A DNA stretch of 64,000 nt from Bacteroidia bacterium (GTDB lineage Bacteria; Bacteroidota; Bacteroidia; Flavobacteriales; Flavobacteriaceae): positions 124,001 to 188,000 of the forward strand of contig JAUIMB010000006.1 in the NCBI GenBank assembly GCA_030432635.1, in the 5' to 3' direction. This document shows positions 1-64,000 of the stretch, piece after piece. The translations under genes were made by a program, and so were the position numbers. Position 1 is the stretch's first letter; each line of letters begins with the position of its first letter. The notes beneath the pieces are model-generated. The model saw only the letters and a program-made list of their open reading frames with translations, did no database searches and was not told where the DNA came from.

Positions 1-641
1 CCTCTTGACCAATGAATATCATCAAAAATAAAGACAGAGTCATTATGCGCTCGATCTATCAATGTATTGAAATAATCCAGTGTGGCCGATTTGTTATGGT
101 TCCCGTCAAAGAAAATGAGGTCGTAATTTCCATTTAATTTTGGAAGAATGCTTTCAAAAGTGCCTGCTTTTACAGTGACATTTTCAATGCTTGCTTTAGA
201 AAGTTCACTTTTGGCAAGTCTTGCTATTTGTGGGCAACCTTCAATTGAAAGAATTGTATTGTCTGAATGACCAATGGCAATGGCATGCGTCGCAATGCCC
301 AATGACGTGCCAAGTTCTAAGGTGTGCTTGGGTTGAAAATACTGTGCGATTCTAAACCATAACTCTGCTCTTTTTTTTGTCGTTCCAGAGGTCTTGGCAA
401 TTTCATTAATGGCACGTGAGTTTGACTTAAACACTCTAGAACCAGAACCGAAATCTTTAATATTTATGAAGGCCTTGTTTTTTAATAGGTTCTTTCTGTA
501 TGCGGAAAGACTTTTGTATTCAGGGTGATTGGTTTTGTCGTAAAAGCATTGGGTGACCAAATCATAAACAAATGGTGAGTGGACACCGTGTTGGTTGGTC
601 GACTTTAGCAGGAATTTTATGTACTCAACAACTTGAAACAT
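1..641 (-). CDS. Class I SAM-dependent methyltransferase, C-terminus cut by window edge
   Basis: Reading the minus strand from an ATG at 641, the frame stays open for 213 codons and runs off the left end, so the C-terminus is missing. The N-terminus has the motif STNQHGVHSPFVYDLV, typical of a group of flavobacterial methyltransferases. Next comes a SAM-binding loop (LELGTSLGIAT) and an acidic strand (LIFFDGNH) matching motifs I and post-II of Rossmann-fold methyltransferases. The fold is clear, but the methyl acceptor cannot be told. It lies 53 bases downstream of the ABC-F gene on the same strand and may be cotranscribed with it. Confidence 0.8.
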   Translation of the reverse strand, partial: MFQVVEYIKFLLKSTNQHGVHSPFVYDLVTQCFYDKTNHPEYKSLSAYRKNLLKNKAFINIKDFGSGSRVFKSNSRAINEIAKTSGTTKKRAELWFRIAQYFQPKHTLELGTSLGIATHAIAIGHSDNTILSIEGCPQIARLAKSELSKASIENVTVKAGTFESILPKLNGNYDLIFFDGNHNKSATLDYFNTLIDRAHNDSVFIFDDIHWSR

Positions 642-694
642 CTATTGGTGGTCAATTGGTGGCTTCTTCAAATTTAATAGTTTTAGCAAATACA

Positions 695-2557
695 TTATTC
701 GAATTTTTCGGCCAGTTCGAACCATCGGGTTTCCTTTTCTTCTATAGTGTTAATAAGCGATTGGAGCTCTAGTGAGAGTTCGTTGATTTGATCTTGCGAT
801 AAGGAGGTGTCATGGAATTTTTCTTCTAGGGCTTGTTTGTCAAGTTCCAAGGAACGAATTTTACTTTCAAGATTTTTGTATTCCTTTTGTTCATTATAGG
901 ATAACTTGTTAGCCTTATTTTTTTGTTCCTTTTCTTCGGTGTCGTTTGATGTTGTTTCTGTTTTTGATTCAGGGAGTCTTGAAGATTCGTAAACACGGTA
1001 ATCCGAATAATTACCAGGGAAATCCTTAACGATTCCATGGCCTTCAAACACAAAAAGGTGATCAACAATTTTATCCATAAAATAACGGTCGTGAGAAACA
1101 ACCAAAAGGCATCCTGGAAAATCAAGAAGAAATTCCTCCAAGATATTTAAGGTTACAATATCAAGGTCGTTGGTTGGCTCATCTAGGATAAGAAAGTTCG
1201 GATTTTGTATTAACACGGTACATAAATACAGACGTTTTTGTTCTCCACCACTTAGTTTTTCAACAAAATCATGCTGTTTTTTTCCATCAAATAAAAAGCG
1301 CTCTAGCAGTTGTTTAGCACTAATTTGCCTTCCTTTGGCCAATGGAATGTATTCTCCAAACTCTTTAATGACCTCAATAACTTTTTGCTGCGGTTTAATG
1401 GTAATGCCACTTTGAGTGTAATAGCCAAATTTTACGGTATCACCAATGACGATTTTTCCACCATCAGTTGGAATGCTTTTGGTTAACATGTTTAGAAAGG
1501 TTGACTTTCCTGTACCGTTTTTTCCAATGATACCAACACGTTCGCCTCGTTTGAAAACATAGTCAAAACCTTTTAGGATAATCTTGTCTTTAAAAGATTT
1601 GGATACGTTATGTAGTTCAACAGTTTTGCTGCCTAAGCGTTCCATATTGATTTCCAATTGGACGTTATGATCCTTTCGACGTTGATGTGCTCTTTTTTTG
1701 ATATCGGCAAAATCATCAATTCGAGATTTTGACTTTGTGGTTCTTGCTTTTGGTTGACGACGCATCCATTCCAATTCCTTTTTGTAAAGTTGTTTTGCCT
1801 TTCCGGTTTCAACCTGTTCTTGTGTGATGCGAGCTTGCTTGTTTGCTAGATAATAGGAATAATTGCCTTTATAGGAATACAATTTTCCGTGGTCGAGTTC
1901 AATAATTTCATTACAGACACGTTCTAAAAAATAACGATCATGGGTTACCATGAATAGGGTGATCTGTGACTTGGCGAAATAGTGCTCTAACCATTCGATC
2001 ATTTCTAAGTCTAAATGATTGGTTGGTTCATCCAAAACCAAAAGGTCAGGATTGCTGATTAATGCTTGAGCAAGGGCTAAACGCTTAATTTGGCCACCTG
2101 ACATCGTGCCAATTTTTTGGTTTAAGTCGTGAAGCTGCAGTTGTGATAGAATTTGTTTGAATTGCAATTCAAATTCCCAAGCATTATGGATTTCCATTTG
2201 TTCAAATGCTTTTTGGTAAGCCTTTGTGTCTTTTGGGTTTTGGAGCGCCTTCTCGTAGTTTTCGATAATTTCCAATTGCGGAGAATCTGAACTAAAAATA
2301 GTATCGTTGATGGTTTGGTTTGCATCGAATTGTGGCGATTGTGGTAAAAATGACATTCGAAGCCCATTTCTCATTACGATTTGTCCTTCATCAGGAGAAT
2401 CGTTACCGGAAAGGATATTGAGAATCGATGTCTTACCGCTTCCGTTTTTTGCAACAAATGCGATTTTGTCGTCTTTGTGTATACTAAAGGAGAGATTGGA
2501 GAAAAGTTCCAACTCACCATAGGATTTTGATATGTTTTCGACGGTTAGGTAATTCAA
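695..2557 (-). CDS. uup: ABC-F family ATPase, Uup-like
   Basis: A 620-residue soluble protein with two ABC ATPase domains and no membrane segments, the layout of ABC-F proteins, which act on ribosomes or nucleic acid rather than in transport. Domain 1 has Walker A (AKNGSGKT, about 36-43), signature SGGQ and Walker B LLVLDEPTNHLD. Domain 2 has Walker A (GKNGTGKST, about 343-351), signature LSGGEQ and Walker B FLILDEPTNDLD. A charged linker of the kind found in ABC-F proteins joins them. The C-terminus from about 545 is a charged coiled coil, as in Uup, which binds branched DNA and ribosomes. Uup fits better than EttA because of this tail, but the subfamily needs a tree. Confidence 0.88.
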   Translation of the reverse strand: MNYLTVENISKSYGELELFSNLSFSIHKDDKIAFVAKNGSGKTSILNILSGNDSPDEGQIVMRNGLRMSFLPQSPQFDANQTINDTIFSSDSPQLEIIENYEKALQNPKDTKAYQKAFEQMEIHNAWEFELQFKQILSQLQLHDLNQKIGTMSGGQIKRLALAQALISNPDLLVLDEPTNHLDLEMIEWLEHYFAKSQITLFMVTHDRYFLERVCNEIIELDHGKLYSYKGNYSYYLANKQARITQEQVETGKAKQLYKKELEWMRRQPKARTTKSKSRIDDFADIKKRAHQRRKDHNVQLEINMERLGSKTVELHNVSKSFKDKIILKGFDYVFKRGERVGIIGKNGTGKSTFLNMLTKSIPTDGGKIVIGDTVKFGYYTQSGITIKPQQKVIEVIKEFGEYIPLAKGRQISAKQLLERFLFDGKKQHDFVEKLSGGEQKRLYLCTVLIQNPNFLILDEPTNDLDIVTLNILEEFLLDFPGCLLVVSHDRYFMDKIVDHLFVFEGHGIVKDFPGNYSDYRVYESSRLPESKTETTSNDTEEKEQKNKANKLSYNEQKEYKNLESKIRSLELDKQALEEKFHDTSLSQDQINELSLELQSLINTIEEKETRWFELAEKFE

Positions 2558-2650
2558 ATGGAATTTTTTTTTACAAAGTAAGTGATATTATTTTTTTTTG
2601 ACACAAGGATTACACCTTATCTGCAACAATTCAAAAAAACAATGAATAGT

Positions 2651-2680
2651 TTTGTTATTAATGGTGATAGGCTATATTTG
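2651..2680 (+). promoter_or_regulatory. Flavobacterial-type promoter of the polysaccharide locus
   Basis: TTTG at 2651-2654 and TATATTTG at 2673-2680 are 18 bases apart, close to the Bacteroidota consensus TTTG-N17-23-TAnnTTTG. A transcript starting a few bases further would leave a leader of roughly 15 bases before the ATG at 2703. This also argues against the upstream in-frame TTG at 2652 as the wza start. Confidence 0.6.
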
Positions 2681-2702
2681 TGGAGTAACAAGGAATCTAA
2701 CA

Positions 2703-3497
2703 ATGAAGAGATTATTATTGATTACAGGATTAGTGTTATGCGTCATGGCCACTTCCTGTATTCCACATAAAGATACAATTTACCTGCAAAATAAAAACAC
2801 GGCTCTAGATTCTACTCAAGTTATGGTGGAGCAACATAAGCCCTATCGCATTCAAATCAATGATATTCTGAATATTCGATTAAAGGTTTTAGATCAGGAA
2901 AATGCCACGATTTTCAATCCGGTTGGAGATGTAAACCTAAATGCGTCTAGTGCTGAACGTGCGTATTTTGATGGTTTCACTGTCGATGTTCATGGTAATA
3001 TCAGGATTCCTTCCTTAGGAGAGATTAATGTGTTGGGATATACAACACGAGAAATAGAAGATGCTATAAAGAAAAAATTACTCGAGGAAGAGTTTAAGGA
3101 AACGGCCAATATCTTTGTGACAGTTAAGCTGGCTGGCTTAAGATACACGGCAAGTGGAGAAGTTGGTGGTCCAGGAACTGTGACTTTATTTCAGGATCGG
3201 GTAAATATATTTGAAGCTATTGCTAATGTTGGAGAGATTCCAGTAACTGGAAATAAAAAAGAGGTGCAAATCATAAGACAGTATCCGCAAGGTCAACGGA
3301 TCCACACACTTGATTTGACGGATATTAACGTGATGAAATCACCTTATTACTACATTCAACCTAACGACATAATTTATGTTAAACCTTTACCTCAAAAATC
3401 CCTTGGTACCGGAAAAACTGCAGTAGAAACCCTTCAGACCGTTGCAATGATCGTGTCCATATTGGCCACAACAGTTTTATTATCAACGAGACTTTAG
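2703..3497 (+). CDS. wza: Polysaccharide export outer-membrane lipoprotein (Wza-like)
   Basis: A 264-residue lipoprotein of the polysaccharide biosynthesis/export family, which forms the outer-membrane channel for capsule or exopolysaccharide. The signal peptide ends in a lipobox (MATSC, Cys19). A PES-type domain follows (about 46-150, with DGFTVDVHGNIRIPSLGEI), then an SLBB-like domain (about 150-215). A hydrophobic segment near the C-terminus (about 240-260) may be the outer-membrane-spanning helix. I chose the ATG at 2703 because the lipoprotein signal starts there and the frame extension to 2652 overlaps the promoter. It sits 3 bases before wzc, its usual partner. Confidence 0.88.
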   Translation: MKRLLLITGLVLCVMATSCIPHKDTIYLQNKNTALDSTQVMVEQHKPYRIQINDILNIRLKVLDQENATIFNPVGDVNLNASSAERAYFDGFTVDVHGNIRIPSLGEINVLGYTTREIEDAIKKKLLEEEFKETANIFVTVKLAGLRYTASGEVGGPGTVTLFQDRVNIFEAIANVGEIPVTGNKKEVQIIRQYPQGQRIHTLDLTDINVMKSPYYYIQPNDIIYVKPLPQKSLGTGKTAVETLQTVAMIVSILATTVLLSTRL

Positions 3498-3500
3498 ATT

Positions 3501-5987
3501 ATGGAACAGAGAACACAGGAAGAATTTGATACGGGAGAGTCAGGTCACGTAAGTTTTGACTTTAGGGGTTATTTATTTAAGGTGCTTAACCTTTGGAAGT
3601 TTGTATTGCTGTGTATTGGTACTGCCATGCTCATCGCGTATTTTATCAATGTTAGAAAGCCAAGCGTTTATAAACTAGACTCTCTGATTTCTGTAGAAAA
3701 TGATCAAAATCCTTTTTTTACTGCCAACACAAGTATTTCATTTAATTGGGGAGGTGTGTCAGGTAAGGTGAGTAAAATCATCACCGAGATGAAAACCCGA
3801 ACACATAATGAAAAGGTGGTAGACTCACTTCAGTTTTATATGGAGTATCTAGTTCAGGGTAAGTACAGAAAAGAAGATGTATACAAGCATACACCCTTTA
3901 AGTTTGAAATAGATAAAGCAAAATTACAGGTCTTAAATTCATACATAGGCATTCGTTTTCTAGACAATGATGAATTTGAAGTGTTTACAGAGTATGAGGT
4001 CAGTAATAAAACAGGACAACGTTACCATGATAAAACCAAGTCACCATTGAAGGTGCCAACTGGAGTTTATTCTAAAAAATTCAAAGTTGGGCAAACTATA
4101 GATTTACCGTTTTTCAACGGTCGTATTTTGATAGATCCAAATGTTAAGGTTGGAGCGGGTTCAGAATTTTATATTAGGTTTTTAAATTTTGATTCTGTTG
4201 TTGAGGATTACAGGAATAGGATGATTGTTAATCCATACAATAAAAGTGCTTCGGCAGTGCTACGTTTGCAGTTGGCAGGACATAATAAGGCTAAGATTGT
4301 CGATTATTTGAATGCGACGTCAACTATATTAAGTCGGTCTGAGTTGGAGCGAAAGAACCTATATGCCACCAATACCATAAAGTTTATTGATAGCAGTTTG
4401 GCTGCTGTTGATGATAAACTGAAGGATGTCACTAGTGAAATGAATGACTTCCGAAAAGAGAATAAGGTTTTTGATGTCTCTGAAGGCGTTACACAAATCT
4501 CAGAGGAGTTAAAACAATACGATCAGGCGAAGGAGCAAGAGGAATTAAAACTTAACTACCTTTCAAATCTTGAAAAGTATCTAAACACAAAGACTGACTA
4601 TACCGAAATTGCGGCACCAACGAGTGTAGGGATCCAAGAAACCAACATTTTGGCTAGTGTTTCAAAGATTATAAGTCTTGCTGCTGAACGTCAAAATTTA
4701 GAGTACACAACCAAGGAAGGTTCGGGATTGTTTAAGGAATTAGATAGACGAATGGATTCAGAAGTCAATGTCCTTCTTGAAACTATCGATGCTACAAAAA
4801 AGACCATTGGTATTCAATTATCAGTAATCAACCAAAACATTGCAAGGTTAGAGGCCAAATTATCAGATCTTCCCGAAGATCAACAAGAGTACCTGAAAAT
4901 TCAAAGAAAACTTGAAATAAGTCAGGAAGCTTATGATGTTTATACAGCAAAGCGTGGTGAGGCAGCTATTGTAAAAGCCGCTAATATTTCTGACATTACG
5001 ATCATCGATGAAGCTAAGGACATAGGAGGTGCTTCAGGAAGGATTGGGCCGAATAAGTCACTGAATTACATGATGGCTTTGATGATGGGATTCTTTGTTC
5101 CAATGTTTTTGATATTTGTTTTATTTCTTCTAGATAACACTATTCATGGTTCAGATGAAATAGAACAGCTTTCTAAAATCCCGATCTTGGGCCTAATAGG
5201 TAAATACAATTACAAGAACAATTTAATTGTTTATGAAAAGCCTAAATCTGCAGTTGCAGAATCGTTCAGGTCCATTCGTTCAAGTTTGCAGTTTTTCTAT
5301 AAAAAATTGGGAAACAATGAAGGTAAAACCTTAATGGTGACTTCTTCAGTAAGTGGTGAAGGTAAAACCTTCTGCTCAATAAATATGGCTACAGTTTACG
5401 CTTTGTCAGGTAAAAAGACAATATTATTGGGACTGGATTTAAGAAAACCTAAAATTTTCGGAGATTTCAATATCAATAATGATAAGGGTGTCGTAAATTA
5501 CTTGATTGGTGAAAGTACCTTCGAAGAAGCCAAGTATACTACGCATATTGAGAATTTGGATGTTATACCTTCTGGACCAGTACCACCAAACCCTTCAGAG
5601 TTGTTAATGAGTGATCAAATGCATATTCTGATTAACCAATTAAGGCAGGATTATGATATGATCGTATTAGATACACCTCCTTTAGGGTTAGTTACCGATG
5701 CTTTAGAACTCACACAATATGCAGATGCTACTATTTTTATGGTACGTTTGGATTATACCAAAAAAGGCATGTTATCATTGATAAACGCTAAGTATCGTAA
5801 AGGCGAAGTCAAGAACATTAGCTTTGTCCTTAACTTCTATAAGCATAAAACCAACCATAATTATGGCTATGGCTATGGTTACGGTTATGGCTACGGTTAC
5901 GGTTATGGTGTTTATGGTAATGCTTATCATGAACGTGATAATGACTCAATATTCAAACGAATAAAACGTTTTTTCAGACGTATATAA
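3501..5987 (+). CDS. wzc: Wzc-like polysaccharide co-polymerase and tyrosine autokinase
   Basis: An 828-residue inner-membrane BY-kinase controlling polymer length and export. It has TM1 at about 31-50, a periplasmic Wzz-type region with long coiled coils, and a GNVR-like segment before TM2 at about 522-546. The cytoplasmic kinase domain has Walker A (SGEGKTF, about 616-622), Walker A' (GLDLRKPK) and Walker B (MIVLDTPP, about 720-727). The C-terminus carries the tyrosine cluster that BY-kinases autophosphorylate, here eight Tyr-Gly pairs (788-803) followed by more tyrosines. It lies directly after wza and one base before the next gene, so cotranscription and coupled translation are likely. 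Confidence 0.92.
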   Translation: MEQRTQEEFDTGESGHVSFDFRGYLFKVLNLWKFVLLCIGTAMLIAYFINVRKPSVYKLDSLISVENDQNPFFTANTSISFNWGGVSGKVSKIITEMKTRTHNEKVVDSLQFYMEYLVQGKYRKEDVYKHTPFKFEIDKAKLQVLNSYIGIRFLDNDEFEVFTEYEVSNKTGQRYHDKTKSPLKVPTGVYSKKFKVGQTIDLPFFNGRILIDPNVKVGAGSEFYIRFLNFDSVVEDYRNRMIVNPYNKSASAVLRLQLAGHNKAKIVDYLNATSTILSRSELERKNLYATNTIKFIDSSLAAVDDKLKDVTSEMNDFRKENKVFDVSEGVTQISEELKQYDQAKEQEELKLNYLSNLEKYLNTKTDYTEIAAPTSVGIQETNILASVSKIISLAAERQNLEYTTKEGSGLFKELDRRMDSEVNVLLETIDATKKTIGIQLSVINQNIARLEAKLSDLPEDQQEYLKIQRKLEISQEAYDVYTAKRGEAAIVKAANISDITIIDEAKDIGGASGRIGPNKSLNYMMALMMGFFVPMFLIFVLFLLDNTIHGSDEIEQLSKIPILGLIGKYNYKNNLIVYEKPKSAVAESFRSIRSSLQFFYKKLGNNEGKTLMVTSSVSGEGKTFCSINMATVYALSGKKTILLGLDLRKPKIFGDFNINNDKGVVNYLIGESTFEEAKYTTHIENLDVIPSGPVPPNPSELLMSDQMHILINQLRQDYDMIVLDTPPLGLVTDALELTQYADATIFMVRLDYTKKGMLSLINAKYRKGEVKNISFVLNFYKHKTNHNYGYGYGYGYGYGYGYGVYGNAYHERDNDSIFKRIKRFFRRI
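5862..5909 (+). repeat. Tandem 6-bp coding repeat, eight Tyr-Gly pairs in Wzc
   Basis: Eight in-frame copies of TAY-GGY encode alternating Tyr-Gly at residues 788-803 of the Wzc-like kinase. Third-position variation (TAT/TAC, GGC/GGT) shows the units are not freshly duplicated. Gain or loss of a unit would keep the frame and only change the number of phosphorylatable tyrosines. Confidence 0.85.
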
Positions 5988-5988
5988 G

Positions 5989-6573
5989 GTGATTAGCCAA
6001 AAACAACTTATTGCCAAACGTATATTTGATGTATTATTATCAGTGATACTTGTACCTTTAGCATTTATCCCAATCCTAGTGCTAGTGTTGATATCAACCA
6101 TAGATACAAAGTCGTTTGGAATATTTACCCAGAGACGTGTAGGGCAACATGGAAAGTTGTTTCAGATTTTCAAGTTGAGAACATTGCGCAATGAAACACA
6201 TAATTTGGGACATCTCGATAAAAGTGCGACACAGTTTGGAAAGTTCCTCAGGCGAACGAAGTTGGATGAATTACCACAGCTCTTCAATGTGTTAATTGGT
6301 GATATGAGTTTTGTTGGTCCAAGACCAGATGTTCAGGGTTTTGCTGATGAACTCACCGGAGACGATAGGATCGTGTTAAGAGTTAAGCCAGGCATCACTG
6401 GACCAGCAACGTTAAAATATAAGGACGAAGAGATACTTTTATCGCAACAGTCTGACCCTGAAACTTACAACAGAACGATTATTTGGGTAGATAAAGTTGA
6501 AATCAACAAAAAATATGTGCAGAATTGGAGTTTTTGCTTAGATTTGAGCTTTATTTCTAAATCTATAATTTAA
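5989..6573 (+). CDS. Short phosphoglycosyltransferase (PglC/bacterial sugar transferase type)
   Basis: A 194-residue monotopic phosphoglycosyltransferase that moves a sugar-1-phosphate from a UDP-sugar to undecaprenyl phosphate, the first step of repeat-unit assembly. One N-terminal hydrophobic segment (about 11-35) acts as a re-entrant membrane helix. Then come FTQRRVGQHGKLF, the KLRT strand, and FLRRTKLDELPQLFNVL with the Asp-Glu catalytic pair, then GDMSFVGPRPD. The start is GTG, one base after the wzc stop, with no better in-frame ATG. Its length matches the PglC catalytic core without the extra N-terminal helices of the WcaJ-like enzyme at 36759-38159. Confidence 0.88.
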   Translation: MISQKQLIAKRIFDVLLSVILVPLAFIPILVLVLISTIDTKSFGIFTQRRVGQHGKLFQIFKLRTLRNETHNLGHLDKSATQFGKFLRRTKLDELPQLFNVLIGDMSFVGPRPDVQGFADELTGDDRIVLRVKPGITGPATLKYKDEEILLSQQSDPETYNRTIIWVDKVEINKKYVQNWSFCLDLSFISKSII

Positions 6574-6579
6574 CTGAAA

Positions 6580-7872
6580 ATGAATAGCAATAAGAAAATT
6601 ACCATATTGGGTCTTGGATATGTTGGCTTGCCTTTGGCTGTTGAGTTTGCCAAGAAATTTATGGTTATTGGGTTTGATATCAATGAAAAACGAATTGAAG
6701 AATTAAGAGGAGGCGTTGATAAAACCCTTGAAGTCGAGGATGATCACTTAAAATCTGTATTGGCTTCTAATGCTTCAGAAGACAAAGGTTTGTTTATCAC
6801 AAATGATCTGAACGATATTCAGGATTCCAATATCTATATTGTCACAGTGCCAACACCTACTGATGAGCTTAAGCGACCGGTATTTACGCCATTGATTAAA
6901 GCAAGTGAAAGTGTTGGGAAAGTACTTAGCCAAGGTGATATAGTCATTTATGAATCCACCGTTTATCCTGGTGTGACCGAAGATATTTGTGTTCCTATTT
7001 TGGAGGAGCAATCTGGATTAAAATTCAATAGGGATTTTTACGCAGGATATTCTCCAGAACGCATCAATCCAGGAGATAAAAAACATACTGTAACTAAAAT
7101 TCTAAAGGTAACTTCAGGATCTACTCCCGAAATCGCCAAGGTCGTTGACGATTTGTATAAATCCATTATTGTGGCTGGTACACATTCTGCACCTTCCATA
7201 AAAGTCGCAGAGGCTGCTAAGGTGATTGAGAACTCACAACGTGATATCAATATAGCCTTTGTAAATGAATTGTCTAAGATATTTAGGTTGTTGGATATAG
7301 ATACCAAGGCTGTATTGGAAGCTGCAGGTACAAAATGGAACTTCATTAAATTTTCGCCAGGATTGGTAGGAGGCCATTGTATTGGTGTTGATCCTTACTA
7401 TTTAGCGCAAAAGGCTATTGAGTCTGGATATAATCCAGAGATTATTCTTGCAGGTAGAAAGATGAATGATAGTATGGGAGCTTATGTTGCCCAAGAGACT
7501 GTTAAGATGATGATTAAGAAAGGGGCAAGAATTAAGGATTCCAATGCCCTTGTTCTAGGAATCACATTTAAGGAAAACTGTCCAGATATAAGAAACTCCA
7601 GAGTTATTGATATCATTGAAGAATTTGAAACATACGGTGTTAATGTTGATGTCTATGACCCTTGGGCTTCTAAGGATGAAGTGAGACATGAATATGGGTT
7701 TGAACTATTAGATAGTCAATCGCAATTAAAGCAGGATTACGATGCCATAGTGTTAGCGGTATCCCATAACGAATTCTTGCAATTGAACCTTGAAGATTTA
7801 AAATCAGATATTGGAGTGATATTTGACGTAAAGTCATTACTTCCAAAACAAAATGTAGACGCCAGATTATAA
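6580..7872 (+). CDS. Nucleotide-sugar 6-dehydrogenase (TviB/WbpA type)
   Basis: A 430-residue enzyme of the UDP-sugar dehydrogenase family, which oxidises C6 of a UDP-hexose or UDP-N-acetylhexosamine to the uronic acid with NAD+. The NAD-binding motif GLGYVGLPLAVEF is at 11-23 and the catalytic cysteine is C267 in GGHCIGVDPYY. The C-terminal domain has TFKENCPDIRNS, typical of the TviB/WecC branch acting on UDP-GlcNAc or UDP-ManNAc. The neighbouring TviC-like epimerase makes UDP-GlcNAc the best guess for substrate, giving UDP-GlcNAcA. The gene overlaps the epimerase by one base (TAATG), which suggests coupled translation. Confidence 0.87.
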   Translation: MNSNKKITILGLGYVGLPLAVEFAKKFMVIGFDINEKRIEELRGGVDKTLEVEDDHLKSVLASNASEDKGLFITNDLNDIQDSNIYIVTVPTPTDELKRPVFTPLIKASESVGKVLSQGDIVIYESTVYPGVTEDICVPILEEQSGLKFNRDFYAGYSPERINPGDKKHTVTKILKVTSGSTPEIAKVVDDLYKSIIVAGTHSAPSIKVAEAAKVIENSQRDINIAFVNELSKIFRLLDIDTKAVLEAAGTKWNFIKFSPGLVGGHCIGVDPYYLAQKAIESGYNPEIILAGRKMNDSMGAYVAQETVKMMIKKGARIKDSNALVLGITFKENCPDIRNSRVIDIIEEFETYGVNVDVYDPWASKDEVRHEYGFELLDSQSQLKQDYDAIVLAVSHNEFLQLNLEDLKSDIGVIFDVKSLLPKQNVDARL

Positions 7873-8852
7873 TGTACGAACACAAATACCACGATCTAGA
7901 TTTAAGTCAGTTATCATTTTTGGTAACAGGTGGAGGCGGATTTATAGGCTCTAACATCGTAGAATATCTTTTAAAGTATAATGCAAAACGGGTTAGGGTA
8001 TTAGATAACTTTTCTAACGGTCATAGAAAAAACCTTGATGAGTTTCTCGACAATCCTGCATTTGAACTGATAGAAGGAGATATAAGGGATTTACAAACAT
8101 GTATAGATGCTGTTAAAGACATGGATTACGTGTCGCATCAAGCAGCTTTAGGTTCTGTGCCGCGCTCAATAAATGATCCTGCAACAACCAATGCAGTTAA
8201 TATTTCTGGTTTCTTGAATATGATGATTGCTGTCAAGGATTCTGAAACTGTTAAACGCATGGTATATGCGGCTTCAAGTTCTACTTATGGAGATAGTAAA
8301 GTGCTTCCTAAGGTAGAAGAGAATATAGGCAAACCATTATCTCCTTATGCCATCACAAAATATGTCAATGAGCTTTATGCTGACGTTTTTGGAAAAACAT
8401 ACAATACCGATGTTATTGGGCTAAGGTATTTTAACGTATTTGGGCCAAAACAAAGTCCTGATGGTGCATATGCAGCGGTCATACCATTGTTTATGCAGGC
8501 ATTAAAGGATAACAAATCGCCTAAAATTAACGGAGACGGAGAGCAAACACGAGACTTTACTTTTGTAGATAACGCAGTACAAGCTAATATCCGCGGTTTT
8601 TTCGCTTCAGAAAAAGCAAAGAACCAGGTCATCAATGTTGCATGTGGCGAACGAATTAGTATTAATTATTTATGGGATTCGTTAAAATCCTCTGCAGATT
8701 CAGATGTTGAGGCTATATATGGACCAACAAGACAAGGCGATGTAAGGGATTCTTTAGCTAATATTTCAAAAGCAGAGGAATTAATAGGATATAAACCTCA
8801 ATTTACTGTTAAAGAAGGTCTTAAGGTTACTTGGGACTATTTCAAACAATAG
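7872..8852 (+). CDS. UDP-N-acetylhexosamine(uronate) 4-epimerase (TviC/WbpP type)
   Basis: A 326-residue extended short-chain dehydrogenase. It has the glycine-rich NAD motif GGGGFIGSN (about 20-28), SSSTYGDS and the catalytic Tyr159-xxx-Lys163 in YAITKYVNE. The segment HQAALGSVPRSINDPATTN is characteristic of WbpP/TviC epimerases that prefer N-acetylated UDP sugars and their uronic acids. With the preceding dehydrogenase it would give UDP-GalNAcA, as in Vi antigen and Pseudomonas O6 pathways. Substrate is inferred; the fold and epimerase class are clear. Confidence 0.87.
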   Translation: MYEHKYHDLDLSQLSFLVTGGGGFIGSNIVEYLLKYNAKRVRVLDNFSNGHRKNLDEFLDNPAFELIEGDIRDLQTCIDAVKDMDYVSHQAALGSVPRSINDPATTNAVNISGFLNMMIAVKDSETVKRMVYAASSSTYGDSKVLPKVEENIGKPLSPYAITKYVNELYADVFGKTYNTDVIGLRYFNVFGPKQSPDGAYAAVIPLFMQALKDNKSPKINGDGEQTRDFTFVDNAVQANIRGFFASEKAKNQVINVACGERISINYLWDSLKSSADSDVEAIYGPTRQGDVRDSLANISKAEELIGYKPQFTVKEGLKVTWDYFKQ

Positions 8853-8925
8853 TCTGCTTTTGAATATAGAATGATATATTCTCGAACATGTAATAACTCA
8901 GTCTAAACTCAATTAATAGCACGTT

Positions 8926-9792
8926 TTGAACACCAAGCACAAGGACGAATGGCTTTATACTATTTCTTCTAAGCGGAAATTAATAGATTTTAATTTCAAA
9001 GAGATTTGGCGTTACAAGGATTTGTTGTTTCTGTTCGTAAAGCGAGACATAGTCACAGTTTATAAGCAAACGGTTCTCGGACCGTTATGGTATTTGATAC
9101 AACCATTGTTTACTTCAGTTATTTTTACCTTGGTTTTTAACAACTTAGGTAATATAGGGACTGGTGGTGTGCCTCCGTTTTTATTCAATTTGGCTGGGAT
9201 AACAGCATGGAACTATTTTAAGGAATGCCTCACAAAAACCTCTAGTACATTTACGACAAACAAAGGGATTTTTGGAAAAGTATATTTCCCCAGAGTGGTC
9301 ATGCCTTTATCAATTACAATATCCAACTTATTAAAGTTTGGTATTCAACTAGGTATCTTTTTAGGGTTTTACTGTTTCTATTTCTTTCAAGGAACGGAAG
9401 CGAACATGAATCAGCATATGCTTTTATTCCCAGTTTACGTATTGATGATGGCATTACTTGGTTTGGGCTTAGGAATGATTATTTCCGCATTGACAACAAA
9501 GTATAGGGATCTTTCAATTCTAGTAGGTTTTGCGGTACAATTGTTAATGTATCTCTCTGCGGTACCTTATCCTATCTCTGAGGCTAGAGAAAAATTCCCA
9601 TCAAAAGTAGCACTGATTGTTGAATATAATCCTCTTACGCAAATTACAGAAGGATTTCGCTATATGTTTCTTGATACAGGTACCTTTACTTGGTTTGGGT
9701 TTTTCTATACTTTAATAATCAGTATAGCATTGTTTTTAATTGGTTTGGTTATATTTAACAGAACTGAAAAATCTTTCATAGATACGGTATAA
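8926..9792 (+). CDS. wzm: ABC-2 type polysaccharide/O-antigen exporter permease (Wzm-like)
   Basis: A 288-residue inner-membrane protein with about six hydrophobic segments. Its N-terminal part (RYKDLLFLFVKRDIVTVYKQ, then TVLGPLWYLIQPL) is the standard opening of ABC-2 polysaccharide permeases. The middle (VYFPRVVMPLS) and end (YNPLTQITEGFRYMFL) also match. It pairs with the ATPase six bases downstream to move a lipid-linked glycan across the inner membrane. The start is TTG at 8926, because an in-frame TAG lies nine bases upstream and no ATG precedes the conserved start. Confidence 0.9.
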   Translation: MNTKHKDEWLYTISSKRKLIDFNFKEIWRYKDLLFLFVKRDIVTVYKQTVLGPLWYLIQPLFTSVIFTLVFNNLGNIGTGGVPPFLFNLAGITAWNYFKECLTKTSSTFTTNKGIFGKVYFPRVVMPLSITISNLLKFGIQLGIFLGFYCFYFFQGTEANMNQHMLLFPVYVLMMALLGLGLGMIISALTTKYRDLSILVGFAVQLLMYLSAVPYPISEAREKFPSKVALIVEYNPLTQITEGFRYMFLDTGTFTWFGFFYTLIISIALFLIGLVIFNRTEKSFIDTV

Positions 9793-9797
9793 TCATT

Positions 9798-11039
9798 ATG
9801 AATAATATTATCCTCAAAGTTGAAAACATAAGCAAACAATATCGTTTGGGTCTTGTTGGAACAGGAACGATAAGCCATGATTTGAATCGTTGGTGGCATC
9901 GTGTTCGAGGTAAAGAGGATCCTTTTTTAAAGGTAGGTGCAGTCAATGATAGAAGTGCCGCGACCAAAGAGAACTATGTATGGGCTTTAAGGGATATAAA
10001 CTTTGAAGTGCAACAAGGTGAGGTTTTGGGAATTATTGGGAAAAATGGAGCTGGTAAATCAACCTTATTAAAAATCTTATCAAAAGTCACTAGTCCAACT
10101 ACAGGAGAAATTAAGACCAAAGGTAGAATTGCGTCATTGTTGGAGGTTGGTACAGGTTTTCATCCAGAATTAACAGGAAAGGAAAACATTTATCTCAATG
10201 GTGCTATTTTGGGTATGACCAAAGCCGAAATAAAACAGAAGGAACAAGAAATTGTTGAGTTTTCGGGATGCCAAATGTACATAGATACACCTGTGAAACG
10301 CTATTCCTCTGGAATGCGAGTGCGGTTGGCTTTTGCCGTTGCAGCATTTTTGGAGCCAGATATTTTGGTTGTGGATGAGGTATTGGCTGTCGGTGATGCA
10401 GAGTTCCAGAAGAAAGCCATAGGAAAAATGAAGGATATTAGTAGAGGAGATGGAAGAACAGTGCTATTTGTGAGCCATGATATGGGAGCCATTCAGAGTT
10501 TATGTGACAGATTGATCGTTCTGAAAAATGGATATGTGGATTTTTCCGGAGATATTCCTGGAGGGATCAATCATTACTTAAAAATTAGCGAATTGGGAAG
10601 CAGCATGAATTATGCCAATGTAGCAACCGATTTCGGTATTGAAAAAGTAACTTTTTTAGATAAGGATAGACAAGAAGTTAACTCGGTAATGGTTGGACAA
10701 AAGCTAGTGATAAGGGTAGATTATAAGAATTTTGATAAACGTAATCTATCATTGTCAATTGGTTTCTTAGATAACTTTTCGAATTTTAAGTTTGCATGCA
10801 GAAGTGATGTGTTGGATGTGACCTATAAAGATAATATAGGTGTGGCTTACATGACGATTGACAAATGGCCATTGAGTGAAGGCTCATACCATTATAACTT
10901 AGCTGTACATGAAAGCTCAGTAATGCTTCAAAATATTAAGGAAGCAGGAAGCTTTAGGGTGGAAAAAGGAGATTTTTATGGTACTGGTAAATTACCGGGA
11001 AAAAGAGGATCTTTTTATATAGAATATCAATGGGAATAG
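9798..11039 (+). CDS. wzt: ABC exporter ATPase with C-terminal glycan-binding domain (Wzt-like)
   Basis: A 413-residue ATPase. Walker A GKNGAGKST is at about 81-89, signature YSSGMRVRLAF at about 168, and Walker B ILVVDEVLAVGD at about 188-199. After residue 270 there is a separate beta-rich domain of about 140 residues like Wzt_C, which in E. coli O9a/O8 Wzt recognises the modified end of the finished polysaccharide. Such a domain suggests the exported glycan carries a terminal cap or modification. It follows the permease directly, and the next gene begins one base after its stop. Confidence 0.9.
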   Translation: MNNIILKVENISKQYRLGLVGTGTISHDLNRWWHRVRGKEDPFLKVGAVNDRSAATKENYVWALRDINFEVQQGEVLGIIGKNGAGKSTLLKILSKVTSPTTGEIKTKGRIASLLEVGTGFHPELTGKENIYLNGAILGMTKAEIKQKEQEIVEFSGCQMYIDTPVKRYSSGMRVRLAFAVAAFLEPDILVVDEVLAVGDAEFQKKAIGKMKDISRGDGRTVLFVSHDMGAIQSLCDRLIVLKNGYVDFSGDIPGGINHYLKISELGSSMNYANVATDFGIEKVTFLDKDRQEVNSVMVGQKLVIRVDYKNFDKRNLSLSIGFLDNFSNFKFACRSDVLDVTYKDNIGVAYMTIDKWPLSEGSYHYNLAVHESSVMLQNIKEAGSFRVEKGDFYGTGKLPGKRGSFYIEYQWE

Positions 11040-11040
11040 G

Positions 11041-12414
11041 ATGAGGGACTTTTTTAAATCAAAATTAAAATCTGTTTTAAAAAGGGTTCATCGCTATTTC
11101 AGATCTCTTGATAAACACTATGAAAAGCAAAGAATAGAAAACCAACTTAAGGGTTTTCAATCTGTTGGATTTGGTGTTAGGGTTAACGGTAAGAATCATT
11201 TTTTTTCCGATCCCAGAAAGATTATACTTGGTAATAATGTCCATATAGGTTCGGATGCTCACTTTAAGAGTGAAGGCGGATTGATTATTGGCAACAATAC
11301 CCATATTTCAAGAAGAGTAACAATCTACACCGAAAATCATAATTATGAAGCCTCTGCATTACCTTATGATAATACGACGGTGTACAAGCCTGTGTATATA
11401 GGTGAAAATGTTTGGATAGGAATGAATGTTTCAATTGTACCAGGTGTTACCATTGGAGAAGGCGCCATCATTGGATTGGGTACTATTGTAAATAGGGATG
11501 TTAAGCCCTATGAAATTGTAGGCTCTGAAAAGACTTTGAGTCTTAAATATAGAGATGCCAAAAATTATGAATATCTCAAATCTAATAATGCATTCGGTGG
11601 TGTTAATGGTAAACTTTTAGGTGAAGAACAGTATTCTAATTTTTTTCCTTCATATAAGGACAATAAACAAAAACCAATAGCATTTGTACTTGGAACAGGA
11701 AGAAGCGGATCATTATCAATAACAAATATTTTGAATCAACATCCTAATTGTAAGGCGTTTCATGAGAATGTACGTCAATTAATAAGAATTAGTACAAATC
11801 TTGCCCAAAATAAGAATGTTGATAAAATGAATGATGAACTAGATGCCTTGTTTGAAACAAAAGTTTGGTGTGCTACTAACGATCAATTAATTGTTCATTC
11901 AGATCAAAGACTATGGAATTTGGTGCCGTTTTTATCAACCTATTTTCCGAATTCCAAATTCATCCACCTCGAGAGAGAGGCTGTAGCGTGTATTAAATCA
12001 ATGGTTCTGAGAGATTGGTATCAGCAGGATGAATATCCTAATTATGCAAAACATGATTGGGCCAAATATAGATTAAGAGGAGACTTAATGGTGGATGGAA
12101 TGAAGGAAAACGAGTGGTCAAAAATGACAAATGTCGAAAAATGTACCTGGTATTACTTCCATATTAACGACAGCATATCTAATGTGTTTAAGGAGCTCCC
12201 TGAGTCTAGAAAACTCAGTCTTAGGCTAGATACTCTTGATCAAGACCTTGGAAAGACACTAGATTTCTTAAATTTGAATGTCGTGAATTTGGAAGTGGTG
12301 AAAAGCAATAAAATACGGCAGCAAGACCTTCTAAAGAAAAATACAATAGACCAATCAAAACTACTGTCGGAAATTGAGGCAGCGATTAAAGTTTATGGTC
12401 CTAGTAACACATGA
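11041..12414 (+). CDS. Acetyltransferase-sulfotransferase fusion protein
   Basis: A 457-residue protein with two unrelated catalytic domains. Residues about 40-165 are a left-handed beta-helix of hexapeptide repeats (GNNVHIGSDAHF, GNNTHISRRVTIYTENHN, GENVWIGMNVSIVPGVTIGEGAIIG), the fold of O- and N-acetyltransferases such as maltose or Neu O-acetyltransferases. Residues about 212-450 are a sulfotransferase domain. It has the PAPS 5'-phosphosulfate loop FVLGTGRSGSLSITNIL and, later, KFIHLEREAVACIKSM, placed like the 3'-phosphate-binding segment. It may both acetylate and sulfate the exported glycan. The gene is one base after wzt and overlaps the next gene by four bases. The fusion is read directly; the substrates are unknown. 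Confidence 0.8.
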   Translation: MRDFFKSKLKSVLKRVHRYFRSLDKHYEKQRIENQLKGFQSVGFGVRVNGKNHFFSDPRKIILGNNVHIGSDAHFKSEGGLIIGNNTHISRRVTIYTENHNYEASALPYDNTTVYKPVYIGENVWIGMNVSIVPGVTIGEGAIIGLGTIVNRDVKPYEIVGSEKTLSLKYRDAKNYEYLKSNNAFGGVNGKLLGEEQYSNFFPSYKDNKQKPIAFVLGTGRSGSLSITNILNQHPNCKAFHENVRQLIRISTNLAQNKNVDKMNDELDALFETKVWCATNDQLIVHSDQRLWNLVPFLSTYFPNSKFIHLEREAVACIKSMVLRDWYQQDEYPNYAKHDWAKYRLRGDLMVDGMKENEWSKMTNVEKCTWYYFHINDSISNVFKELPESRKLSLRLDTLDQDLGKTLDFLNLNVVNLEVVKSNKIRQQDLLKKNTIDQSKLLSEIEAAIKVYGPSNT

Positions 12415-13367
12415 TAATCCAGCAGAAAAATAAACCTCTCATTTCAATTATAATACCAACATTTAATCGTGGACATATAATAGGTGACACTTTAGATTCC
12501 ATTTTGGCGCAAACCCACGTTAATTGGGAATGCCTTGTTGTAGATGATGGTAGTACCGATGATACAGAGTCTGTTTTACTGAAGTATAGTCAAAAAGATG
12601 ATCGGATTTCTTATCACAAGAGACCTAAAACTTATAATAAAGGTTCCTCAGGCTGCAGGAACTATGGTTATTCAATCTGTCAAGGACAATTTATCAATTG
12701 GTTCGATTCTGATGATGTGATGCTCCCTCAAAAGTTGAGCACAGATCTTAAAGCATTGAATTCTGGGGAATATGACTTCACAATTAGTCAATCTGATTTT
12801 TTTAATGATAGCGATGCAACATTAGAGCGTACACTTTGGAACACTAAATTATGGAGTGACGATCCTATAAATGATTTCATTTTACTTGATATAGGTTGGG
12901 GTTTAAACTCTCCATTATGGAAGCGTGAGGCTTTGGAAACAACGCAGTTGAGATTCGATGAAAATATTATTACGGCAACAGATTACCTGTATCATATTGA
13001 AGCGTTGACAAAAAACTTGAAACCTGTTTTGATTGATCAAGTTTTGGTAAGTCAAAGACGCCATGACAATCAAATGGCAAATCATCATCTTAAAGCACCT
13101 TCTAAGTTGTACGTTAATTGTTTTTTATTCATCAATAAAGAGAACTTCAACTTAAATACTGTTACCACCGATTTTTTAAAGCAACAATTCAAGATTCAAT
13201 TTTCCAGCTTGTTAAAGATGAAACAATTAGGCGTAGCATTAAAGTATCTAATAAAGTTTCAAGGGTTTGATCTAAGCCCAAAAACTAAGCTCTGGTTTTT
13301 AAGAAAAACAGTTTTCGGTATATGGTTTAAGTTGTCAAGTAAAGGTTACGATTTGATAGATTATTAA
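12411..13367 (+). CDS. Family 2 glycosyltransferase
   Basis: A 318-residue GT-A fold inverting glycosyltransferase. The N-terminus has LISIIIPTFNRGHIIGDTL and CLVVDDGSTDDT, and the metal/nucleotide site is FINWFDSDDVML. It probably adds one sugar to the lipid-linked repeat. The ATG overlaps the stop of the fusion gene (ATGA), which points to coupled translation. The transferred sugar is not predictable. Confidence 0.87.
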   Translation: MIIQQKNKPLISIIIPTFNRGHIIGDTLDSILAQTHVNWECLVVDDGSTDDTESVLLKYSQKDDRISYHKRPKTYNKGSSGCRNYGYSICQGQFINWFDSDDVMLPQKLSTDLKALNSGEYDFTISQSDFFNDSDATLERTLWNTKLWSDDPINDFILLDIGWGLNSPLWKREALETTQLRFDENIITATDYLYHIEALTKNLKPVLIDQVLVSQRRHDNQMANHHLKAPSKLYVNCFLFINKENFNLNTVTTDFLKQQFKIQFSSLLKMKQLGVALKYLIKFQGFDLSPKTKLWFLRKTVFGIWFKLSSKGYDLIDY

Positions 13368-13401
13368 AAAGAGGATGTTATATTGTCAAAATTGAAAATA
13401 C

Positions 13402-15249
13402 ATGTGTGGATTTTTAGCAGAGTTTAATGATAAGACTAGATCACTTTCTTCTAGAGAGCAGTTTTTAAGTCTTCTTGAATTGTCCCATCATAGAGGGCCA
13501 GATGATACACAGATAGAGAAAGGACAAAATTTTCAGTTTGGATTTAATCGGCTTTCCATTTTGGATTTGTCTGCCAATGGAAATCAGCCAAAATATAGTC
13601 CGTCAAGACGCTATACCTTAGTTTTTAATGGTGAAATTTACAACTTCAAAACATTAACAGATACTTACGGGTTAAAGAATCTAAAGTCAACTTCTGATAC
13701 CGAGGTTATTGCACACTTGTTTGATGAAATTGGAGTTGAGGCTACCATTAAGGAACTCAACGGAATGTTCGCCATTGCCGTCATAGATCAGAAGACCAAT
13801 CTCTTTAGTTTGGCTAGGGATTTTGCCGGAATTAAGCCATTGTTTTATGGCCTTGGTGAAAATGGTATTGTAGCAGCATCGCAATTTGATCAGGCTTTTA
13901 AACATCCTTGGATTAAACAGCATCTAGAATTACGCCCTGAAATTGTAAAGGAGTATTTCGGTTTTGGCTATATGCAAGCGCCTAATACCATATATGACAA
14001 TGTGTTTCAGGTTAATCCAGGCGAGCTGATTACTTTTAAAGGTAACAAGTGCGTAAGTAATAAGCAATTGGTAACATTTCCGAAGTCACTCAATGCGACG
14101 TATAAGGAAACCTCACATACATCAAAATTGTATAATACACTTCTTGATCGTGTGCTAAAAAGGCAACTCATCAGTGATGTTCCTATTGCCAGCTTTTTAA
14201 GTGGAGGCATTGATAGTCCGTTGATTACTGCACACGCAAAAGCCAATAAAGACGATATAGAGGCTTTTACTTTGAAGGTGGCAAATACCGATTTGGATGA
14301 AAGTGATATAGCGACTGAATATGCCACTGAATTATCTATTAATCAAGAAATCATTAAGGCAAATCCCTCTGATATATTGGAGGAAATGGAAGATTTTTTT
14401 GATAAGTGTCCAGAACCCTTTGGTGATTATTCGTCATTGCCAACATACCTAATATCTAAACATGCGGTTAAGAATCATAAAGTAATGTTGTCTGGTGATG
14501 GAGGTGATGAATTGTTTTATGGTTACCCCAGATTTTCCCATATTGCCAAGAATAGAGTTTGGTTTAAGATTCCTTTTAAGTTAAGAAGACCATTGGTTTC
14601 TTTTTTGAAAAAGTATAAGGTCATAACCACACCAGCACCATATTACTATGAAACCATTTCCGAATGGCAAGTTGCAAAAAACCTACAGGTATTTCCAGAT
14701 ATATTAGATAAACTGGTTCCAAACACATCATTTTCAAATGAGCTTAAATCCTTGTATCAGCTTGATGGTTCAAAATCTAAAAAAACACTGTTACACGCTT
14801 TGCGACACAATGAATTTTACGCACATATGCAGCGCGTCCTTATCAAGGTTGATAGAGCGAGCATGGCCAATAGCCTTGAAGTACGTGTACCATTTTTAGA
14901 TAAGGAAAGTATTGATTTTTCATGGCAATTGGAATCAGATTTGCTCAAGCACAACACCTTAAAGAAGGTTTTAAAGGAATGCTTAGGGCACTATGTGCCA
15001 GAATCGTTGATTAACATGAAGAAAATGGGTTTCACTGTGCCTTTGGAAGATTGGTTGCATAACGAATTAAAGGAAGATGTTTGGCATCATATTTTTGAAA
15101 TCCCTTTTTATGGTGCTGAGTTTTTAGATGTAAACTACCTAAAATCTGGAGTTAAGAACTTTTACAATTCTAAGGGACCGTTTTCTTCTTGGTCTATTTG
15201 GCATATTTACGCTTGGCAAAAATGGGCAGTGAAACATGTAAAGACATAA
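13402..15249 (+). CDS. Asparagine synthetase-like glutamine amidotransferase (first copy)
   Basis: A 615-residue AsnB-family protein. Cys2 (MCGFLAEF) is the class II glutaminase nucleophile, supported by HRGPDD and FNGEIYNF. The synthetase half has the PP-loop SFLSGGIDSPL (about 261-271) and LSGDGGDELFYGYPR. In family members such as WbpS and WbtH from O-antigen loci, this enzyme type amidates the carboxylate of a uronic acid sugar rather than aspartate. The upstream UDP-uronate genes favour that role here. A housekeeping asparagine synthetase cannot be excluded by sequence alone, but three homologues in a row inside a glycan locus make it unlikely. Confidence 0.88.
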   Translation: MCGFLAEFNDKTRSLSSREQFLSLLELSHHRGPDDTQIEKGQNFQFGFNRLSILDLSANGNQPKYSPSRRYTLVFNGEIYNFKTLTDTYGLKNLKSTSDTEVIAHLFDEIGVEATIKELNGMFAIAVIDQKTNLFSLARDFAGIKPLFYGLGENGIVAASQFDQAFKHPWIKQHLELRPEIVKEYFGFGYMQAPNTIYDNVFQVNPGELITFKGNKCVSNKQLVTFPKSLNATYKETSHTSKLYNTLLDRVLKRQLISDVPIASFLSGGIDSPLITAHAKANKDDIEAFTLKVANTDLDESDIATEYATELSINQEIIKANPSDILEEMEDFFDKCPEPFGDYSSLPTYLISKHAVKNHKVMLSGDGGDELFYGYPRFSHIAKNRVWFKIPFKLRRPLVSFLKKYKVITTPAPYYYETISEWQVAKNLQVFPDILDKLVPNTSFSNELKSLYQLDGSKSKKTLLHALRHNEFYAHMQRVLIKVDRASMANSLEVRVPFLDKESIDFSWQLESDLLKHNTLKKVLKECLGHYVPESLINMKKMGFTVPLEDWLHNELKEDVWHHIFEIPFYGAEFLDVNYLKSGVKNFYNSKGPFSSWSIWHIYAWQKWAVKHVKT

Positions 15250-15324
15250 GCTTACAGCATGCGATAAACCATCATTTGTTTAGGTCAAGACACTTTCATT
15301 TTTTATCTTGCCTCTCATATTTAG

Positions 15325-16707
15325 ATGACTACCTTAACCACATCAATAATACCAGAAAAACAGACCTTTGCGAAGGTTAATAGACCACGAAGGCTTAATT
15401 ATGAAGCAATTTGTGTGTTTGTATCGACGGGTTTTTTCTTGGATCAAGATACCTATTGGACGAATGAGGTGTGTCTAACTCCAGCGTCCAAACATCAAAT
15501 TGACAGTAATGGTCACTTAATCAATAGCACACCATGGTTTGAATGGCATTATAATCCGAAAGACTGGACTTTTGATCAAGTTTTGGAAGCCTATATTGAC
15601 CTTCTGACCTCCATCACCAAAACACAAGTTAAAGATCACCCTGTTGTACTGCCATTATCTGGAGGATTAGATAGTAGAAGTCAAGCGCTAGTACTTTCAG
15701 AATTGAATAATCCTGTATTGGCATACAGCTATTCATTCCAAAATGGATATCCCGAACATCGTATAAGTAAAAAAATTGCTGACACTTGCGGATTTGAATT
15801 TGAGGAGCATTTTATCACGGAAGGTTATTTATGGAATGTGATTGATGATTTGGCTAAAATCAATAAGTGCTATTCAGAATTCACACATGCTAGACAAATG
15901 GCAATTTTTAATGATTTGAAACAATATCAAGGAGTGATGTCATTAGGTCATTGGGGAGATGTTCTGTTTGATAGAGGTGCTCCAGATACAGTAACAGAAG
16001 AGACAATTGTACCCTATTTATTGAAGAAGATGGTAAAGGAGAAGGGCTTTGAACTTGGTCAAAAACTTTGGGATGTTTGGGGTTTGGAAGGAGACTTCAG
16101 GTCGTACTTAATCGCTCGAATTGAAGCTATTTTGTCAAAAATCAATATTTCTAATACCAGTGCAAAGGTACGTGCTTTCAAAACAATGCAATGGGCACAT
16201 CGCTGGACATCAACCAACCTGAGTGTTTTTGAAGCGGCCAAACCTGTGACTTTGCCATATTATCACGACGACATGTGTAAGTTTATTTGTAGTGTTCCAG
16301 AGCGCTACTTGGCTGATCGAAAGTTACAAATAGCACACCTAAGGCGTAATACGGCATTAGCAAGTATCACATGGCATGCCAACAAGCCATTTAATTTATT
16401 AAATTATAAGTATAATAAAGTCCCATACAATCTTCCTTCCAGAATTGTGGGCAAAACCACTCGACAACTGTCTGAGATGATGGGTAAACCCTACATTCAG
16501 CGCAATTGGGAACTTCAGTTTTTAGGAAAGGAAAATGAGAGTCACATGCGTTCATTCCTGTGTTCAAGTCAATTTGAGAGCTTCATACCCAAAGCGGTTA
16601 CTTCTTATTTCTACGAACAGTTTAAACACGATGATGCCATTAATTACGCTCACCCTTTAAGTATGCTATTGACCTTGGCCTTATTCCGTAAACAAAACAA
16701 CCTATAG
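15325..16707 (+). CDS. Asparagine synthetase-like protein lacking the glutaminase domain
   Basis: A 460-residue protein with an AsnB-type synthetase domain. The PP-loop LPLSGGLDSRSQAL (about 109-122) binds ATP, and LGHWGDVLFDRG takes the place of the SGDGGDELF motif. There is no N-terminal Cys or class II glutaminase domain. The first about 85 residues are a divergent remnant-like segment containing NSTPWFEWHYNP. It may use free ammonia, borrow ammonia from a neighbour, or adenylate a different acid. It lies between two complete AsnB-like genes and ends three bases before the second, so the three are probably translated together. Confidence 0.8.
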   Translation: MTTLTTSIIPEKQTFAKVNRPRRLNYEAICVFVSTGFFLDQDTYWTNEVCLTPASKHQIDSNGHLINSTPWFEWHYNPKDWTFDQVLEAYIDLLTSITKTQVKDHPVVLPLSGGLDSRSQALVLSELNNPVLAYSYSFQNGYPEHRISKKIADTCGFEFEEHFITEGYLWNVIDDLAKINKCYSEFTHARQMAIFNDLKQYQGVMSLGHWGDVLFDRGAPDTVTEETIVPYLLKKMVKEKGFELGQKLWDVWGLEGDFRSYLIARIEAILSKINISNTSAKVRAFKTMQWAHRWTSTNLSVFEAAKPVTLPYYHDDMCKFICSVPERYLADRKLQIAHLRRNTALASITWHANKPFNLLNYKYNKVPYNLPSRIVGKTTRQLSEMMGKPYIQRNWELQFLGKENESHMRSFLCSSQFESFIPKAVTSYFYEQFKHDDAINYAHPLSMLLTLALFRKQNNL

Positions 16708-16710
16708 CTT

Positions 16711-18567
16711 ATGTGCGGAATTTATGGAGAGTTTTTAAATCGATCACAGCTATCACCCAAAATATCGTTCTTAAAACGAAATGACCTTAATATAAAGCGA
16801 GGTCCTGATATGTCTGGTTATTGGACTAATGATAAAAATTGTCAATTCGGATTTAGACGACTTTCTATTTTAGATTTATCAGAAAGAGGAAATCAACCAA
16901 TGCTGTCTTATGACGCTAATTACGTTTTGGTATTTAATGGTGAGATCTATAATTTCCAAGAGATTAAAGCAGATTTACTAACCTATAATATCCCATTTAA
17001 GACCCAAACCGATTCTGAAGTGCTGATTAACGCAATTGCTTACTATGGTATTGATGAAACCTTAAAGAAATTAGACGGTATGTATGCGTTTGCGGTGTAT
17101 GATATCAGGAAAGACCAATTGCATTTGGTCAGGGATTTTGCAGGTATTAAACCATTGTTTTACAGTTTTGATAAAGGTGATGTTGTGTTTGGTAGTCGTT
17201 ATGATCAGGTAAGTAAGCATGACCTGAATAAAAATAATGGAATAGATAAAGCTGTCTTGCGTCTATATCTGAAACGACACTACATGCCTGCACCTTATGG
17301 GATCATTGCCAAAACATTTCAGGTAGAGCCAGGAGAGGTGGTTAGTATTGGTGCCAATGGATCTATAGAAAAACATAGGTATTGGGAGTTTCCCGAGATC
17401 AAAACTTCGGAATTGATCGTTCAGGAAGATGATGCTATTGTCAGTTTGGAAAATGAGCTGTCATTTTCTGTAAAAGCGCAAATGGTATCTGACGTTCAAT
17501 TAGGTACCTTTCTTTCAGGAGGAATAGATTCGCCTTTAGTGACCTACATGGCCAAACAATATGACCCTAACATAAAATCGTATTCGATTGGTAGTGATAG
17601 CGAAAAGCATGACGAATCTGACATTGCTACAGCCTATGCAAAGAAAATTGGATGCGACTTTCATTTAGATAAAATGAATGCAGCGTCTGCCATGAATGTC
17701 CTTGAAGAATGTATGGGACATCTCACTGAGCCCTTTGCGGATTTTTCGCTCATTCCTACATATTTGCTATGCCATCATGCAAAAAGAATCGGTACTGTAA
17801 TGCTTTCAGGTGATGGAGGTGATGAACTGTTCTTTGGATATCAGCGTTTTGAGTCGGTTATAAAAAATAGGAAATGGTTTAAACTACCAAAGCCCCTACG
17901 TTATTTAGCTTATGGTTTTGATAAATTGTTGTTCAATAAAAAACATGTTAATGAAGTGCTGCTTCAAGATAGCCTAGCCATAGCCCATCAAGGGTTGCAC
18001 TCTAGGTTTGATGATGCTGATTTGAATGCTCTGTTCCCAAATTTAAGTACGGTTAAAAACGTTAATTTGCCAAATTATGATTTTGACAATAATCTGACAG
18101 ATAAGGAATTACTGCATGCTATGCGAAAGGCAGAGTACTATGATATGATGCAAAAAACCTTAATTAAAGTAGACAGAATGAGTATGGCAAATTCAGTTGA
18201 GGTTCGTGTGCCATTCCTCAAAAAATCAATGATTGAAGCGGCATTAAGAATAGATCCATTTTTGGCTTTTAAAAATCGAAAAAAGAAGTATGTTTTAAAG
18301 CGTTTATTGGCAAAATTGATTCCTGGCACTCCAATTAGTCATGTTAAGAAAGGGTTTTCAATACCCTTGACTGCATGGTTGAGAAAAGACCTGAAAGCAC
18401 CTATGAAACAAACTTTGTTTGATAAACAATTTATCGATACCTTTCAACTTTCCGAAGGCGAATTATTGCGCATCTGGAACATGCACCAAAGTGGAAAAAA
18501 AGATTACAAGTGGGTGTTGTTTACCCTTTATTCCTTAGCGAAATGGTATCAGCAACAAAGCGCATAA
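16711..18567 (+). CDS. Asparagine synthetase-like glutamine amidotransferase (second full copy)
   Basis: A 618-residue paralogue of the protein at 13402-15249. The glutaminase nucleophile is Cys2 (MCGIYGEF), followed by KRGPDMSGYW and FNGEIYNFQEI. The PP-loop is TFLSGGIDSPLVTY (about 267-280), with LSGDGGDELFFGYQR further on. As for its neighbour, the likely job is amidation of a sugar carboxylate with glutamine as nitrogen donor. The next gene starts inside its last 25 bases. Confidence 0.87.
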   Translation: MCGIYGEFLNRSQLSPKISFLKRNDLNIKRGPDMSGYWTNDKNCQFGFRRLSILDLSERGNQPMLSYDANYVLVFNGEIYNFQEIKADLLTYNIPFKTQTDSEVLINAIAYYGIDETLKKLDGMYAFAVYDIRKDQLHLVRDFAGIKPLFYSFDKGDVVFGSRYDQVSKHDLNKNNGIDKAVLRLYLKRHYMPAPYGIIAKTFQVEPGEVVSIGANGSIEKHRYWEFPEIKTSELIVQEDDAIVSLENELSFSVKAQMVSDVQLGTFLSGGIDSPLVTYMAKQYDPNIKSYSIGSDSEKHDESDIATAYAKKIGCDFHLDKMNAASAMNVLEECMGHLTEPFADFSLIPTYLLCHHAKRIGTVMLSGDGGDELFFGYQRFESVIKNRKWFKLPKPLRYLAYGFDKLLFNKKHVNEVLLQDSLAIAHQGLHSRFDDADLNALFPNLSTVKNVNLPNYDFDNNLTDKELLHAMRKAEYYDMMQKTLIKVDRMSMANSVEVRVPFLKKSMIEAALRIDPFLAFKNRKKKYVLKRLLAKLIPGTPISHVKKGFSIPLTAWLRKDLKAPMKQTLFDKQFIDTFQLSEGELLRIWNMHQSGKKDYKWVLFTLYSLAKWYQQQSA

Positions 18568-19676
18568 AAATATTGTACACTATCCCAAACTTTGATTCGG
18601 CAGGTAGTGGTAAGGCATTGTTGCATGTGGCCAAACGTCTAAATCCAGATTTATTTGAAGTCCATATTGCATGTTTTCACGATAGAGGTGATTTTTTTAA
18701 AGTTGTGGAAACCTCTGGAATCCCTATTCATATCATTCCATATACCACAACTATGAAGCCTTATTTTAAAGGACTCTTAGGCTGTTATAGGATAAGTAGG
18801 AGGTTAAAACGTATTCGACCTGACATCATTCATAGTTTTCATTATGCAGCAGATTACTCAGAACCTTTGGCAGCTAAAATGGCAGGAATTAAATGGGTGT
18901 TCACTAAAAAGAACATGAATTGGGGAGGATCCTCTAAAAACGCATGGCATCTCAGAACACGTTTAGCATCAACAATAGCTGTTCAAAATACCGATATGAT
19001 GCGTCAATTTTTTGGAGGTATAAAAAAAACGACCTTAATACCTAGAGGTGTCGATACTCGTTTGTTCTCACCTAAGGCACCCAATAGCGATATCAGAAAT
19101 AAATGGCGTATTGCTGACAGTGACAGAGTGCTAATGTGTGTGGCCAATTTGGTTCCAGTGAAAGGAATTGATGTGTTGCTCAAAGCTTTTGCAATGAGTA
19201 TCGAGGCATATCCGAGTTGGAAACTATTAATCGTTGGCGAACACAATAATGATTATGGAAATGAAATGTTAAAATTACAGAGCCAATTAGGATTGGATGA
19301 GTCTGTGATTTTCTGCGGAAGACAACGCCAAATTGTTGATTATCTTAGTATTGCTGAAATGGTTGTCATGCCTACTTTAGACAGAGGTGAAGGGTCGCCA
19401 GTTTCCCTTTTAGAAGCGATGGCAACCGGTAAAAATGTTTTAGCATCTAATGTTTCTGGAATTAGGGACCAACTAGTTGATTATCCAGAGCATTTGGTTG
19501 AGGCTGGTAATAGTGAAGCTTTGGCTACAGCTTTTCACACAAATTTTGAACTCTCAAGAACAGAACATCTAGAGAAAGGTGAAATTTTCAGAAAGCACGT
19601 TCTAAAACATTACCCAATTGAGTTGGAAGTGGAACGTTGTGAACAATTATACTTGAAACTGCATGAGCGAAGGTGA
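18543..19676 (+). CDS. Family 4 glycosyltransferase
   Basis: A 377-residue GT-B glycosyltransferase. The N-terminal acceptor domain begins KRIKILYTIPNFDSAGSGKAL and the donor domain has RGVDTRLFSP and the E-x7-E type motif RGEGSPVSLLEAMATGK. I start it at the ATG 18543, overlapping the amidotransferase end by 25 bases. A longer frame from 18510 adds eleven residues without family similarity. Sugar specificity is unknown. Confidence 0.85.
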   Translation: MVSATKRIKILYTIPNFDSAGSGKALLHVAKRLNPDLFEVHIACFHDRGDFFKVVETSGIPIHIIPYTTTMKPYFKGLLGCYRISRRLKRIRPDIIHSFHYAADYSEPLAAKMAGIKWVFTKKNMNWGGSSKNAWHLRTRLASTIAVQNTDMMRQFFGGIKKTTLIPRGVDTRLFSPKAPNSDIRNKWRIADSDRVLMCVANLVPVKGIDVLLKAFAMSIEAYPSWKLLIVGEHNNDYGNEMLKLQSQLGLDESVIFCGRQRQIVDYLSIAEMVVMPTLDRGEGSPVSLLEAMATGKNVLASNVSGIRDQLVDYPEHLVEAGNSEALATAFHTNFELSRTEHLEKGEIFRKHVLKHYPIELEVERCEQLYLKLHERR

Positions 19677-20664
19677 AATTGATATTAGTGTCATAATTCC
19701 TATATTTAACGCTGAGTCATTTGTTGAGCGTGCATATCAATATGTTTGTGCTCAAGGTATCGATGCCATTGAGATTTTGTGTATTGATAATAACTCTACC
19801 GACGGTTCGGCTAAAATCATTAATCAAATAGCAGCTGCAGATAGTCGTGTTATAGTGCTTAATGAAACTAAGCAAGGAGCAGCAGCAGCTAGAAACAAAG
19901 GTTTAAGGTTGGCCAAGGGGAAATATATCTATTTTTTTGACGTGGACGATGAACTTATAGGTGATTCATTAAGCCGATTAAAAACGATATTAGATGAGAA
20001 TCCTCAAATTGAAAGTGTTTTCGGTAAGCGTATTCGTTCTCGAACAGGTTTGGAACACACTTGCATTCCTGATGATGAAACACATCAATTGGTCGAAAAA
20101 GAGGCACCTTATTTTGGTTTGAAGTGGTTTGGTAGTTTTGGAAGTCTTCAGGGGATTCCTGCCTATTTGCATCGAAGGGAGGTTTTTGAAAAAGTCGGAA
20201 TATTTAATGAAGACCTGTTGTTGGGAGAAGATGCGTATTTGCATATTATGATCGGACTTAATTGCAATGTTGCCTATATTGACTCCTACATCTATGTTTA
20301 CTTTAGGCATCCAAACTCAACAGTATCGAAAAATAATAGTAAACAGGTGAAAGTCTTTACATACTGGCATCAAATTGTAAAAGCGTATTTGCCGTTTTAT
20401 CTAAACCAAGAAACCTCGCTTGGTTTCAATAGAATTCTATTCAGGCAATTATATGGCTATATTCCCAGTATGTTGTCCAAGACAAAGTCTTATAAGGAGC
20501 GCATTAAATTGTACAAAAAAGCGAAAAATGATATTAAGCCTATAAAAATTCCTTTCTTAATCAAACCTTTTGTTATTTTGGTGGCTTTAACTGGAAGTGT
20601 TAATTTGTATAAACTTTGTCAGTATTATATTATTCCTAATTACGTGAAAAAGTTTGTTAAATAA
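19663..20664 (+). CDS. Family 2 glycosyltransferase
   Basis: A 333-residue GT-A enzyme. DISVIIPIFNAESFVERAY and EILCIDNNSTDGS form the nucleotide-binding region and KYIYFFDVDDEL holds the DxD-like metal site. The C-terminal region has a basic stretch and a weak hydrophobic segment, so it probably works at the membrane. It overlaps the preceding gene by 14 bases. It is followed by a 120-base gap, so a transcript boundary could lie there. Confidence 0.85.
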   Translation: MSEGEIDISVIIPIFNAESFVERAYQYVCAQGIDAIEILCIDNNSTDGSAKIINQIAAADSRVIVLNETKQGAAAARNKGLRLAKGKYIYFFDVDDELIGDSLSRLKTILDENPQIESVFGKRIRSRTGLEHTCIPDDETHQLVEKEAPYFGLKWFGSFGSLQGIPAYLHRREVFEKVGIFNEDLLLGEDAYLHIMIGLNCNVAYIDSYIYVYFRHPNSTVSKNNSKQVKVFTYWHQIVKAYLPFYLNQETSLGFNRILFRQLYGYIPSMLSKTKSYKERIKLYKKAKNDIKPIKIPFLIKPFVILVALTGSVNLYKLCQYYIIPNYVKKFVK

Positions 20665-20784
20665 ATTTGATTGATAAATTGCAAGGTAAAAGATTGAAAG
20701 CCATGTGTGATTACGAGATTGTAAAATACAAAACATCTTATTTCATAGGATGTATAAGTTGTAAACTCCTTTTGTTTAAATGAT

Positions 20785-21462
20785 ATGAAGAAGAGGATAA
20801 TTATTTTCGGATTTCCACATTGCGGCACAAGTATTTTAAAATCGGTCATGGGTCATATGGCAGGAGTCGAAGAGATATATGATGAAAGCCATATCATAAA
20901 GAAGTTTCCTTTATGGAAACATATCGTATGCAAATACCCATTTCTATTACCAAAATTTTTAAGTAAAAGATATGCTAGTTATGTGAAGATCTTTGTAATC
21001 AGGAATCCAGTTTGGGTGTTTTCCTCCTTAAACAAGAGGTTTAGTTACAACATTCCTGAAAACCATGGTATGGAAAGGTATATCGAAACGATTAAAAAGT
21101 TCATTCATTACAGACAAGAAAAACAAAAAAACCTATACCTTATCAGATACGAAGATATGTTTGATGAAGAGTTTAAGAATCTTCGAGTAATTTTTGATGG
21201 CATTGGTCTAAAATATAAAAATGAGATATTTGATAATACTAAGTTTGTCAATAAAATAATCAGTAACATAGAGGAGGTGCCCAAGGAAAGGCCTAAAAAT
21301 GTAGATCATGCAAAATACCGTACCTATCAAATAAATCAGCCTTTTGTGAATAATAATACGTTATCTAAAATAGATTTAACTGAAGAACAAAAACATGTAC
21401 TTCTTAATGATGGGTACATCAAACAAGTTTATCCTGATATCGGTCAATATTTGAACCTCTAA
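20785..21462 (+). CDS. Sulfotransferase
   Basis: A 225-residue protein. It opens with the 5'-phosphosulfate-binding loop IIIFGFPHCGTSILKSV and has the 3'-phosphate-binding segment KIFVIRNPVWVFSSLN, both at the spacing of PAPS-dependent sulfotransferases. There is no signal peptide, so it would act in the cytoplasm on lipid-linked sugars or precursors. It is shorter than many family members (about 250-300 residues). It is one of three sulfotransferase domains in the locus. Confidence 0.78.
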   Translation: MKKRIIIFGFPHCGTSILKSVMGHMAGVEEIYDESHIIKKFPLWKHIVCKYPFLLPKFLSKRYASYVKIFVIRNPVWVFSSLNKRFSYNIPENHGMERYIETIKKFIHYRQEKQKNLYLIRYEDMFDEEFKNLRVIFDGIGLKYKNEIFDNTKFVNKIISNIEEVPKERPKNVDHAKYRTYQINQPFVNNNTLSKIDLTEEQKHVLLNDGYIKQVYPDIGQYLNL

Positions 21463-21477
21463 TAGATTCTATATTTG
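21450..21477 (+). promoter_or_regulatory. Possible internal promoter before the FkbM methyltransferase
   Basis: TATATTTG at 21470-21477 is a perfect -7 match. TTTG at 21450-21453 lies 16 bases upstream, slightly short of the usual 17-23. The predicted transcript would start about 50 bases before the gene at 21538. Confidence 0.35.
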
Positions 21478-21537
21478 TAGAACGGTATTCTTTAGGTTTC
21501 CTATAGAATTCATGAACTTTAAGTAATACAAAAGTCA

Positions 21538-22341
21538 ATGATCAAAAAATTAAAAAAGAAAATAAAACTTTTCTTAAAGTCCCTTAGAGGCTTTTATTAT
21601 AAGCGCTTAGGGTACGTTCCTGTGAATTATCATGGACATCATCTCAAGCTTAATGTAGAACAATTCCAGTTTTGGGAGAGAGCGTCCAAGAAGCAATGGG
21701 AACCCGAAACTTTTAATGTCTTATCAAAATTCTTAAAACCTGATTCGGTCTATTTGGATATAGGTGCATGGATAGGTCCTACAGTGATTTATGCATCGAA
21801 GCTATGCAAGAAAGTAATTTGTTTTGAGCCAGATCCGATTGCCTATAAACATCTTTTAACAAATATCCAACGCAATAATTTAACCAATATAAGTACATTT
21901 AATTTGGCGATCTCCAATAAGACTACAATCCAAACCATCTCTAATTTTGGAGGTAATGTAGGCAACAGTATGTCGACCTTATTAAAAAATGAAAAGAGTA
22001 CACCAACCTTACACGATGTATTGGTTTTGGATTGGGATTTTGTTCAATCTACTTTCGGTCTTCAAGACGTATCAATGATAAAAATTGACATTGAAGGAGG
22101 AGAGTTTACCTTAATACCTGAACTTGCCGAGTACCTAAAGAAGAATAAGCCTGTTTTATGGTTATCATTGCACGCACCATTCTTGGACGATGAGACTAGG
22201 ATGCAACAAGTCAATAATTTAATAGAAGTTTTATGTGATTGTTATGAGACCTGCCTCAATTCTAATTTGGAAGCGGTCAATATAAAGAACTTGTCTGATA
22301 ATGATATTATGAAAGGTTTCCCTGAATTTTTATTCAAATAA
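21538..22341 (+). CDS. FkbM family methyltransferase
   Basis: A 267-residue SAM-dependent methyltransferase of the FkbM type. Motif I is SVYLDIGAWIGPTVIYAS, followed by VICFEPDP, and MIKIDIEGGEF is the family hallmark. In polysaccharide loci these usually O-methylate sugar hydroxyls. The N-terminus is very basic (KKLKKKIKLFLKS), which would favour membrane contact. The acceptor sugar is unknown. Confidence 0.85.
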   Translation: MIKKLKKKIKLFLKSLRGFYYKRLGYVPVNYHGHHLKLNVEQFQFWERASKKQWEPETFNVLSKFLKPDSVYLDIGAWIGPTVIYASKLCKKVICFEPDPIAYKHLLTNIQRNNLTNISTFNLAISNKTTIQTISNFGGNVGNSMSTLLKNEKSTPTLHDVLVLDWDFVQSTFGLQDVSMIKIDIEGGEFTLIPELAEYLKKNKPVLWLSLHAPFLDDETRMQQVNNLIEVLCDCYETCLNSNLEAVNIKNLSDNDIMKGFPEFLFK

Positions 22342-22400
22342 CAATCATCATAATGTAATGTTGAATGATAAGTTCATAATCAACTAGATACTATTTGTAA

Positions 22401-23189
22401 ATGCCAACTAAGAAATTAAGTGTCCTAATCACACATTACAACCGACCAAAGGCTTTGCAAAAATGTTTGGAGGCGATTCTGAAGTTGAATTTTAATTGTC
22501 TAATAGAACTCGTTGTAAGTGATGATGGTAGCGAGCCTGAAAATTTGCGCGCCATTCAGCAATTGCAAATTGATCACTTAGTAACCACTTCAAAAAATCA
22601 AGGTCTCGCTTCAAATTTGAATAGAGGTATTAAAGCCTGTACAGGTGATTTTATTATGTATGTTCAAGAAGATTTTATCATTAAACCAGAAATTTTGAAC
22701 GTTCTTCCTGAGAGTATGGATCTTATAAGTAATGGACAGTTGGATATGGTGAGATATAGAGCAAACTATGTTTTTCAACATCTAATTCCGGTAAGCCAGC
22801 ATATATTCCGAATCCCAAGATTTTCCTTTAAGAATTTTAATATCAATACTTTTCAATATAGTGACAACCCATTTTTGACCACAAGATCTTTTTTTGAAAG
22901 TCTGGATTATTTTCTAGAAAACACAAGTGGTCCTTACGGAGAGACAGAGTTTGCCATTAGAGTGTTAAAGAGTAAGGCTAAAATTGGCATTGCAGATAAA
23001 AATTACTTTGCCGCAAATACTGAGTCCAGTTCGGTCATGGTCACAACACCTATAAAAAGGCACATCGGCTTTAAGCGTAAATTGAAAAGATTTGCAAGGG
23101 CTTTAAGACAGCATTTCGAGTGGCTACTCTATAATCCTAAAAAGCGAGGCTTAGTGACGTATAAGAATTCCCGTATTATAAATAATTAA
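22401..23189 (+). CDS. Family 2 glycosyltransferase
   Basis: A 262-residue GT-A type enzyme with KLSVLITHYNRPKALQKCL, LVVSDDGSEPEN and FIMYVQEDFII. The last has QED where other members carry a DxD metal site, which is common in this subfamily. It is short and ends in a basic region. It stands 59 bases after the FkbM gene. Confidence 0.82.
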   Translation: MPTKKLSVLITHYNRPKALQKCLEAILKLNFNCLIELVVSDDGSEPENLRAIQQLQIDHLVTTSKNQGLASNLNRGIKACTGDFIMYVQEDFIIKPEILNVLPESMDLISNGQLDMVRYRANYVFQHLIPVSQHIFRIPRFSFKNFNINTFQYSDNPFLTTRSFFESLDYFLENTSGPYGETEFAIRVLKSKAKIGIADKNYFAANTESSSVMVTTPIKRHIGFKRKLKRFARALRQHFEWLLYNPKKRGLVTYKNSRIINN

Positions 23190-23261
23190 ATAAGTAATTT
23201 GAAGGTTGTTGTAAAAGAAGCGTTAAGCATATTGTTTTGAAATTTTTCAGTAAATAGAATC

Positions 23262-24245
23262 ATGAATAAAAGAATTAGGGCAAAGTTAAAACGTGTAAAA
23301 TATTATTTGCGAATTCTGAGTTACCGAATAGATAAAGCTAGAAGAAACTCTACAAAAAAAACAATCATAATTAACGGTTTTTGGAGAAGTGGAACGACAT
23401 GGCTACAAAAAAAAGTGTGTGTCAGCGTCAATGGTAAATCTATATTCGAACCGTTCAGTCCTCATATTACTACCGATTCTTATTATTCCAATATTGGTGT
23501 AAAGAAATCCGATTTGTCAAATAATTTCCGTCATGCTTATATGCCGTTTTTTAACTCAAAAAGCATAACAAGGGATTTTGAGGCTTTTTTGTCTTCTGTG
23601 CTCAACGCAACAATTAAAGCACCTTATGCCAGGTTTCTTAGGTCGTCAATGTTAGCCTCTTTTAAAAAAACCGTTGTATGCAAATTTGTTAGAGGACATC
23701 TATTGTTGCCTTATATACTAGAGCAAAATCAAGGTGTCCCGATTATTCATATCTATAGAAATCCTAAAGCCGTAATATCTTCCATTGAAAGAAATAGATG
23801 GGGTTATTGGCTTGAAGATTTTTGTCTTAGTGAACATTTTCTCAATATTGAAGATGGAAGAAAAGCGTATTTTGAGAAACATGCAGCTTTAATTGCCAAA
23901 TATGATCAATTGGATAGTCAGTCAAGAATTTGCGCACTATGGTGTCTCACCGAAGTCTATATCAATGATCACTGTATGAGTTACAAAAACTTCATGAAAG
24001 TCTCATATGAAAGTTTAGTTGAAAACGGTTTCAATGAGATTATTGGTTTCTTGTCTGGATTTGGACATAAATGGACAGACAATACTATAGAAAAGTCCAG
24101 TTCTAAAACTACCATAAAAAGTCGTGTTAATATGAGTAATAAGGAAAAGAGTAGCAGTTGGAGACAAGAGCTTAGTTTACAAACCCAAACTAAAATTGAT
24201 GCCATTGTAACCGAATTTGGTTTAAACCTTAAGGATTATGAGTGA
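23262..24245 (+). CDS. Sulfotransferase
   Basis: A 327-residue sulfotransferase. The PAPS loop IIINGFWRSGTTWLQKKV is near residue 40, and VPIIHIYRNPKAVISSIER is the 3'-phosphate-binding segment with the conserved Arg and Ser. Of the three sulfotransferases in the locus it has the most complete pair of motifs. No signal peptide is visible; a basic N-terminus of about 35 residues precedes the domain. The acceptor is unknown. Confidence 0.85.
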   Translation: MNKRIRAKLKRVKYYLRILSYRIDKARRNSTKKTIIINGFWRSGTTWLQKKVCVSVNGKSIFEPFSPHITTDSYYSNIGVKKSDLSNNFRHAYMPFFNSKSITRDFEAFLSSVLNATIKAPYARFLRSSMLASFKKTVVCKFVRGHLLLPYILEQNQGVPIIHIYRNPKAVISSIERNRWGYWLEDFCLSEHFLNIEDGRKAYFEKHAALIAKYDQLDSQSRICALWCLTEVYINDHCMSYKNFMKVSYESLVENGFNEIIGFLSGFGHKWTDNTIEKSSSKTTIKSRVNMSNKEKSSSWRQELSLQTQTKIDAIVTEFGLNLKDYE

Positions 24246-24396
24246 TTTTAATTGATCTGAATTAAACTTAATGACGGTTCAATATATTTTTTTTGCTGTA
24301 TGTACAGCCGCTTGTATTTGTTTGTAGCCTAAACATATTGGTAGAATTCGGGTTGAAATAAGTATTGCTCCTTCTTTAGTGGTCAATTAGTTTGCT

Positions 24397-24404
24397 TATC
24401 TTTG
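24397..24404 (+). promoter_or_regulatory. Possible -7 element (TATCTTTG) in the 24246-24511 gap
   Basis: TATCTTTG is a perfect TAnnTTTG match, but the -33 region has only a weak TTTA at 24375-24378. It would give a leader of about 100 bases before the glycosyltransferase at 24512. That leader contains two chained small ORFs. Confidence 0.35.
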
Positions 24405-24429
24405 AAACCATAAAATAGTTACACTATAA

Positions 24430-24450
24430 ATGCCAAGAATAACTTCATAA
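24430..24450 (+). CDS. Putative 6-codon leader ORF
   Basis: ATG at 24430 opens a six-residue frame (MPRITS) whose TAA stop shares a base with the ATG of the next small ORF (TAATG at 24448-24452). On its own it would be ignored. It is listed because it forms the first link of a chain of overlapping starts and stops leading to the glycosyltransferase gene. Confidence 0.2.
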   Translation: MPRITS

Positions 24451-24515
24451 TGCCAAGTTATGATGTTCCGTTGCTTAACAGAAGTTTTTATGATGAATTA
24501 ACCAAAGTGTATTGA
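24450..24515 (+). CDS. Putative 21-residue leader peptide, overlapping the next gene
   Basis: The frame reads MPSYDVPLLNRSFYDELTKV plus a final Tyr. Its TGA stop (24513-24515) overlaps the TTG start of the glycosyltransferase (TTGA at 24512-24515), the same arrangement as at the 30992 gene boundary. I do not recognise the peptide. Translation through it could deliver ribosomes to the weak TTG start. It could also be the leftover of a decayed gene or chance. Confidence 0.35.
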   Translation: MPSYDVPLLNRSFYDELTKVY

Positions 24516-25687
24516 AGGATAAAAAGAAAATAGCTATTTATTCGGGAAGTATACCTAGTACTACATTTGTTGAACGGCTAATTTTAGCTTTGTCCAAAAA
24601 TGGATGTGAAGTGTACTTGTTTGGACTTCAAAAGGGAAAAATCAAATACAATTCAAACATTTCTTCCTTTGCCTATAGAAACTCAAAAGTACACAAGGCG
24701 TGGTATTTGATGAAGTATACTTTTCTTCTGTTATGCTTTAAAGCCAATGACAAAAGAAAATTGGATACCATTCTGAAATCAAACTCCCAATATACCTTAC
24801 TAGATAAAGTAAAATGCTACCCTGTACTGTGGCATAAACCAGATGTCTTTCATGTGCAATGGGCAAAAGGCGCCGAATATTGGTCATGGGTTCAGCAATT
24901 CAATATCAAGTACATTTTGAGTTTACGAGGAGCACATATTAATTATTCACCAATAGCAGACGAAGAATTGGCAGATTCCTATCGAAGATGTTTTCCAAGG
25001 GTAGATCGCTTTCATGCAGTTTCAAGGGCCATCAAAATTGAGGCCCAGAAATACGGAGCAGAACCTTCCAAAATAGATGTGGTATATAGTGGCTTGACTG
25101 TTAGTGACTTTGAAAATAAGATGAGCCCAAAATCATCATGCCTCAATATTGTTTCAGTTGGTAGGTCACACTGGATAAAGGGTTATCATTATGCTTTGGA
25201 TGCATGTAAGGTGTTAAAGGATAGAGATGTTCAATTTACCTATACCATTGTTGGTGCCAAAGGGTATTTGGAACTCCTATATCAAATAAAGGACCTTGGA
25301 CTGGAAAATCATGTAGTTTTATTAGATGCTTTGCCTATGGAAGAGGTAAAGAAAATGATACAAAAAGCCAATTTACTATTGTTGCCAAGTGTAATGGAAG
25401 GGATTGCTAATGTTGTTTTAGAGGCAATGGCATCAAAAACCCTTGTGCTTTCGACAAATTGTGGAGGAATGGAAGAAGTCATTGAGCATAAAGTAAATGG
25501 TTTTATCTGCCCAATTCGGGATAAAGATAAAATGGCCAACTGCCTAGAGGAAATTTCAAGATTATCTGATAGTGAACGCGAATTAATGGTGAATCGAGCC
25601 CTTGATACTATTGAAAACCAACATACCGAATTTGAAATGGTTGACAACATGATAGATTTGTATAAGAATGTACTAAATGAAGGGTGA
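24512..25687 (+). CDS. Family 4 glycosyltransferase
   Basis: A 391-residue GT-B enzyme. KKKIAIYSGSIPSTTFVERLI opens the acceptor domain. The donor domain has VSVGRSHWIKGYHYAL and the motif MEGIANVVLEAMASKTLVL with the conserved Glu pair. The start is TTG, because an in-frame TGA lies 18 bases upstream with no ATG in between. The next gene overlaps its end by 11 bases, and the two proteins look related. Confidence 0.85.
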   Translation: MKDKKKIAIYSGSIPSTTFVERLILALSKNGCEVYLFGLQKGKIKYNSNISSFAYRNSKVHKAWYLMKYTFLLLCFKANDKRKLDTILKSNSQYTLLDKVKCYPVLWHKPDVFHVQWAKGAEYWSWVQQFNIKYILSLRGAHINYSPIADEELADSYRRCFPRVDRFHAVSRAIKIEAQKYGAEPSKIDVVYSGLTVSDFENKMSPKSSCLNIVSVGRSHWIKGYHYALDACKVLKDRDVQFTYTIVGAKGYLELLYQIKDLGLENHVVLLDALPMEEVKKMIQKANLLLLPSVMEGIANVVLEAMASKTLVLSTNCGGMEEVIEHKVNGFICPIRDKDKMANCLEEISRLSDSERELMVNRALDTIENQHTEFEMVDNMIDLYKNVLNEG

Positions 25688-26870
25688 TATGGAAACCAAA
25701 CGAATCGGACTAGTATTGTCAAATGTTCCGGGTTATTCAGAGACCTTCTTTAGGAATAAAATAAAGGGTCTTCAAAATAAAGGTTTTGAAGTCACCTTAT
25801 TTGTAAATGAATGTGAACCAAGACAACACGCGTTTTTATGTGATGTGGTGGTTGCCCCAAATCTAAATATTTCAGCATTAAAGAAACTATTGACACTGGT
25901 TTCACTAATACTTAAGGCTTGTTTTGTTTATCCTAGAAAAAGCTATCGACTTTATAGCCTAGATAAAAAAGAAGGCCTTCCGTTCAAAACAATAATCAAA
26001 CAGATATTGATAAACCAGCACTTATTTACCAAAGAATTGGATTGGTTACATTTTGGTTTTGGTATGCTGGCTGTCGGAAGGGAAAATATAGCCCAAGTTG
26101 TTGGTGCAAAAATGGCAGTCAGTTTTAGAGGATTCGATTTGTATTTGTCACCATTGAAGCACGACAATTGTTATGAGCGATTATTCAAAAAAGATGTAAA
26201 ATATCATGTGCTCTCGCAAGAGATGAAAACGGATGTTATGCACTATAATGTTCCAGAACAACAAATAAAGGTCATCACTCCAGCCATTGATACTGGATTT
26301 TTTAATTCAACCAAAAAGTCAAGTCCTAGTGAGACCATTAGATTTTTAACTGTTGCCAGATTGCATTGGAAAAAGGGACTGGAATATACATTGGAAGCAT
26401 TGTGGCATCTAAAGCAGAATGGTATTAAATTTCATTATACCATTATTGGTGAAGGTAGCGAATTTGAACGATTGAAATTTGCAACAGATCAAATGGATAT
26501 AACTGAAGAAGTTACCTTTATGGGTAAGTTGCCACATGATGAAGTGAAAAAAATAATGGAGCAATCCGATATCTATTTGCAATATAGCATCCAAGAAGGT
26601 TTTTGTAATGCTGTGCTTGAAGCCCAGGCAATGGGATTGTTATGTGTTGTGTCTAACGCAGAGGGTTTGTCTGAAAACGTGTTGCACAATAAGACGGGTT
26701 GGGTTGTGCCAAAGCGCAATATATTAATGTTAAAGGATACTATAGAGGATATTATTGAAATGGCTGAGGAAAGCAAAGACCATATTCGTAGAACTGCTAT
26801 GCAGCGTGTACGAGATGAGTTTCATATATTGCAACAACAGCAGGATTTTGTTTCATTTTATACGGTTTAA
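25677..26870 (+). CDS. Family 4 glycosyltransferase
   Basis: A 397-residue GT-B enzyme. It starts KRIGLVLSNVPGYSETFF and carries TVARLHWKKGLEYTLEAL plus QEGFCNAVLEAQAMGLLCVV in the donor domain. An ATG at 25689, just after the stop of the previous gene, is an equally possible start and would shorten it by four residues. Its closest visible relative in the window is the preceding gene, suggesting a tandem duplication followed by specialisation. Confidence 0.85.
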   Translation: MKGDMETKRIGLVLSNVPGYSETFFRNKIKGLQNKGFEVTLFVNECEPRQHAFLCDVVVAPNLNISALKKLLTLVSLILKACFVYPRKSYRLYSLDKKEGLPFKTIIKQILINQHLFTKELDWLHFGFGMLAVGRENIAQVVGAKMAVSFRGFDLYLSPLKHDNCYERLFKKDVKYHVLSQEMKTDVMHYNVPEQQIKVITPAIDTGFFNSTKKSSPSETIRFLTVARLHWKKGLEYTLEALWHLKQNGIKFHYTIIGEGSEFERLKFATDQMDITEEVTFMGKLPHDEVKKIMEQSDIYLQYSIQEGFCNAVLEAQAMGLLCVVSNAEGLSENVLHNKTGWVVPKRNILMLKDTIEDIIEMAEESKDHIRRTAMQRVRDEFHILQQQQDFVSFYTV

Positions 26871-26912
26871 AACAATTGCAGTCACCCATTGGAAACAAAA
26901 ACCACCTCAATT

Positions 26913-27962
26913 ATGGATATATACATTCCCAACATAGATTTTGGAGACATCGACAAAAGGCATCTGTTCATAGCAACTAGGCCATTTTATATGGGATCAA
27001 CTTGGGGCAATGACCAAAAACAAAAAAAAAAATGGGGAATATCCGACTATTATACTGATGATATAAATATCGCACAAGTAATGTTGTTGCCCAAGCCTAT
27101 CAATTACTACAACAATAAAGAACTCGATGGTTTCAATTTAATGTGTAAAACTCATGGCATAAAAGGTTATGGTTATGTGATTGGAGATTATGGAAATGTA
27201 TATAAGCACTTTGAGTATCTTAGTTATTTTAGGGTTGGAGGCTTTAAAAGGCAGCTGCCGCATAATAATATTGGCTTGCCTGTTGCCATATCCGATATTT
27301 ACAAAAGCCTATATAAGGCCAATGCACTTGATATAAGAACTAAAGAGGATATTCCTATTATAGGTTTTTGTGGACACGCAAGCGATGCGATAAAAAAGCA
27401 GTTCAAGGATAAACTAGGTTTTATCAAGAAGAACATGTTCAGATTTTTCGAAAACCCATTTCGACAAGATTATGAACCTTTATTCGCTTCAGCCTATGAA
27501 CGTTTTAAGCTGCTAAAAACATTAGAAGGGTCCACAAGTATTAAGACGAATTTCATTTATAGGGAGAACTACAGAGCTGGAGCTGTGACCAAACAATTAC
27601 GGCTTCAGACCAATCGCGAATATTATGAAAACATGCGTCAATCTGATTATGTGCTTTGCGTAAGAGGAGCAGGTAATTTTTCTGTTCGTCTATATGAAAC
27701 TCTTATGATGGGAAGAATTCCAGTATACATAGATACCGATGGTCTTTTGCCGTTTATTGATGATATCGATTGGAAACAACATATGGTTTGGGTGCCTTGG
27801 CACGATCGTCACAATATTACGCAACATGTCGTTGAGTTTCACCAATCCCTCACCCCAAAGGCCTTTAAACAGCTGCAGGAATCTAACAGAAAGCTATGGG
27901 AAACTTCGCTTTCCGTGGTTGGAATTTTTGATTTTATCAGAAAAAATTCAATAACTACTTAA
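26913..27962 (+). CDS. Exostosin-like (GT47) glycosyltransferase
   Basis: A 349-residue protein. The C-terminal half has the exostosin-family signature YVLCVRGAGNFSVRLYETL followed by GRIPVYIDTDGLLPFIDDI. In animals and plants, GT47 enzymes build heparan sulfate and cell-wall glycans. Bacterial members occur in some capsule loci. I start it at the ATG 26913; the frame is open from a TTG at 26889, but the extra residues look unconserved. The sugar it transfers is unknown, although the link with uronic acids and sulfation in this locus is suggestive. Confidence 0.78.
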   Translation: MDIYIPNIDFGDIDKRHLFIATRPFYMGSTWGNDQKQKKKWGISDYYTDDINIAQVMLLPKPINYYNNKELDGFNLMCKTHGIKGYGYVIGDYGNVYKHFEYLSYFRVGGFKRQLPHNNIGLPVAISDIYKSLYKANALDIRTKEDIPIIGFCGHASDAIKKQFKDKLGFIKKNMFRFFENPFRQDYEPLFASAYERFKLLKTLEGSTSIKTNFIYRENYRAGAVTKQLRLQTNREYYENMRQSDYVLCVRGAGNFSVRLYETLMMGRIPVYIDTDGLLPFIDDIDWKQHMVWVPWHDRHNITQHVVEFHQSLTPKAFKQLQESNRKLWETSLSVVGIFDFIRKNSITT

Positions 27963-28056
27963 TATTTTTTATGTTATCCGTACTATTGTATTTTCTTAGC
28001 AAAATCAATGAAGTTTATGTTGATATCAGCTAAATTTGTATCGCAAAACTATTTTT

Positions 28057-28791
28057 ATGACCTATTATGAGTTCATGCGTTGGATCACTTTCCCAATTAT
28101 GCCTACACATTTGGTTACGGTAAGAAAGGATGTAAAACGACTGCTTAAACAGAATAAAAAAAACAAAAGAACAACAATTTTAGATGTTGGAGGTCGAAAA
28201 TCGCCCTATACAATCAACCTTCCAGCAGATATAGTGCTTTTGGATGTTCCACAAGAAAGTGGCGATAAAGCAATGCTGAATTTAGGTTTTACAGAATCCT
28301 TGTTGAAAAATATCAAGAAGAAACGATCCAACATAACAGATGTTATTATTGAGGATATGACACAATCAACATTACCCGATGCTTCATACGAAGCTGTGGT
28401 ATGTGTGGAGGTTATTGAGCACGTTCCAGAAGATGATTTATTTATCAAGAATGTCTCTAAGGTTATTGAAAAAGGTGGTTGGGCTTATTTTACAACACCT
28501 AATGGTGATTATATAAAAAATGAAGGGCCTAACAAAAATCCAGACCACGTGAGACATTATACAAGGGAAGGACTTTATAACTTGCTTCAAAAATATTTTG
28601 ATAAAGTTGATGTGCACTATGCCGTTAAAGCAGGAAAGTATAGGGTTTGGGGTTTAAAAGGGTTTAGGATAACACGTCCTTTGTTGATATTCAGAACTTT
28701 GATAGGAAATTTTATTAACAGGTTTCAGTCAAGAGGTGTTGAAAATACACCCGTAAAAACGGCACATTTGGTTGCTGTAGTGTATAAATAA
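28057..28791 (+). CDS. Class I SAM-dependent methyltransferase
   Basis: A 244-residue Methyltransf_11-like protein. Motif I is TTILDVGGRKSPYT, and YEAVVCVEVIEHVPEDDLF with GGWAYFTTPNG are the later motifs. The DVGGR loop lacks the usual GxGxG spacing but keeps the acidic and glycine positions. The start at the ATG 28057 is preferred to the TTG at 28036, because a TAAATTTG element at 28031-28038 overlaps the latter. It probably methylates a sugar; the target is unknown. Confidence 0.78.
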   Translation: MTYYEFMRWITFPIMPTHLVTVRKDVKRLLKQNKKNKRTTILDVGGRKSPYTINLPADIVLLDVPQESGDKAMLNLGFTESLLKNIKKKRSNITDVIIEDMTQSTLPDASYEAVVCVEVIEHVPEDDLFIKNVSKVIEKGGWAYFTTPNGDYIKNEGPNKNPDHVRHYTREGLYNLLQKYFDKVDVHYAVKAGKYRVWGLKGFRITRPLLIFRTLIGNFINRFQSRGVENTPVKTAHLVAVVYK

Positions 28792-28839
28792 AGATAACAG
28801 CAACCAGTCAAGATCAATGATTTCTAATAAGAAAAAAGA

Positions 28840-29673
28840 ATGAATTTAAAAAAAACCATAAGTGCACTGTCTAATGTTTTTAGAAGAGATACATTGAAAT
28901 TTGAAGATGCTTATTTATGTGGCGTGCCTTTAAAGGTGATAAAACAAACCATTCGAAAAAACCCAGACCAAGATGATGCTTGGTGGTTCTACCTAGCCAA
29001 ACACCATGATATTATCTTTGATGTTGGATGTAATGTTGGTTATACAGCCTTATTGGCTTTGATCCAAGATGCCAACAAGAAAATGGTACTTGTTGATCCT
29101 AACCCTAATGCACTACAAAAAGCTGCTGTTAATATCATATCCAACGGATTAGGAAGTAGAACCCAGTATATTGCGGCTTTTGTGGGTGACAAAATAGATG
29201 AGACGATAAAGTTTTATACCATTGGTTCAGGTGCTGCTGGTAGTATGTATGCTTCCCATGCCGAATCTGCTGCTTCGATTAATTCATGTATGGATGTCAA
29301 AACAGTCACATTAGATTATTTATACGAATTATATGGTATGAAGCCAGAATTGATAAAGATTGATGTAGAAGGAGCTGAAACATTGGTCATGGAATCTGCA
29401 AAGGTAATTGCCAAAGAATCCCAATGTAGCTTTTTTATTGAAATGCATACTGTTGAAAACCTTGGTATGGAAGGAGCTGCACAATTAATGTTGGATTGGT
29501 GCCAAGATGTAGGGTACAATGCTTGGTATCTCAAGTTAGGGGAGAAATTGGTAGAAGCTTCAACAGTCAAGCACAGAGGAAAATGCCATTTGTTGTTGTT
29601 GCCAAAGGAAAAGAGTTATCCTGAGTACTTAAAGGGTGTCGCTCAAAATAATCCGCTTCCAAATTCGATTTGA
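28840..29673 (+). CDS. FkbM family methyltransferase
   Basis: A 277-residue FkbM-type enzyme and the second of its kind in the locus. Motif I is DIIFDVGCNVGYTALLAL, followed by MVLVDPNP, and the hallmark is ELIKIDVEGAETLVM. It ends four bases into the next glycosyltransferase gene. Likely a sugar O-methyltransferase; the acceptor is unknown. Confidence 0.85.
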   Translation: MNLKKTISALSNVFRRDTLKFEDAYLCGVPLKVIKQTIRKNPDQDDAWWFYLAKHHDIIFDVGCNVGYTALLALIQDANKKMVLVDPNPNALQKAAVNIISNGLGSRTQYIAAFVGDKIDETIKFYTIGSGAAGSMYASHAESAASINSCMDVKTVTLDYLYELYGMKPELIKIDVEGAETLVMESAKVIAKESQCSFFIEMHTVENLGMEGAAQLMLDWCQDVGYNAWYLKLGEKLVEASTVKHRGKCHLLLLPKEKSYPEYLKGVAQNNPLPNSI

Positions 29674-30995
29674 TGCTTTTCTCCTTTTTGAAATATCTTC
29701 AGCCAACTCATTATTTTCAACTAAGGAAATTCAATAAGAAATCGGTGTTTCCTTGTGCCTATGAATTGCCAGAAGAAGTGATGTCTCAACTGAAACCTGA
29801 TTCAAGATTTGTGTCTAAGCATGCCGTCGAGTATGATTTGTCATGGCAAAGCATTCAATGTGGATATATTGGTGACGTGGAGACTTATTCCGACTTTGAA
29901 ACATTATCAGTTCAGGATAATTATCATTTTATCCGTAAGTATTTTCACAAAGCTTGGGTTGTATATGTGCTTTTGCTACGATTGTTTTCGTTGCGTAACC
30001 CTATTATAGAACTAAAGGCATTTTGGAAAACACGCCACATCGAACGACGTTCAATAGACACCTCAATACCATATAAATCTTGGTCAAACTTTGTACTAGA
30101 AAAAGATTGGAATCCACTGGTGAGTATTGTGATTCCAACACTGAATAGATATACTTTCCTCAAGGATGTATTGCATGACCTCGAACAACAGGATTATAAT
30201 AATTTTGAAATCATTGTTGTTGACCAATCTGAACCATTTCAACCTTCATTTTATGAGGATTTTAATTTAAAGATTAATCTTCTACGACAAGAAGAAAAAG
30301 CATTGTGGTTGGCTAGAAATACAGCGATTAAAAATGCCAAGGGAGAGTTGATCGCACTTTCAGAAGACGATGTTCGTGTACAACCCGATTGGATATCTTC
30401 CCATTTAAAATGTCTCAGATATTTTGATGCCAAGGTTTCTGCAGGTGTATTTTATCCACAAGGACAGCAAATGCCCAAAACACGTTCTTTCTTTGCTGTA
30501 GCCTCACAGTTCGCTACAGGTAATGCTATGCTATACAGGCAAGTTTTTAAACAAGTCGGATTGTTCGATAGGCAATTTGAAAAACAAAGAATGGGAGATG
30601 GTGAGTTTGGATTACGATTGTTTTTAGAAGGCCTAAGGTGTGTGTCAAATCCTTATGCTTCTTGTGTTGACATAAAAGCTGGGACTGGTGGATTACGTGA
30701 AATGGGAAGTTGGGATGCGTTTAGAACGACCTCATTATGGGCTCCTAGACCTATACCGAGTGTTCTCTATTTTTTTAGGACTTATTTTGGGACAAAGGCT
30801 TCAAAACTAGCATTGTTACGCAATATCCCTCAATCAATTATTCCATATACGTTCAAAAAAAATAAGGCCATGCAACTAATAGGTGTGTTTTATTTGATAC
30901 TGGTGTTACCCTTGGTATGTTATCAAGTAATGAAATCCTGGTCCTTGTCTACAAAAAAAATAAATAAAGGTCCATTAATAGATACATTATCTTGA
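29670..30995 (+). CDS. Family 2 glycosyltransferase with N-terminal extension
   Basis: A 441-residue protein. About 145 residues of unrecognised sequence precede a GT-A domain with LVSIVIPTLNRYTFLKDVL, EIIVVDQSEP and LIALSEDDVRVQPDW. After the catalytic domain a hydrophobic segment (LIGVFYLILVLPLVCY) near the C-terminus should anchor it in the inner membrane. Its ATG overlaps the stop of the FkbM gene (ATGA) and its TGA overlaps the TTG of the next gene. Confidence 0.83.
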   Translation: MMLFSFLKYLQPTHYFQLRKFNKKSVFPCAYELPEEVMSQLKPDSRFVSKHAVEYDLSWQSIQCGYIGDVETYSDFETLSVQDNYHFIRKYFHKAWVVYVLLLRLFSLRNPIIELKAFWKTRHIERRSIDTSIPYKSWSNFVLEKDWNPLVSIVIPTLNRYTFLKDVLHDLEQQDYNNFEIIVVDQSEPFQPSFYEDFNLKINLLRQEEKALWLARNTAIKNAKGELIALSEDDVRVQPDWISSHLKCLRYFDAKVSAGVFYPQGQQMPKTRSFFAVASQFATGNAMLYRQVFKQVGLFDRQFEKQRMGDGEFGLRLFLEGLRCVSNPYASCVDIKAGTGGLREMGSWDAFRTTSLWAPRPIPSVLYFFRTYFGTKASKLALLRNIPQSIIPYTFKKNKAMQLIGVFYLILVLPLVCYQVMKSWSLSTKKINKGPLIDTLS

Positions 30996-32101
30996 CCAAA
31001 ACAGAACAGCATATCATCATTGTAACGTCTGAGTTTCCACCACAACCTGGAGGTATCGGAAATCATGCTTACAACTTGGCATTGTATTTAAGTAAAGCTG
31101 GATATATGGTTACGGTCATTGCAGACCAAAGATCAGAGTCTGGCAATGAAGAGGAAGAGTTCGATGCGTCATTACCTTTTTTGGTAAGCCGGATAAAACG
31201 CTATAATTGGAGGTTTAGAATGTATGTTGACAGAATCCTGAAAACTTTCAAAAACTTCAAAAAGGATGCGGTCGTCATTGCTACTGGTAAATTCTCGTTA
31301 TGGAATGTAGCAAGCTGTAGTCTTTTCTACAGAAATAAGACACTTGCGGTTGTTCATGGTAGTGAAGTAAACTTCAAATCAACACTGTTAAAAAAATCCA
31401 TCGATATTTCACTTAAACGTATGGATCATATTATTTCGGTCTCTAATTTCACCAAAAATTTTATATCTCATTTAGGAAGAGAAATCCATGTGATTCCAAA
31501 TGGTATTGATATTACGAAATGGAAAATGGATGATTGCGATGCGATAAAGATTAAAGGTATTCCCTCTTTGACTACTGTAGGTCGTGTCAGTTCAAGAAAA
31601 GGACAGCTTAATGTTATTCGACACTTGCCACACTTGATAAAACAATTTCCAAAGTTGCATTACCATTGTATTGGGATACCAACTGAGGCCGAAGCATTTG
31701 CCAATACGGCAAGAACCCTTGGTGTTTCAGAGTTTATTACGTTCCACGGAAGTATTTCAGATGATAACTTAAAAAAACATCTAAACGAAACGGATATCTT
31801 TGTGATGTTGAGTTCAGAAACTGAAACAGGTGATGTGGAAGGATTTGGCATCGCTATTTTAGAAGCTAATTCATTGGGTGTTCCAGCTATTGGGAGTAAA
31901 GGGTGTGGTATTGAAGATGCTATAGATAACCATAATTCTGGGATTTTAATTGACGCTAATGATACAGAAGGATTCATTAATGCCATTGAACACATATTGG
32001 TTGAAAAGGAACGTTATAAGGAAGCCTCTAAATCTTGGGCTATACAACATTCTTGGAATGTTATCATTGAGCGGTATATTAATATAATTGATGCTTTATG
32101 A
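30992..32101 (+). CDS. Family 4 glycosyltransferase
   Basis: A 369-residue GT-B enzyme. It has the classic opening TSEFPPQPGGIGNHAYNLA, IPNGIDITKW at the domain boundary, and GDVEGFGIAILEANSLGVPA with the paired glutamates. Translation appears to start at a TTG overlapping the previous stop (TTGA). The next gene's ATG overlaps its own stop (ATGA). This keeps a chain of four-base overlaps from 29670 to 33228. Confidence 0.87.
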   Translation: MTKTEQHIIIVTSEFPPQPGGIGNHAYNLALYLSKAGYMVTVIADQRSESGNEEEEFDASLPFLVSRIKRYNWRFRMYVDRILKTFKNFKKDAVVIATGKFSLWNVASCSLFYRNKTLAVVHGSEVNFKSTLLKKSIDISLKRMDHIISVSNFTKNFISHLGREIHVIPNGIDITKWKMDDCDAIKIKGIPSLTTVGRVSSRKGQLNVIRHLPHLIKQFPKLHYHCIGIPTEAEAFANTARTLGVSEFITFHGSISDDNLKKHLNETDIFVMLSSETETGDVEGFGIAILEANSLGVPAIGSKGCGIEDAIDNHNSGILIDANDTEGFINAIEHILVEKERYKEASKSWAIQHSWNVIIERYINIIDAL

Positions 32102-33228
32102 AACTTGCCATTATCTCACATACCGAACATTATAAAAGCAGCACAGGAGAAGTTGTAGGTTGGGGTCCAACAATAAGCGAGATCAATCACTTGATTGAAG
32201 AGTTTGATACGATTTATCATATCGCAATGCTGCATGATGAGCCACCACCATCAAGTGCGTTACCTTATACATCTGAAAGAATTAAGTTTGTGGCTTTACC
32301 GCCTTCAGGAGGACAGACAGTTGGAAGTAAGTTGCGTACCATAAAATTGGCACCAAAAATTATTTCAACAGTAAGGCAAACGTTAAAACAGGTTGATTTT
32401 TTTCAACTGCGTACACCCACTGGTATTGGCGTATATTTAATTCCCTATTTGACCTTTTTTTGCAAAAAGAAAGGATGGTATAAATATGCTGGAAACTGGA
32501 ATCAGAAAAATCCACCTCTTGGATACAGGTTGCAGCGTTCAATGTTAAAAAAGCAATCAAGAAAGGTAACCATAAATGGGCATTGGAAAAATCAGCCTAA
32601 ACAATGCTATTCTTTTGAAAATCCGTGTTTGACACTAAAAGACGTTGAAGAAGGACAAAAGGTTAGGCAAGCTAAGGAGGTGTCTGGACGACTTCAATTC
32701 TGTTATGTTGGTAGATTGGAAAAACCAAAAGGTGTAGAGCGCATTATAAAGGCTTTTAAGTTATTGTCATCAGAACAAAAACAACGTGTTGAGTGCGTCC
32801 ATTTGGTTGGTGATGGATCAGAATATGAATATTTCAATACCTTGGCGCAAACGACTGGTGTCCCTTTTATCTTTCACGGTTTTTTGCCTCGAAGGCAAGT
32901 GTTTTCGATTTATGAAAAAAGCCATGTATTTGTGATGCCTACAACAGCATCAGAAGGGTTTCCAAAGGTCATTGCCGAAGCCATGAATTTTGGGTGTTTA
33001 CCCATTGTCTCTAATATTTCCTCTATTGGACATTATATCAATCAAGACCAAAATGGGTATGTTTTAGAAGAAGTGACTTCCGAGGCATTATGTGTAGAAC
33101 TAATAAAAGTACTCAGCCTTAAAATGAATGCGTATCGGCAAATGATGAACAATCAAGATGAGTTGTTGAATAAATTTACGTTTTCTTATTATAACAATAG
33201 AATTATAAATGAAATATTAAACCTATAA
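32098..33228 (+). CDS. Family 4 glycosyltransferase
   Basis: A 376-residue GT-B enzyme. The donor domain has CYVGRLEKPKGVERIIKAF and ASEGFPKVIAEAMNFGCLPI. The acceptor domain is less typical and begins KLAIISHTEHYKSSTGEVV. It is the last gene of the overlapping block and is followed by a 262-base structured gap. Confidence 0.84.
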   Translation: MKLAIISHTEHYKSSTGEVVGWGPTISEINHLIEEFDTIYHIAMLHDEPPPSSALPYTSERIKFVALPPSGGQTVGSKLRTIKLAPKIISTVRQTLKQVDFFQLRTPTGIGVYLIPYLTFFCKKKGWYKYAGNWNQKNPPLGYRLQRSMLKKQSRKVTINGHWKNQPKQCYSFENPCLTLKDVEEGQKVRQAKEVSGRLQFCYVGRLEKPKGVERIIKAFKLLSSEQKQRVECVHLVGDGSEYEYFNTLAQTTGVPFIFHGFLPRRQVFSIYEKSHVFVMPTTASEGFPKVIAEAMNFGCLPIVSNISSIGHYINQDQNGYVLEEVTSEALCVELIKVLSLKMNAYRQMMNNQDELLNKFTFSYYNNRIINEILNL

Positions 33229-33295
33229 TAAGTTCAATGATAAGAGCTTTGCGTACTATTGGCGATACTGCATGCAAAGGAGCTCAATGAACTTA
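33229..33295 (+). repeat. Long imperfect inverted repeat after the glycosyltransferase block
   Basis: TAAGTTCA at 33229-33236 pairs with TGAACTTA at 33288-33295. Inside, GAGCTTTGC at 33244-33252 pairs with GCAAA plus GCTC at 33274-33285 with a three-base bulge. No run of T follows, so it is not a standard intrinsic terminator. It begins at the stop of the upstream gene and could stabilise mRNA ends or act as a processing site. Confidence 0.5.
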
Positions 33296-33374
33296 TGTTT
33301 TGTTAAAAATTGAAGGAAAAAAATGGTGAAGCGAAAATGTATTAAAATTGCCAAGTCTTTGAACTAAAAATGAT

Positions 33375-33382
33375 TATGTTTG
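33375..33382 (+). promoter_or_regulatory. -7 element (TATGTTTG) before the transglutaminase-like gene
   Basis: TATGTTTG is a perfect TAnnTTTG match about 110 bases before the ATG at 33491. The nearest -33 candidates are TTG at 33348-33350 (24 bases away) and TTTG at 33358-33361 (13 bases away), neither at ideal spacing. If used, the small hairpin at 33401-33426 would be in the 5' untranslated region. Confidence 0.35.
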
Positions 33383-33400
33383 CGATGCAAATTACATCAT

Positions 33401-33426
33401 CTGCTCAATGTTCTCACATTGAGGCA
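33401..33426 (+). repeat. Short hairpin in the leader of the transglutaminase-like gene
   Basis: CTGCTCAATG at 33401-33410 pairs with CATTGAGGCAG from 33417, with a six-base loop and one bulged G. It is not followed by a T-run. A possible regulatory or stabilising structure. Confidence 0.45.
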
Positions 33427-33490
33427 GTTTATTAGGCTGACAAAAAAAAAAAGTATATTTTAGTTGCCTTGATTAATATCAAAAAAACAC

Positions 33491-34300
33491 ATGAATTTTA
33501 AAAAATTACGTTGGACAGTTAAACGACATCCGTTCTTGTATATTGCTCGTTTTAAGCTGTTGTCTAAAAATTCTACTGTAGATGATATTGATGGATTTAC
33601 ATATAACAGTGTAAATAAGAAAAAGGATATTCCTGCTTATTTCCATAAAATCAATGAACTGATTTTCAAAGACGGAAAACCAGAGGATGAAATTGAAATC
33701 GTGAAACAAATCACAAAGTGGATGAGTGACAATATTAAGGGAGGAAGAGGTTTGAGTGAGCCTTCTGAAAAAGCCCTTAGAATGATGATTTCCGGTCAAG
33801 GTGGTGTTTGTAGTGATATGGTTCAGGTTTTTAATAATTTTTGTGTTATTAATGATGTTGAGGTAAGAGAATGGGGAGTGACCCGTGCTCCTTTTAATAC
33901 TACTTTTGGTGGGCATTCTTTCAACGAAGTGTTTAGTGAAAAACTGAATAAATGGGTGCTCATAGATGTGTCTGCAAGCATAATGTTCTATCTAAAACAT
34001 AATGAAGAACCACTTTCCGTAGTTGAATTGTACCAATTACTGAGGTCAGGAAAAGAAGTAGAGTTTAGGTCTTTTAATGAAGATCACATCATCTCTAAAC
34101 CTAATGTAGAGAATAATTATTTTTATCCTGATATAGTTCCTTTTTTAGTCTGTAATTATTCAAATAAAACCTATGACTTCTTCCTGAAGTATTCTAGGCC
34201 TTATATTCCAGTTTTTATATCGCACTTTTTAGCATTTGTTTTACGCAGAAGTTATTATTATAAGTTTCCTTTGGATAATTATAAGGGTATTTTCGCTTAG
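33491..34300 (+). CDS. Transglutaminase-like cysteine protein
   Basis: A 269-residue protein with the transglutaminase-like core. Cys107 lies in GQGGVCSDMVQVF, His142 in GGHSFNEVF and Asp159 in WVLIDVSAS, giving the expected order and spacing of the Cys-His-Asp triad. No signal peptide is visible and the C-terminal hydrophobic stretch (PVFISHFLAFVL) is short. Members of this superfamily cut or form amide bonds. In a locus making uronic acids and amides it could attach or remove an amine or amino acid on the glycan, but that is inference. It stands alone between two larger gaps, so it may have its own promoter. Confidence 0.75.
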   Translation: MNFKKLRWTVKRHPFLYIARFKLLSKNSTVDDIDGFTYNSVNKKKDIPAYFHKINELIFKDGKPEDEIEIVKQITKWMSDNIKGGRGLSEPSEKALRMMISGQGGVCSDMVQVFNNFCVINDVEVREWGVTRAPFNTTFGGHSFNEVFSEKLNKWVLIDVSASIMFYLKHNEEPLSVVELYQLLRSGKEVEFRSFNEDHIISKPNVENNYFYPDIVPFLVCNYSNKTYDFFLKYSRPYIPVFISHFLAFVLRRSYYYKFPLDNYKGIFA

Positions 34301-34374
34301 ACTGCCTATTCCATGTATTAGGTGTTTTTTAGCTTTATCTAAACGTTATACGACCATAAAATCTAGAAAACTAA

Positions 34375-35739
34375 TTGAAGTATAATATCACATATGCGAC
34401 CGCTGTTGCTCTACATTTCATGATAGGCATGGCGATCTATTTTGTCAAGGATTTGGCAAAAATATATTTCTTTGTCGCATTGTTGGTGTTTCTATTCCGT
34501 ATTTTTAAGAGCCCTAGTGAGCTAAAAACGTACGAAGTCCTCAAGGCTTGTGCATATTTTGTTGGTGCTGAGGTGTTGTTGCGGATGACGAGAGGTGCAA
34601 TATCCTATGAAGCGGGAAAATATGTGGTTATCCTTTTTTCGTTGATTGGTATGATATATAAAGGGATTTCGGGTAAAGGTTATCCTTATTTCGTTTACCT
34701 GATGCTGCTTATACCTTCTATTTTTGTGGCTTCTACAACATTAAGTTTCGATGCTAACTTTAGAACCAATATCGCTTTTGTATTGAGTGGTCCTGTTTGT
34801 TTAGGAATTGCCACATTATATTGCTATGATAAAAAAATAACACTTAAACAGTTGCATAATGTTCTCCTGTTAATGTTATTGCCTATAATAGCCCACACTA
34901 CCTATGTTTTTTTCTATACGCCTAGTATTAGGGATACATTGTCAAATACGGCATCTAACTTGGCCGCTTCAGGTGGTTTTGGCCCAAATCAAGTTTCTAT
35001 GATATTAGGGCTTGGTGCATTTATTGTAGCCACTCGTTTTTTTACACAATCATCATCCGTAAATTTAAAGGTGCTTAACCTTATTATCTTGGCACTCATT
35101 TCGTATAGAGCAGTGCTCACATTTAGTAGAGGTGGTGTCATTACGGCTTTCGCAGTCATACTTACATTTTTATATTTTTATTATGCACAAAGCTCGAGGG
35201 CCCAAAAGAATTCGATTATGTTTTCCTGTATGGTGCTTTTAGGATGCTTTATGATAACATGGTTTATTAGCTCTAGTCAAACTGATGGATACATTGATTT
35301 GAGATATGCCAATAAAGATCATTTGGGTAGGGATAAGGAAGATTTAACAACAGGTAGAGGAGATTTGTTTATGTATGAGATTAAAGGTTTTATTTCCAAT
35401 CCATTTTTAGGAATAGGTTCGAGTAGGGCAAAGGATCAACGAATCGAGGTGGAAGGCCATGGAAATATTTCTCACAGTGAAGTTGGTCGATTACTTGGAG
35501 AACATGGTATTTTTGGAATCATCATTTTACTTATTCTAACGATCAAGCCTTTAGATTTTCGACATAGGCGAAAAAACAACTATTATTTTTATCCTTTTTT
35601 GGTCTTTTGGTTTCTTACCGTAAATCATGCCTCAATGCGAATCGCAGCACCATCATTTGTGTATGCTTTAGCACTTTTAAATGTAACCCATGAAAAGAAT
35701 CCTGTACATAGGAAACAAATTAGAAAAGAAGAACAGTAA
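34375..35739 (+). CDS. O-antigen polymerase/ligase family membrane protein (Wzy or WaaL-like)
   Basis: A 454-residue membrane protein with roughly ten hydrophobic segments. The large periplasmic loop contains TTGRGDLF, NPFLGIGSSRA and ISHSEVGRLLGEHG, the Wzy_C/O-antigen ligase pattern. It either polymerises repeat units or ligates the finished chain to an acceptor. Sequence alone does not separate the two. The start is TTG at 34375 and the end overlaps the next gene by 50 bases. Confidence 0.83.
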   Translation: MKYNITYATAVALHFMIGMAIYFVKDLAKIYFFVALLVFLFRIFKSPSELKTYEVLKACAYFVGAEVLLRMTRGAISYEAGKYVVILFSLIGMIYKGISGKGYPYFVYLMLLIPSIFVASTTLSFDANFRTNIAFVLSGPVCLGIATLYCYDKKITLKQLHNVLLLMLLPIIAHTTYVFFYTPSIRDTLSNTASNLAASGGFGPNQVSMILGLGAFIVATRFFTQSSSVNLKVLNLIILALISYRAVLTFSRGGVITAFAVILTFLYFYYAQSSRAQKNSIMFSCMVLLGCFMITWFISSSQTDGYIDLRYANKDHLGRDKEDLTTGRGDLFMYEIKGFISNPFLGIGSSRAKDQRIEVEGHGNISHSEVGRLLGEHGIFGIIILLILTIKPLDFRHRRKNNYYFYPFLVFWFLTVNHASMRIAAPSFVYALALLNVTHEKNPVHRKQIRKEEQ

Positions 35740-36712
35740 CGTTTCCTATATTAGTGTTTTAGGGAGATTACTGGAAAATCAGGGATACATTGTTCACTAT
35801 GCATCTAGTTATCACAATAAGCTTTATCGTGCATTACATATGATTTATAAGTTATGTCGATTACGTAAAAAGGTAGATGTCGTTTTGATCGATACCTATA
35901 GCACCCAAAACTTCTATTATGCCTTAATCATTAGTCAACTCTGCAGAGTGTTTAAACTGAAATATATTCCAATTTTACATGGAGGGAATTTACCATCAAG
36001 ATTGGCATCCAATCCCAAAATGAGTAACATGGTATTCAAGCATGCAACTTATAATGTTTCACCTTCGGAATATTTAAAGAATACCTTTGAAGAATTTGGG
36101 TTTAATAATGTTACATACATCCCTAATACCATAGAAATCGAAAATTACCAACAACAAAAGAGAGATTTCAATACTCCGAAGCTCTTGTGGGTGCGATCAT
36201 TTTCCAAAATTTATAATCCGAAGATGGCAATCAAGGTGTTTGAGTCGATTAAGGCACTTTATCCTAATGCCGAGCTGTGTATGGTAGGACCTGATAGTGA
36301 TGGTACGTTATTGGAAACAAAAGAGTTAGCACAATACCTGAACCTTAATGTGAGTTTTACAGGTAAGCTTACAAAGGACGAATGGATAGCACTTTCTATT
36401 CAGTATAATATATTTATAAACACAACCAACTTTGATAATACGCCTTTGAGTGTTATTGAAGCTATGGCACTAGGCTTACCTATTGTTTCCACCAATGTAG
36501 GAGGTATGCCTTATTTGGTGGAGCACAATAGAGATGGCTTTTTGGTCTCGCCCAATCAAGTCGGTGAAATGACCAAGGCCATTTGCCATATCATGGAGCA
36601 TCCAGAGAATAGGGAAAATATGATAAGGAAGGCTCGATCTAAAGTGGAGCAATTCGATTGGATAAATGTAAAAACATTATGGACAGAGATATTAGAGCAA
36701 GATAATTCATAG
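35690..36712 (+). CDS. Family 4 glycosyltransferase
   Basis: A 340-residue GT-B enzyme. It starts MKRILYIGNKLEKKNSNVS and has IPILHGGNLPSRL, YIPNTIEIENY and FDNTPLSVIEAMALGLPIVS. The start codon lies within the polymerase gene, giving an unusually long 50-base overlap in another frame, but the family similarity begins at this ATG. It is the last classical glycosyltransferase before the closing phosphoglycosyltransferase. Confidence 0.87.
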   Translation: MKRILYIGNKLEKKNSNVSYISVLGRLLENQGYIVHYASSYHNKLYRALHMIYKLCRLRKKVDVVLIDTYSTQNFYYALIISQLCRVFKLKYIPILHGGNLPSRLASNPKMSNMVFKHATYNVSPSEYLKNTFEEFGFNNVTYIPNTIEIENYQQQKRDFNTPKLLWVRSFSKIYNPKMAIKVFESIKALYPNAELCMVGPDSDGTLLETKELAQYLNLNVSFTGKLTKDEWIALSIQYNIFINTTNFDNTPLSVIEAMALGLPIVSTNVGGMPYLVEHNRDGFLVSPNQVGEMTKAICHIMEHPENRENMIRKARSKVEQFDWINVKTLWTEILEQDNS

Positions 36713-36758
36713 AATTTAACATAACTTTATATATTTACAGCAACCGATGTTTTTCTGA

Positions 36759-38159
36759 ATGGCACATAAGAAAAAAGACATACATTTTGAGGTATCCGAA
36801 CGGAAGATTCTTTTACGTATTCTCGATATCGTAATGGTAATCACGGGTTTGTATGTTCTGCAAATGAGTATTCCTGATTACGATTATCTAATTATCAGTA
36901 GTACCAATACTGTTCAAATCTTAGTACTAATGTGTTACATCGCTATTTTCGGGTCTATCTTTGAAATTTATGACCTTAGGCAGTCCAGTAAGCTTGATGT
37001 AACCTTCAAGAATATCGTATTAACGGCTTCGACAACAGTTTTATTTTATCTTTTTACTCCTGTATTGACGCCTTTTTTACCTGAACAACGTCTACAAATC
37101 CTATACTTCTTTTTAACTCTCGTTATAGCTATTTTTATGTGGCGATGGGCCTATGTGACTTTTATATCGGTTCCTAGGTTCCATAAGAAAGTGTTGGTGG
37201 TTGGCGAAATTTCAAATATTGAAAGTATTGTTAAACCACTGAATCAATCAGACCCTTATTATAAAATAATTGGATTTATAAACTCTGAACCAGATGCCCA
37301 ATCGTTAGTTAAGTTCAAGGGACTCAAAGAATTCCGTCCTGATGAACTATTGGATATCGTCAAAAAGGAAAAGATATCTGAAGTTTTGGTGGCGAGCTAT
37401 GATTCTGAAAACATTGCACCGCAAGTCTATCACGACTTGATCTATTTGTTAGACCAAGGATTTTCCATTCGTGAATATACTCAGGTGTACGAAGAGGTCA
37501 CAAGCCGTGTGCCTATTCAGTTTGTCGGTAAGGAGTTTTACAGGTACTTTCCGTTTAGTAGAAGTAATCAAAACACAGTATATTTATTCTTTCAACGAAC
37601 GTTCGATATTGTTTTTTCTATTATTGGATTGCTTTTTTGCTTGATTATCTTGCCGTTTGTTGCCTTCGGAAATGCGATTGCCAATAAAGGGCCTTTATTT
37701 TACACTCAAGATCGGGTAGGTAGAAATGGGAAGCTTTTCAAGATTGTTAAGCTTCGTAGTATGGTTGTAAATGCCGAAAAAGGAGGTGCGAAATGGGCAG
37801 AGAAAAATGATGTTAGGATTACCACATTTGGAAAATTCTTAAGGCGAACTCGATTGGATGAAGTGCCACAGTTTTTCAATGTGCTCGTTGGTGAGATGAG
37901 CATAATTGGTCCTCGTCCAGAACGCCCATTTTTTGTTAATGAACTCGCAAAAGTCATCCCTTTTTATGAGACACGTCATATCATCAAACCAGGTCTTACA
38001 GGATGGGCTCAGGTAAAAACACAATATGGTGCATCAGTCGATGAAAGTCTGATTAAGCTGCAGTACGATTTATACTACATCAAACATCGCAGTGTTTTTT
38101 TAGATCTCAATATTATTGTAAAAACCTTGAGTACTATTCTCTATTACAGAGGACAATAA
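36759..38159 (+). CDS. Long polyprenyl-phosphate glycosylphosphotransferase (WcaJ-like)
   Basis: A 466-residue initiating enzyme. Four N-terminal membrane helices (within about 15-145) lead to a CoA-binding-like Rossmann region with KVLVVGEIS. The catalytic domain has an extra hydrophobic segment at about 280-305, then FYTQDRVGRNGKLFKIVKLR, LRRTRLDEVPQFFNVL with the Asp-Glu pair, and MSIIGPRPERP. It transfers a sugar-1-phosphate to undecaprenyl phosphate. This is the second such enzyme of the locus, after the short one at 5989-6573. The frame ends with YYRGQ, typical for the family. Confidence 0.9.
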   Translation: MAHKKKDIHFEVSERKILLRILDIVMVITGLYVLQMSIPDYDYLIISSTNTVQILVLMCYIAIFGSIFEIYDLRQSSKLDVTFKNIVLTASTTVLFYLFTPVLTPFLPEQRLQILYFFLTLVIAIFMWRWAYVTFISVPRFHKKVLVVGEISNIESIVKPLNQSDPYYKIIGFINSEPDAQSLVKFKGLKEFRPDELLDIVKKEKISEVLVASYDSENIAPQVYHDLIYLLDQGFSIREYTQVYEEVTSRVPIQFVGKEFYRYFPFSRSNQNTVYLFFQRTFDIVFSIIGLLFCLIILPFVAFGNAIANKGPLFYTQDRVGRNGKLFKIVKLRSMVVNAEKGGAKWAEKNDVRITTFGKFLRRTRLDEVPQFFNVLVGEMSIIGPRPERPFFVNELAKVIPFYETRHIIKPGLTGWAQVKTQYGASVDESLIKLQYDLYYIKHRSVFLDLNIIVKTLSTILYYRGQ

Positions 38160-38208
38160 TTTTGAGTAGTTGGTGAGCTAGTGAAAGAGGAATTTTTTAA
38201 GTTCTTCA

Positions 38209-39801
38209 CTAAATCTTCCTTTTAGGCCTCCGGAAAAATCCAATCAAAAACATAAATAGTAACACAAACAAGCTAATACGAGCAATATAATCGCCTGCCT
38301 TAACATAAAAAGTAACTTTATCATTGGTCGTCAGTTGTCCAGCTAATGCACCTTTCTCATTGTAATCAAGGCGTTGGATAATATCTCCTCTAGCATTAAT
38401 AAACGCTGAGATACCTGTATTGGCACTTCTTGCAATATCCCGACGCGTTTCTATGGCACGTAATCTGGCATAACTTAAATGTTGCTTATGACCTTGGGTG
38501 GTATTCCACCAAGCATCGTTGGTGATTATCGCTAAAAAATTGGCATCATTCCGAACGTATCCTGTAACAAATTCGCCATAAACGGACTCATAACAGATAA
38601 TGGGTCCAACTTTATATTCGGAATTTGAAGAGGTAAAAACACTTCTGTCATCTTGTGTTGTTTTCATGGCAACCGTACCTCCAAGATCAATCATAATATC
38701 CCCTAAAATGGGTTTTAATAGGTCTTGATACGGAAAATTTTCAATGCCTACGACCAATTTAGATTTATTGTACTGTTGAACAGCACCAGTGGCATTAAGC
38801 ATGATGGCAGAATTATAGTCGTCATACCAAGTTGTGGCATTATACTGATTGGTTTCTGAACGCACCTTCGACGGGTCATGAAACACATCAATAAATGAAA
38901 TGCCTGTCAATAGATTTACATTTGGATGTTGATCAATAAAACGCTGTAACCTACGTTTTAGCAACGCGTTTTTAAACTTCGGAAGTCGCGTGTTTTCAGC
39001 AAAAAATGTTTCAGGTGTGATTATGAAATCTATGGAGTCTGTTAGTTTTGAATTTGATAATTCGAACATAAGTTCTGAAAACTTCATATTGGTCATATTA
39101 TATTTTTCAGAATAAGGATCGATATTTGGTTGGAGTACCATAAGATTAACAGGCTTTCCGTCGTGTTCATAATTCTTGTACATCATTAATGAAATAAACA
39201 CAGGGATTCCAATAATCGCGACACACTTAAGTACTAAAGGTTTTAAAACCACTTTAATTTGATCTTTTTCTACCTTCATCAAGGATTTGAAAATCAAAAT
39301 GTTCAATAGCCAAACCCAAAGTGTACCACCAAACGTTCCAGTGAATTCATACCATTGGATCCAGGTGTAATATTCAGAAAACGCATTGCCGAGATTTAGC
39401 CATGGCCATGAAAACTCCCATACTAAATGTAGCTTTTCAAAACTAATCCAAAGCACTACAAGAAACAATAGACTGCGATTTTGGGACTGTCGCTTGGCAT
39501 ATTTGTGGTAGAGGAGAAATACAGTTGCCATTAATGCAGAATTTACCAAAATAGCAAAACTTGCGCCAAATACATCAGCAAAACGTAACCAATTGGTGGT
39601 GATAAGGTTCCATAGGAAAAATGAAAGATAGGAATAGCCAAAAACCTTAAGTGATTTACGTTTGGTTTCTGAAGATCGCAGCTGCAGTTCGACCATGAGC
39701 AACGGTACAAATGCAAAGAATAAAATTGGAGGAAACCCGTAAGTAGGCCATCCAAAGGCCAAAAGCAATCCTGAAAGTAAGGCGAGTAAGATTCGGTTCA
39801 C
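38209..39801 (-). CDS. lnt: Apolipoprotein N-acyltransferase
   Basis: A 530-residue inner-membrane enzyme that adds the third acyl chain to lipoproteins. Six or more hydrophobic segments form the N-terminal membrane part. The periplasmic nitrilase domain shows the Glu-Lys-Cys triad: Glu in IITPETFF (about 263), Lys in QYNKSKLVVG (about 346) and Cys in GPIICYESVYGE (about 400). A last membrane helix with a basic tail closes the protein. It converges with the end of the polysaccharide locus and lies 94 bases downstream of the PorV-like gene on the same strand. Confidence 0.93.
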   Translation of the reverse strand: MNRILLALLSGLLLAFGWPTYGFPPILFFAFVPLLMVELQLRSSETKRKSLKVFGYSYLSFFLWNLITTNWLRFADVFGASFAILVNSALMATVFLLYHKYAKRQSQNRSLLFLVVLWISFEKLHLVWEFSWPWLNLGNAFSEYYTWIQWYEFTGTFGGTLWVWLLNILIFKSLMKVEKDQIKVVLKPLVLKCVAIIGIPVFISLMMYKNYEHDGKPVNLMVLQPNIDPYSEKYNMTNMKFSELMFELSNSKLTDSIDFIITPETFFAENTRLPKFKNALLKRRLQRFIDQHPNVNLLTGISFIDVFHDPSKVRSETNQYNATTWYDDYNSAIMLNATGAVQQYNKSKLVVGIENFPYQDLLKPILGDIMIDLGGTVAMKTTQDDRSVFTSSNSEYKVGPIICYESVYGEFVTGYVRNDANFLAIITNDAWWNTTQGHKQHLSYARLRAIETRRDIARSANTGISAFINARGDIIQRLDYNEKGALAGQLTTNDKVTFYVKAGDYIARISLFVLLFMFLIGFFRRPKRKI

Positions 39802-39895
39802 TCGAATAATGAGATTTAATGTACTCTAAGTGCAATTTGAAACTCAGAGGTATGGCTTTTTTAAAAATTCGAGGACTTTCCTCAGGTATAATTCA

Positions 39896-40987
39896 TTATC
39901 TAAAGATACTAAAATCGAGCTTCAATGAAAATACGTTGGAGTACAAGGCAACACTTTGGTCACCAATATCGGTAAACGCATAGTCTATTTGGATTCCTCT
40001 GTATTTAAATCCGAGACCAAGACTTGGTTGAAAGCTCAAGTCTTCAGAATTATCGATTTGTAGTTCATTTTGAAAATTCCCTACTCCAGCTCTCAAAAAC
40101 ACAAGGTCAGTATAGCCAAATTCCAATCCCAATGCAGGATTGATACTGGCAAAGGAAGTGGATATAATATCATTGTTTTGCTCAAATCTCACATTGAGAT
40201 CAAATGAAGTAAGCAAAGAATAATCATATCTAAAAACAAATTTCTTTGATAGTCCAATTTGTAACTTTGGAATGGTTAACTCGGTATCCTCAGGAACTGT
40301 TTGGTTTTGTCCTTCAATAGCATTTTGGATATTTGCCAATTTCTCATCGTCAAACGACCATGCGTTAAACGTTGTTGTAATGTCTCGAGCCATTAGGCCG
40401 AACTTCCATGAGTTCTTGGTTTCGAACTGAATTCCTGCATCAAGACCAAAACCCCAAGAATTGGCAAAATCACCAATAATACGTCTAACAACTTTAGCAT
40501 TGATACCATAACTGAAGCCGTCTAAGGGAAGCCGTCTCGCGTACGAAAATGTGAGCGCATAATCTGCAGTTGAAAACAAACTCACACGATCATAATTGAT
40601 GTTTCCTTGATCATCAATAAGTTGTGTGGTGTCTAAAATATCGTCTACTCCAAATCTAATTAGGGAAATGGCTACCGTGCTTCGGTCATCTAAAGGCTTG
40701 GCAAACGCAATGTAATTGTAGTTGGCAATATTGGCAAAATAATTAGAGTGTAGCAGTGCCAATTCATTATCTTCAAGATTAACCAGGCCTGCAGGATTCC
40801 AATATCCAGAATTGACATCAGCGGTGTGTGAAACGACACTATTGCTCATGCCAAGAGCAGCAGCATCCACACCAATATTCAAAAACTCGTTGGAATATTT
40901 AGTCTGTGCAACACTACAAAAAGTCAGCAAAAAAGCGACAATGGGTAGATACGTTTTCAATAGCAAAAAATTTTTACAAAGATGCAC
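39896..40987 (-). CDS. PorV/PorQ family outer-membrane beta-barrel protein
   Basis: A 363-residue protein with a signal peptide ending near FCSVAQ. It opens with NIGVDAAALGMSNSVVS and YWNPAGLVNLEDNEL, the hallmark of PorV/PorQ and FadL-like UPF0164 barrels. PorV shuttles cargo of the type IX secretion system in Bacteroidota. Several paralogues exist per genome, and this one resembles the second PorV-like group more than PorV itself. Beta-strand periodicity continues to the terminal LKLDFSIFR. Role in secretion is inferred. Confidence 0.72.
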   Translation of the reverse strand: MHLCKNFLLLKTYLPIVAFLLTFCSVAQTKYSNEFLNIGVDAAALGMSNSVVSHTADVNSGYWNPAGLVNLEDNELALLHSNYFANIANYNYIAFAKPLDDRSTVAISLIRFGVDDILDTTQLIDDQGNINYDRVSLFSTADYALTFSYARRLPLDGFSYGINAKVVRRIIGDFANSWGFGLDAGIQFETKNSWKFGLMARDITTTFNAWSFDDEKLANIQNAIEGQNQTVPEDTELTIPKLQIGLSKKFVFRYDYSLLTSFDLNVRFEQNNDIISTSFASINPALGLEFGYTDLVFLRAGVGNFQNELQIDNSEDLSFQPSLGLGFKYRGIQIDYAFTDIGDQSVALYSNVFSLKLDFSIFR

Positions 40988-41117
40988 AATATTTTTATTC
41001 TGTTACAACATATAAAAGCAGAATATACTCAGTGATTACAACTGAGAATCTCTTTAGATATTGTACTCCACTTGCAATAGTCGTAAATAGTTTGCTATTT
41101 TTACACAAATCTTATAC

Positions 41118-41861
41118 ATGTCGGTAAAGAAGTACATTCCTAATTTTGTGACCCTACTCAATTTATTCTGCGGAAGTATTGCTGTTATCTTTGCAGTTCA
41201 CAATCATTTTGTGGCGGCTTCGGTCTTTGTGTTTCTAGGGATATTCTTTGATTTTTTTGATGGATTATTAGCACGAACACTTAAGGTGCAAAGTCCGCTT
41301 GGTGTACAATTGGATTCTTTAGCCGATATGGTAACAAGTGGTTTGGTACCTGGAATTGTCATGTTCAAGCTTTTGGCAATAAGTACCAATGTGCCAGAAT
41401 TTGTGACCAAAAATAATTGGAATTCCACATTCAATTTTGAAAGTCTTAATGTTTCATCCGTTGCACTCATAGGCCTGTGTATCACGCTGGCTTCTGCATA
41501 TCGTTTGGCGAAATTTAATGTTGACGAAGATCAGCAAGGTTATTTTAAAGGATTACCGACACCAGCTAACGCTTTGTTGATTTTATCCTTACCCTTAATA
41601 ATAGAATTTCAAAATAGCAGTTTAGCGACATCCTTAATACTCAATCCTTGGTTTTTGATTGGGTTTACCATATTGAGTTGTTATATGCTGAATTCAGGTA
41701 TAAAACTTTTTGCCTTGAAGTTTAAGGACTTCAGTTTTGCCAACAATGTATTCAAATACATTCTCTTGACGGCTGCGATTATTCTGTTGATTTGCTTTCA
41801 GTTCATAGCCATACCAATTATAATTCTGTTATATATTATTTTATCCTTAATTAAATCATAG
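41118..41861 (+). CDS. pssA: CDP-diacylglycerol-serine O-phosphatidyltransferase
   Basis: A 247-residue integral membrane enzyme of the CDP-alcohol phosphatidyltransferase family. The catalytic pattern DG-x2-AR-x8-G-x3-D-x3-D is complete, running from DGLLAR to GVQLDSLAD. N-terminal KYIPNFVTLLNLFCGSIAV and about six to eight membrane segments fit PssA, which makes phosphatidylserine, the precursor of phosphatidylethanolamine. PgsA is the alternative, but the NLFCG start favours PssA. It is divergent from the PorV-like gene. Confidence 0.88.
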   Translation: MSVKKYIPNFVTLLNLFCGSIAVIFAVHNHFVAASVFVFLGIFFDFFDGLLARTLKVQSPLGVQLDSLADMVTSGLVPGIVMFKLLAISTNVPEFVTKNNWNSTFNFESLNVSSVALIGLCITLASAYRLAKFNVDEDQQGYFKGLPTPANALLILSLPLIIEFQNSSLATSLILNPWFLIGFTILSCYMLNSGIKLFALKFKDFSFANNVFKYILLTAAIILLICFQFIAIPIIILLYIILSLIKS

Positions 41862-41867
41862 ACTACG

Positions 41868-42683
41868 ATGTTAGAAGTCATTTTTACTTTGTTAATGCTT
41901 GTCATGTTACAAGCAGTACTAGGGTTCGACAACCTACTTTATATTTCACTCGAATCAAAAAAAGCACCTGTCACAGACCAAAAGCGTGTTCGGAAAGTAG
42001 GTATTTTGATCGCTATTGTACTGCGAATTGTGTTGTTGTTTGTCTTGGTTTCCATTATCGATTTTTTTCAGGAACCGTTTTCATGGCTTACAGGAAAGAT
42101 TGGTGATGTGCTTGATTTTGCGTTTAATGGTCACAGCTTGATCGTTTTGGCTGGTGGAGCATTCATCATTTATACCGCTATCAAGGAAATTTGGCATATG
42201 ATAGGCAAGGCTGACCTTCATGAAGCGGTTGATGACGAAGGTAAAGGCAAAAAATCCTCAAATGCAGTAATTGCCAGTATTGTGCTCATGAACTTAGTGT
42301 TTTCTTTTGATTCCATTCTAGCCGCAATTGGATTGACCAGTGATATAGAAAATGCAACAACGGCATTTATCGTCATGGCAATTGCCATTGTATTAAGTGG
42401 TATCTTAATGTTGGTATTGGCAGATAAAATTTCGGTATTCTTGGCAAAAAATAGAATGTACGAAGTCCTTGGATTGTTCATTTTATTTATTGTAGGGATT
42501 ATGTTGGTCACTGAAGGAGGACATTTGGCCCACATTAAGATTTTTGGCAATGAAATTGTACCAATGAGCAAAACGACCTTCTATTTTGTTATTGTCATTT
42601 TGGTTGTGACCGATATTGTTCAAGGTCGATACCAAAAGAAATTGATCGCTGAAAACAGCAAATCTAAAAACCAATCTGTTTAA
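41868..42683 (+). CDS. TerC family integral membrane protein
   Basis: A 271-residue protein with seven or so membrane helices. It has FDNLLYISLESKK near the start and VFSFDSILAAIGLT in the middle, the two acidic-polar motifs of the TerC/Alx family. Members are linked to metal (Mn) efflux and tellurite resistance. It starts six bases after pssA and precedes the acetyltransferase by 12 bases, so the three form a likely operon. Confidence 0.87.
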   Translation: MLEVIFTLLMLVMLQAVLGFDNLLYISLESKKAPVTDQKRVRKVGILIAIVLRIVLLFVLVSIIDFFQEPFSWLTGKIGDVLDFAFNGHSLIVLAGGAFIIYTAIKEIWHMIGKADLHEAVDDEGKGKKSSNAVIASIVLMNLVFSFDSILAAIGLTSDIENATTAFIVMAIAIVLSGILMLVLADKISVFLAKNRMYEVLGLFILFIVGIMLVTEGGHLAHIKIFGNEIVPMSKTTFYFVIVILVVTDIVQGRYQKKLIAENSKSKNQSV

Positions 42684-42695
42684 TTCGATGCAAAT

Positions 42696-43226
42696 ATGAC
42701 ACAACTTAGATTCTTTGTTAAGGATGTCAGGCGAATGCTAGGAAAACGAAAAATTAGGGTTTTGCATGTTTGGTTAGGTCGTTGTTTTTGGGGTGTTTTT
42801 ATGTATAGGTTTGAACGAAGTCTGTATCTTTTAGTAGGTAAGAGCTATGGAATTATTAGAGTACCTTTCATTCCATTGCTGAACCTGTTAAATATGTATT
42901 CAAATATTGATATTCATTACAAAGCCAAGATCGAAGGCGGTTTGATAATTTTGCACCCATCAGTAGGTTGTGTCGTTTCTGGACAGGTAAGTATCGGAAA
43001 AAACCTAACGTTGACTGGTGGAAATGTCATCGGAATTAAAAAAAGTTCGGAACAAGTATTTGTAATAGGGGATAATTGTACTTTAGGTGCTAATGCTACG
43101 GTAATTGGACCACTGCAACTTGCAGATGGTATTGTTATTGGTGCATCGGCTTGCGTTACCAAAAGTTTTTTAGATGAAGGCTCTGTATTGGTAGGTGTTC
43201 CCGCTAAGGTTTGGCAGACAACGTAA
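42696..43226 (+). CDS. Serine acetyltransferase-like hexapeptide protein
   Basis: A 176-residue hexapeptide-repeat acyltransferase. The left-handed helix spans about 70-170 with LHPSVGCVVSGQVSIGKNLTLTGGNVIG and GDNCTLGANATVIGPLQL, ending VLVGVPAKVW. It resembles short CysE-like or WcaB-like enzymes. The N-terminal helical domain of true CysE is reduced, so O-acetylation of a glycan is as likely as serine acetylation. Confidence 0.75.
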   Translation: MTQLRFFVKDVRRMLGKRKIRVLHVWLGRCFWGVFMYRFERSLYLLVGKSYGIIRVPFIPLLNLLNMYSNIDIHYKAKIEGGLIILHPSVGCVVSGQVSIGKNLTLTGGNVIGIKKSSEQVFVIGDNCTLGANATVIGPLQLADGIVIGASACVTKSFLDEGSVLVGVPAKVWQTT

Positions 43227-43237
43227 TATTCTTGAAA

Positions 43238-43981
43238 TTAAAATTCCAATTTCTTTTTGCGCAACTCAAAGTTTTGGCCCAAATACACTTTTCTTACCAT
43301 ATCATCACTTGCCAAATCCTCAGGAATTCCAGCTTTAAGAATACTTCCTTCGAACATTAAATAGGTTCGGTCGGTTATGGCCAAGGTCTCCTGTACATTG
43401 TGATCCGTAATAAGAATACCAATATTTTTCTTTTTTAATTGGGCTACAATGCGCTGAATATCTTCCACAGCAACAGGATCTACACCTGCAAAAGGTTCGT
43501 CTAGGAGAATAAAATCTGGATCGGTTGCTAAGGCACGAGCAATTTCAGTACGTCGACGTTCACCACCAGACAATAAATCACCTCTATTTTTTCGAATATG
43601 CCCTAAACTAAATTCTTCAATCAAGGATTCCATTTTGTCTTTTTGAGCGGCTTTACTCAATTTTGTCATTTGAAGTACACTCAAAATGTTATCCTCAATA
43701 CTCAGTTTCCTAAAGACAGATGCCTCTTGTGCCAAATAGCCAATGCCATTTTGTGCGCGTTTGTACATCGGGAAGTTTGTGATTTCGGTATTATCCAAAA
43801 AAATGTTGCCACCATTGGGTTTAATTAATCCAACAATCATATAAAACGATGTTGTTTTTCCGGCACCATTAGGTCCTAAGAGTCCAACAATCTCACCTTG
43901 GTTGACTTCCAAGGAGACATCCTTCACAACTTTTCGACCGTTGTAGGACTTCATCAGATTATCTGCTCTTAGTTTTTTCAT
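43238..43981 (-). CDS. lptB: LPS export ABC transporter ATPase
   Basis: A 247-residue ATPase with Walker [10 protein letters not shown], signature [16 protein letters not shown] and Walker [14 protein letters not shown]. The [11 protein letters not shown] and [10 protein letters not shown] segments are diagnostic of LptB, which powers lipopolysaccharide extraction from the inner membrane with LptF and LptG. I place the start at [10 protein letters not shown] (43981) rather than the longer frame from 44017, since the family begins there. It faces the acetyltransferase tail to tail with an 11-base gap. Confidence 0.92.
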
Positions 43982-44060
43982 TATTGCAAATGATTTTGGC
44001 GAAAATAGGGATTTCAATAATTCCCGCGTTTCAGTTTATTAAAAGTTTAACGCCTAGGGT

Positions 44061-44417
44061 TTAATGGTTTTCAGGTTGGGCTTCCAAAGCATCCCAATAT
44101 TCATAAGCTTTTCGTAAATGTGGAATCACTATGGTGCCACCAACTAAAGTTGCGATGCTTAAGGCTTCGACGACTTCCGCTTTACGCAATCCAGCTTCAT
44201 GACTTGATTGTAAATGGTACTTAATACAGTCGTCACAACGTAACACCGTAGATGCGACCAAACCGAGAAGTTCCTTTGTTTTCTTATCCAGAGCGCCTTC
44301 CGCAAAGGCATTGGTGTCCAAATTGAAAATACGCTTGATGACCTTATTATTGTCTTCGAGAATGGCGTCGTTCATTTTGGAACGATAAGCATTGAATTCG
44401 GAAACGATATCTGACAT
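44061..44417 (-). CDS. Carboxymuconolactone decarboxylase/AhpD-like protein
   Basis: A 118-residue protein with an AhpD-like CxxC motif, RCDDCIKYHLQSSHEAG, which carries a redox-active cysteine pair and a nearby His. Members are small alkylhydroperoxidase-type or decarboxylase-type trimers. It starts one base after the tatC stop, so it is part of the kdsD-tatC transcript. Natural substrate unknown. Confidence 0.85.
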   Translation of the reverse strand: MSDIVSEFNAYRSKMNDAILEDNNKVIKRIFNLDTNAFAEGALDKKTKELLGLVASTVLRCDDCIKYHLQSSHEAGLRKAEVVEALSIATLVGGTIVIPHLRKAYEYWDALEAQPENH

Positions 44418-44418
44418 A

Positions 44419-45252
44419 TTAGGCTGCTTTTTTAGTTTTTGCTTTTCGTTTTTGGCCTCTCACCACAATTTTAGATATAAATATACTGACTTGGTATAGA
44501 ATCAGAATAGGTATGGCAACGATAATTTGACTGGCTAAATCTGGAGGCGTAATAATTGCTGAAAGGATTAATACAAAGACTAAGGCAAATTTGCGATATT
44601 TCTTCATGATTTGTGGAGTTACCACACCAACCTTTGTTAAAAAATATACAATTATAGGAAGTTCAAACACAAGACCTGATGCCAAACTCGATGAGCGTAC
44701 CAAGGCAATGTACGAACTGATGTCAAATTCATTTGAAATTTCTGCACTTACACTATAGTTGGCCAAGAAATTAATCGATAAGGGCACCACGATGAAGTAA
44801 CCAAACAGTACACCAATAAAGAACAATAATGAAGTAGTAAAAATAAAACCCTTCGAATATTTACGTTCGTTTTTGTGTAAGCCAGGACTTATAAAGCTCC
44901 AAAGTTGATAGATTACATAGGGAAAAGCAAGAACTAGACCTGAATAAATGGATGTCCATATATCTGCTGAAAATTGACCAGCCATGGTTCTACTTTGAAT
45001 CCTGAATGGAAATTCAGTAGCACAAAAAGTAGTGTCTTTTATACCTATAAATTCGGAAGCCTTGCATAGCCATTTGTAGGTTGGAAAATCCATGCGCTTG
45101 GGTGCAAAAATAATATGTTCAAAAATGAAATTACTGAATATAAATGCAATGGTAGCACAGATTAATACAGAAATTGAAATCCGAATCAAATGCCATCTCA
45201 AATCTTCGAGATGGTCTAAAAACGACATTTCGTTAGGATTGGATGTTGCCAT
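44419..45252 (-). CDS. tatC: Sec-independent protein translocase subunit TatC
   Basis: A 277-residue protein with six membrane helices. MSFLDHLEDLRWHLIRI is the conserved N-terminal motif and FISPGLHKNERKY the conserved first-loop motif. TatC recognises twin-arginine signal peptides. A long periplasmic insert (about 60-105, with two Cys) is seen in Bacteroidota members. Its ATG shares one base with the kdsD stop. Confidence 0.93.
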   Translation of the reverse strand: MATSNPNEMSFLDHLEDLRWHLIRISISVLICATIAFIFSNFIFEHIIFAPKRMDFPTYKWLCKASEFIGIKDTTFCATEFPFRIQSRTMAGQFSADIWTSIYSGLVLAFPYVIYQLWSFISPGLHKNERKYSKGFIFTTSLLFFIGVLFGYFIVVPLSINFLANYSVSAEISNEFDISSYIALVRSSSLASGLVFELPIIVYFLTKVGVVTPQIMKKYRKFALVFVLILSAIITPPDLASQIIVAIPILILYQVSIFISKIVVRGQKRKAKTKKAA

Positions 45253-46217
45253 TATAGGATACCTTCTTTAATTAAGTCATGAATATGGATAACACCTGCA
45301 TACGCACCATTTTTTTCTACCAGTAATTGAGAAATCCCATGTGTTTCCATAAGTTCCATGGCATCTATGGCCATAGCGTCTTCATCAATGCGTTTTGGGT
45401 TGCTGCTCATTATATCTTTTGCAGTCAAATGAATGAAGGCATCATTCTTTGTCAACATACGACGTAGGTCACCATCTGTTATGATACCAGCAATTTTACG
45501 GTTGTCCACTACAGCCGTTACACCAAGCATTTTCTCTGAAATTTCCACAATAACATCCTTGGCACTTGTATTAAGCTCAACTTGAGGTTTTTCATTTACT
45601 GAAGACAAATCACTAACACGCAGATACAAACGTTTTCCCAGTGCACCACCAGGATGATACTTAGCAAAATCCTTACTCGAAAACCCACGAAGCTCTAACA
45701 AACAAACAGCAAGTGCATCACCTATTACCAATTGAGCAGTGGTGCTTGTGGTGGGTGCTAAATTATTGGGACAAGCTTCTTGTTCGACATAAGCATTCAA
45801 TACAAAGTCAGCCTGTTGAGCCAAAAAGGATTTGCTATTTCCAGTTATGGCTATCATTTTGTTTTTCGCATTTTTGATCAAAGGTACAAGTACTTTTATT
45901 TCAGGCGTGTTTCCGCTTTTAGAAATACAAATAACGACGTCATCCTCTAAAATTAATCCTAAGTCACCATGAATGGCATCTGCCGCATGCATAAACACCG
46001 AAGGCGTACCAGTCGAATTAAGTGTAGCCACAATTTTGTTGGCAATAATCGCACTCTTACCAATACCAGTTATTACGACACGACCCTTTGAGTTGTATAT
46101 CAAAGTGACTGCATTGGCAAAGTCGTCGGTTAATAAATGGCTAAGATTGGCTATCGCATCACGCTCTAAATCAATGGTTTTTCTTGCCGTTTCAAGAATG
46201 GCTTTTGTACTGTTCAA
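45252..46217 (-). CDS. kdsD: Arabinose-5-phosphate isomerase (KdsD/KpsF)
   Basis: A 321-residue protein with an N-terminal SIS domain (VVITGIGKSAIIANKI, ICISKSGNTPEIK) and two C-terminal CBS domains (about 205-320, with GIITDGDLRRML and YAGVIHIHDLIKEGIL). It interconverts ribulose-5-phosphate and arabinose-5-phosphate in Kdo synthesis for LPS. Its location with lptB ties the operon to outer-membrane glycolipid assembly. A TACATTTG element on the minus strand at 46275-46282 could be its promoter but no -33 is visible. Confidence 0.9.
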   Translation of the reverse strand: MNSTKAILETARKTIDLERDAIANLSHLLTDDFANAVTLIYNSKGRVVITGIGKSAIIANKIVATLNSTGTPSVFMHAADAIHGDLGLILEDDVVICISKSGNTPEIKVLVPLIKNAKNKMIAITGNSKSFLAQQADFVLNAYVEQEACPNNLAPTTSTTAQLVIGDALAVCLLELRGFSSKDFAKYHPGGALGKRLYLRVSDLSSVNEKPQVELNTSAKDVIVEISEKMLGVTAVVDNRKIAGIITDGDLRRMLTKNDAFIHLTAKDIMSSNPKRIDEDAMAIDAMELMETHGISQLLVEKNGAYAGVIHIHDLIKEGIL

Positions 46218-46234
46218 AACTTAACTTTTATGAG

Positions 46235-46266
46235 TTTGATGGGTTTAACAGAAATTGTTATCTTTA
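46235..46266 (+). promoter_or_regulatory. Flavobacterial-type promoter of recQ
   Basis: TTTG at 46235-46238 and TATCTTTA at 46259-46266 are 20 bases apart. The -7 element matches TAnnTTTG in seven of eight positions. Transcription would start about 30 bases before the ATG at 46305. Confidence 0.5.
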
Positions 46267-46304
46267 GGTTTATGCAAATGTATCAAAAATACCAATAGGG
46301 ATTA

Positions 46305-48506
46305 ATGAGTATTAAAGAAATCGACATACATTCTGCACTTAAACAATACTTCGGTTTTTCAAAATTCAAAGGACTTCAGGAAAGCGTAATTAAAAGTGTT
46401 GTAGCTGGTGAGGATGTATTTGTTATTATGCCCACAGGAGGAGGTAAATCGTTATGTTATCAACTTCCAGCGTTAATAAAAGAAGGCACAGCAATTATAG
46501 TATCTCCATTAATTGCCTTAATGAAAAATCAAGTGGATGCCATAAGAGGCGTCTCTAACGAAGAAGGCGTTGCGCATGTCTTAAATTCTTCATTGAATAA
46601 AACCGAAGTTAAACAGGTAAAGGAAGATATTACCAACGGTGTCACAAAACTCCTTTATGTTGCTCCAGAGTCGTTAACAAAGGATGAGCACGTCGATTTT
46701 TTACGTACAGTGAAAATATCGTTCATGGCTGTTGATGAGGCACACTGTATTAGTGAATGGGGACATGATTTTAGGCCAGAATATAGAAACCTTCGGCATA
46801 TCATCAAGCGTATTGGCGATAATATTCCAATTATTGGTTTAACAGCCACAGCAACACCAAAGGTTCAGGAAGATATTTTAAAAAGTTTGGACATTCAAGA
46901 TGCCAAAACATTTAAGGCTTCATTTAACAGGCCGAATTTGTATTATGAAATTCGACCAAAAACTAAAAATGTAGATGCAGATATCATTCGATTTGTTAAA
47001 AAGAATGAAGGTAAATCTGGAATCGTTTACTGTTTGAGCAGAAAGCGTGTCGAAGAGCTTGCACAAGTCCTTCAGGTTAATGGCATAAACGCAGTTCCAT
47101 ACCATGCTGGATTGGATCCAAAAACCAGAGTGAAACATCAGGATATGTTCCTAATGGAAGATTGTGATGTCGTGGTGGCCACCATTGCTTTCGGAATGGG
47201 AATTGATAAGCCTGACGTTCGGTTTGTCATTCATCACGATATTCCCAAAAGTATCGAAAGCTATTATCAGGAAACAGGACGTGCTGGACGAGATGGTGGA
47301 GAAGGCCATTGTTTGGCTTTTTATGCGTATAAGGATATTGAAAAACTTGAAAAGTTCATGTCTGGAAAACCTGTCGCCGAACAAGAAATTGGTCATGCTT
47401 TATTGCAGGAAGTGGTTGCTTTTGCTGAAACTTCAGTATCACGTCGTAAGTTCATTCTTCATTATTTTGGTGAGGAATTTGACAATGCTACAGGAGAAGG
47501 AGGTGATATGGATGACAATGTGCGTAATCCTAAAAAGCGACATGAGGCTGAAGCTGAGGTGAAAATCTTATTGGAAACGGTCGAAAAGACCAAGCAGAAG
47601 TATAAATCGAAAGATTTGGTACAAGTTCTTATTGGTAAAACCAATGCTCTTATCTCATCCCACAAAACAGATACCTTGCCATTCTTCGGAATTGGAAAGC
47701 ACAAGGATAAACGTTATTGGATGGCTTTGATCCGTCAGGTATTGGTTGCGGGTTATTTGAAAAAAGATATCGAAACCTATGGTGTTTTGAGGTTGACAGA
47801 TAGTGGTCGTCAATTCCTTAAATCTTCTAGCTCATTTATGATGACCGAAGATCATGTTTTTGATGTTGATACTGATGATGGCATTATTACGGCTGCAAAA
47901 GGTGGAGGAGGAGTAGCAGACGAAACGTTGATGAAAATGCTTAGAGAGTTACGAAAACGAAATGCAAAGAAATTAGGGGTACCACCTTTTGTGATTTTCC
48001 AAGATCCTTCTCTTGAAGATATGGCCTTAAAATATCCTATCACTCTAGATGAGCTTAGCAATGTTCATGGCGTAGGCGATGGAAAGTCCAAAAAATATGG
48101 TAAGGACTTCGTCGAGCTAATAGCTCAATATGTTGAAGACAACGATATAGATAGACCTGATGATTTCGTGGTGAAGAGTACTGGTTCCAATTCTGCAATT
48201 AAGCTCTATATCATTCAAAATGTGGATCGAAAGTTGCCACTAACGGACATTGCCTCGTCTAAAGGCATGAGTATGTCCGATTTTATAAAGGAAATGGAAG
48301 CCATAGTCTATTCGGGTACCAAACTCAATATTGATTATTGGTTGGATGATATTCTTGATGAAGATCAACAAGAGGAAATCCATGACTATTTTATGGAATC
48401 TGAAACTGATAAAATCTCTGAAGCCGTCGAAGAATTTGAAGGCGATTATGAAGATGAAGAGCTACGTTTGTATAGAATAAAGTTTATTAGCGAAGTGGCC
48501 AATTAA
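46305..48506 (+). CDS. recQ: ATP-dependent DNA helicase RecQ
   Basis: A 733-residue RecQ helicase. Motif I is MPTGGGKSLCYQLP, motif II is VDEAHCISEWGHDFRPEY, and motif VI is YQETGRAGRDG. A winged-helix RQC region follows (about 460-540), then a region with HRDC character (LEDMALKYPITLDELSNVHGVG). Where E. coli RecQ has its zinc-binding cysteines, this protein has SVSRRKFILHYFGEEFDNAT and then GGDMDDNVRNP with no cysteine at all. It is otherwise full length and should unwind DNA in recombination and fork repair. Confidence 0.92.
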   Translation: MSIKEIDIHSALKQYFGFSKFKGLQESVIKSVVAGEDVFVIMPTGGGKSLCYQLPALIKEGTAIIVSPLIALMKNQVDAIRGVSNEEGVAHVLNSSLNKTEVKQVKEDITNGVTKLLYVAPESLTKDEHVDFLRTVKISFMAVDEAHCISEWGHDFRPEYRNLRHIIKRIGDNIPIIGLTATATPKVQEDILKSLDIQDAKTFKASFNRPNLYYEIRPKTKNVDADIIRFVKKNEGKSGIVYCLSRKRVEELAQVLQVNGINAVPYHAGLDPKTRVKHQDMFLMEDCDVVVATIAFGMGIDKPDVRFVIHHDIPKSIESYYQETGRAGRDGGEGHCLAFYAYKDIEKLEKFMSGKPVAEQEIGHALLQEVVAFAETSVSRRKFILHYFGEEFDNATGEGGDMDDNVRNPKKRHEAEAEVKILLETVEKTKQKYKSKDLVQVLIGKTNALISSHKTDTLPFFGIGKHKDKRYWMALIRQVLVAGYLKKDIETYGVLRLTDSGRQFLKSSSSFMMTEDHVFDVDTDDGIITAAKGGGGVADETLMKMLRELRKRNAKKLGVPPFVIFQDPSLEDMALKYPITLDELSNVHGVGDGKSKKYGKDFVELIAQYVEDNDIDRPDDFVVKSTGSNSAIKLYIIQNVDRKLPLTDIASSKGMSMSDFIKEMEAIVYSGTKLNIDYWLDDILDEDQQEEIHDYFMESETDKISEAVEEFEGDYEDEELRLYRIKFISEVAN

Positions 48507-48534
48507 TTTTATATCTATCGTTTTACTTATCTTT

Positions 48535-48981
48535 TTAGTTGTTTCCTTTAGTTGAAAATACTATTTCATTCTTTTTACATGTAAGAACTACCTCGTTGAT
48601 TTGATGACGATCAAGTTTTTTTGCATCTTTTTCCTCAATCTGAAAATCGATTTTAGTAATCCAACGTCCTTTGACATCAGTAGGATCTGATTCGAATTCG
48701 ACAGAATCCGACCTTAGTTCTAATTTAAAATCATGTCCATCAATTTTCAGTTGCGCACCTTTTTTTGTTTTTATTTTAAATGTGCCAACGACTACGGTTT
48801 GGAAAAAATAATAACCTCCTAATTCATTCAATCCAGCATATAGGACATTCTCATCAGAATATGCCAAAGGTTCATGGTCTGAAATATCCGAAATGATAGC
48901 CTCAATGCTATCATTGATTTTGCTTGTTTTTGTGTTTTTTGACTGTCCGAAGGCGGATTTCAACTTACTGATAAAGCTCAT
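48535..48981 (-). CDS. Uncharacterised protein, 148 residues
   Basis: Begins MSFISKLKSAFGQSKNTKTS and has no signal peptide or membrane segment. It is mainly beta-strand with many charged residues. The frame can be extended to 49032, but the added 17 residues are hydrophobic and the ATG at 48981 looks a better start. I do not recognise the family. It converges with recQ, 28 bases apart. Confidence 0.65.
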   Translation of the reverse strand: MSFISKLKSAFGQSKNTKTSKINDSIEAIISDISDHEPLAYSDENVLYAGLNELGGYYFFQTVVVGTFKIKTKKGAQLKIDGHDFKLELRSDSVEFESDPTDVKGRWITKIDFQIEEKDAKKLDRHQINEVVLTCKKNEIVFSTKGNN

Positions 48982-49082
48982 ATAAAAAGTTTCGACAAAA
49001 ATAAATGAATAAAGTGATTGGACAAATACCATAATTATCTTTAGTGGTTAACGAACGTTGATTCCAAATAGATCATTTCCAA

Positions 49083-49113
49083 TTTAAAAATCCTAAATCA
49101 TTGTGTATCTTTG
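49083..49113 (+). promoter_or_regulatory. Promoter of the cyclophilin-FKBP gene
   Basis: TATCTTTG at 49106-49113 matches TAnnTTTG perfectly, with a weak TTTA near 49083-49086 twenty bases upstream. It lies before the ATG at 49137 and inside the longer frame from 49101, which supports the shorter protein. Confidence 0.45.
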
Positions 49114-49136
49114 CACCTCAATTTAAAAAGACAATT

Positions 49137-50069
49137 ATGCAAGACGGTTTATACGCAAAATTCAACACAACCAAAGGTGAGATTTTAGTGGCTTTGGAAT
49201 ACAAAAAAACACCAGGAACGGTTGGTAACTTTGTAGCTTTGGCTGAAGGAAATCTAGAAAATTCTGTCAAACCTCAAGGAACACCATATTATAACGGTTT
49301 GAAGTTTCACCGTGTGATTTCAGATTTTATGATACAAGGTGGTTGTCCTCTTGGGACAGGAACAGGAAATCCTGGATATAAATTTGACGATGAATTTCAT
49401 CCTGATTTGAAGCATGATGGACCAGGCGTATTATCAATGGCGAATTCTGGACCAGGTACTAATGGTAGTCAATTTTTCATTACCCATGTCGAAACACCTT
49501 GGTTGGATAACAATCATACTGTTTTTGGAAAGGTTACCGAAGGACAAGATATAGTGGATGCCATTGCACAAGGTGACGAAATCGAAACCTTGGAAATCGT
49601 AAGACAAGGAACTGAAGCAGAAAACTTTAATGCTGTTGAAGCATTTAGAACCTTTGAAGGTGCAAGGGAAAAGCGAATTGCTGCAGAACGTGAAGCCGCA
49701 AAAGCAGAATTGGATAAGCTTGCTGCTGGTTTTGAGGAGACCAAAAGCGGTTTGCGTTATCAAATCATTCAAAAGGGAAATGGTAAAGCTGCTGAAGCTG
49801 GAAAAATGGTTTCAGTTCATTATAAAGGTCAGTTGGCTGATGGAACCGTTTTCGATTCATCCTACAAAAGAAATGCACCTTTAGATTTTCAAGTTGGCGT
49901 TGGTCAGGTCATTCCAGGATGGGATGAAGGCATTTGCCTGCTGAATGTTGGTGACAAGGCACGCCTCGTCATTCCTAGTGATTTGGGTTATGGTTCTGCA
50001 GGAGCTGGAGGTGTGATACCACCAAATGCCACATTGGTTTTCGACGTAGAACTCATGGATGTGAAGTAA
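49137..50069 (+). CDS. Peptidyl-prolyl isomerase: cyclophilin-FKBP fusion
   Basis: A 310-residue protein with two unrelated proline isomerase domains. The N-terminal cyclophilin (about 1-160) has [29 protein letters not shown] and [10 protein letters not shown] charged helix (about 170-205, [19 protein letters not shown]) joins it to a C-terminal FKBP domain (about 215-310) with [18 protein letters not shown] and [10 protein letters not shown]. No signal peptide, so cytoplasmic. The two domains may fold different clients or act in tandem. Confidence 0.9.
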
Positions 50070-50170
50070 AAAGTGTGAATTGCACTTGTGTTATTGATGG
50101 TCTGAGTTTTAACAGATTTGGTTTTCGTTTTAGGCACAGACTGAGATAACATCTATTTTTGATATAATTT

Positions 50171-50200
50171 AAAAGCATCATTGAAAAATGGTGCTTTTTT
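50171..50200. terminator. Intrinsic terminator between convergent genes
   Basis: AAAAGCATCATT at 50171-50182 pairs with AATGGTGCTTTT (one G-T pair) over a short loop, and is followed by T residues. A-rich flanks on the other side let it work in both directions, serving the isomerase gene and the small minus-strand gene. Confidence 0.75.
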
Positions 50201-50212
50201 ATGCCAATTTGG

Positions 50213-50593
50213 CTAATTGTCTTTGTAGGTTAAATTAACAATCAGTTCGGCCGTGTTCTTATTGAAGGTGACCTTGTAAGTGGAATTTATGTTGTCATTT
50301 TCCTTGAGGTATAAATGATCAACACGTTTAAAGCCATTCCGAATCACATATTGGTTTAAATCTACGTGTTCCGCATCAACAATAAACTTTGAAATTTTTG
50401 TATTGTCTGTACAAGTACAGTTGGTTGAAATGACTTTTGGAATGTTCACACCTGTCCTTAATTCGATATTATCAATATTATAAAATTGGCACGATCTCAC
50501 ATTAAAGATATAACGTCCGAAAAGATGGACACCTCCAACGAAAAGCGCCACGCATAAACAAAGTAATGCCAATCCAATAAGTGCGTGTTTCAT
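50213..50593 (-). CDS. Uncharacterised membrane-anchored protein, 126 residues
   Basis: A hydrophobic segment (ALIGLALLCLCVALFVGGVHLFG) near the N-terminus is followed by an extracytoplasmic domain with several cysteines (STNCTCTDN). I start at the ATG 50593, because the longer frame from 50683 adds a region without conserved features. It is not recognised. Confidence 0.6.
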   Translation of the reverse strand: MKHALIGLALLCLCVALFVGGVHLFGRYIFNVRSCQFYNIDNIELRTGVNIPKVISTNCTCTDNTKISKFIVDAEHVDLNQYVIRNGFKRVDHLYLKENDNINSTYKVTFNKNTAELIVNLTYKDN

Positions 50594-50779
50594 GTGTCGA
50601 AAGAGACGCTTAGTTGCTAAAGGTAACGTACATTCAAAGTGGATTATTATATTTAATGGAGTGCATTTACAATTCATCACCATAAATTTACAATTCGGTA
50701 GGTCTCTTTTTTAAATAGTGTATTTCCACATGATATTTGTACCATCATTATACTAACAATCATATCAAAACAAACCACC

Positions 50780-51202
50780 ATGCAGACTTTAATTAAAATC
50801 GTAATCATTCTTATATTAGGGCATGTGCTTCAGGCGCAGACTAATTCTGAATTATCCATTACCGTAAAAATCAATAATTTGGATAGTAACAACGGAAGAG
50901 TATTCATAGCACTCTATAATTCCCAAGCCTCTTTTTTGGATTCGGCATTTAAAGCGACTGCAAAGAAAGTAGTGAACAATAGTTGTGAAGTGACCTTTGA
51001 AAATATTGAAAAAGGAGAATATGCCATTTCCTTGTTTCACGATGAAAATGACAACGGAAAAATGGATTCAAATGCCTTTGGTATTCCAAGTGAAGATTAT
51101 GGTTGCTCCAATAATGCTAAAGGATTTATGGGTCCACCAAAATGGGAAGATGCCAAATTTGAAGTCAAAAATGAACCAGTAATACAAATTATAACACTTT
51201 AA
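50780..51202 (+). CDS. DUF2141 secreted protein
   Basis: A 140-residue protein. A signal peptide ends near VLQAQ. The mature part reads as DUF2141: SITVKINNLDSNNGRVFIALYN, then ENIEKGEYAISLFHDENDNGKMDSN and IPSEDYGCSNNA. The family is common in Bacteroidota and has a beta-sandwich fold of unknown use. It is followed 10 bases later by another exported protein. Confidence 0.85.
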   Translation: MQTLIKIVIILILGHVLQAQTNSELSITVKINNLDSNNGRVFIALYNSQASFLDSAFKATAKKVVNNSCEVTFENIEKGEYAISLFHDENDNGKMDSNAFGIPSEDYGCSNNAKGFMGPPKWEDAKFEVKNEPVIQIITL

Positions 51203-51212
51203 TTATATCACT

Positions 51213-51836
51213 ATGAAACATCTAATGATCATTGCGCTATTGTGCGTATCGGGAGCGATAAACGCTCAGACGAACTTTGAGAAAGGAATGAAAAAAGCAT
51301 TTGAGCTCTGGGAAAATAATAAGATGGACGAAGCCGAAAATATGTTCGAGCGTATTTCCAAAGCTGAAACCGATGAGTGGTTGCCACATTATTATATTGC
51401 TCAAATCAATAGTCTGAAAAGCTGGAATGAAAAAGACGAAAGCGTCTTGAAAGCGCAGCTGGATAAGGCGCAAGAACATATTAATAGTGCAATGGCCATC
51501 AGTAAGGATAATCCTGAAATTATAGTCATTCAAGCTCATGTATTGACCAATTGGGTAGCCTTTGATGGCATGACTTATGGAATGAAATACTCTGGAAAAA
51601 TTACAGAATTGTACAGCAAGGCCGAAAATTTGGCACCTAAAAACCCACGAGTGGTATTTAGTAAGGCTGAATGGGGAATGGGAAGCGCAAAGTACTTTGG
51701 TCAGGATACAGCACCTTATTGTGATACCATCGAAAAATCCATAGAACTTTTCGCTAACTTTAAACCAGAAAGTGAGCTACACCCAAATTGGGGAAAACAA
51801 CGTGCTCAACAGGTTGCAGAATCTTGTAAAAAATAA
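51213..51836 (+). CDS. Secreted TPR-like protein of unknown function
   Basis: A 207-residue protein with signal peptide MKHLMIIALLCVSGAINAQ. Helical repeats resembling TPR follow (GMKKAFELWENNKMDEAEN, AQEHINSAMAISKDNPE). It lies six bases before the sensor kinase and is probably in the same operon as DUF2141, suggesting a sensing or periplasmic accessory role. Not recognised as a named family. Confidence 0.65.
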   Translation: MKHLMIIALLCVSGAINAQTNFEKGMKKAFELWENNKMDEAENMFERISKAETDEWLPHYYIAQINSLKSWNEKDESVLKAQLDKAQEHINSAMAISKDNPEIIVIQAHVLTNWVAFDGMTYGMKYSGKITELYSKAENLAPKNPRVVFSKAEWGMGSAKYFGQDTAPYCDTIEKSIELFANFKPESELHPNWGKQRAQQVAESCKK

Positions 51837-51842
51837 TTATCC

Positions 51843-53192
51843 ATGACCAAGTCAGCTAAAAATATCATGCTCACGTTCATCATTGGATGTATCGTATTCT
51901 TGATCGGAAATTTCCTGTCTGATGGCTTTGATTTTGAATCAGTCAATGACTTTTTAGTTGATTTTGCCTTTTATCAATTATATGCTTTTGTGCTCGGATA
52001 TTCCAATATGTTCTTTTTCGATTATCTCGAAAAGCGCCAATGGAAAACAGGAGATACCATCAAACGAATTATCGTTGGTATTGTTGGTGCAGTCATCATA
52101 ACATTAATCGGACTTTTTGTTTTAAGGGCTGGAACAGCTGTATTTTATGTAGGAATTACATTTGAGGAATTTTTGGAGCATGACTCTTGGAATAGAGGTT
52201 ATTCATTTGGCTTATGGATCACATTGACAATCATTTCAGTGTTCCATATCATATTTTTCTATAATCGATATCAAAAAAACAAACTCAAGGAACAAAAGGT
52301 TATCGCTGGAACAGCAAGTGCAAAGTTTGATGCTTTAAAAAATCAACTAGATCCGCATTTTCTATTCAATAGCCTAAATGTGTTAACGAGTTTAATTGAG
52401 GAAAACCCGAAAAATGCCCAAAAGTTCACGACCTCGTTATCAAAAGTCTATCGTTATGTGCTCGAACAAAAAAACAAGGATTTAGTGACGGTCGACGAAG
52501 AACTTGATTTTGCACGAACCTATATGTCACTGTTAAAAATGCGATTTGAAGACAGTATCGTATTTGAAATCCCAGACAGAGCTACAAACCCTGACAGTAA
52601 GGTCGTACCACTGTCGTTGCAGCTGTTGTTGGAAAATGCTGTGAAACACAATATGGTTACAAGCAGTAAGCCTTTACATATCAAAATATACGAATCGGGC
52701 GGAATGCTAGTTGTGGAGAACAACCTACAGCCGAAGCAAATTGTAAAGAAAAGCAGTGGTGTTGGGTTAGAAAATATTAAACAACGCTATAAATTATTAT
52801 CCAATAAAAAAGTATCAATCCATCAAGAAGCAAAACGTTTTGCTGTAGCAATTCCAATGCTTACAAAACAAGTATCCATTATGAAAACAATAGAGCCTAA
52901 ATCAAATTTTGACGACAGTTATGTACGAGCACGAAAGCGCGTTGAAGAACTCAAGGAATTTTATTACAGCGTTATTTCCTATGTTTTGGTGATTCCGTTT
53001 TTAGTATTCATTTGGTATCGCTATACGCCCTTTACCATACAGTGGTTTTGGTTTCCAATGATAGGTTGGGGAATCGGAATTATGTTCCACGCCTACAAAG
53101 TATTTGTCAATGATGGTGTATTGGGAAATAATTGGGAAAAGCGAAAAATAGAAAAGTACATGCGTGAAGAGGAAGAGGGACGCTGGAATTAA
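51843..53192 (+). CDS. LytS-type sensor histidine kinase fused to a 2TM domain
   Basis: A 449-residue membrane kinase. The N-terminus has about four membrane helices. The phospho-acceptor is His172 in QLDPHFLFNSLNVL, followed by a HATPase domain with LQLLLENAVKHN and SGVGLENIKQRYKLL. After the kinase core (about residue 345) there is a 2TM domain with RARKRVEELKEFYYSV, two hydrophobic segments, and NNWEKRKIEKYMREEE. The same domain occurs alone in the next three genes. It should phosphorylate the LytTR regulator at 54278-55033. Confidence 0.88.
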   Translation: MTKSAKNIMLTFIIGCIVFLIGNFLSDGFDFESVNDFLVDFAFYQLYAFVLGYSNMFFFDYLEKRQWKTGDTIKRIIVGIVGAVIITLIGLFVLRAGTAVFYVGITFEEFLEHDSWNRGYSFGLWITLTIISVFHIIFFYNRYQKNKLKEQKVIAGTASAKFDALKNQLDPHFLFNSLNVLTSLIEENPKNAQKFTTSLSKVYRYVLEQKNKDLVTVDEELDFARTYMSLLKMRFEDSIVFEIPDRATNPDSKVVPLSLQLLLENAVKHNMVTSSKPLHIKIYESGGMLVVENNLQPKQIVKKSSGVGLENIKQRYKLLSNKKVSIHQEAKRFAVAIPMLTKQVSIMKTIEPKSNFDDSYVRARKRVEELKEFYYSVISYVLVIPFLVFIWYRYTPFTIQWFWFPMIGWGIGIMFHAYKVFVNDGVLGNNWEKRKIEKYMREEEEGRWN

Positions 53193-53236
53193 TGCTGCCT
53201 CCACTTACTTAGATCATCATTAAAAATTTAATTATT

Positions 53237-53575
53237 ATGAACAATAAAATAGAACCTTACGGCAATAATCGAAGTCAAGATGACTTTGAAAGAGAGGATG
53301 CCTACCTGAGGGCTCAAAAAAAAGTTAAATCCCTAATCGGATTTTATTGGCACTTGGCTTCGTATATCATCATTAACCTCTTCATTATCATTCTAATTGT
53401 CACCAATGGAGGTCATTTATTCAGCTTTGGAACATTTGCTACGGCATTTTTTTGGGGAATCGGATTGTTCTTTCATTTTTTAGGTGTGTTTGGAACCGAT
53501 TTCTTCTTTGGGAAGAATTGGGAGAAACGTAAAATACAAGAGATTATGGATAAGGAAAAACACAGATGGGAATAA
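53237..53575 (+). CDS. 2TM domain protein (first of three)
   Basis: A 112-residue membrane protein. The layout is an N-terminal amphipathic helix with AYLRAQKKVKSLIGFYWHL, two membrane helices (SYIIINLFIIILIV and TAFFWGIGLFFHFLGVFG), and a basic tail GKNWEKRKIQEIMD. This matches the C-terminal domain of the upstream kinase. The next gene starts at its last base. Confidence 0.85.
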   Translation: MNNKIEPYGNNRSQDDFEREDAYLRAQKKVKSLIGFYWHLASYIIINLFIIILIVTNGGHLFSFGTFATAFFWGIGLFFHFLGVFGTDFFFGKNWEKRKIQEIMDKEKHRWE

Positions 53576-53883
53576 TGAAAAAAGAACAAAACATGTACGA
53601 AGCGCGATATAAAATTGCACAAAAACGAGTTGAGAAACTCAAAGGATTTTATAATCATCTACTAATTTTCTTAATCATAAATGCCATTATTGTTTTTTTT
53701 AATTTAAGAAATCTTGAAGATGGCGAATCTTACTTCCAATGGCATAACTTTTTGACATGTTCCATTTGGGGATTTTTTCTCTTATTGCATGCAGCTTCAA
53801 CCTTTATCCCTAATTTTATTTTAGGTGCTAAGTGGGAAGAACGAAAAATTAAGGAGTTTATGGATGAAGAGACACAAAATTGA
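53575..53883 (+). CDS. 2TM domain protein (second of three)
   Basis: A 102-residue 2TM protein with AQKRVEKLKGFYNHL, two hydrophobic segments and the tail LGAKWEERKIKEFMDEE. I prefer the ATG at 53575, which overlaps the previous stop (TAATGA). A start at 53566 would add three residues. It is a paralogue of its neighbours. Confidence 0.82.
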   Translation: MKKEQNMYEARYKIAQKRVEKLKGFYNHLLIFLIINAIIVFFNLRNLEDGESYFQWHNFLTCSIWGFFLLLHAASTFIPNFILGAKWEERKIKEFMDEETQN

Positions 53884-53909
53884 GTATTGCTAATTTCAAA
53901 ATGTAAACA

Positions 53910-54230
53910 ATGAAACCAAATACACAAGACGATCGAAGATTACAATTTGCCAAGGCACATGTTAGACGTATCAGGACATTCTATTGGCACCTCATTTTTT
54001 ACTGTGTAGCTGTGGCCTTGATCGCTCTTAATTTTTATGTGTTGGAAGGTCCTTATACAAGCATCATTACAGGATTGAATATTACGGTTTTGGTGTTGTG
54101 GACAGCAGCTATTAGTATACATGCTTGGCGTATTTATAAAGGAAGAATCCTCTTTAGAAAAAGTTGGGAAGACAAAAAGACCAAAAAATTTATGGAGGAG
54201 GAAAAAGTTGAAACTACAATTTGGGAGTAA
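53910..54230 (+). CDS. 2TM domain protein (third of three)
   Basis: A 106-residue 2TM protein with FAKAHVRRIRTFYWHL, two membrane segments and the tail RKSWEDKKTKKFMEEEK. It is the most divergent of the three copies. It lies 47 bases before the response regulator. Confidence 0.82.
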   Translation: MKPNTQDDRRLQFAKAHVRRIRTFYWHLIFYCVAVALIALNFYVLEGPYTSIITGLNITVLVLWTAAISIHAWRIYKGRILFRKSWEDKKTKKFMEEEKVETTIWE

Positions 54231-54277
54231 AACGATTATAATCAAGACTCATAGACAAAAACATTAAATTCACACCA

Positions 54278-55033
54278 ATGAAAATCATCATCATCGAAGA
54301 CGAAAAACCTTCTGCAAGACGTTTGCAACGTATGCTCACCGAATTGAATATGGAAACCCAAACCATGTTGCATTCTGTTGAAGAATCCATTGATTGGTTT
54401 CAAACCAATGCTCACCCTGATTTGATTTTTTTGGATATTCAACTTAGCGACGGACTTTCATTTGAGATTTTTGAAACCATAGACATTAAATCTGCAGTAA
54501 TTTTTACCACAGCTTATGATGAATATGCGCTACAAGCGTTTAAACTCAACAGTATTGATTATTTGTTGAAACCCATCGATGACGACGATCTCAAACGAGC
54601 TGTGTCTAAATACGAAGCACGTACACCACAGCAACAGTCGGTGACTTTAGATTTTAACGATATAAAAAAGCTATTGGTCAATCCGATTGAGCGTGAATAT
54701 AAAAAACGCTTTTCGGTAAAAGTAGGTCAGCATTTAAAACTGATCAATATTGATGATATTGAATGTTTCTACAGTGAAAATAAAGGCACTTATGCTTATA
54801 CTTCTGAAGGACGGAATTATTTGTTGGATACCACTTTAGAACAGCTTGAGGAAGAACTCGAACCACAGAAGTTCTTTAGGATTAGTCGCAAATTCTATGT
54901 CAATGTTAATGCCATAAAGGACATGGTGAGTTATACCAATTCGAGACTTCAAATTAAGCTAAAGACCTTTGCCGAACATGATGTAATTGTTGCCAGAGAG
55001 CGCGTCAAGGATTTTAAGGAGTGGTTAAGCTAA
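54278..55033 (+). CDS. LytTR-type response regulator
   Basis: A 251-residue regulator. The receiver domain has MKIIIIEDEKPSARRLQ, phospho-acceptor Asp53 in LIFLDIQLSDG, and LLKPIDDDDLKRAVSKY. The C-terminal LytTR DNA-binding domain (about 150-250) has FSVKVGQHLKLINIDDIEC, LLDTTLEQLEEEL and FRISRKFYVNVNAI. It is the natural partner of the LytS kinase in the same gene group. Confidence 0.92.
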   Translation: MKIIIIEDEKPSARRLQRMLTELNMETQTMLHSVEESIDWFQTNAHPDLIFLDIQLSDGLSFEIFETIDIKSAVIFTTAYDEYALQAFKLNSIDYLLKPIDDDDLKRAVSKYEARTPQQQSVTLDFNDIKKLLVNPIEREYKKRFSVKVGQHLKLINIDDIECFYSENKGTYAYTSEGRNYLLDTTLEQLEEELEPQKFFRISRKFYVNVNAIKDMVSYTNSRLQIKLKTFAEHDVIVARERVKDFKEWLS

Positions 55034-55494
55034 AACACATCAAGAATATCACCTAAACCATCCAAGGAGTCACCAATGCCATCGAGCAAGCTATCGACAC
55101 CATGAAACAATCCGCTCATACCAACCTCTAAAAAAACATCGAGTAGCAACAAATCATTCAGGTCTTTAGCCCAATAATTCTTAGATTTTGTCTTGGCTTC
55201 TTTTTGCCATTGTTCATATTGATACTCTTGACTGGAAGTTTTTTCGATTTGGGTAATGACCATTGAAGATTCGTTTGAATGTTTCAGCAACAGCTCATCA
55301 TAAGTCTTGCGCTTGTCCTTATTTGATAGAATATCGAAGGCTTCCACTAATAAATCAAAGTGAGTCCGAGCACCTTCTGAGGTGTTGTTGTCTGGATGGT
55401 ATAAGGCAATTTCAGTCCTGAATGCCTTTTTTATGGTATTTAAATCTGAAGATGGATCTATCTTAAGGAGTTTATAATAATTGGTGAGTTCCAT
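55030..55494 (-). CDS. J-domain protein
   Basis: A 154-residue protein with an N-terminal DnaJ domain. It has NYYKLLKIDPSSDLNTIKKAF, the HPD motif in LYHPDNNTSEGARTHF and AFDILSNKDKRKTYDELL. No Gly/Phe, zinc-finger or substrate domain follows. The C-terminal third is glycine- and leucine-rich with repeated small residues. It probably recruits DnaK to a specific target. Its stop overlaps the stop of the response regulator by four bases, tail to tail. Confidence 0.85.
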   Translation of the reverse strand: MELTNYYKLLKIDPSSDLNTIKKAFRTEIALYHPDNNTSEGARTHFDLLVEAFDILSNKDKRKTYDELLLKHSNESSMVITQIEKTSSQEYQYEQWQKEAKTKSKNYWAKDLNDLLLLDVFLEVGMSGLFHGVDSLLDGIGDSLDGLGDILDVF

Positions 55495-55576
55495 GGCAAA
55501 TATATGTTGGTACAGTTTTTTATTGGACGTATTTTTAGTGAAGATGTTACTGACGTTTTGATATTATTTCAAAACC

Positions 55577-56746
55577 TTAGTCTTCAATGCGATTGTCGTC
55601 AAATGCTGAAGGCAACAATTTGGGGATGAATTTTACAAAAAGTGGCAATAACAGCATGCCTCCAGGCAACATGAAAATGGCTAGGCTCGGAATTGACTTA
55701 AAGATGTCTAACAACTGGTTTTGCATCTTTTTTTGTTCCTCTTCAGTAAGGTTACGCTGCGTGGATTGGGTCAATAATAGCATAGCCTCTTTACTTTCTG
55801 AAAGTTCCTTGATCAAGCGTTTGCTATTGCGCGTAATTAATTTGGTAACTATTTTACTGCTGTTGTCATAGAAACTCTGAGCTAGGTTTCGTGAGCTTAA
55901 GAACGCTACTTCATCTTTGTGCTCATCGTAAAAATTATTGATGTCCATTATAGAACGCTCAATGATTGCATCGGTCAAGGATAAATCCTGTTTCAGTTGG
56001 TCCAAAAATCTTTGTTCTTCAGTATCGATGACCTTATCCGTCCATGAAGCCATACAAGCCAAATCGATAAGATACAACCGTTCTAATGGGTTCGATATAA
56101 ATGCAATCGCATCATTATATGAAGGTAAAGAAGCATTTTTATAACGTAGAGAACCTTCGAATAGCTTAATAAGGTTTTGATCGTATTCGGTTTTTTTGGA
56201 TTTATGATCAATGACCGAAAAGATAATGGTTTCAATAGCAGATTCGAGTTCGGTCACGTAAGTCTTAACATGTTTTTCGCCTTTGAGAAACTTTTGATAG
56301 CCTAATATATCAACAAACAATAAGGCATTGATCAGAAAATAATTAAAGTTTTTTGAAATAAAATGATCATCGATATGAATACGTTTGTGAATCATTTTCT
56401 CCAGTAGACTATCAGGTGTTTTGTCGCCAAAAAGTTCATCAAAAATAGAACGTTTTTGGTCACTGATGCTTTTGTAATAGGTAATTAAGCTATCCACAAA
56501 ATCATCTTTGATCCCAGCTTTTTTGTAGAGGAAATAAAAGGTCAAAAGCAGATTGATTTTACAGCGTTCTTCTTCAGTAAAATCAAAAGGTTTGACGATA
56601 TCCAGAACCACTTTGATATTACTACCATAGATAAAACCAGCATGCTTCAGACGATCATAAAATAATGTTGTTTCTGTTTCAGCATAAGTCGTTTTAGAAA
56701 CTTCGTCCAGCAATTTTTTTATCCAACCATTGGCTGATGGGTTCAT
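55577..56746 (-). CDS. LETM1-related protein
   Basis: A 389-residue mostly helical protein whose C-terminus has a LETM1-like segment: FKSIPSLAIFMLPGGMLLLP then LFVKFIPKLLPSAFDD. This pattern is used for flavobacterial LETM1-related proteins, some tied to biofilm. Mitochondrial LETM1 is a cation exchanger, but the bacterial role is unclear. I start at the ATG 56746 (MNPSANGWIKKLL). A longer frame from 56770 adds only eight residues. Confidence 0.72.
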   Translation of the reverse strand: MNPSANGWIKKLLDEVSKTTYAETETTLFYDRLKHAGFIYGSNIKVVLDIVKPFDFTEEERCKINLLLTFYFLYKKAGIKDDFVDSLITYYKSISDQKRSIFDELFGDKTPDSLLEKMIHKRIHIDDHFISKNFNYFLINALLFVDILGYQKFLKGEKHVKTYVTELESAIETIIFSVIDHKSKKTEYDQNLIKLFEGSLRYKNASLPSYNDAIAFISNPLERLYLIDLACMASWTDKVIDTEEQRFLDQLKQDLSLTDAIIERSIMDINNFYDEHKDEVAFLSSRNLAQSFYDNSSKIVTKLITRNSKRLIKELSESKEAMLLLTQSTQRNLTEEEQKKMQNQLLDIFKSIPSLAIFMLPGGMLLLPLFVKFIPKLLPSAFDDNRIED

Positions 56747-56892
56747 GACTTGAAATTTAAAGACACACAAAGTTAATTTTTTCTGCTGAAAAAGTAGACT
56801 TTATTAAGAACCATCAAAAATTTTAAAACCACATCACTTATTTTTCCGTAGGTATGATTGAGAACGAAATAATCTACAAAAATCTCAACATT

Positions 56893-57543
56893 ATGAAAAA
56901 ATCAAAAATTTTAATTGGAGCCGCAATTATATGTCTTGCTGGCTTTATAGCAATTGCGGCCGATCATATTGATGCACCAGCTGTTGCTAGTGGTACAAGT
57001 GATATCACAGACATGTATGCGTTTCAAGCTCAAGATACCGATAATGTGGTGTTTGTTGCCAATATGCAAGGACTTTTGGCTCCAGGTGATACAGGAACGG
57101 CATCATTTGATGAGAATGTACTCATTGAGTTTAACATTGATAACAATGGCGATGCTACAGAAGATCTTGTTATCCAGGCACTTCCAAGAAATGGTAAGAT
57201 GTACTTTTTTGGGCCAATTGCACCTTCACAAACAGGATTAAGCAGTATGGTCATGGATGCCAATGGCTTCAATGTTGTTGACATCACAGCTTATGGAAGC
57301 AACGCTATTGTTGAAACCAACAATAATATGCGCTTTTTTGCTGGACCTAGGGATGACCCGTTTTTCATGGACTTTGCTCAATACGGCGAAATCATTGCCG
57401 GAAATGCAAGTATGTTCAATGACCCTGGAAGTGATACGTTCGCAGGAACTAATGTGCTTTCTGTAGTCGTTGAAGTTCCAAAATCGATGGTAGGATCTGG
57501 AGATTCAGTCAATGTATGGGTTGAGACCAAACGTAAGCAATAA
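56893..57543 (+). CDS. DUF4331 family secreted protein, N-terminal half
   Basis: A 216-residue exported protein. The signal peptide is KKSKILIGAAIICLAGFIAIAA. The mature start DHIDAPAVASGTSDITDMYA is the hallmark of DUF4331. Full DUF4331 proteins are about 400-500 residues; this one matches only the N-terminal half, and the next gene matches the C-terminal half. The start at ATG 56893 places the signal peptide at the N-terminus. The family's function is unknown, and it often occurs with TonB-linked systems in Bacteroidota. Confidence 0.78.
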   Translation: MKKSKILIGAAIICLAGFIAIAADHIDAPAVASGTSDITDMYAFQAQDTDNVVFVANMQGLLAPGDTGTASFDENVLIEFNIDNNGDATEDLVIQALPRNGKMYFFGPIAPSQTGLSSMVMDANGFNVVDITAYGSNAIVETNNNMRFFAGPRDDPFFMDFAQYGEIIAGNASMFNDPGSDTFAGTNVLSVVVEVPKSMVGSGDSVNVWVETKRKQ

Positions 57544-57574
57544 GTAAACATTAAAAAATTTAAAAGATAAAACG

Positions 57575-58171
57575 ATGAAAACCATAAATAGAATTATTAA
57601 ATCAAATGATGTACTGGAAAGCATCTACAGTTATGCGATATGTACAGGATTTGTGATGTTGCTGTCACTAATGACATACAGTTGCTCAAGTGATGATGAT
57701 GCCATAATCCCAGGTCCTCAAACACCCGATTTTAGCGGAACTTTTATTCAGGAAGATCAAATGGGTCGACCTGCTATCAATACGGTATTTGTTGACATGG
57801 GATCTAAAGATGCCTTTAATACAACAGTACCTTCAGGTCAAGGAGCAGCATTTCAAAGCATGTTTCAAAATAAATTATTAGCGTTAAATCCAGATTATAC
57901 AACAAATGCATTGACGTTTACGGCAGAACAGTTTACAACTGCTCTTGCAACAGATGTGCTTACCGTTTCTCTAACTGGAACAACCACATTTTTTGACGGA
58001 ACAAACGTCTTGACTGGTAGAGCACTAGCAGATGACGTTATTTCAACAGAACTTTTACTCATATTCGGTGGACCAGATGGAACGGAAAAACCAGGTTTGA
58101 CCGACGATAATGTTGACGGAAATGATAAACCATTCCTGTCTTCATTTCCTTACCTAGCTTCGCCTTGGTAA
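57575..58171 (+). CDS. DUF4331-like surface lipoprotein, C-terminal half
   Basis: A 198-residue lipoprotein. The lipobox is TYSC with Cys37, followed by SSDDD, an acidic lipoprotein export signal of the kind that sends Bacteroidota lipoproteins to the cell surface. The mature region has QMGRPAINTVFVDMGSKDAFN and PDGTEKPGLTDDNVDGNDK, which match the C-terminal half of DUF4331. It follows the N-terminal half by 31 bases. Confidence 0.75.
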   Translation: MKTINRIIKSNDVLESIYSYAICTGFVMLLSLMTYSCSSDDDAIIPGPQTPDFSGTFIQEDQMGRPAINTVFVDMGSKDAFNTTVPSGQGAAFQSMFQNKLLALNPDYTTNALTFTAEQFTTALATDVLTVSLTGTTTFFDGTNVLTGRALADDVISTELLLIFGGPDGTEKPGLTDDNVDGNDKPFLSSFPYLASPW

Positions 58172-58182
58172 AGTTAGTCCAT

Positions 58183-58223
58183 ACTCTGAAATGTGGCATT
58201 CAAAAGCCCATTTCAGAGTTTTT
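58183..58223 (+). terminator. Hairpin with T-run between the DUF4331-like lipoprotein and the TPR gene
   Basis: ACTCTGAAATG at 58183-58193 pairs with CATTTCAGAGT, with G-C pairs continuing past one bulged base, and five T residues follow. It looks like an intrinsic terminator inside the gene group. If it works partially, the TPR and receptor genes downstream would be less expressed than the two lipoproteins. Confidence 0.6.
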
Positions 58224-58258
58224 ATAACAAAAAACTTTAAAATTTAAAACTCACCACC

Positions 58259-59557
58259 ATGAACTCAAAACAAGCACTTGTATCAGTGTTGTGTATGGTA
58301 TTTCTAGTCTTTGGTTGTACGGTACCAAAAGGTACCAATATTACCAATGTTCAGGATTATGACCAATATCTAAACTCTCCTGAAAACAAGACCTTAGAGC
58401 GTACAAAACGCAATGAACAATTTTGGACTAAAAAATTGGAACAGACCCCAAATCAATTCCCTTACCTACGAAAACTAGCAGCAATTTATACAGATTATTT
58501 TTCTGCAACCGGTAAGATTCATTATCTCAAAAAAGCAGAAGAACAGCTTTTAAAGGTCAATGAAAAAACCAATTATGAAAATCCTTCCTATTTAAAGGCA
58601 TTAGCACATAATTATATCACCCAACATCGTTTTAAAGAAGCCTTGCAACTATTGGGAAAGGCAGAGCAACTTGGCGAAAAGCTTCAAGAAACTCGGAAAA
58701 TGTTGTTTGATGTGTACCTTGAACTGGGCAATTATGAACAAGCACATGCCTATCTAAAGACTTTTGAAAACTTTAGTGATTTTGACTATCTCATTCGTCT
58801 GTCAAAATGGAGCGACCATAAAGGCCAACTCGATGCAGCCATTACCTATATGGAAAAGGCTGTATTGATTGCCGAATCCTCCAACTTGGATAATCTTAAA
58901 CAATGGTCTTATACTAACATTGCAGATTTTTACGGTCATGCTGGAGATATCGAGAAGTCATATCGACATTATTTAAAAGCACTAGCGTTAGATCCAAACG
59001 ATCCTTATGCAAAAAAGGGAATTGCATGGATTGTCTATTCACATGAAAAAAATCCTGTTGAAGCACTCCGTATCCTTAATAAAGTTACTGAAACCTATCA
59101 TGCACCTGATTACTATTTGTTAAAGGCGGAAGTTGCTGATTATTTGAATTTTGAAGCCATCCATGAGCAAGCACTAAACAGCTATAGAACGGAAATGACC
59201 GATTCTGCCTATGGTGATATGTATAATAAATACAATGTACTGTTATTTGCTGATGAAAATAAAAACCTGAATGATGCCATTGCCATTGCCAAACGCGAAG
59301 TTGATAATCGTCCTACACCTCAATCTTATGACCTTTTGGCTTGGGCTTATTTTAAAAATGGAAATTTAGGAGCTGCATTGGAAATTGTTGACACACATAT
59401 TGTCAATCAAACCTATGAGCCTGAAACACTATATCATATCGCTGAAATTTATAAAGCAGCAGGAAAAACAAAACAAATTCAACCGCTTAAAAAAGAATTA
59501 TTAGCTAGTATCTATGAGCTTGGTCCAACCATGGTAGAAAAAATTAATCAACTCTAA
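58259..59557 (+). CDS. TPR-repeat lipoprotein
   Basis: A 432-residue lipoprotein. The lipobox VFGC places Cys20 after an 19-residue signal. Most of the mature protein is TPR-like helical repeats, such as YLKALAHNYITQHRFKEALQ and AHAYLKTFENFSDFDYL. It is probably outer-membrane attached in the periplasm or surface, acting with the DUF4331 proteins and the receptor that begins 13 bases later. Confidence 0.78.
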   Translation: MNSKQALVSVLCMVFLVFGCTVPKGTNITNVQDYDQYLNSPENKTLERTKRNEQFWTKKLEQTPNQFPYLRKLAAIYTDYFSATGKIHYLKKAEEQLLKVNEKTNYENPSYLKALAHNYITQHRFKEALQLLGKAEQLGEKLQETRKMLFDVYLELGNYEQAHAYLKTFENFSDFDYLIRLSKWSDHKGQLDAAITYMEKAVLIAESSNLDNLKQWSYTNIADFYGHAGDIEKSYRHYLKALALDPNDPYAKKGIAWIVYSHEKNPVEALRILNKVTETYHAPDYYLLKAEVADYLNFEAIHEQALNSYRTEMTDSAYGDMYNKYNVLLFADENKNLNDAIAIAKREVDNRPTPQSYDLLAWAYFKNGNLGAALEIVDTHIVNQTYEPETLYHIAEIYKAAGKTKQIQPLKKELLASIYELGPTMVEKINQL

Positions 59558-59570
59558 AAAGCCGCGATCT

Positions 59571-61805
59571 ATGAAATTTCACCATGTAACAATGCTGATA
59601 GCATTCACCTTGCTTTCAGTTGATGCGTATTGTCAGCAATTCAAAGGCAAAATTGAAAACAAGTTCAATCAGCCACTTGAAGCGGCATACATTTATAACC
59701 TCAATTCTGAAAGTCATGCACACTCTTCAGAGTCAGGTACCTTTATTTTGGATAACAGTAAAATTGGAGATTCTGTGAAAATCGGTTTGCTTGGCTATCA
59801 AAATAAAATCCTGGTTTTGGAAACCACTAATTTTGATATCGTGACTACTATAGTTTTGGATGAAAAAACCTATCAGTTAGATGAACTTATTATTTCTCAG
59901 GAATTGGATGCCATGAGTACAGTTACTCGACTGGATCTCAACACCAACCCGATCAATTCCTCACAAGAGGTCTTAAGAAAAGTTCCAGGTCTTTTTATTG
60001 GACAACATGCTGGAGGAGGAAAAGCAGAGCAATTATTCCTCAGAGGTTTTGATGTAGATCATGGTACAGATGTGTCTATTTCTGTAGATGGTATGCCAGT
60101 GAACATGGTATCTCATGCACATGGTCAAGGTTATAGTGATTTGCATTTCGTGATCCCTGAAACTATTGATGAAATCAACTTCGGAAAAGGACCTTATTAT
60201 GCCAAGGAAGGCGATTTTACCACGGCAGGTTATGTGAACTTTTCAACAAAAGACTATGTGAAAGATAGTCAAATTACAATGTCTATTGGAGATTTCAATA
60301 CGTTACGAACCTTAGGTGTTTTTAACCTGCTGAATGGCAATTCTAATCAAAATGCCTACATAGCAACAGAATATTTAGCTTCTGACGGACCCTTTGTTTC
60401 TCCACAGAACTTTAACCGCTTAAATATTTTTGGAAAGTATACCATGTTGTCCCCAAAGAATGACAAATTAACATTTACGGCATCGCATTTCACCAGTCGA
60501 TGGGACGCTTCGGGACAAATTCCTCAACGAGAAGTTGACAATGGAAATATCACAAGATTTGGCGCTATTGACGATACTGAAGGAGGTGATACCGAACGTA
60601 CAAATCTCAACGTTGAATATCTAGGACATATTTCTGATAAAACAGTTTTGAAAACCAATGCATTCTATTCGCATTATGCCTTTGAACTGTTTTCAAACTT
60701 CACCTTCTTTCTGGAAGATCCTGTTAATGGTGATCAAATAAAGCAAAAAGAAGACCGTCAAATTTTTGGTGCTAACACCTCAGTTGTCCATAACACCTTT
60801 TTAGGTAATACAGAGTTGGTATTAACGTCAGGTCTTGGTTTTAGACATGATATTGTTGCTGATGTGGAGCTCTCAAAAACATTGAACCGGAAAACAGTAT
60901 TGAACTATCTGCAACTAGGAGATATTAATCAAACTAATATTGACGCTTTTGTAAATGCACAATTTGACTTTGGAAAGTTGACCATATCACCAGCATTGCG
61001 ACTGGATTATTTCAAGTTTTTATATGAGGATAAATTACTGGCAGAATATAATTTGCAATCTGAAACCAAATCCATTGTGAGTCCGAAATTGAACATGTTC
61101 TTTGATGCGAAAGACAATCTACAATTGTTTTTGAAATCAGGAATTGGATTCCATTCAAATGACACAAGAGTCGTTGTCAATAATTTTGGAGAAGATATTT
61201 TGCCAAGGGCTTACGGATTGGATTTTGGAAGCATCTGGAAACCAACACAACGTTTAGTGCTCAATACTGCTTTGTGGTATTTATTCTTGGAACAAGAGTT
61301 CGTCTATGTAGGTGATGCTGGAATAGTCGAGCCTAGTGGCAAAACAGAACGTTTAGGGTTAGATTTGGGCTTACGCTATCAATTTAACGATTGGTTATAC
61401 CTAGATACAGATGCCACATTTACGAAAGCTAGAAGTATTGAGGCTCCAAATGGAGAAGACTATATTCCTTTGGCACCAGATTTTACTTTGGCAGGAGGAT
61501 TGTCTATTAATGATTTAAACGGTTTTTCAGGTGGAATAAGGTATCGATTTATTGATGACAGACCTGCAAATGAGGATAATAGTATCATCGCTGAAGGTTA
61601 TTTTGTGACCGACTTTAATTTGAATTATAGTTTTGGTAAGCTCACTTTGGGCGTGGCCATTGAAAACCTTTTCGATATAGAATGGAATGAAACACAATTC
61701 GCTACCGAATCACAATTGCAAAACGAAACGAATTCAGTAGAAGAAATTCATTTTACACCAGGAACACCTTTTTTTATAAAAGGAAACATTACTTATAGGT
61801 TCTAA
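59571..61805 (+). CDS. TonB-dependent outer-membrane receptor
   Basis: A 744-residue receptor. A signal peptide (ends near DAYCQQ) is followed by a carboxypeptidase-regulatory-like beta domain (about 24-105), a plug domain (about 125-225, with RGFDVDHGTDVSISVDGMPV) and a 22-strand barrel ending in the outer-membrane-type terminus NITYRF. Many His residues in the plug (HGTDV, HAHGQG, DLHF) could bind a metal. Substrate is unknown. It is the last gene of the group and is followed by two terminators. Confidence 0.88.
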   Translation: MKFHHVTMLIAFTLLSVDAYCQQFKGKIENKFNQPLEAAYIYNLNSESHAHSSESGTFILDNSKIGDSVKIGLLGYQNKILVLETTNFDIVTTIVLDEKTYQLDELIISQELDAMSTVTRLDLNTNPINSSQEVLRKVPGLFIGQHAGGGKAEQLFLRGFDVDHGTDVSISVDGMPVNMVSHAHGQGYSDLHFVIPETIDEINFGKGPYYAKEGDFTTAGYVNFSTKDYVKDSQITMSIGDFNTLRTLGVFNLLNGNSNQNAYIATEYLASDGPFVSPQNFNRLNIFGKYTMLSPKNDKLTFTASHFTSRWDASGQIPQREVDNGNITRFGAIDDTEGGDTERTNLNVEYLGHISDKTVLKTNAFYSHYAFELFSNFTFFLEDPVNGDQIKQKEDRQIFGANTSVVHNTFLGNTELVLTSGLGFRHDIVADVELSKTLNRKTVLNYLQLGDINQTNIDAFVNAQFDFGKLTISPALRLDYFKFLYEDKLLAEYNLQSETKSIVSPKLNMFFDAKDNLQLFLKSGIGFHSNDTRVVVNNFGEDILPRAYGLDFGSIWKPTQRLVLNTALWYLFLEQEFVYVGDAGIVEPSGKTERLGLDLGLRYQFNDWLYLDTDATFTKARSIEAPNGEDYIPLAPDFTLAGGLSINDLNGFSGGIRYRFIDDRPANEDNSIIAEGYFVTDFNLNYSFGKLTLGVAIENLFDIEWNETQFATESQLQNETNSVEEIHFTPGTPFFIKGNITYRF

Positions 61806-61871
61806 TATAGTCATACATAATTTTAGGGATTAAATAGTTAGTATGATTATGTTAAAACGGCATTGAAGCTT

Positions 61872-61897
61872 TACCATATGGAGATATGGTATTTTTT
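61872..61897 (+). terminator. First terminator after the TonB receptor gene
   Basis: TACCATAT at 61872-61879 pairs with ATATGGTA at 61884-61891 over a GGAG loop, followed by TTTTTT. Confidence 0.7.
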
Positions 61898-61919
61898 AGA
61901 GTTTTTTTGTTAGTTGAGG

Positions 61920-61947
61920 CACCCACTTTTTAAGTGGGTGTTTTTTT
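61920..61947 (+). terminator. Second, stronger terminator after the TonB receptor gene
   Basis: CACCCACTT at 61920-61928 pairs perfectly with AAGTGGGTG at 61932-61940 over a three-base loop, followed by seven T residues. It backs up the weaker terminator 23 bases upstream. Confidence 0.85.
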
Positions 61948-61993
61948 ATGCAATTGGCTTCCATGAAATAGGTGTTCTCCTTAATTGATGGCA

Positions 61994-62033
61994 ACCTGTC
62001 CTTGTACCTGTCCAATTCTTGTTCTTGTTCTTG
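61994..62033. repeat. Short direct repeats
   Basis: ACCTGTCC at 61994-62001 and 62006-62013, and three tandem copies of TTCTTG at 62016-62033. No known element is recognised. Confidence 0.6.
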
Positions 62034-62101
62034 TTTTTCAACATTGAGCAGTAGACTGGCTTCAAAAATAGTTGGTGTTCAAGTGTTGATCATATACTAA
62101 T

Positions 62102-62132
62102 ATAAAAAAAGCCAGATTGAATAATCTGGCTT
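62102..62132 (-). terminator. Terminator of the sigma/anti-sigma operon
   Basis: AAGCCAGATT at 62109-62118 pairs with AATCTGGCTT at 62123-62132. Read on the minus strand, the hairpin is followed by a run of T, ending transcription about 30 bases after the anti-sigma gene. Confidence 0.82.
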
Positions 62133-62163
62133 CAGGTTATGTTGAATTATATTGTTTAATAAA

Positions 62164-62970
62164 CTAAGGTGTACTCGCGACAACTCCTAAAGTGTAGAGC
62201 TGTTCCATTGTTGGTGTTTCGCTTCCGCCTTCTGGTTCCAGTGTGATACCAAAAGCTTGACTTTCATTGTTGTTTACAATTTCAAATATCTTATTGTCAT
62301 CACTATTGAAATTGTCAATGGTTCCTAAACTTGTTGGTGTTAAAGGATTCAATGTCAATGACCATACTTGCCATACTTTTCCTTCTGGTGCATCAGGTAA
62401 ACCTTGACCATCTAAGTAGATACTGTTATCTGCTTTATTCCAATATACCTTGGCATAACTATCGGCAAAATTACCTTGTCCTCCTAGAGGTACAGAAATG
62501 ATATTTCTGTCACGTAGCACGTTGAGCAAATTCTCTTTGACAGCCAAATCTGTTTTGGCTTGTTCAATTTGAGTCTCTAAATACGCTTTTTCAATATCAG
62601 CATCAGAGATTTGAACCTCCAATTGCTTGTTCTGGTTTAATGTCCAAAGCAATCCAGCTCCTACTATAAGTGCTGCGGCCCAACCAGTATATGTAAACCA
62701 GTTGTATCTAGGTTTATCTATTGAAACAACCTTGACATCTCGACCGTCATGTCTCAACTTTTCCTTAATAAGTTGGAGTAGGTGTGCATTATCACTTGGC
62801 GACATTGCTGCAGACAACTTAATGACAGCAGATTCGATTTCCAATACTTCCTGTAGTACTTCAGGATGTTCGAGCAACACCTCTTGAACAGCCTTGTTCT
62901 CCTGTTCAGAGAGCTGACCTGCCACAAATAATTCCAGTATTCCCGATTCTATATACGCTTTTGTATCCAT
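62164..62970 (-). CDS. Anti-sigma factor, RskA-like
   Basis: A 268-residue protein. The N-terminal cytoplasmic domain (about 1-90) has ESGILELFVAGQLSEQENK and would bind the sigma factor. One membrane helix (about 93-110, TGWAAALIVGAGLLWTLN) and a coiled coil follow, then a periplasmic RskA-type domain with AKVYWNKADNSIYLDGQGLPDAPEGKVWQVW. It starts one base after the sigma stop. It would hold the sigma factor at the membrane and release it on a signal. Confidence 0.87.
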   Translation of the reverse strand: MDTKAYIESGILELFVAGQLSEQENKAVQEVLLEHPEVLQEVLEIESAVIKLSAAMSPSDNAHLLQLIKEKLRHDGRDVKVVSIDKPRYNWFTYTGWAAALIVGAGLLWTLNQNKQLEVQISDADIEKAYLETQIEQAKTDLAVKENLLNVLRDRNIISVPLGGQGNFADSYAKVYWNKADNSIYLDGQGLPDAPEGKVWQVWSLTLNPLTPTSLGTIDNFNSDDNKIFEIVNNNESQAFGITLEPEGGSETPTMEQLYTLGVVASTP

Positions 62971-62971
62971 A

Positions 62972-63502
62972 TTAGTTAACGACCATTGCTCTTAAATCCT
63001 TAATGCAATTTCGATTTCTAGTTTTTATCGTTCCTATTGGGATGTCTAATTCTTCAGAAGTTTCCTTTTGGGTGTATCCTTTAAAGTATAAAAATTCAAT
63101 AATTTTTTTACATTTTTCACCAAGGGCTTTGACGTATTTTGCAATACCTATAGCATCCGTTCTTTTATCCAAATTATCTTTGGTTTCAAGGATATCTACG
63201 AAAAATTCTGCTTTAAGGTTTTTCTTGGAGTCTTTAAAGGCTTTAGACCTTGTTTTGTCGATAGCTGCATTTCTAGCAATGTTTAAGAGCCAAGTGAAAA
63301 AACGACCTTTACTAGAATCATAAGAGTCAGATTTATGCCAAGCCTTAATGAATACATCTTGCATGACTTCTTCGGCTATATGATGATCTCTTACGATATT
63401 AAATATAACACCATGCATACTGTCGCTGTACATTTGATACAACTTTTCAAATGCACTTTCGTTTTTATTTTGGAACTGGGAAATTAAAAGTTCTAATTGC
63501 AT
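62972..63502 (-). CDS. ECF-family RNA polymerase sigma factor
   Basis: A 176-residue sigma-70 family protein. Region 2 has FEKLYQMYSDSMHGVIFNIV, AEEVMQDVFIKAWHKSD and RFFTWLLNIARNAAIDKTRS; region 4 has LYFKGYTQKETSEELDIPIG. Its partner anti-sigma gene follows directly. This pairing is of the SigK/RskA type. The gene upstream is a superoxide dismutase, so oxidative stress is a possible signal. Confidence 0.9.
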   Translation of the reverse strand: MQLELLISQFQNKNESAFEKLYQMYSDSMHGVIFNIVRDHHIAEEVMQDVFIKAWHKSDSYDSSKGRFFTWLLNIARNAAIDKTRSKAFKDSKKNLKAEFFVDILETKDNLDKRTDAIGIAKYVKALGEKCKKIIEFLYFKGYTQKETSEELDIPIGTIKTRNRNCIKDLRAMVVN

Positions 63503-63519
63503 ATAATAGTTAATTGTGG

Positions 63520-63567
63520 TTTCTAAAGGTAATGAAAAAATAAATTAACCCATCAATCCTTTAGAAA
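63520..63567. repeat. 10-base perfect inverted repeat upstream of the sigma gene
   Basis: TTTCTAAAGG at 63520-63529 and CCTTTAGAAA at 63558-63567 are perfect inverses separated by 28 bases. They flank the gap between the dismutase stop and the sigma start. No T-run follows on the minus strand, so a protein-binding site or mRNA structure is more likely than a terminator. Confidence 0.5.
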
Positions 63568-63585
63568 TCTGAATGAATTATATGA

Positions 63586-64000
63586 TCATTCAATAATACC
63601 ACCACAACTAATGCGGCTTCCGGCAGCTCCAGAAGGTTGTGAAGTGAAATCGTCAACACCTTGGTGCACAATAACTGCTTTTCCTAAAATATCCTTGGTT
63701 TCATCACCACACCCAATGCACCATTCATCGGTTGTTTTGGTTATGGTGGCATTTCCATCGGCATTAGCGGTAAAGTTTCCAATATCACCTTTGTGATATC
63801 CAGATGTCGCACCCCATTTTCCATGTGGTTGCCCTGTTGGATTCCAGTGGCCTCCAGAGGATGTTCCGTCATCAGAAGTACAATCCGCTTTTTCATGCAA
63901 GTGAATAGCATGTTCTCCTTCTGAAAGACCATTCATAACGGCTACCATTGTCACTAGACCCTTATCTTGTTTAAATACCACGCTGCCCGAAACATTGCTT
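63586..64000 (-). CDS. sodC: Cu/Zn superoxide dismutase family protein, N-terminus cut by window edge
   Basis: The frame enters from the right edge and has no visible start; the methionine at 63981 is internal. The visible part has HAIHLHEKADCTSDDGTSSGGHWNP and HGKWGATSGYHKGDIGN, the metal-binding histidines of the copper and zinc sites. GAAGSRISCGGII near the end gives the second disulfide Cys and the conserved Arg. Copper-zinc dismutases of this type are exported to the periplasm and convert superoxide to peroxide. The signal peptide would lie beyond the window. Confidence 0.87.
   Translation of the reverse strand, partial: SNVSGSVVFKQDKGLVTMVAVMNGLSEGEHAIHLHEKADCTSDDGTSSGGHWNPTGQPHGKWGATSGYHKGDIGNFTANADGNATITKTTDEWCIGCGDETKDILGKAVIVHQGVDDFTSQPSGAAGSRISCGGIIE

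Follow-up and report, generated by a model that had tools for sequence, protein, structure and literature searches.

The window, that is, the whole 64,000-nucleotide stretch analysed here, carries a surface-polysaccharide locus of 30 successive plus-strand genes (2652–38159) in the list of open reading frames (ORFs), overlapping short opposite-strand ORFs being set aside, and the single gene run described in the initial annotation is thus upheld. The locus is flanked by long minus-strand genes (695–2557 and 38209–39801) and shows no contrast in base composition, with a GC of 0.357 versus 0.361 for the window. The ORF of the first gene, wza, opens at 2652, and an in-frame Met codon at 2703 is where a lipoprotein-like signal begins. 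The genes are as follows:

2652–3497 (likely start 2703), +, Wza-type outer-membrane polysaccharide export lipoprotein; PF02563, 53.3 bits
3501–5987, +, Wzc-type chain-length/tyrosine autokinase; PF13614, PF13807; TIGR01007, 162.8 bits, over cut-off
5989–6573, +, short initiating sugar-phosphate transferase (Bac_transf); PF02397, 161 bits
6580–7872, +, UDP-HexNAc 6-dehydrogenase, TviB-like; NF011729 (TviB), 556.7 bits, cut-off 592
7872–8852, +, UDP-HexNAc/HexNAcA C4-epimerase, WbpP/TviC-like; NF011728 (TviC), 324.7 bits, cut-off 760
8926–9792, +, Wzm, ABC-2 permease; PF01061, 66 bits
9798–11039, +, Wzt, ABC ATPase with Wzt_C carbohydrate-binding domain; PF00005; PF14524, 30.9 bits, cut-off 30.4
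11041–12414, +, fusion of hexapeptide acyltransferase and sulfotransferase; PF00132; PF13469, 37.7 bits
12411–13367, +, GT2 glycosyltransferase; PF00535
13402–15249, +, AsnB1, WbpS-like amidotransferase; PF00733, PF13537
15325–16707, +, Asn-synthetase-like, without glutaminase domain; PF00733 only, 36.9 bits; SGGLDS present
16711–18567, +, AsnB2, WbpS-like amidotransferase; PF00733, PF13522
18510–19676, +, GT4-type glycosyltransferase; PF00534
19663–20664, +, GT2 glycosyltransferase; PF00535
20785–21462, +, sulfotransferase 2 (ST2); PF00685, 25.8 bits, cut-off 22; variant motif GFPHCGT
21538–22341, +, FkbM methyltransferase; PF05050
22401–23189, +, GT2 glycosyltransferase; PF00535
23262–24245, +, sulfotransferase 3 (ST3); PF00685 and PF13469, both over cut-off; GFWRSGT, R166/S174
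24512–25687, +, GT4-type glycosyltransferase; PF00534
25677–26870, +, GT4-type glycosyltransferase; PF00534
26889–27962, +, exostosin-family GT47 glycosyltransferase; PF03016, 37.8 bits, cut-off 33.4
28036–28791, +, SAM methyltransferase; PF13489, PF08241
28840–29673, +, FkbM methyltransferase; PF05050
29670–30995, +, GT2 glycosyltransferase; PF00535
30992–32101, +, GT4-type glycosyltransferase; PF00534
32098–33228, +, GT4-type glycosyltransferase; PF00534
33491–34300, +, putative transglutaminase-like protein; PF01841, 26.5 bits
34375–35739, +, Wzy polymerase/O-antigen-ligase-like membrane protein; PF04932, 57.4 bits
35690–36712, +, GT4-type glycosyltransferase; PF00534; 52–53% relatives in genomes G196 and G207
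36759–38159, +, long initiating sugar-phosphate transferase (WcaJ-like); PF02397, 212 bits; TIGR03025, 345.7 bits, over cut-off

The Pfam inventory of the 30 proteins bears out the eleven glycosyltransferases (four GT2, six GT1/GT4-type and one exostosin/GT47) and two FkbM methyltransferases counted initially. Besides the glycosyltransferases there are two initiating sugar-phosphate transferases, and a third methyltransferase of another family lies at 28036–28791. Absent from the initial annotation were Wza, Wzc, Wzm/Wzt and the Wzy-like protein, as well as the transglutaminase-like protein and the hexapeptide acyltransferase half of the first sulfotransferase protein.

The genes at 6580–8852, first read as UDP-uronate genes, are indeed a uronate pair, which can be sharpened to a HexNAc-uronate (TviB/WbpP-like) one. 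The dehydrogenase reaches only 113.8 bits with the model of the UDP-Glc dehydrogenase TuaD, and the best solved relatives of the epimerase are WbpP (1sb8, E 3e-101) and WbgU. The acid would be a HexNAc-uronate instead of glucuronate and, given the TviB/WbpP-like pair, probably N-acetylgalactosaminuronate. All three of the proposed asparagine-synthetase-like proteins match PF00733, with a glutaminase domain in only two of them, AsnB1 and AsnB2; the third has 48–57% relatives in G097, G045 and G207. AsnB1 contains Cys2 and SGGIDS and has TIGR03108 as its best NCBIfam model (359 bits), and AsnB2 has TIGR01536 (388.6 bits) followed by TIGR03108 (382.4 bits). The latter family covers WbpS and WbqG, and WbqG is required for GalNAcA amidation, according to the relevant text of PMC7468200. 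The glutaminase Cys2, the ATP-binding SGG motif and the adjoining HexNAc-uronate genes are all as in these uronamide synthases, but AsnB1 and AsnB2, although over the general asparagine-synthase cut-off, fall far under the 816.9 bits set for TIGR03108. In their predicted function they resemble WbpS/WbqG, a likeness that backs the amidation reading, and we do not claim membership in that family. The systems described in the same text (P. aeruginosa, E. coli O121, P. gingivalis PGN_1234) likewise have AsnB-like proteins beside HexNAc-uronate genes in a surface-polysaccharide locus; here, in contrast, there are two copies with sub-cut-off scores plus a third protein that lacks the glutaminase domain.

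The three sulfotransferase domains originally noticed are recovered both with Pfam cut-offs and with a profile of our own, that at 20785–21462 being weak. The sulfotransferase half of the fusion is over the PF13469 cut-off, with GTGRSGS at 218 and R312/S320. ST2 falls 1 bit short of the same cut-off, and neither PF13469 nor PF00685, run against the whole genome at E ≤ 0.001, lists it. The Pfam matches of these proteins are weak; all three domains keep the G, R and S that are conserved in this fold. Our profile was built from 30 ORFs of related genomes picked by their PF13469 matches, and is for this reason not independent of Pfam; it matches exactly the three sulfotransferases among the 61 window ORFs (E 3e-14 to 3e-16; ST2 2.7e-14, ST3 2.9e-16) and 0 of 600 shuffled copies. 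Searches of solved structures gave no match up to E 10 for ST3 and, for ST2, three chance matches only, the best at E 0.27. With the fusion as query, the best 60 of 132 matches all lie within the acyltransferase half, and the four named relatives found in one genome scan all align to the hexapeptide half. A full-length relative of the fusion (51%) occurs in G196. Single-sequence structure prediction gave no usable fold for the fusion or ST3 (mean pLDDT 35.9 and 35.4).

A bacterial locus for a sulfated capsule or O-antigen is expected to have sulfotransferase genes inside the glycan locus, of which there are three here (ST2 weak), and PAPS synthesis genes in the genome, here CysC, CysD and CysN. 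The APS kinase (CysC) is recognised at E 4.5e-68, and a cysC-cysD-cysN operon with a CysQ-like phosphatase gene lies on contig C20, within another sugar locus. Among 79 genomes chosen by hand within this bacterial family, PF13469 sulfotransferases were found in 44 of the 51 that encode CysC and in 0 of the 28 that do not (Fisher 3.6e-15), or 41/47 versus 0/28 when G000, G007, G196 and G207 are dropped. The same is seen for loci with a Wzt homologue, where sulfotransferases occur in 20/30 from CysC-encoding genomes versus 0/17 from the others (18/27 versus 0/17, Fisher 5e-6, without the window, G196 and G207). In G207 and G084 cysC lies inside the homologous locus itself, and in G007 inside a similar one. 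A profile sulfotransferase is missing from 10 of the 30 loci of CysC-encoding genomes (G207's included), partly because usually only about 12 kb past wzt were read; the PF13469 matches of G096 and G068 lie farther from wzt than this. The strict APS-kinase link and the conserved residues together back the sulfation reading. The C20 operon sits apart from the locus, and a sulfotransferase on contig C5 could account for it; CysC may also serve assimilation, and the genome has a CysH-type reductase. A CysC dedicated to sulfation through an APS-type CysH, of which a CC/CxxC motif would be a sign, was considered and dropped, the best NCBIfam model being phosphoadenylyl-sulfate reductase.

Wzt homologues number 47 and are spread over 46 of the 79 family genomes. 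A Wzy-like gene follows wzt at 14–32 kb in 39 of the 47 homologous loci, sulfotransferases are present in 20 (the window included), all of them in APS-kinase genomes and some in other genera, and Asn-synthetase-like genes in eight. Of 17 cases of a sulfotransferase gene past wzt on its strand, 9 have no other listed ORF in between. Gene content varies among these loci: the uronate pair, a sulfotransferase and an Asn-synthetase-like gene come together in just 4/47. That such loci are rarely described is fair as regards the literature, since a 2024 review reports, in its relevant part, sulfated polysaccharides from six bacterial genera (PMC11625862), but they are not rare in genomes, with sulfotransferases in 44/79 and the export locus in 46/79. 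Among the papers listed by our searches of the open-access literature, none dealt with sulfated glycan loci of Flavobacteriaceae.

The export genes fit neither of two known schemes completely. Wzm/Wzt with a C-terminal carbohydrate domain is as expected for ABC-transporter-dependent export, but that route has no Wzy, and here a Wzy_C protein, which could be a ligase, is encoded at 34375–35739. Wzy, Wzc, Wza and an initiating transferase are those of the Wzx/Wzy-dependent route, but no Wzx flippase family was found by Pfam among the 30 proteins. An ABC exporter plus Wzy matches no textbook route. A Wzx label for L044:1236-2537 was considered and dropped, as Pfam gave no family for it.

We consider it rather likely that the locus builds and exports one complex acidic surface heteropolysaccharide, either an LPS O-chain or a capsule. 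UDP-GlcNAc would be oxidised and C4-epimerised to UDP-GalNAcA by the TviB/WbpP-like pair, and part of the GalNAcA turned into the uronamide by the WbpS-like AsnB enzymes. An initiating transferase would load the first sugar onto undecaprenyl phosphate and the eleven glycosyltransferases would extend the chain, the three sulfotransferases adding sulfate from PAPS (supplied by the C20 operon), with methyl and acyl groups also attached. Wzm/Wzt would then carry the lipid-linked glycan over the inner membrane, perhaps sensing a modification via Wzt_C, the Wzy-like protein would polymerise or ligate it, and Wzc and Wza would deliver it to the surface. Of the sulfated, amidated acidic polysaccharide first proposed, the polysaccharide, the HexNAc-uronate, the amidation and the sulfation all find support in the evidence given above. 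The gene set itself is seen in the sequence; the chemistry of the product and its assignment to LPS or capsule are inferences.

Sulfotransferases of these Pfam families use many substrates, and those of the locus might act on another acceptor (a lipid, a glycoprotein glycan or a small molecule), leaving the main polymer unsulfated. The further clear sulfotransferase on C5, in a different sugar locus, would agree with this, but all three domains of the window sit within the glycosyltransferase gene run, and their recurrence in 20 homologous export loci of several genera, often directly after wzt, makes such an acceptor improbable. We judge just as improbable a composite locus in which the ABC exporter would serve an O-chain while Wzy would polymerise a second product, an exopolysaccharide: two initiating transferases, an ABC exporter, Wzy, Wza and Wzc do share one locus, but the Wzx family is missing from the 30 proteins, and the joint presence of Wzt and the Wzy-like gene in 39/47 loci suggests a single machine.

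A little less probable still is a counterpart of Porphyromonas A-LPS, in which the uronamide polysaccharide would anchor proteins attached by the type IX sortase PorU. The genome encodes PorU (1360 bits), and lptB and kdsD-like genes occur near the locus. PorV2 adjoins it, lying 3.6–4.7 kb past the Wzy-like gene in 33 of the 40 genomes with both, an arrangement that may however be ordinary housekeeping order. In the relevant parts of the published accounts, the type IX linker of P. gingivalis is a uronamide whose amide requires WbpS (PMC7468200, PMC13086638), and wbpS clusters with wzy (PMC8003790); but P. gingivalis W50 reportedly uses Wzx/Wzy without key ABC-route enzymes (PMC8003790), none of the 30 genes was recognised as WbpB/E/D or VimA/E, and just 8/47 loci have Asn-synthetase-like genes. 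We give only a slim chance to a broader version, a distinct family-wide route in which Wzm/Wzt would flip lipid-linked units instead of Wzx, Wzt_C would check a modification made by the enzyme of the adjacent gene (here the acyltransferase-sulfotransferase fusion), Wzy would polymerise, and the sulfated uronamide product would anchor type IX proteins as an A-LPS counterpart. Finally, degenerate or other-donor sulfotransferase-like folds, with an ordinary acidic O-antigen as product, would suit the weak Pfam scores and the variant motif of ST2 but are very unlikely, as R and S are retained in all three and no match occurs in the 28 genomes that lack APS kinase.

Returning to the single sulfated heteropolysaccharide, sulfated capsule loci are already published for Vibrio, and the present one is a variant of them. 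As described in the relevant sections of PMC11641403, the capsule locus of Vibrio sp. KMM 8419 also has an ABC transporter, several glycosyltransferases, sulfotransferases and PAPS genes, and its polysaccharide is acylated as well as sulfated. However, its structure is solved (Rha3S4Ac-Glc, without uronate or amide), its ABC system is of Kps type with wzy reported absent, and its cysNDC genes are within the cluster, here on a separate contig. The glycosaminoglycan-like exopolymer cluster of a marine bacterium, Pontiella sulfatireligans, similarly has a sulfotransferase amid GT2/GT4 genes, but belongs to a different phylum; the sulfated polymer was detected there, and the passages on it mention neither an ABC exporter nor the uronate pair (PMC7356697). 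Biosynthesis genes of bacterial sulfated polysaccharides are also discussed, in the parts concerned, for the capsule of Cobetia marina KMM 1449 (PMC11766843) and for synechan of Synechocystis (PMC8205485). The O-polysaccharide locus of Flavobacterium psychrophilum, probably of the same family, is a Wzy-bearing surface polysaccharide locus too, but a figure legend names a flippase for it, PMC6519341 does not mention wzm, wzt or ABC, and the relevant passages of PMC5601056 and PMC6519341 do not list sulfate among its components.

Flavobacteriaceae, probably the family concerned here to judge from type IX sorting genes, low GC and a size of at least 236 genera, are major degraders of sulfated algal sugars. 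If the reading proposed here is true, many of them would make their own sulfated acidic surface glycans from a conserved chromosomal locus, raising the mechanistic question of how ABC export is combined with Wzy, and a trait known from a handful of genera would become common, with many sulfotransferases to test.

In the source genome (3.5 Mb, 99.9% complete), 30 consecutive genes, all on the plus strand, occupy positions 2652-38159 between two minus-strand genes. Pfam bore out the gene counts of the initial annotation, which had proposed a sulfated, amidated acidic polysaccharide: there are eleven glycosyltransferases, three methyltransferases (two of them FkbM), three asparagine-synthetase-like proteins, one of which has no glutaminase domain, and three sulfotransferases, the first fused to a hexapeptide acyltransferase. 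Two initiating sugar-phosphate transferases and a uronate gene pair are also encoded, together with an export and assembly set made up of Wza, Wzc, Wzm, Wzt with a Wzt_C domain and a Wzy_C protein.

695-2557, minus, ABC-F gene, flanking
6580-8852, plus, uronate pair (dehydrogenase and epimerase)
11041-12414, plus, acyltransferase-sulfotransferase fusion
13402-15249, plus, AsnB1
15325-16707, plus, asparagine-synthetase-like, glutaminase domain absent
16711-18567, plus, AsnB2
20785-21462, plus, second sulfotransferase (ST2)
23262-24245, plus, third sulfotransferase (ST3)
38209-39801, minus, lnt, flanking

The same run holds a transglutaminase-like protein (33491-34300) and an exostosin-family (GT47) glycosyltransferase (26889-27962) with a 40% relative in the G207 locus; this family is mostly known from animals and plants.

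The Pfam scores of these sulfotransferases are modest. Whole-genome scans at E <= 0.001 matched only the fusion and one gene on contig C5 with PF13469, and only ST3 and the C5 gene with PF00685; ST2, listed in neither, lies above the PF00685 cut-off and 1 bit below that of PF13469. A custom profile, built on 30 related-genome ORFs that PF13469 had matched and so not independent of Pfam, was run on the 61 window ORFs and picked out exactly the fusion, ST2 and ST3 (E 3e-14 to 3e-16); 600 shuffled copies gave no match. All three share a glycine (97% of seeds), an arginine (all seeds) and a serine (93%), which we take to be part of the PAPS site, ST2 carrying HCGT versus RSGS and RSGT in the other two.

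The source genome has one good APS kinase match (E 4.5e-68) and a marginal one (20.9 bits). The APS kinase gene lies on contig C20 in a run with CysD, CysN, a CysQ-like phosphatase, a DUF2061 membrane protein and an MBOAT acyltransferase, and adjoins Gmd-, Fcl- and Rml-like genes (names assigned by us from the sequences), which places it in another polysaccharide locus. The DUF2061 protein (PF09834, L044:8489-8944), encoded between cysC and the cysQ-like gene, is a possible helper of sulfation; of 19 stretches in which cysC was located, 18 have a relative of this protein next to that gene. A further sugar locus, on contig C5 (8001-48000, read as L045/L046), contains one sulfotransferase, an asparagine-synthetase-like gene and distant Wza/Wzc relatives.

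We compared 79 near-complete genomes of the family (77 genera), hand-picked mostly in handle order from 299 and including G007, G196 and G207, chosen with fusion relatives already known; all except G075 had some fusion match, mostly to the hexapeptide half. Of the 51 genomes carrying a true APS kinase (E below 1e-40), 44 gave PF13469 sulfotransferases, versus none of the 28 lacking one (Fisher 3.6e-15, a guide only, the genomes being related); leaving out G000, G007, G196 and G207 gave 41/47 versus 0/28. This is the pattern expected of PAPS-dependent enzymes. Seven APS-kinase genomes gave no PF13469 match (G018, G030, G032, G071, G076, G100 and G207). PF13469-matched open frames of 843-879 aa occur in 13/79 genomes; one 844-aa protein from the same genus (G045, L168:2468-5002) has a C-terminal sulfotransferase-like part with GLPRSGTS, presumably preceded by an N-terminal phosphodiesterase-like part and TPR-like repeats.

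The Wzt query matched 56 of the 79 genomes at E <= 1e-60, and we kept 47 loci in 46 genomes (E at most 4.5e-128; identities of 53-81%, not counting the window's own Wzt), setting 14 weaker ones aside; the alignments span 260 to 413 of 413 residues, so that some of them do not take in the C-terminal domain. Around 44 of them we read up to 20 kb, starting about 8 kb ahead of wzt and ending about 12 kb past it (contig ends cut two of these stretches short); the window and G196 were read over longer stretches and G207 over 20 kb. Counted as lower bounds from these short stretches, profile sulfotransferases were present in 20/30 loci of APS-kinase genomes versus 0/17 elsewhere (18/27 versus 0/17 without the window, G196 and G207), TviB plus TviC at 50% or more in 13/30 and 2/17, and asparagine-synthetase-like genes in 7/30 and 1/17. 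Sulfotransferases accompanied the uronate pair in 10 of 14 loci versus 8 of 30 lacking it (same three left out). Fusion relatives occur in G196 (51% over nearly full length), G007 (two, about 30%) and G207 (longer, 610 residues). APS kinase itself lies inside the homologous locus of G207, about 8 kb before wzt in G084, and, in G007, within a similar locus where its neighbours are TviB/TviC-like genes and the relatives of the fusion.

Within the stretches read, the full trait set of the initial annotation (uronate pair, sulfotransferase and asparagine-synthetase-like gene) was seen in only four of the 47 homologous loci. These are the window, G045, G073 and G097; in G097 the asparagine-synthetase-like gene is solely of the type lacking the glutaminase domain. 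A Wzy-like gene follows wzt by 14-32 kb on the same strand in 39/47 loci; the eight exceptions are two loci whose genomes gave no Wzy match at all (G025, G096), the second Wzt locus of G013, and five with Wzy distant or on another contig. This spacing, with the differing trait counts, indicates a conserved frame with a variable middle, like O-antigen and capsule loci.

The dehydrogenase scores 556.7 bits with TviB (cut-off 592) versus 113.8 with the UDP-glucose dehydrogenase TuaD, and the nearest solved relatives of the epimerase are WbpP and WbgU; together these likenesses point to UDP-GalNAcA. TIGR03108 is the best model for AsnB1 (359 bits) and second-best for AsnB2 (382 bits), both below its cut-off of 816.9, and both proteins exceed the general asparagine synthase family cut-off. 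According to a P. gingivalis paper, this family includes WbpS and WbqG, and GalNAcA amidation requires WbqG (PMC7468200), so that amidation of the acid by the AsnB proteins is a fair inference.

The locus combines an ABC exporter, a Wzy-like protein and Wza/Wzc, and no Wzx was found in it. Two readings would account for this mix: the Wzy_C protein may serve an ABC route as its ligase, or Wzm/Wzt may stand in as flippase where polymerisation depends on Wzy. Of the 17 loci with a sulfotransferase downstream on the same strand (window and G196 included), 9 have it as the first ORF listed behind wzt, which fits a possible coupling of that modification to the Wzt_C domain. Beyond the locus come lnt, PorV2, lptB, tatC, a kdsD/kpsF-like gene and then recQ, an order mostly kept in G196 and G207, although lnt was not found in G207 in this comparison; the ABC-F gene is in 22 of the 44 read stretches, many perhaps too short to reach that far. 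With LPS genes nearby, a product linked to LPS is weakly preferred to a free capsule. The neighbouring PorV2 gene (39896-40987) encodes a putative sorting protein of the type IX system (NF052325); of the 40 genomes with both it and the Wzy-like gene, 33 have it 3.6-4.7 kb past the latter; that the product is a type IX anchor made by an ABC/Wzy hybrid route is a bolder reading that we regard as improbable.

Among published systems, Vibrio sp. KMM 8419 has a sulfated capsule locus with an ABC exporter, PAPS genes and sulfotransferases (PMC11641403), sharing exporter and sulfotransferases with the locus described here. A sulfated capsule is also reported from Cobetia marina (PMC11766843), and a review counts six bacterial genera as reported producers of sulfated polysaccharides (PMC11625862). 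Among the papers listed in searches of open-access literature, none dealt with a sulfated polysaccharide locus from this family. With the Vibrio precedent, sulfated surface-polysaccharide loci, which the initial annotation had considered rarely described in bacteria, are as a kind already known, and the locus presented here is a new version of them.
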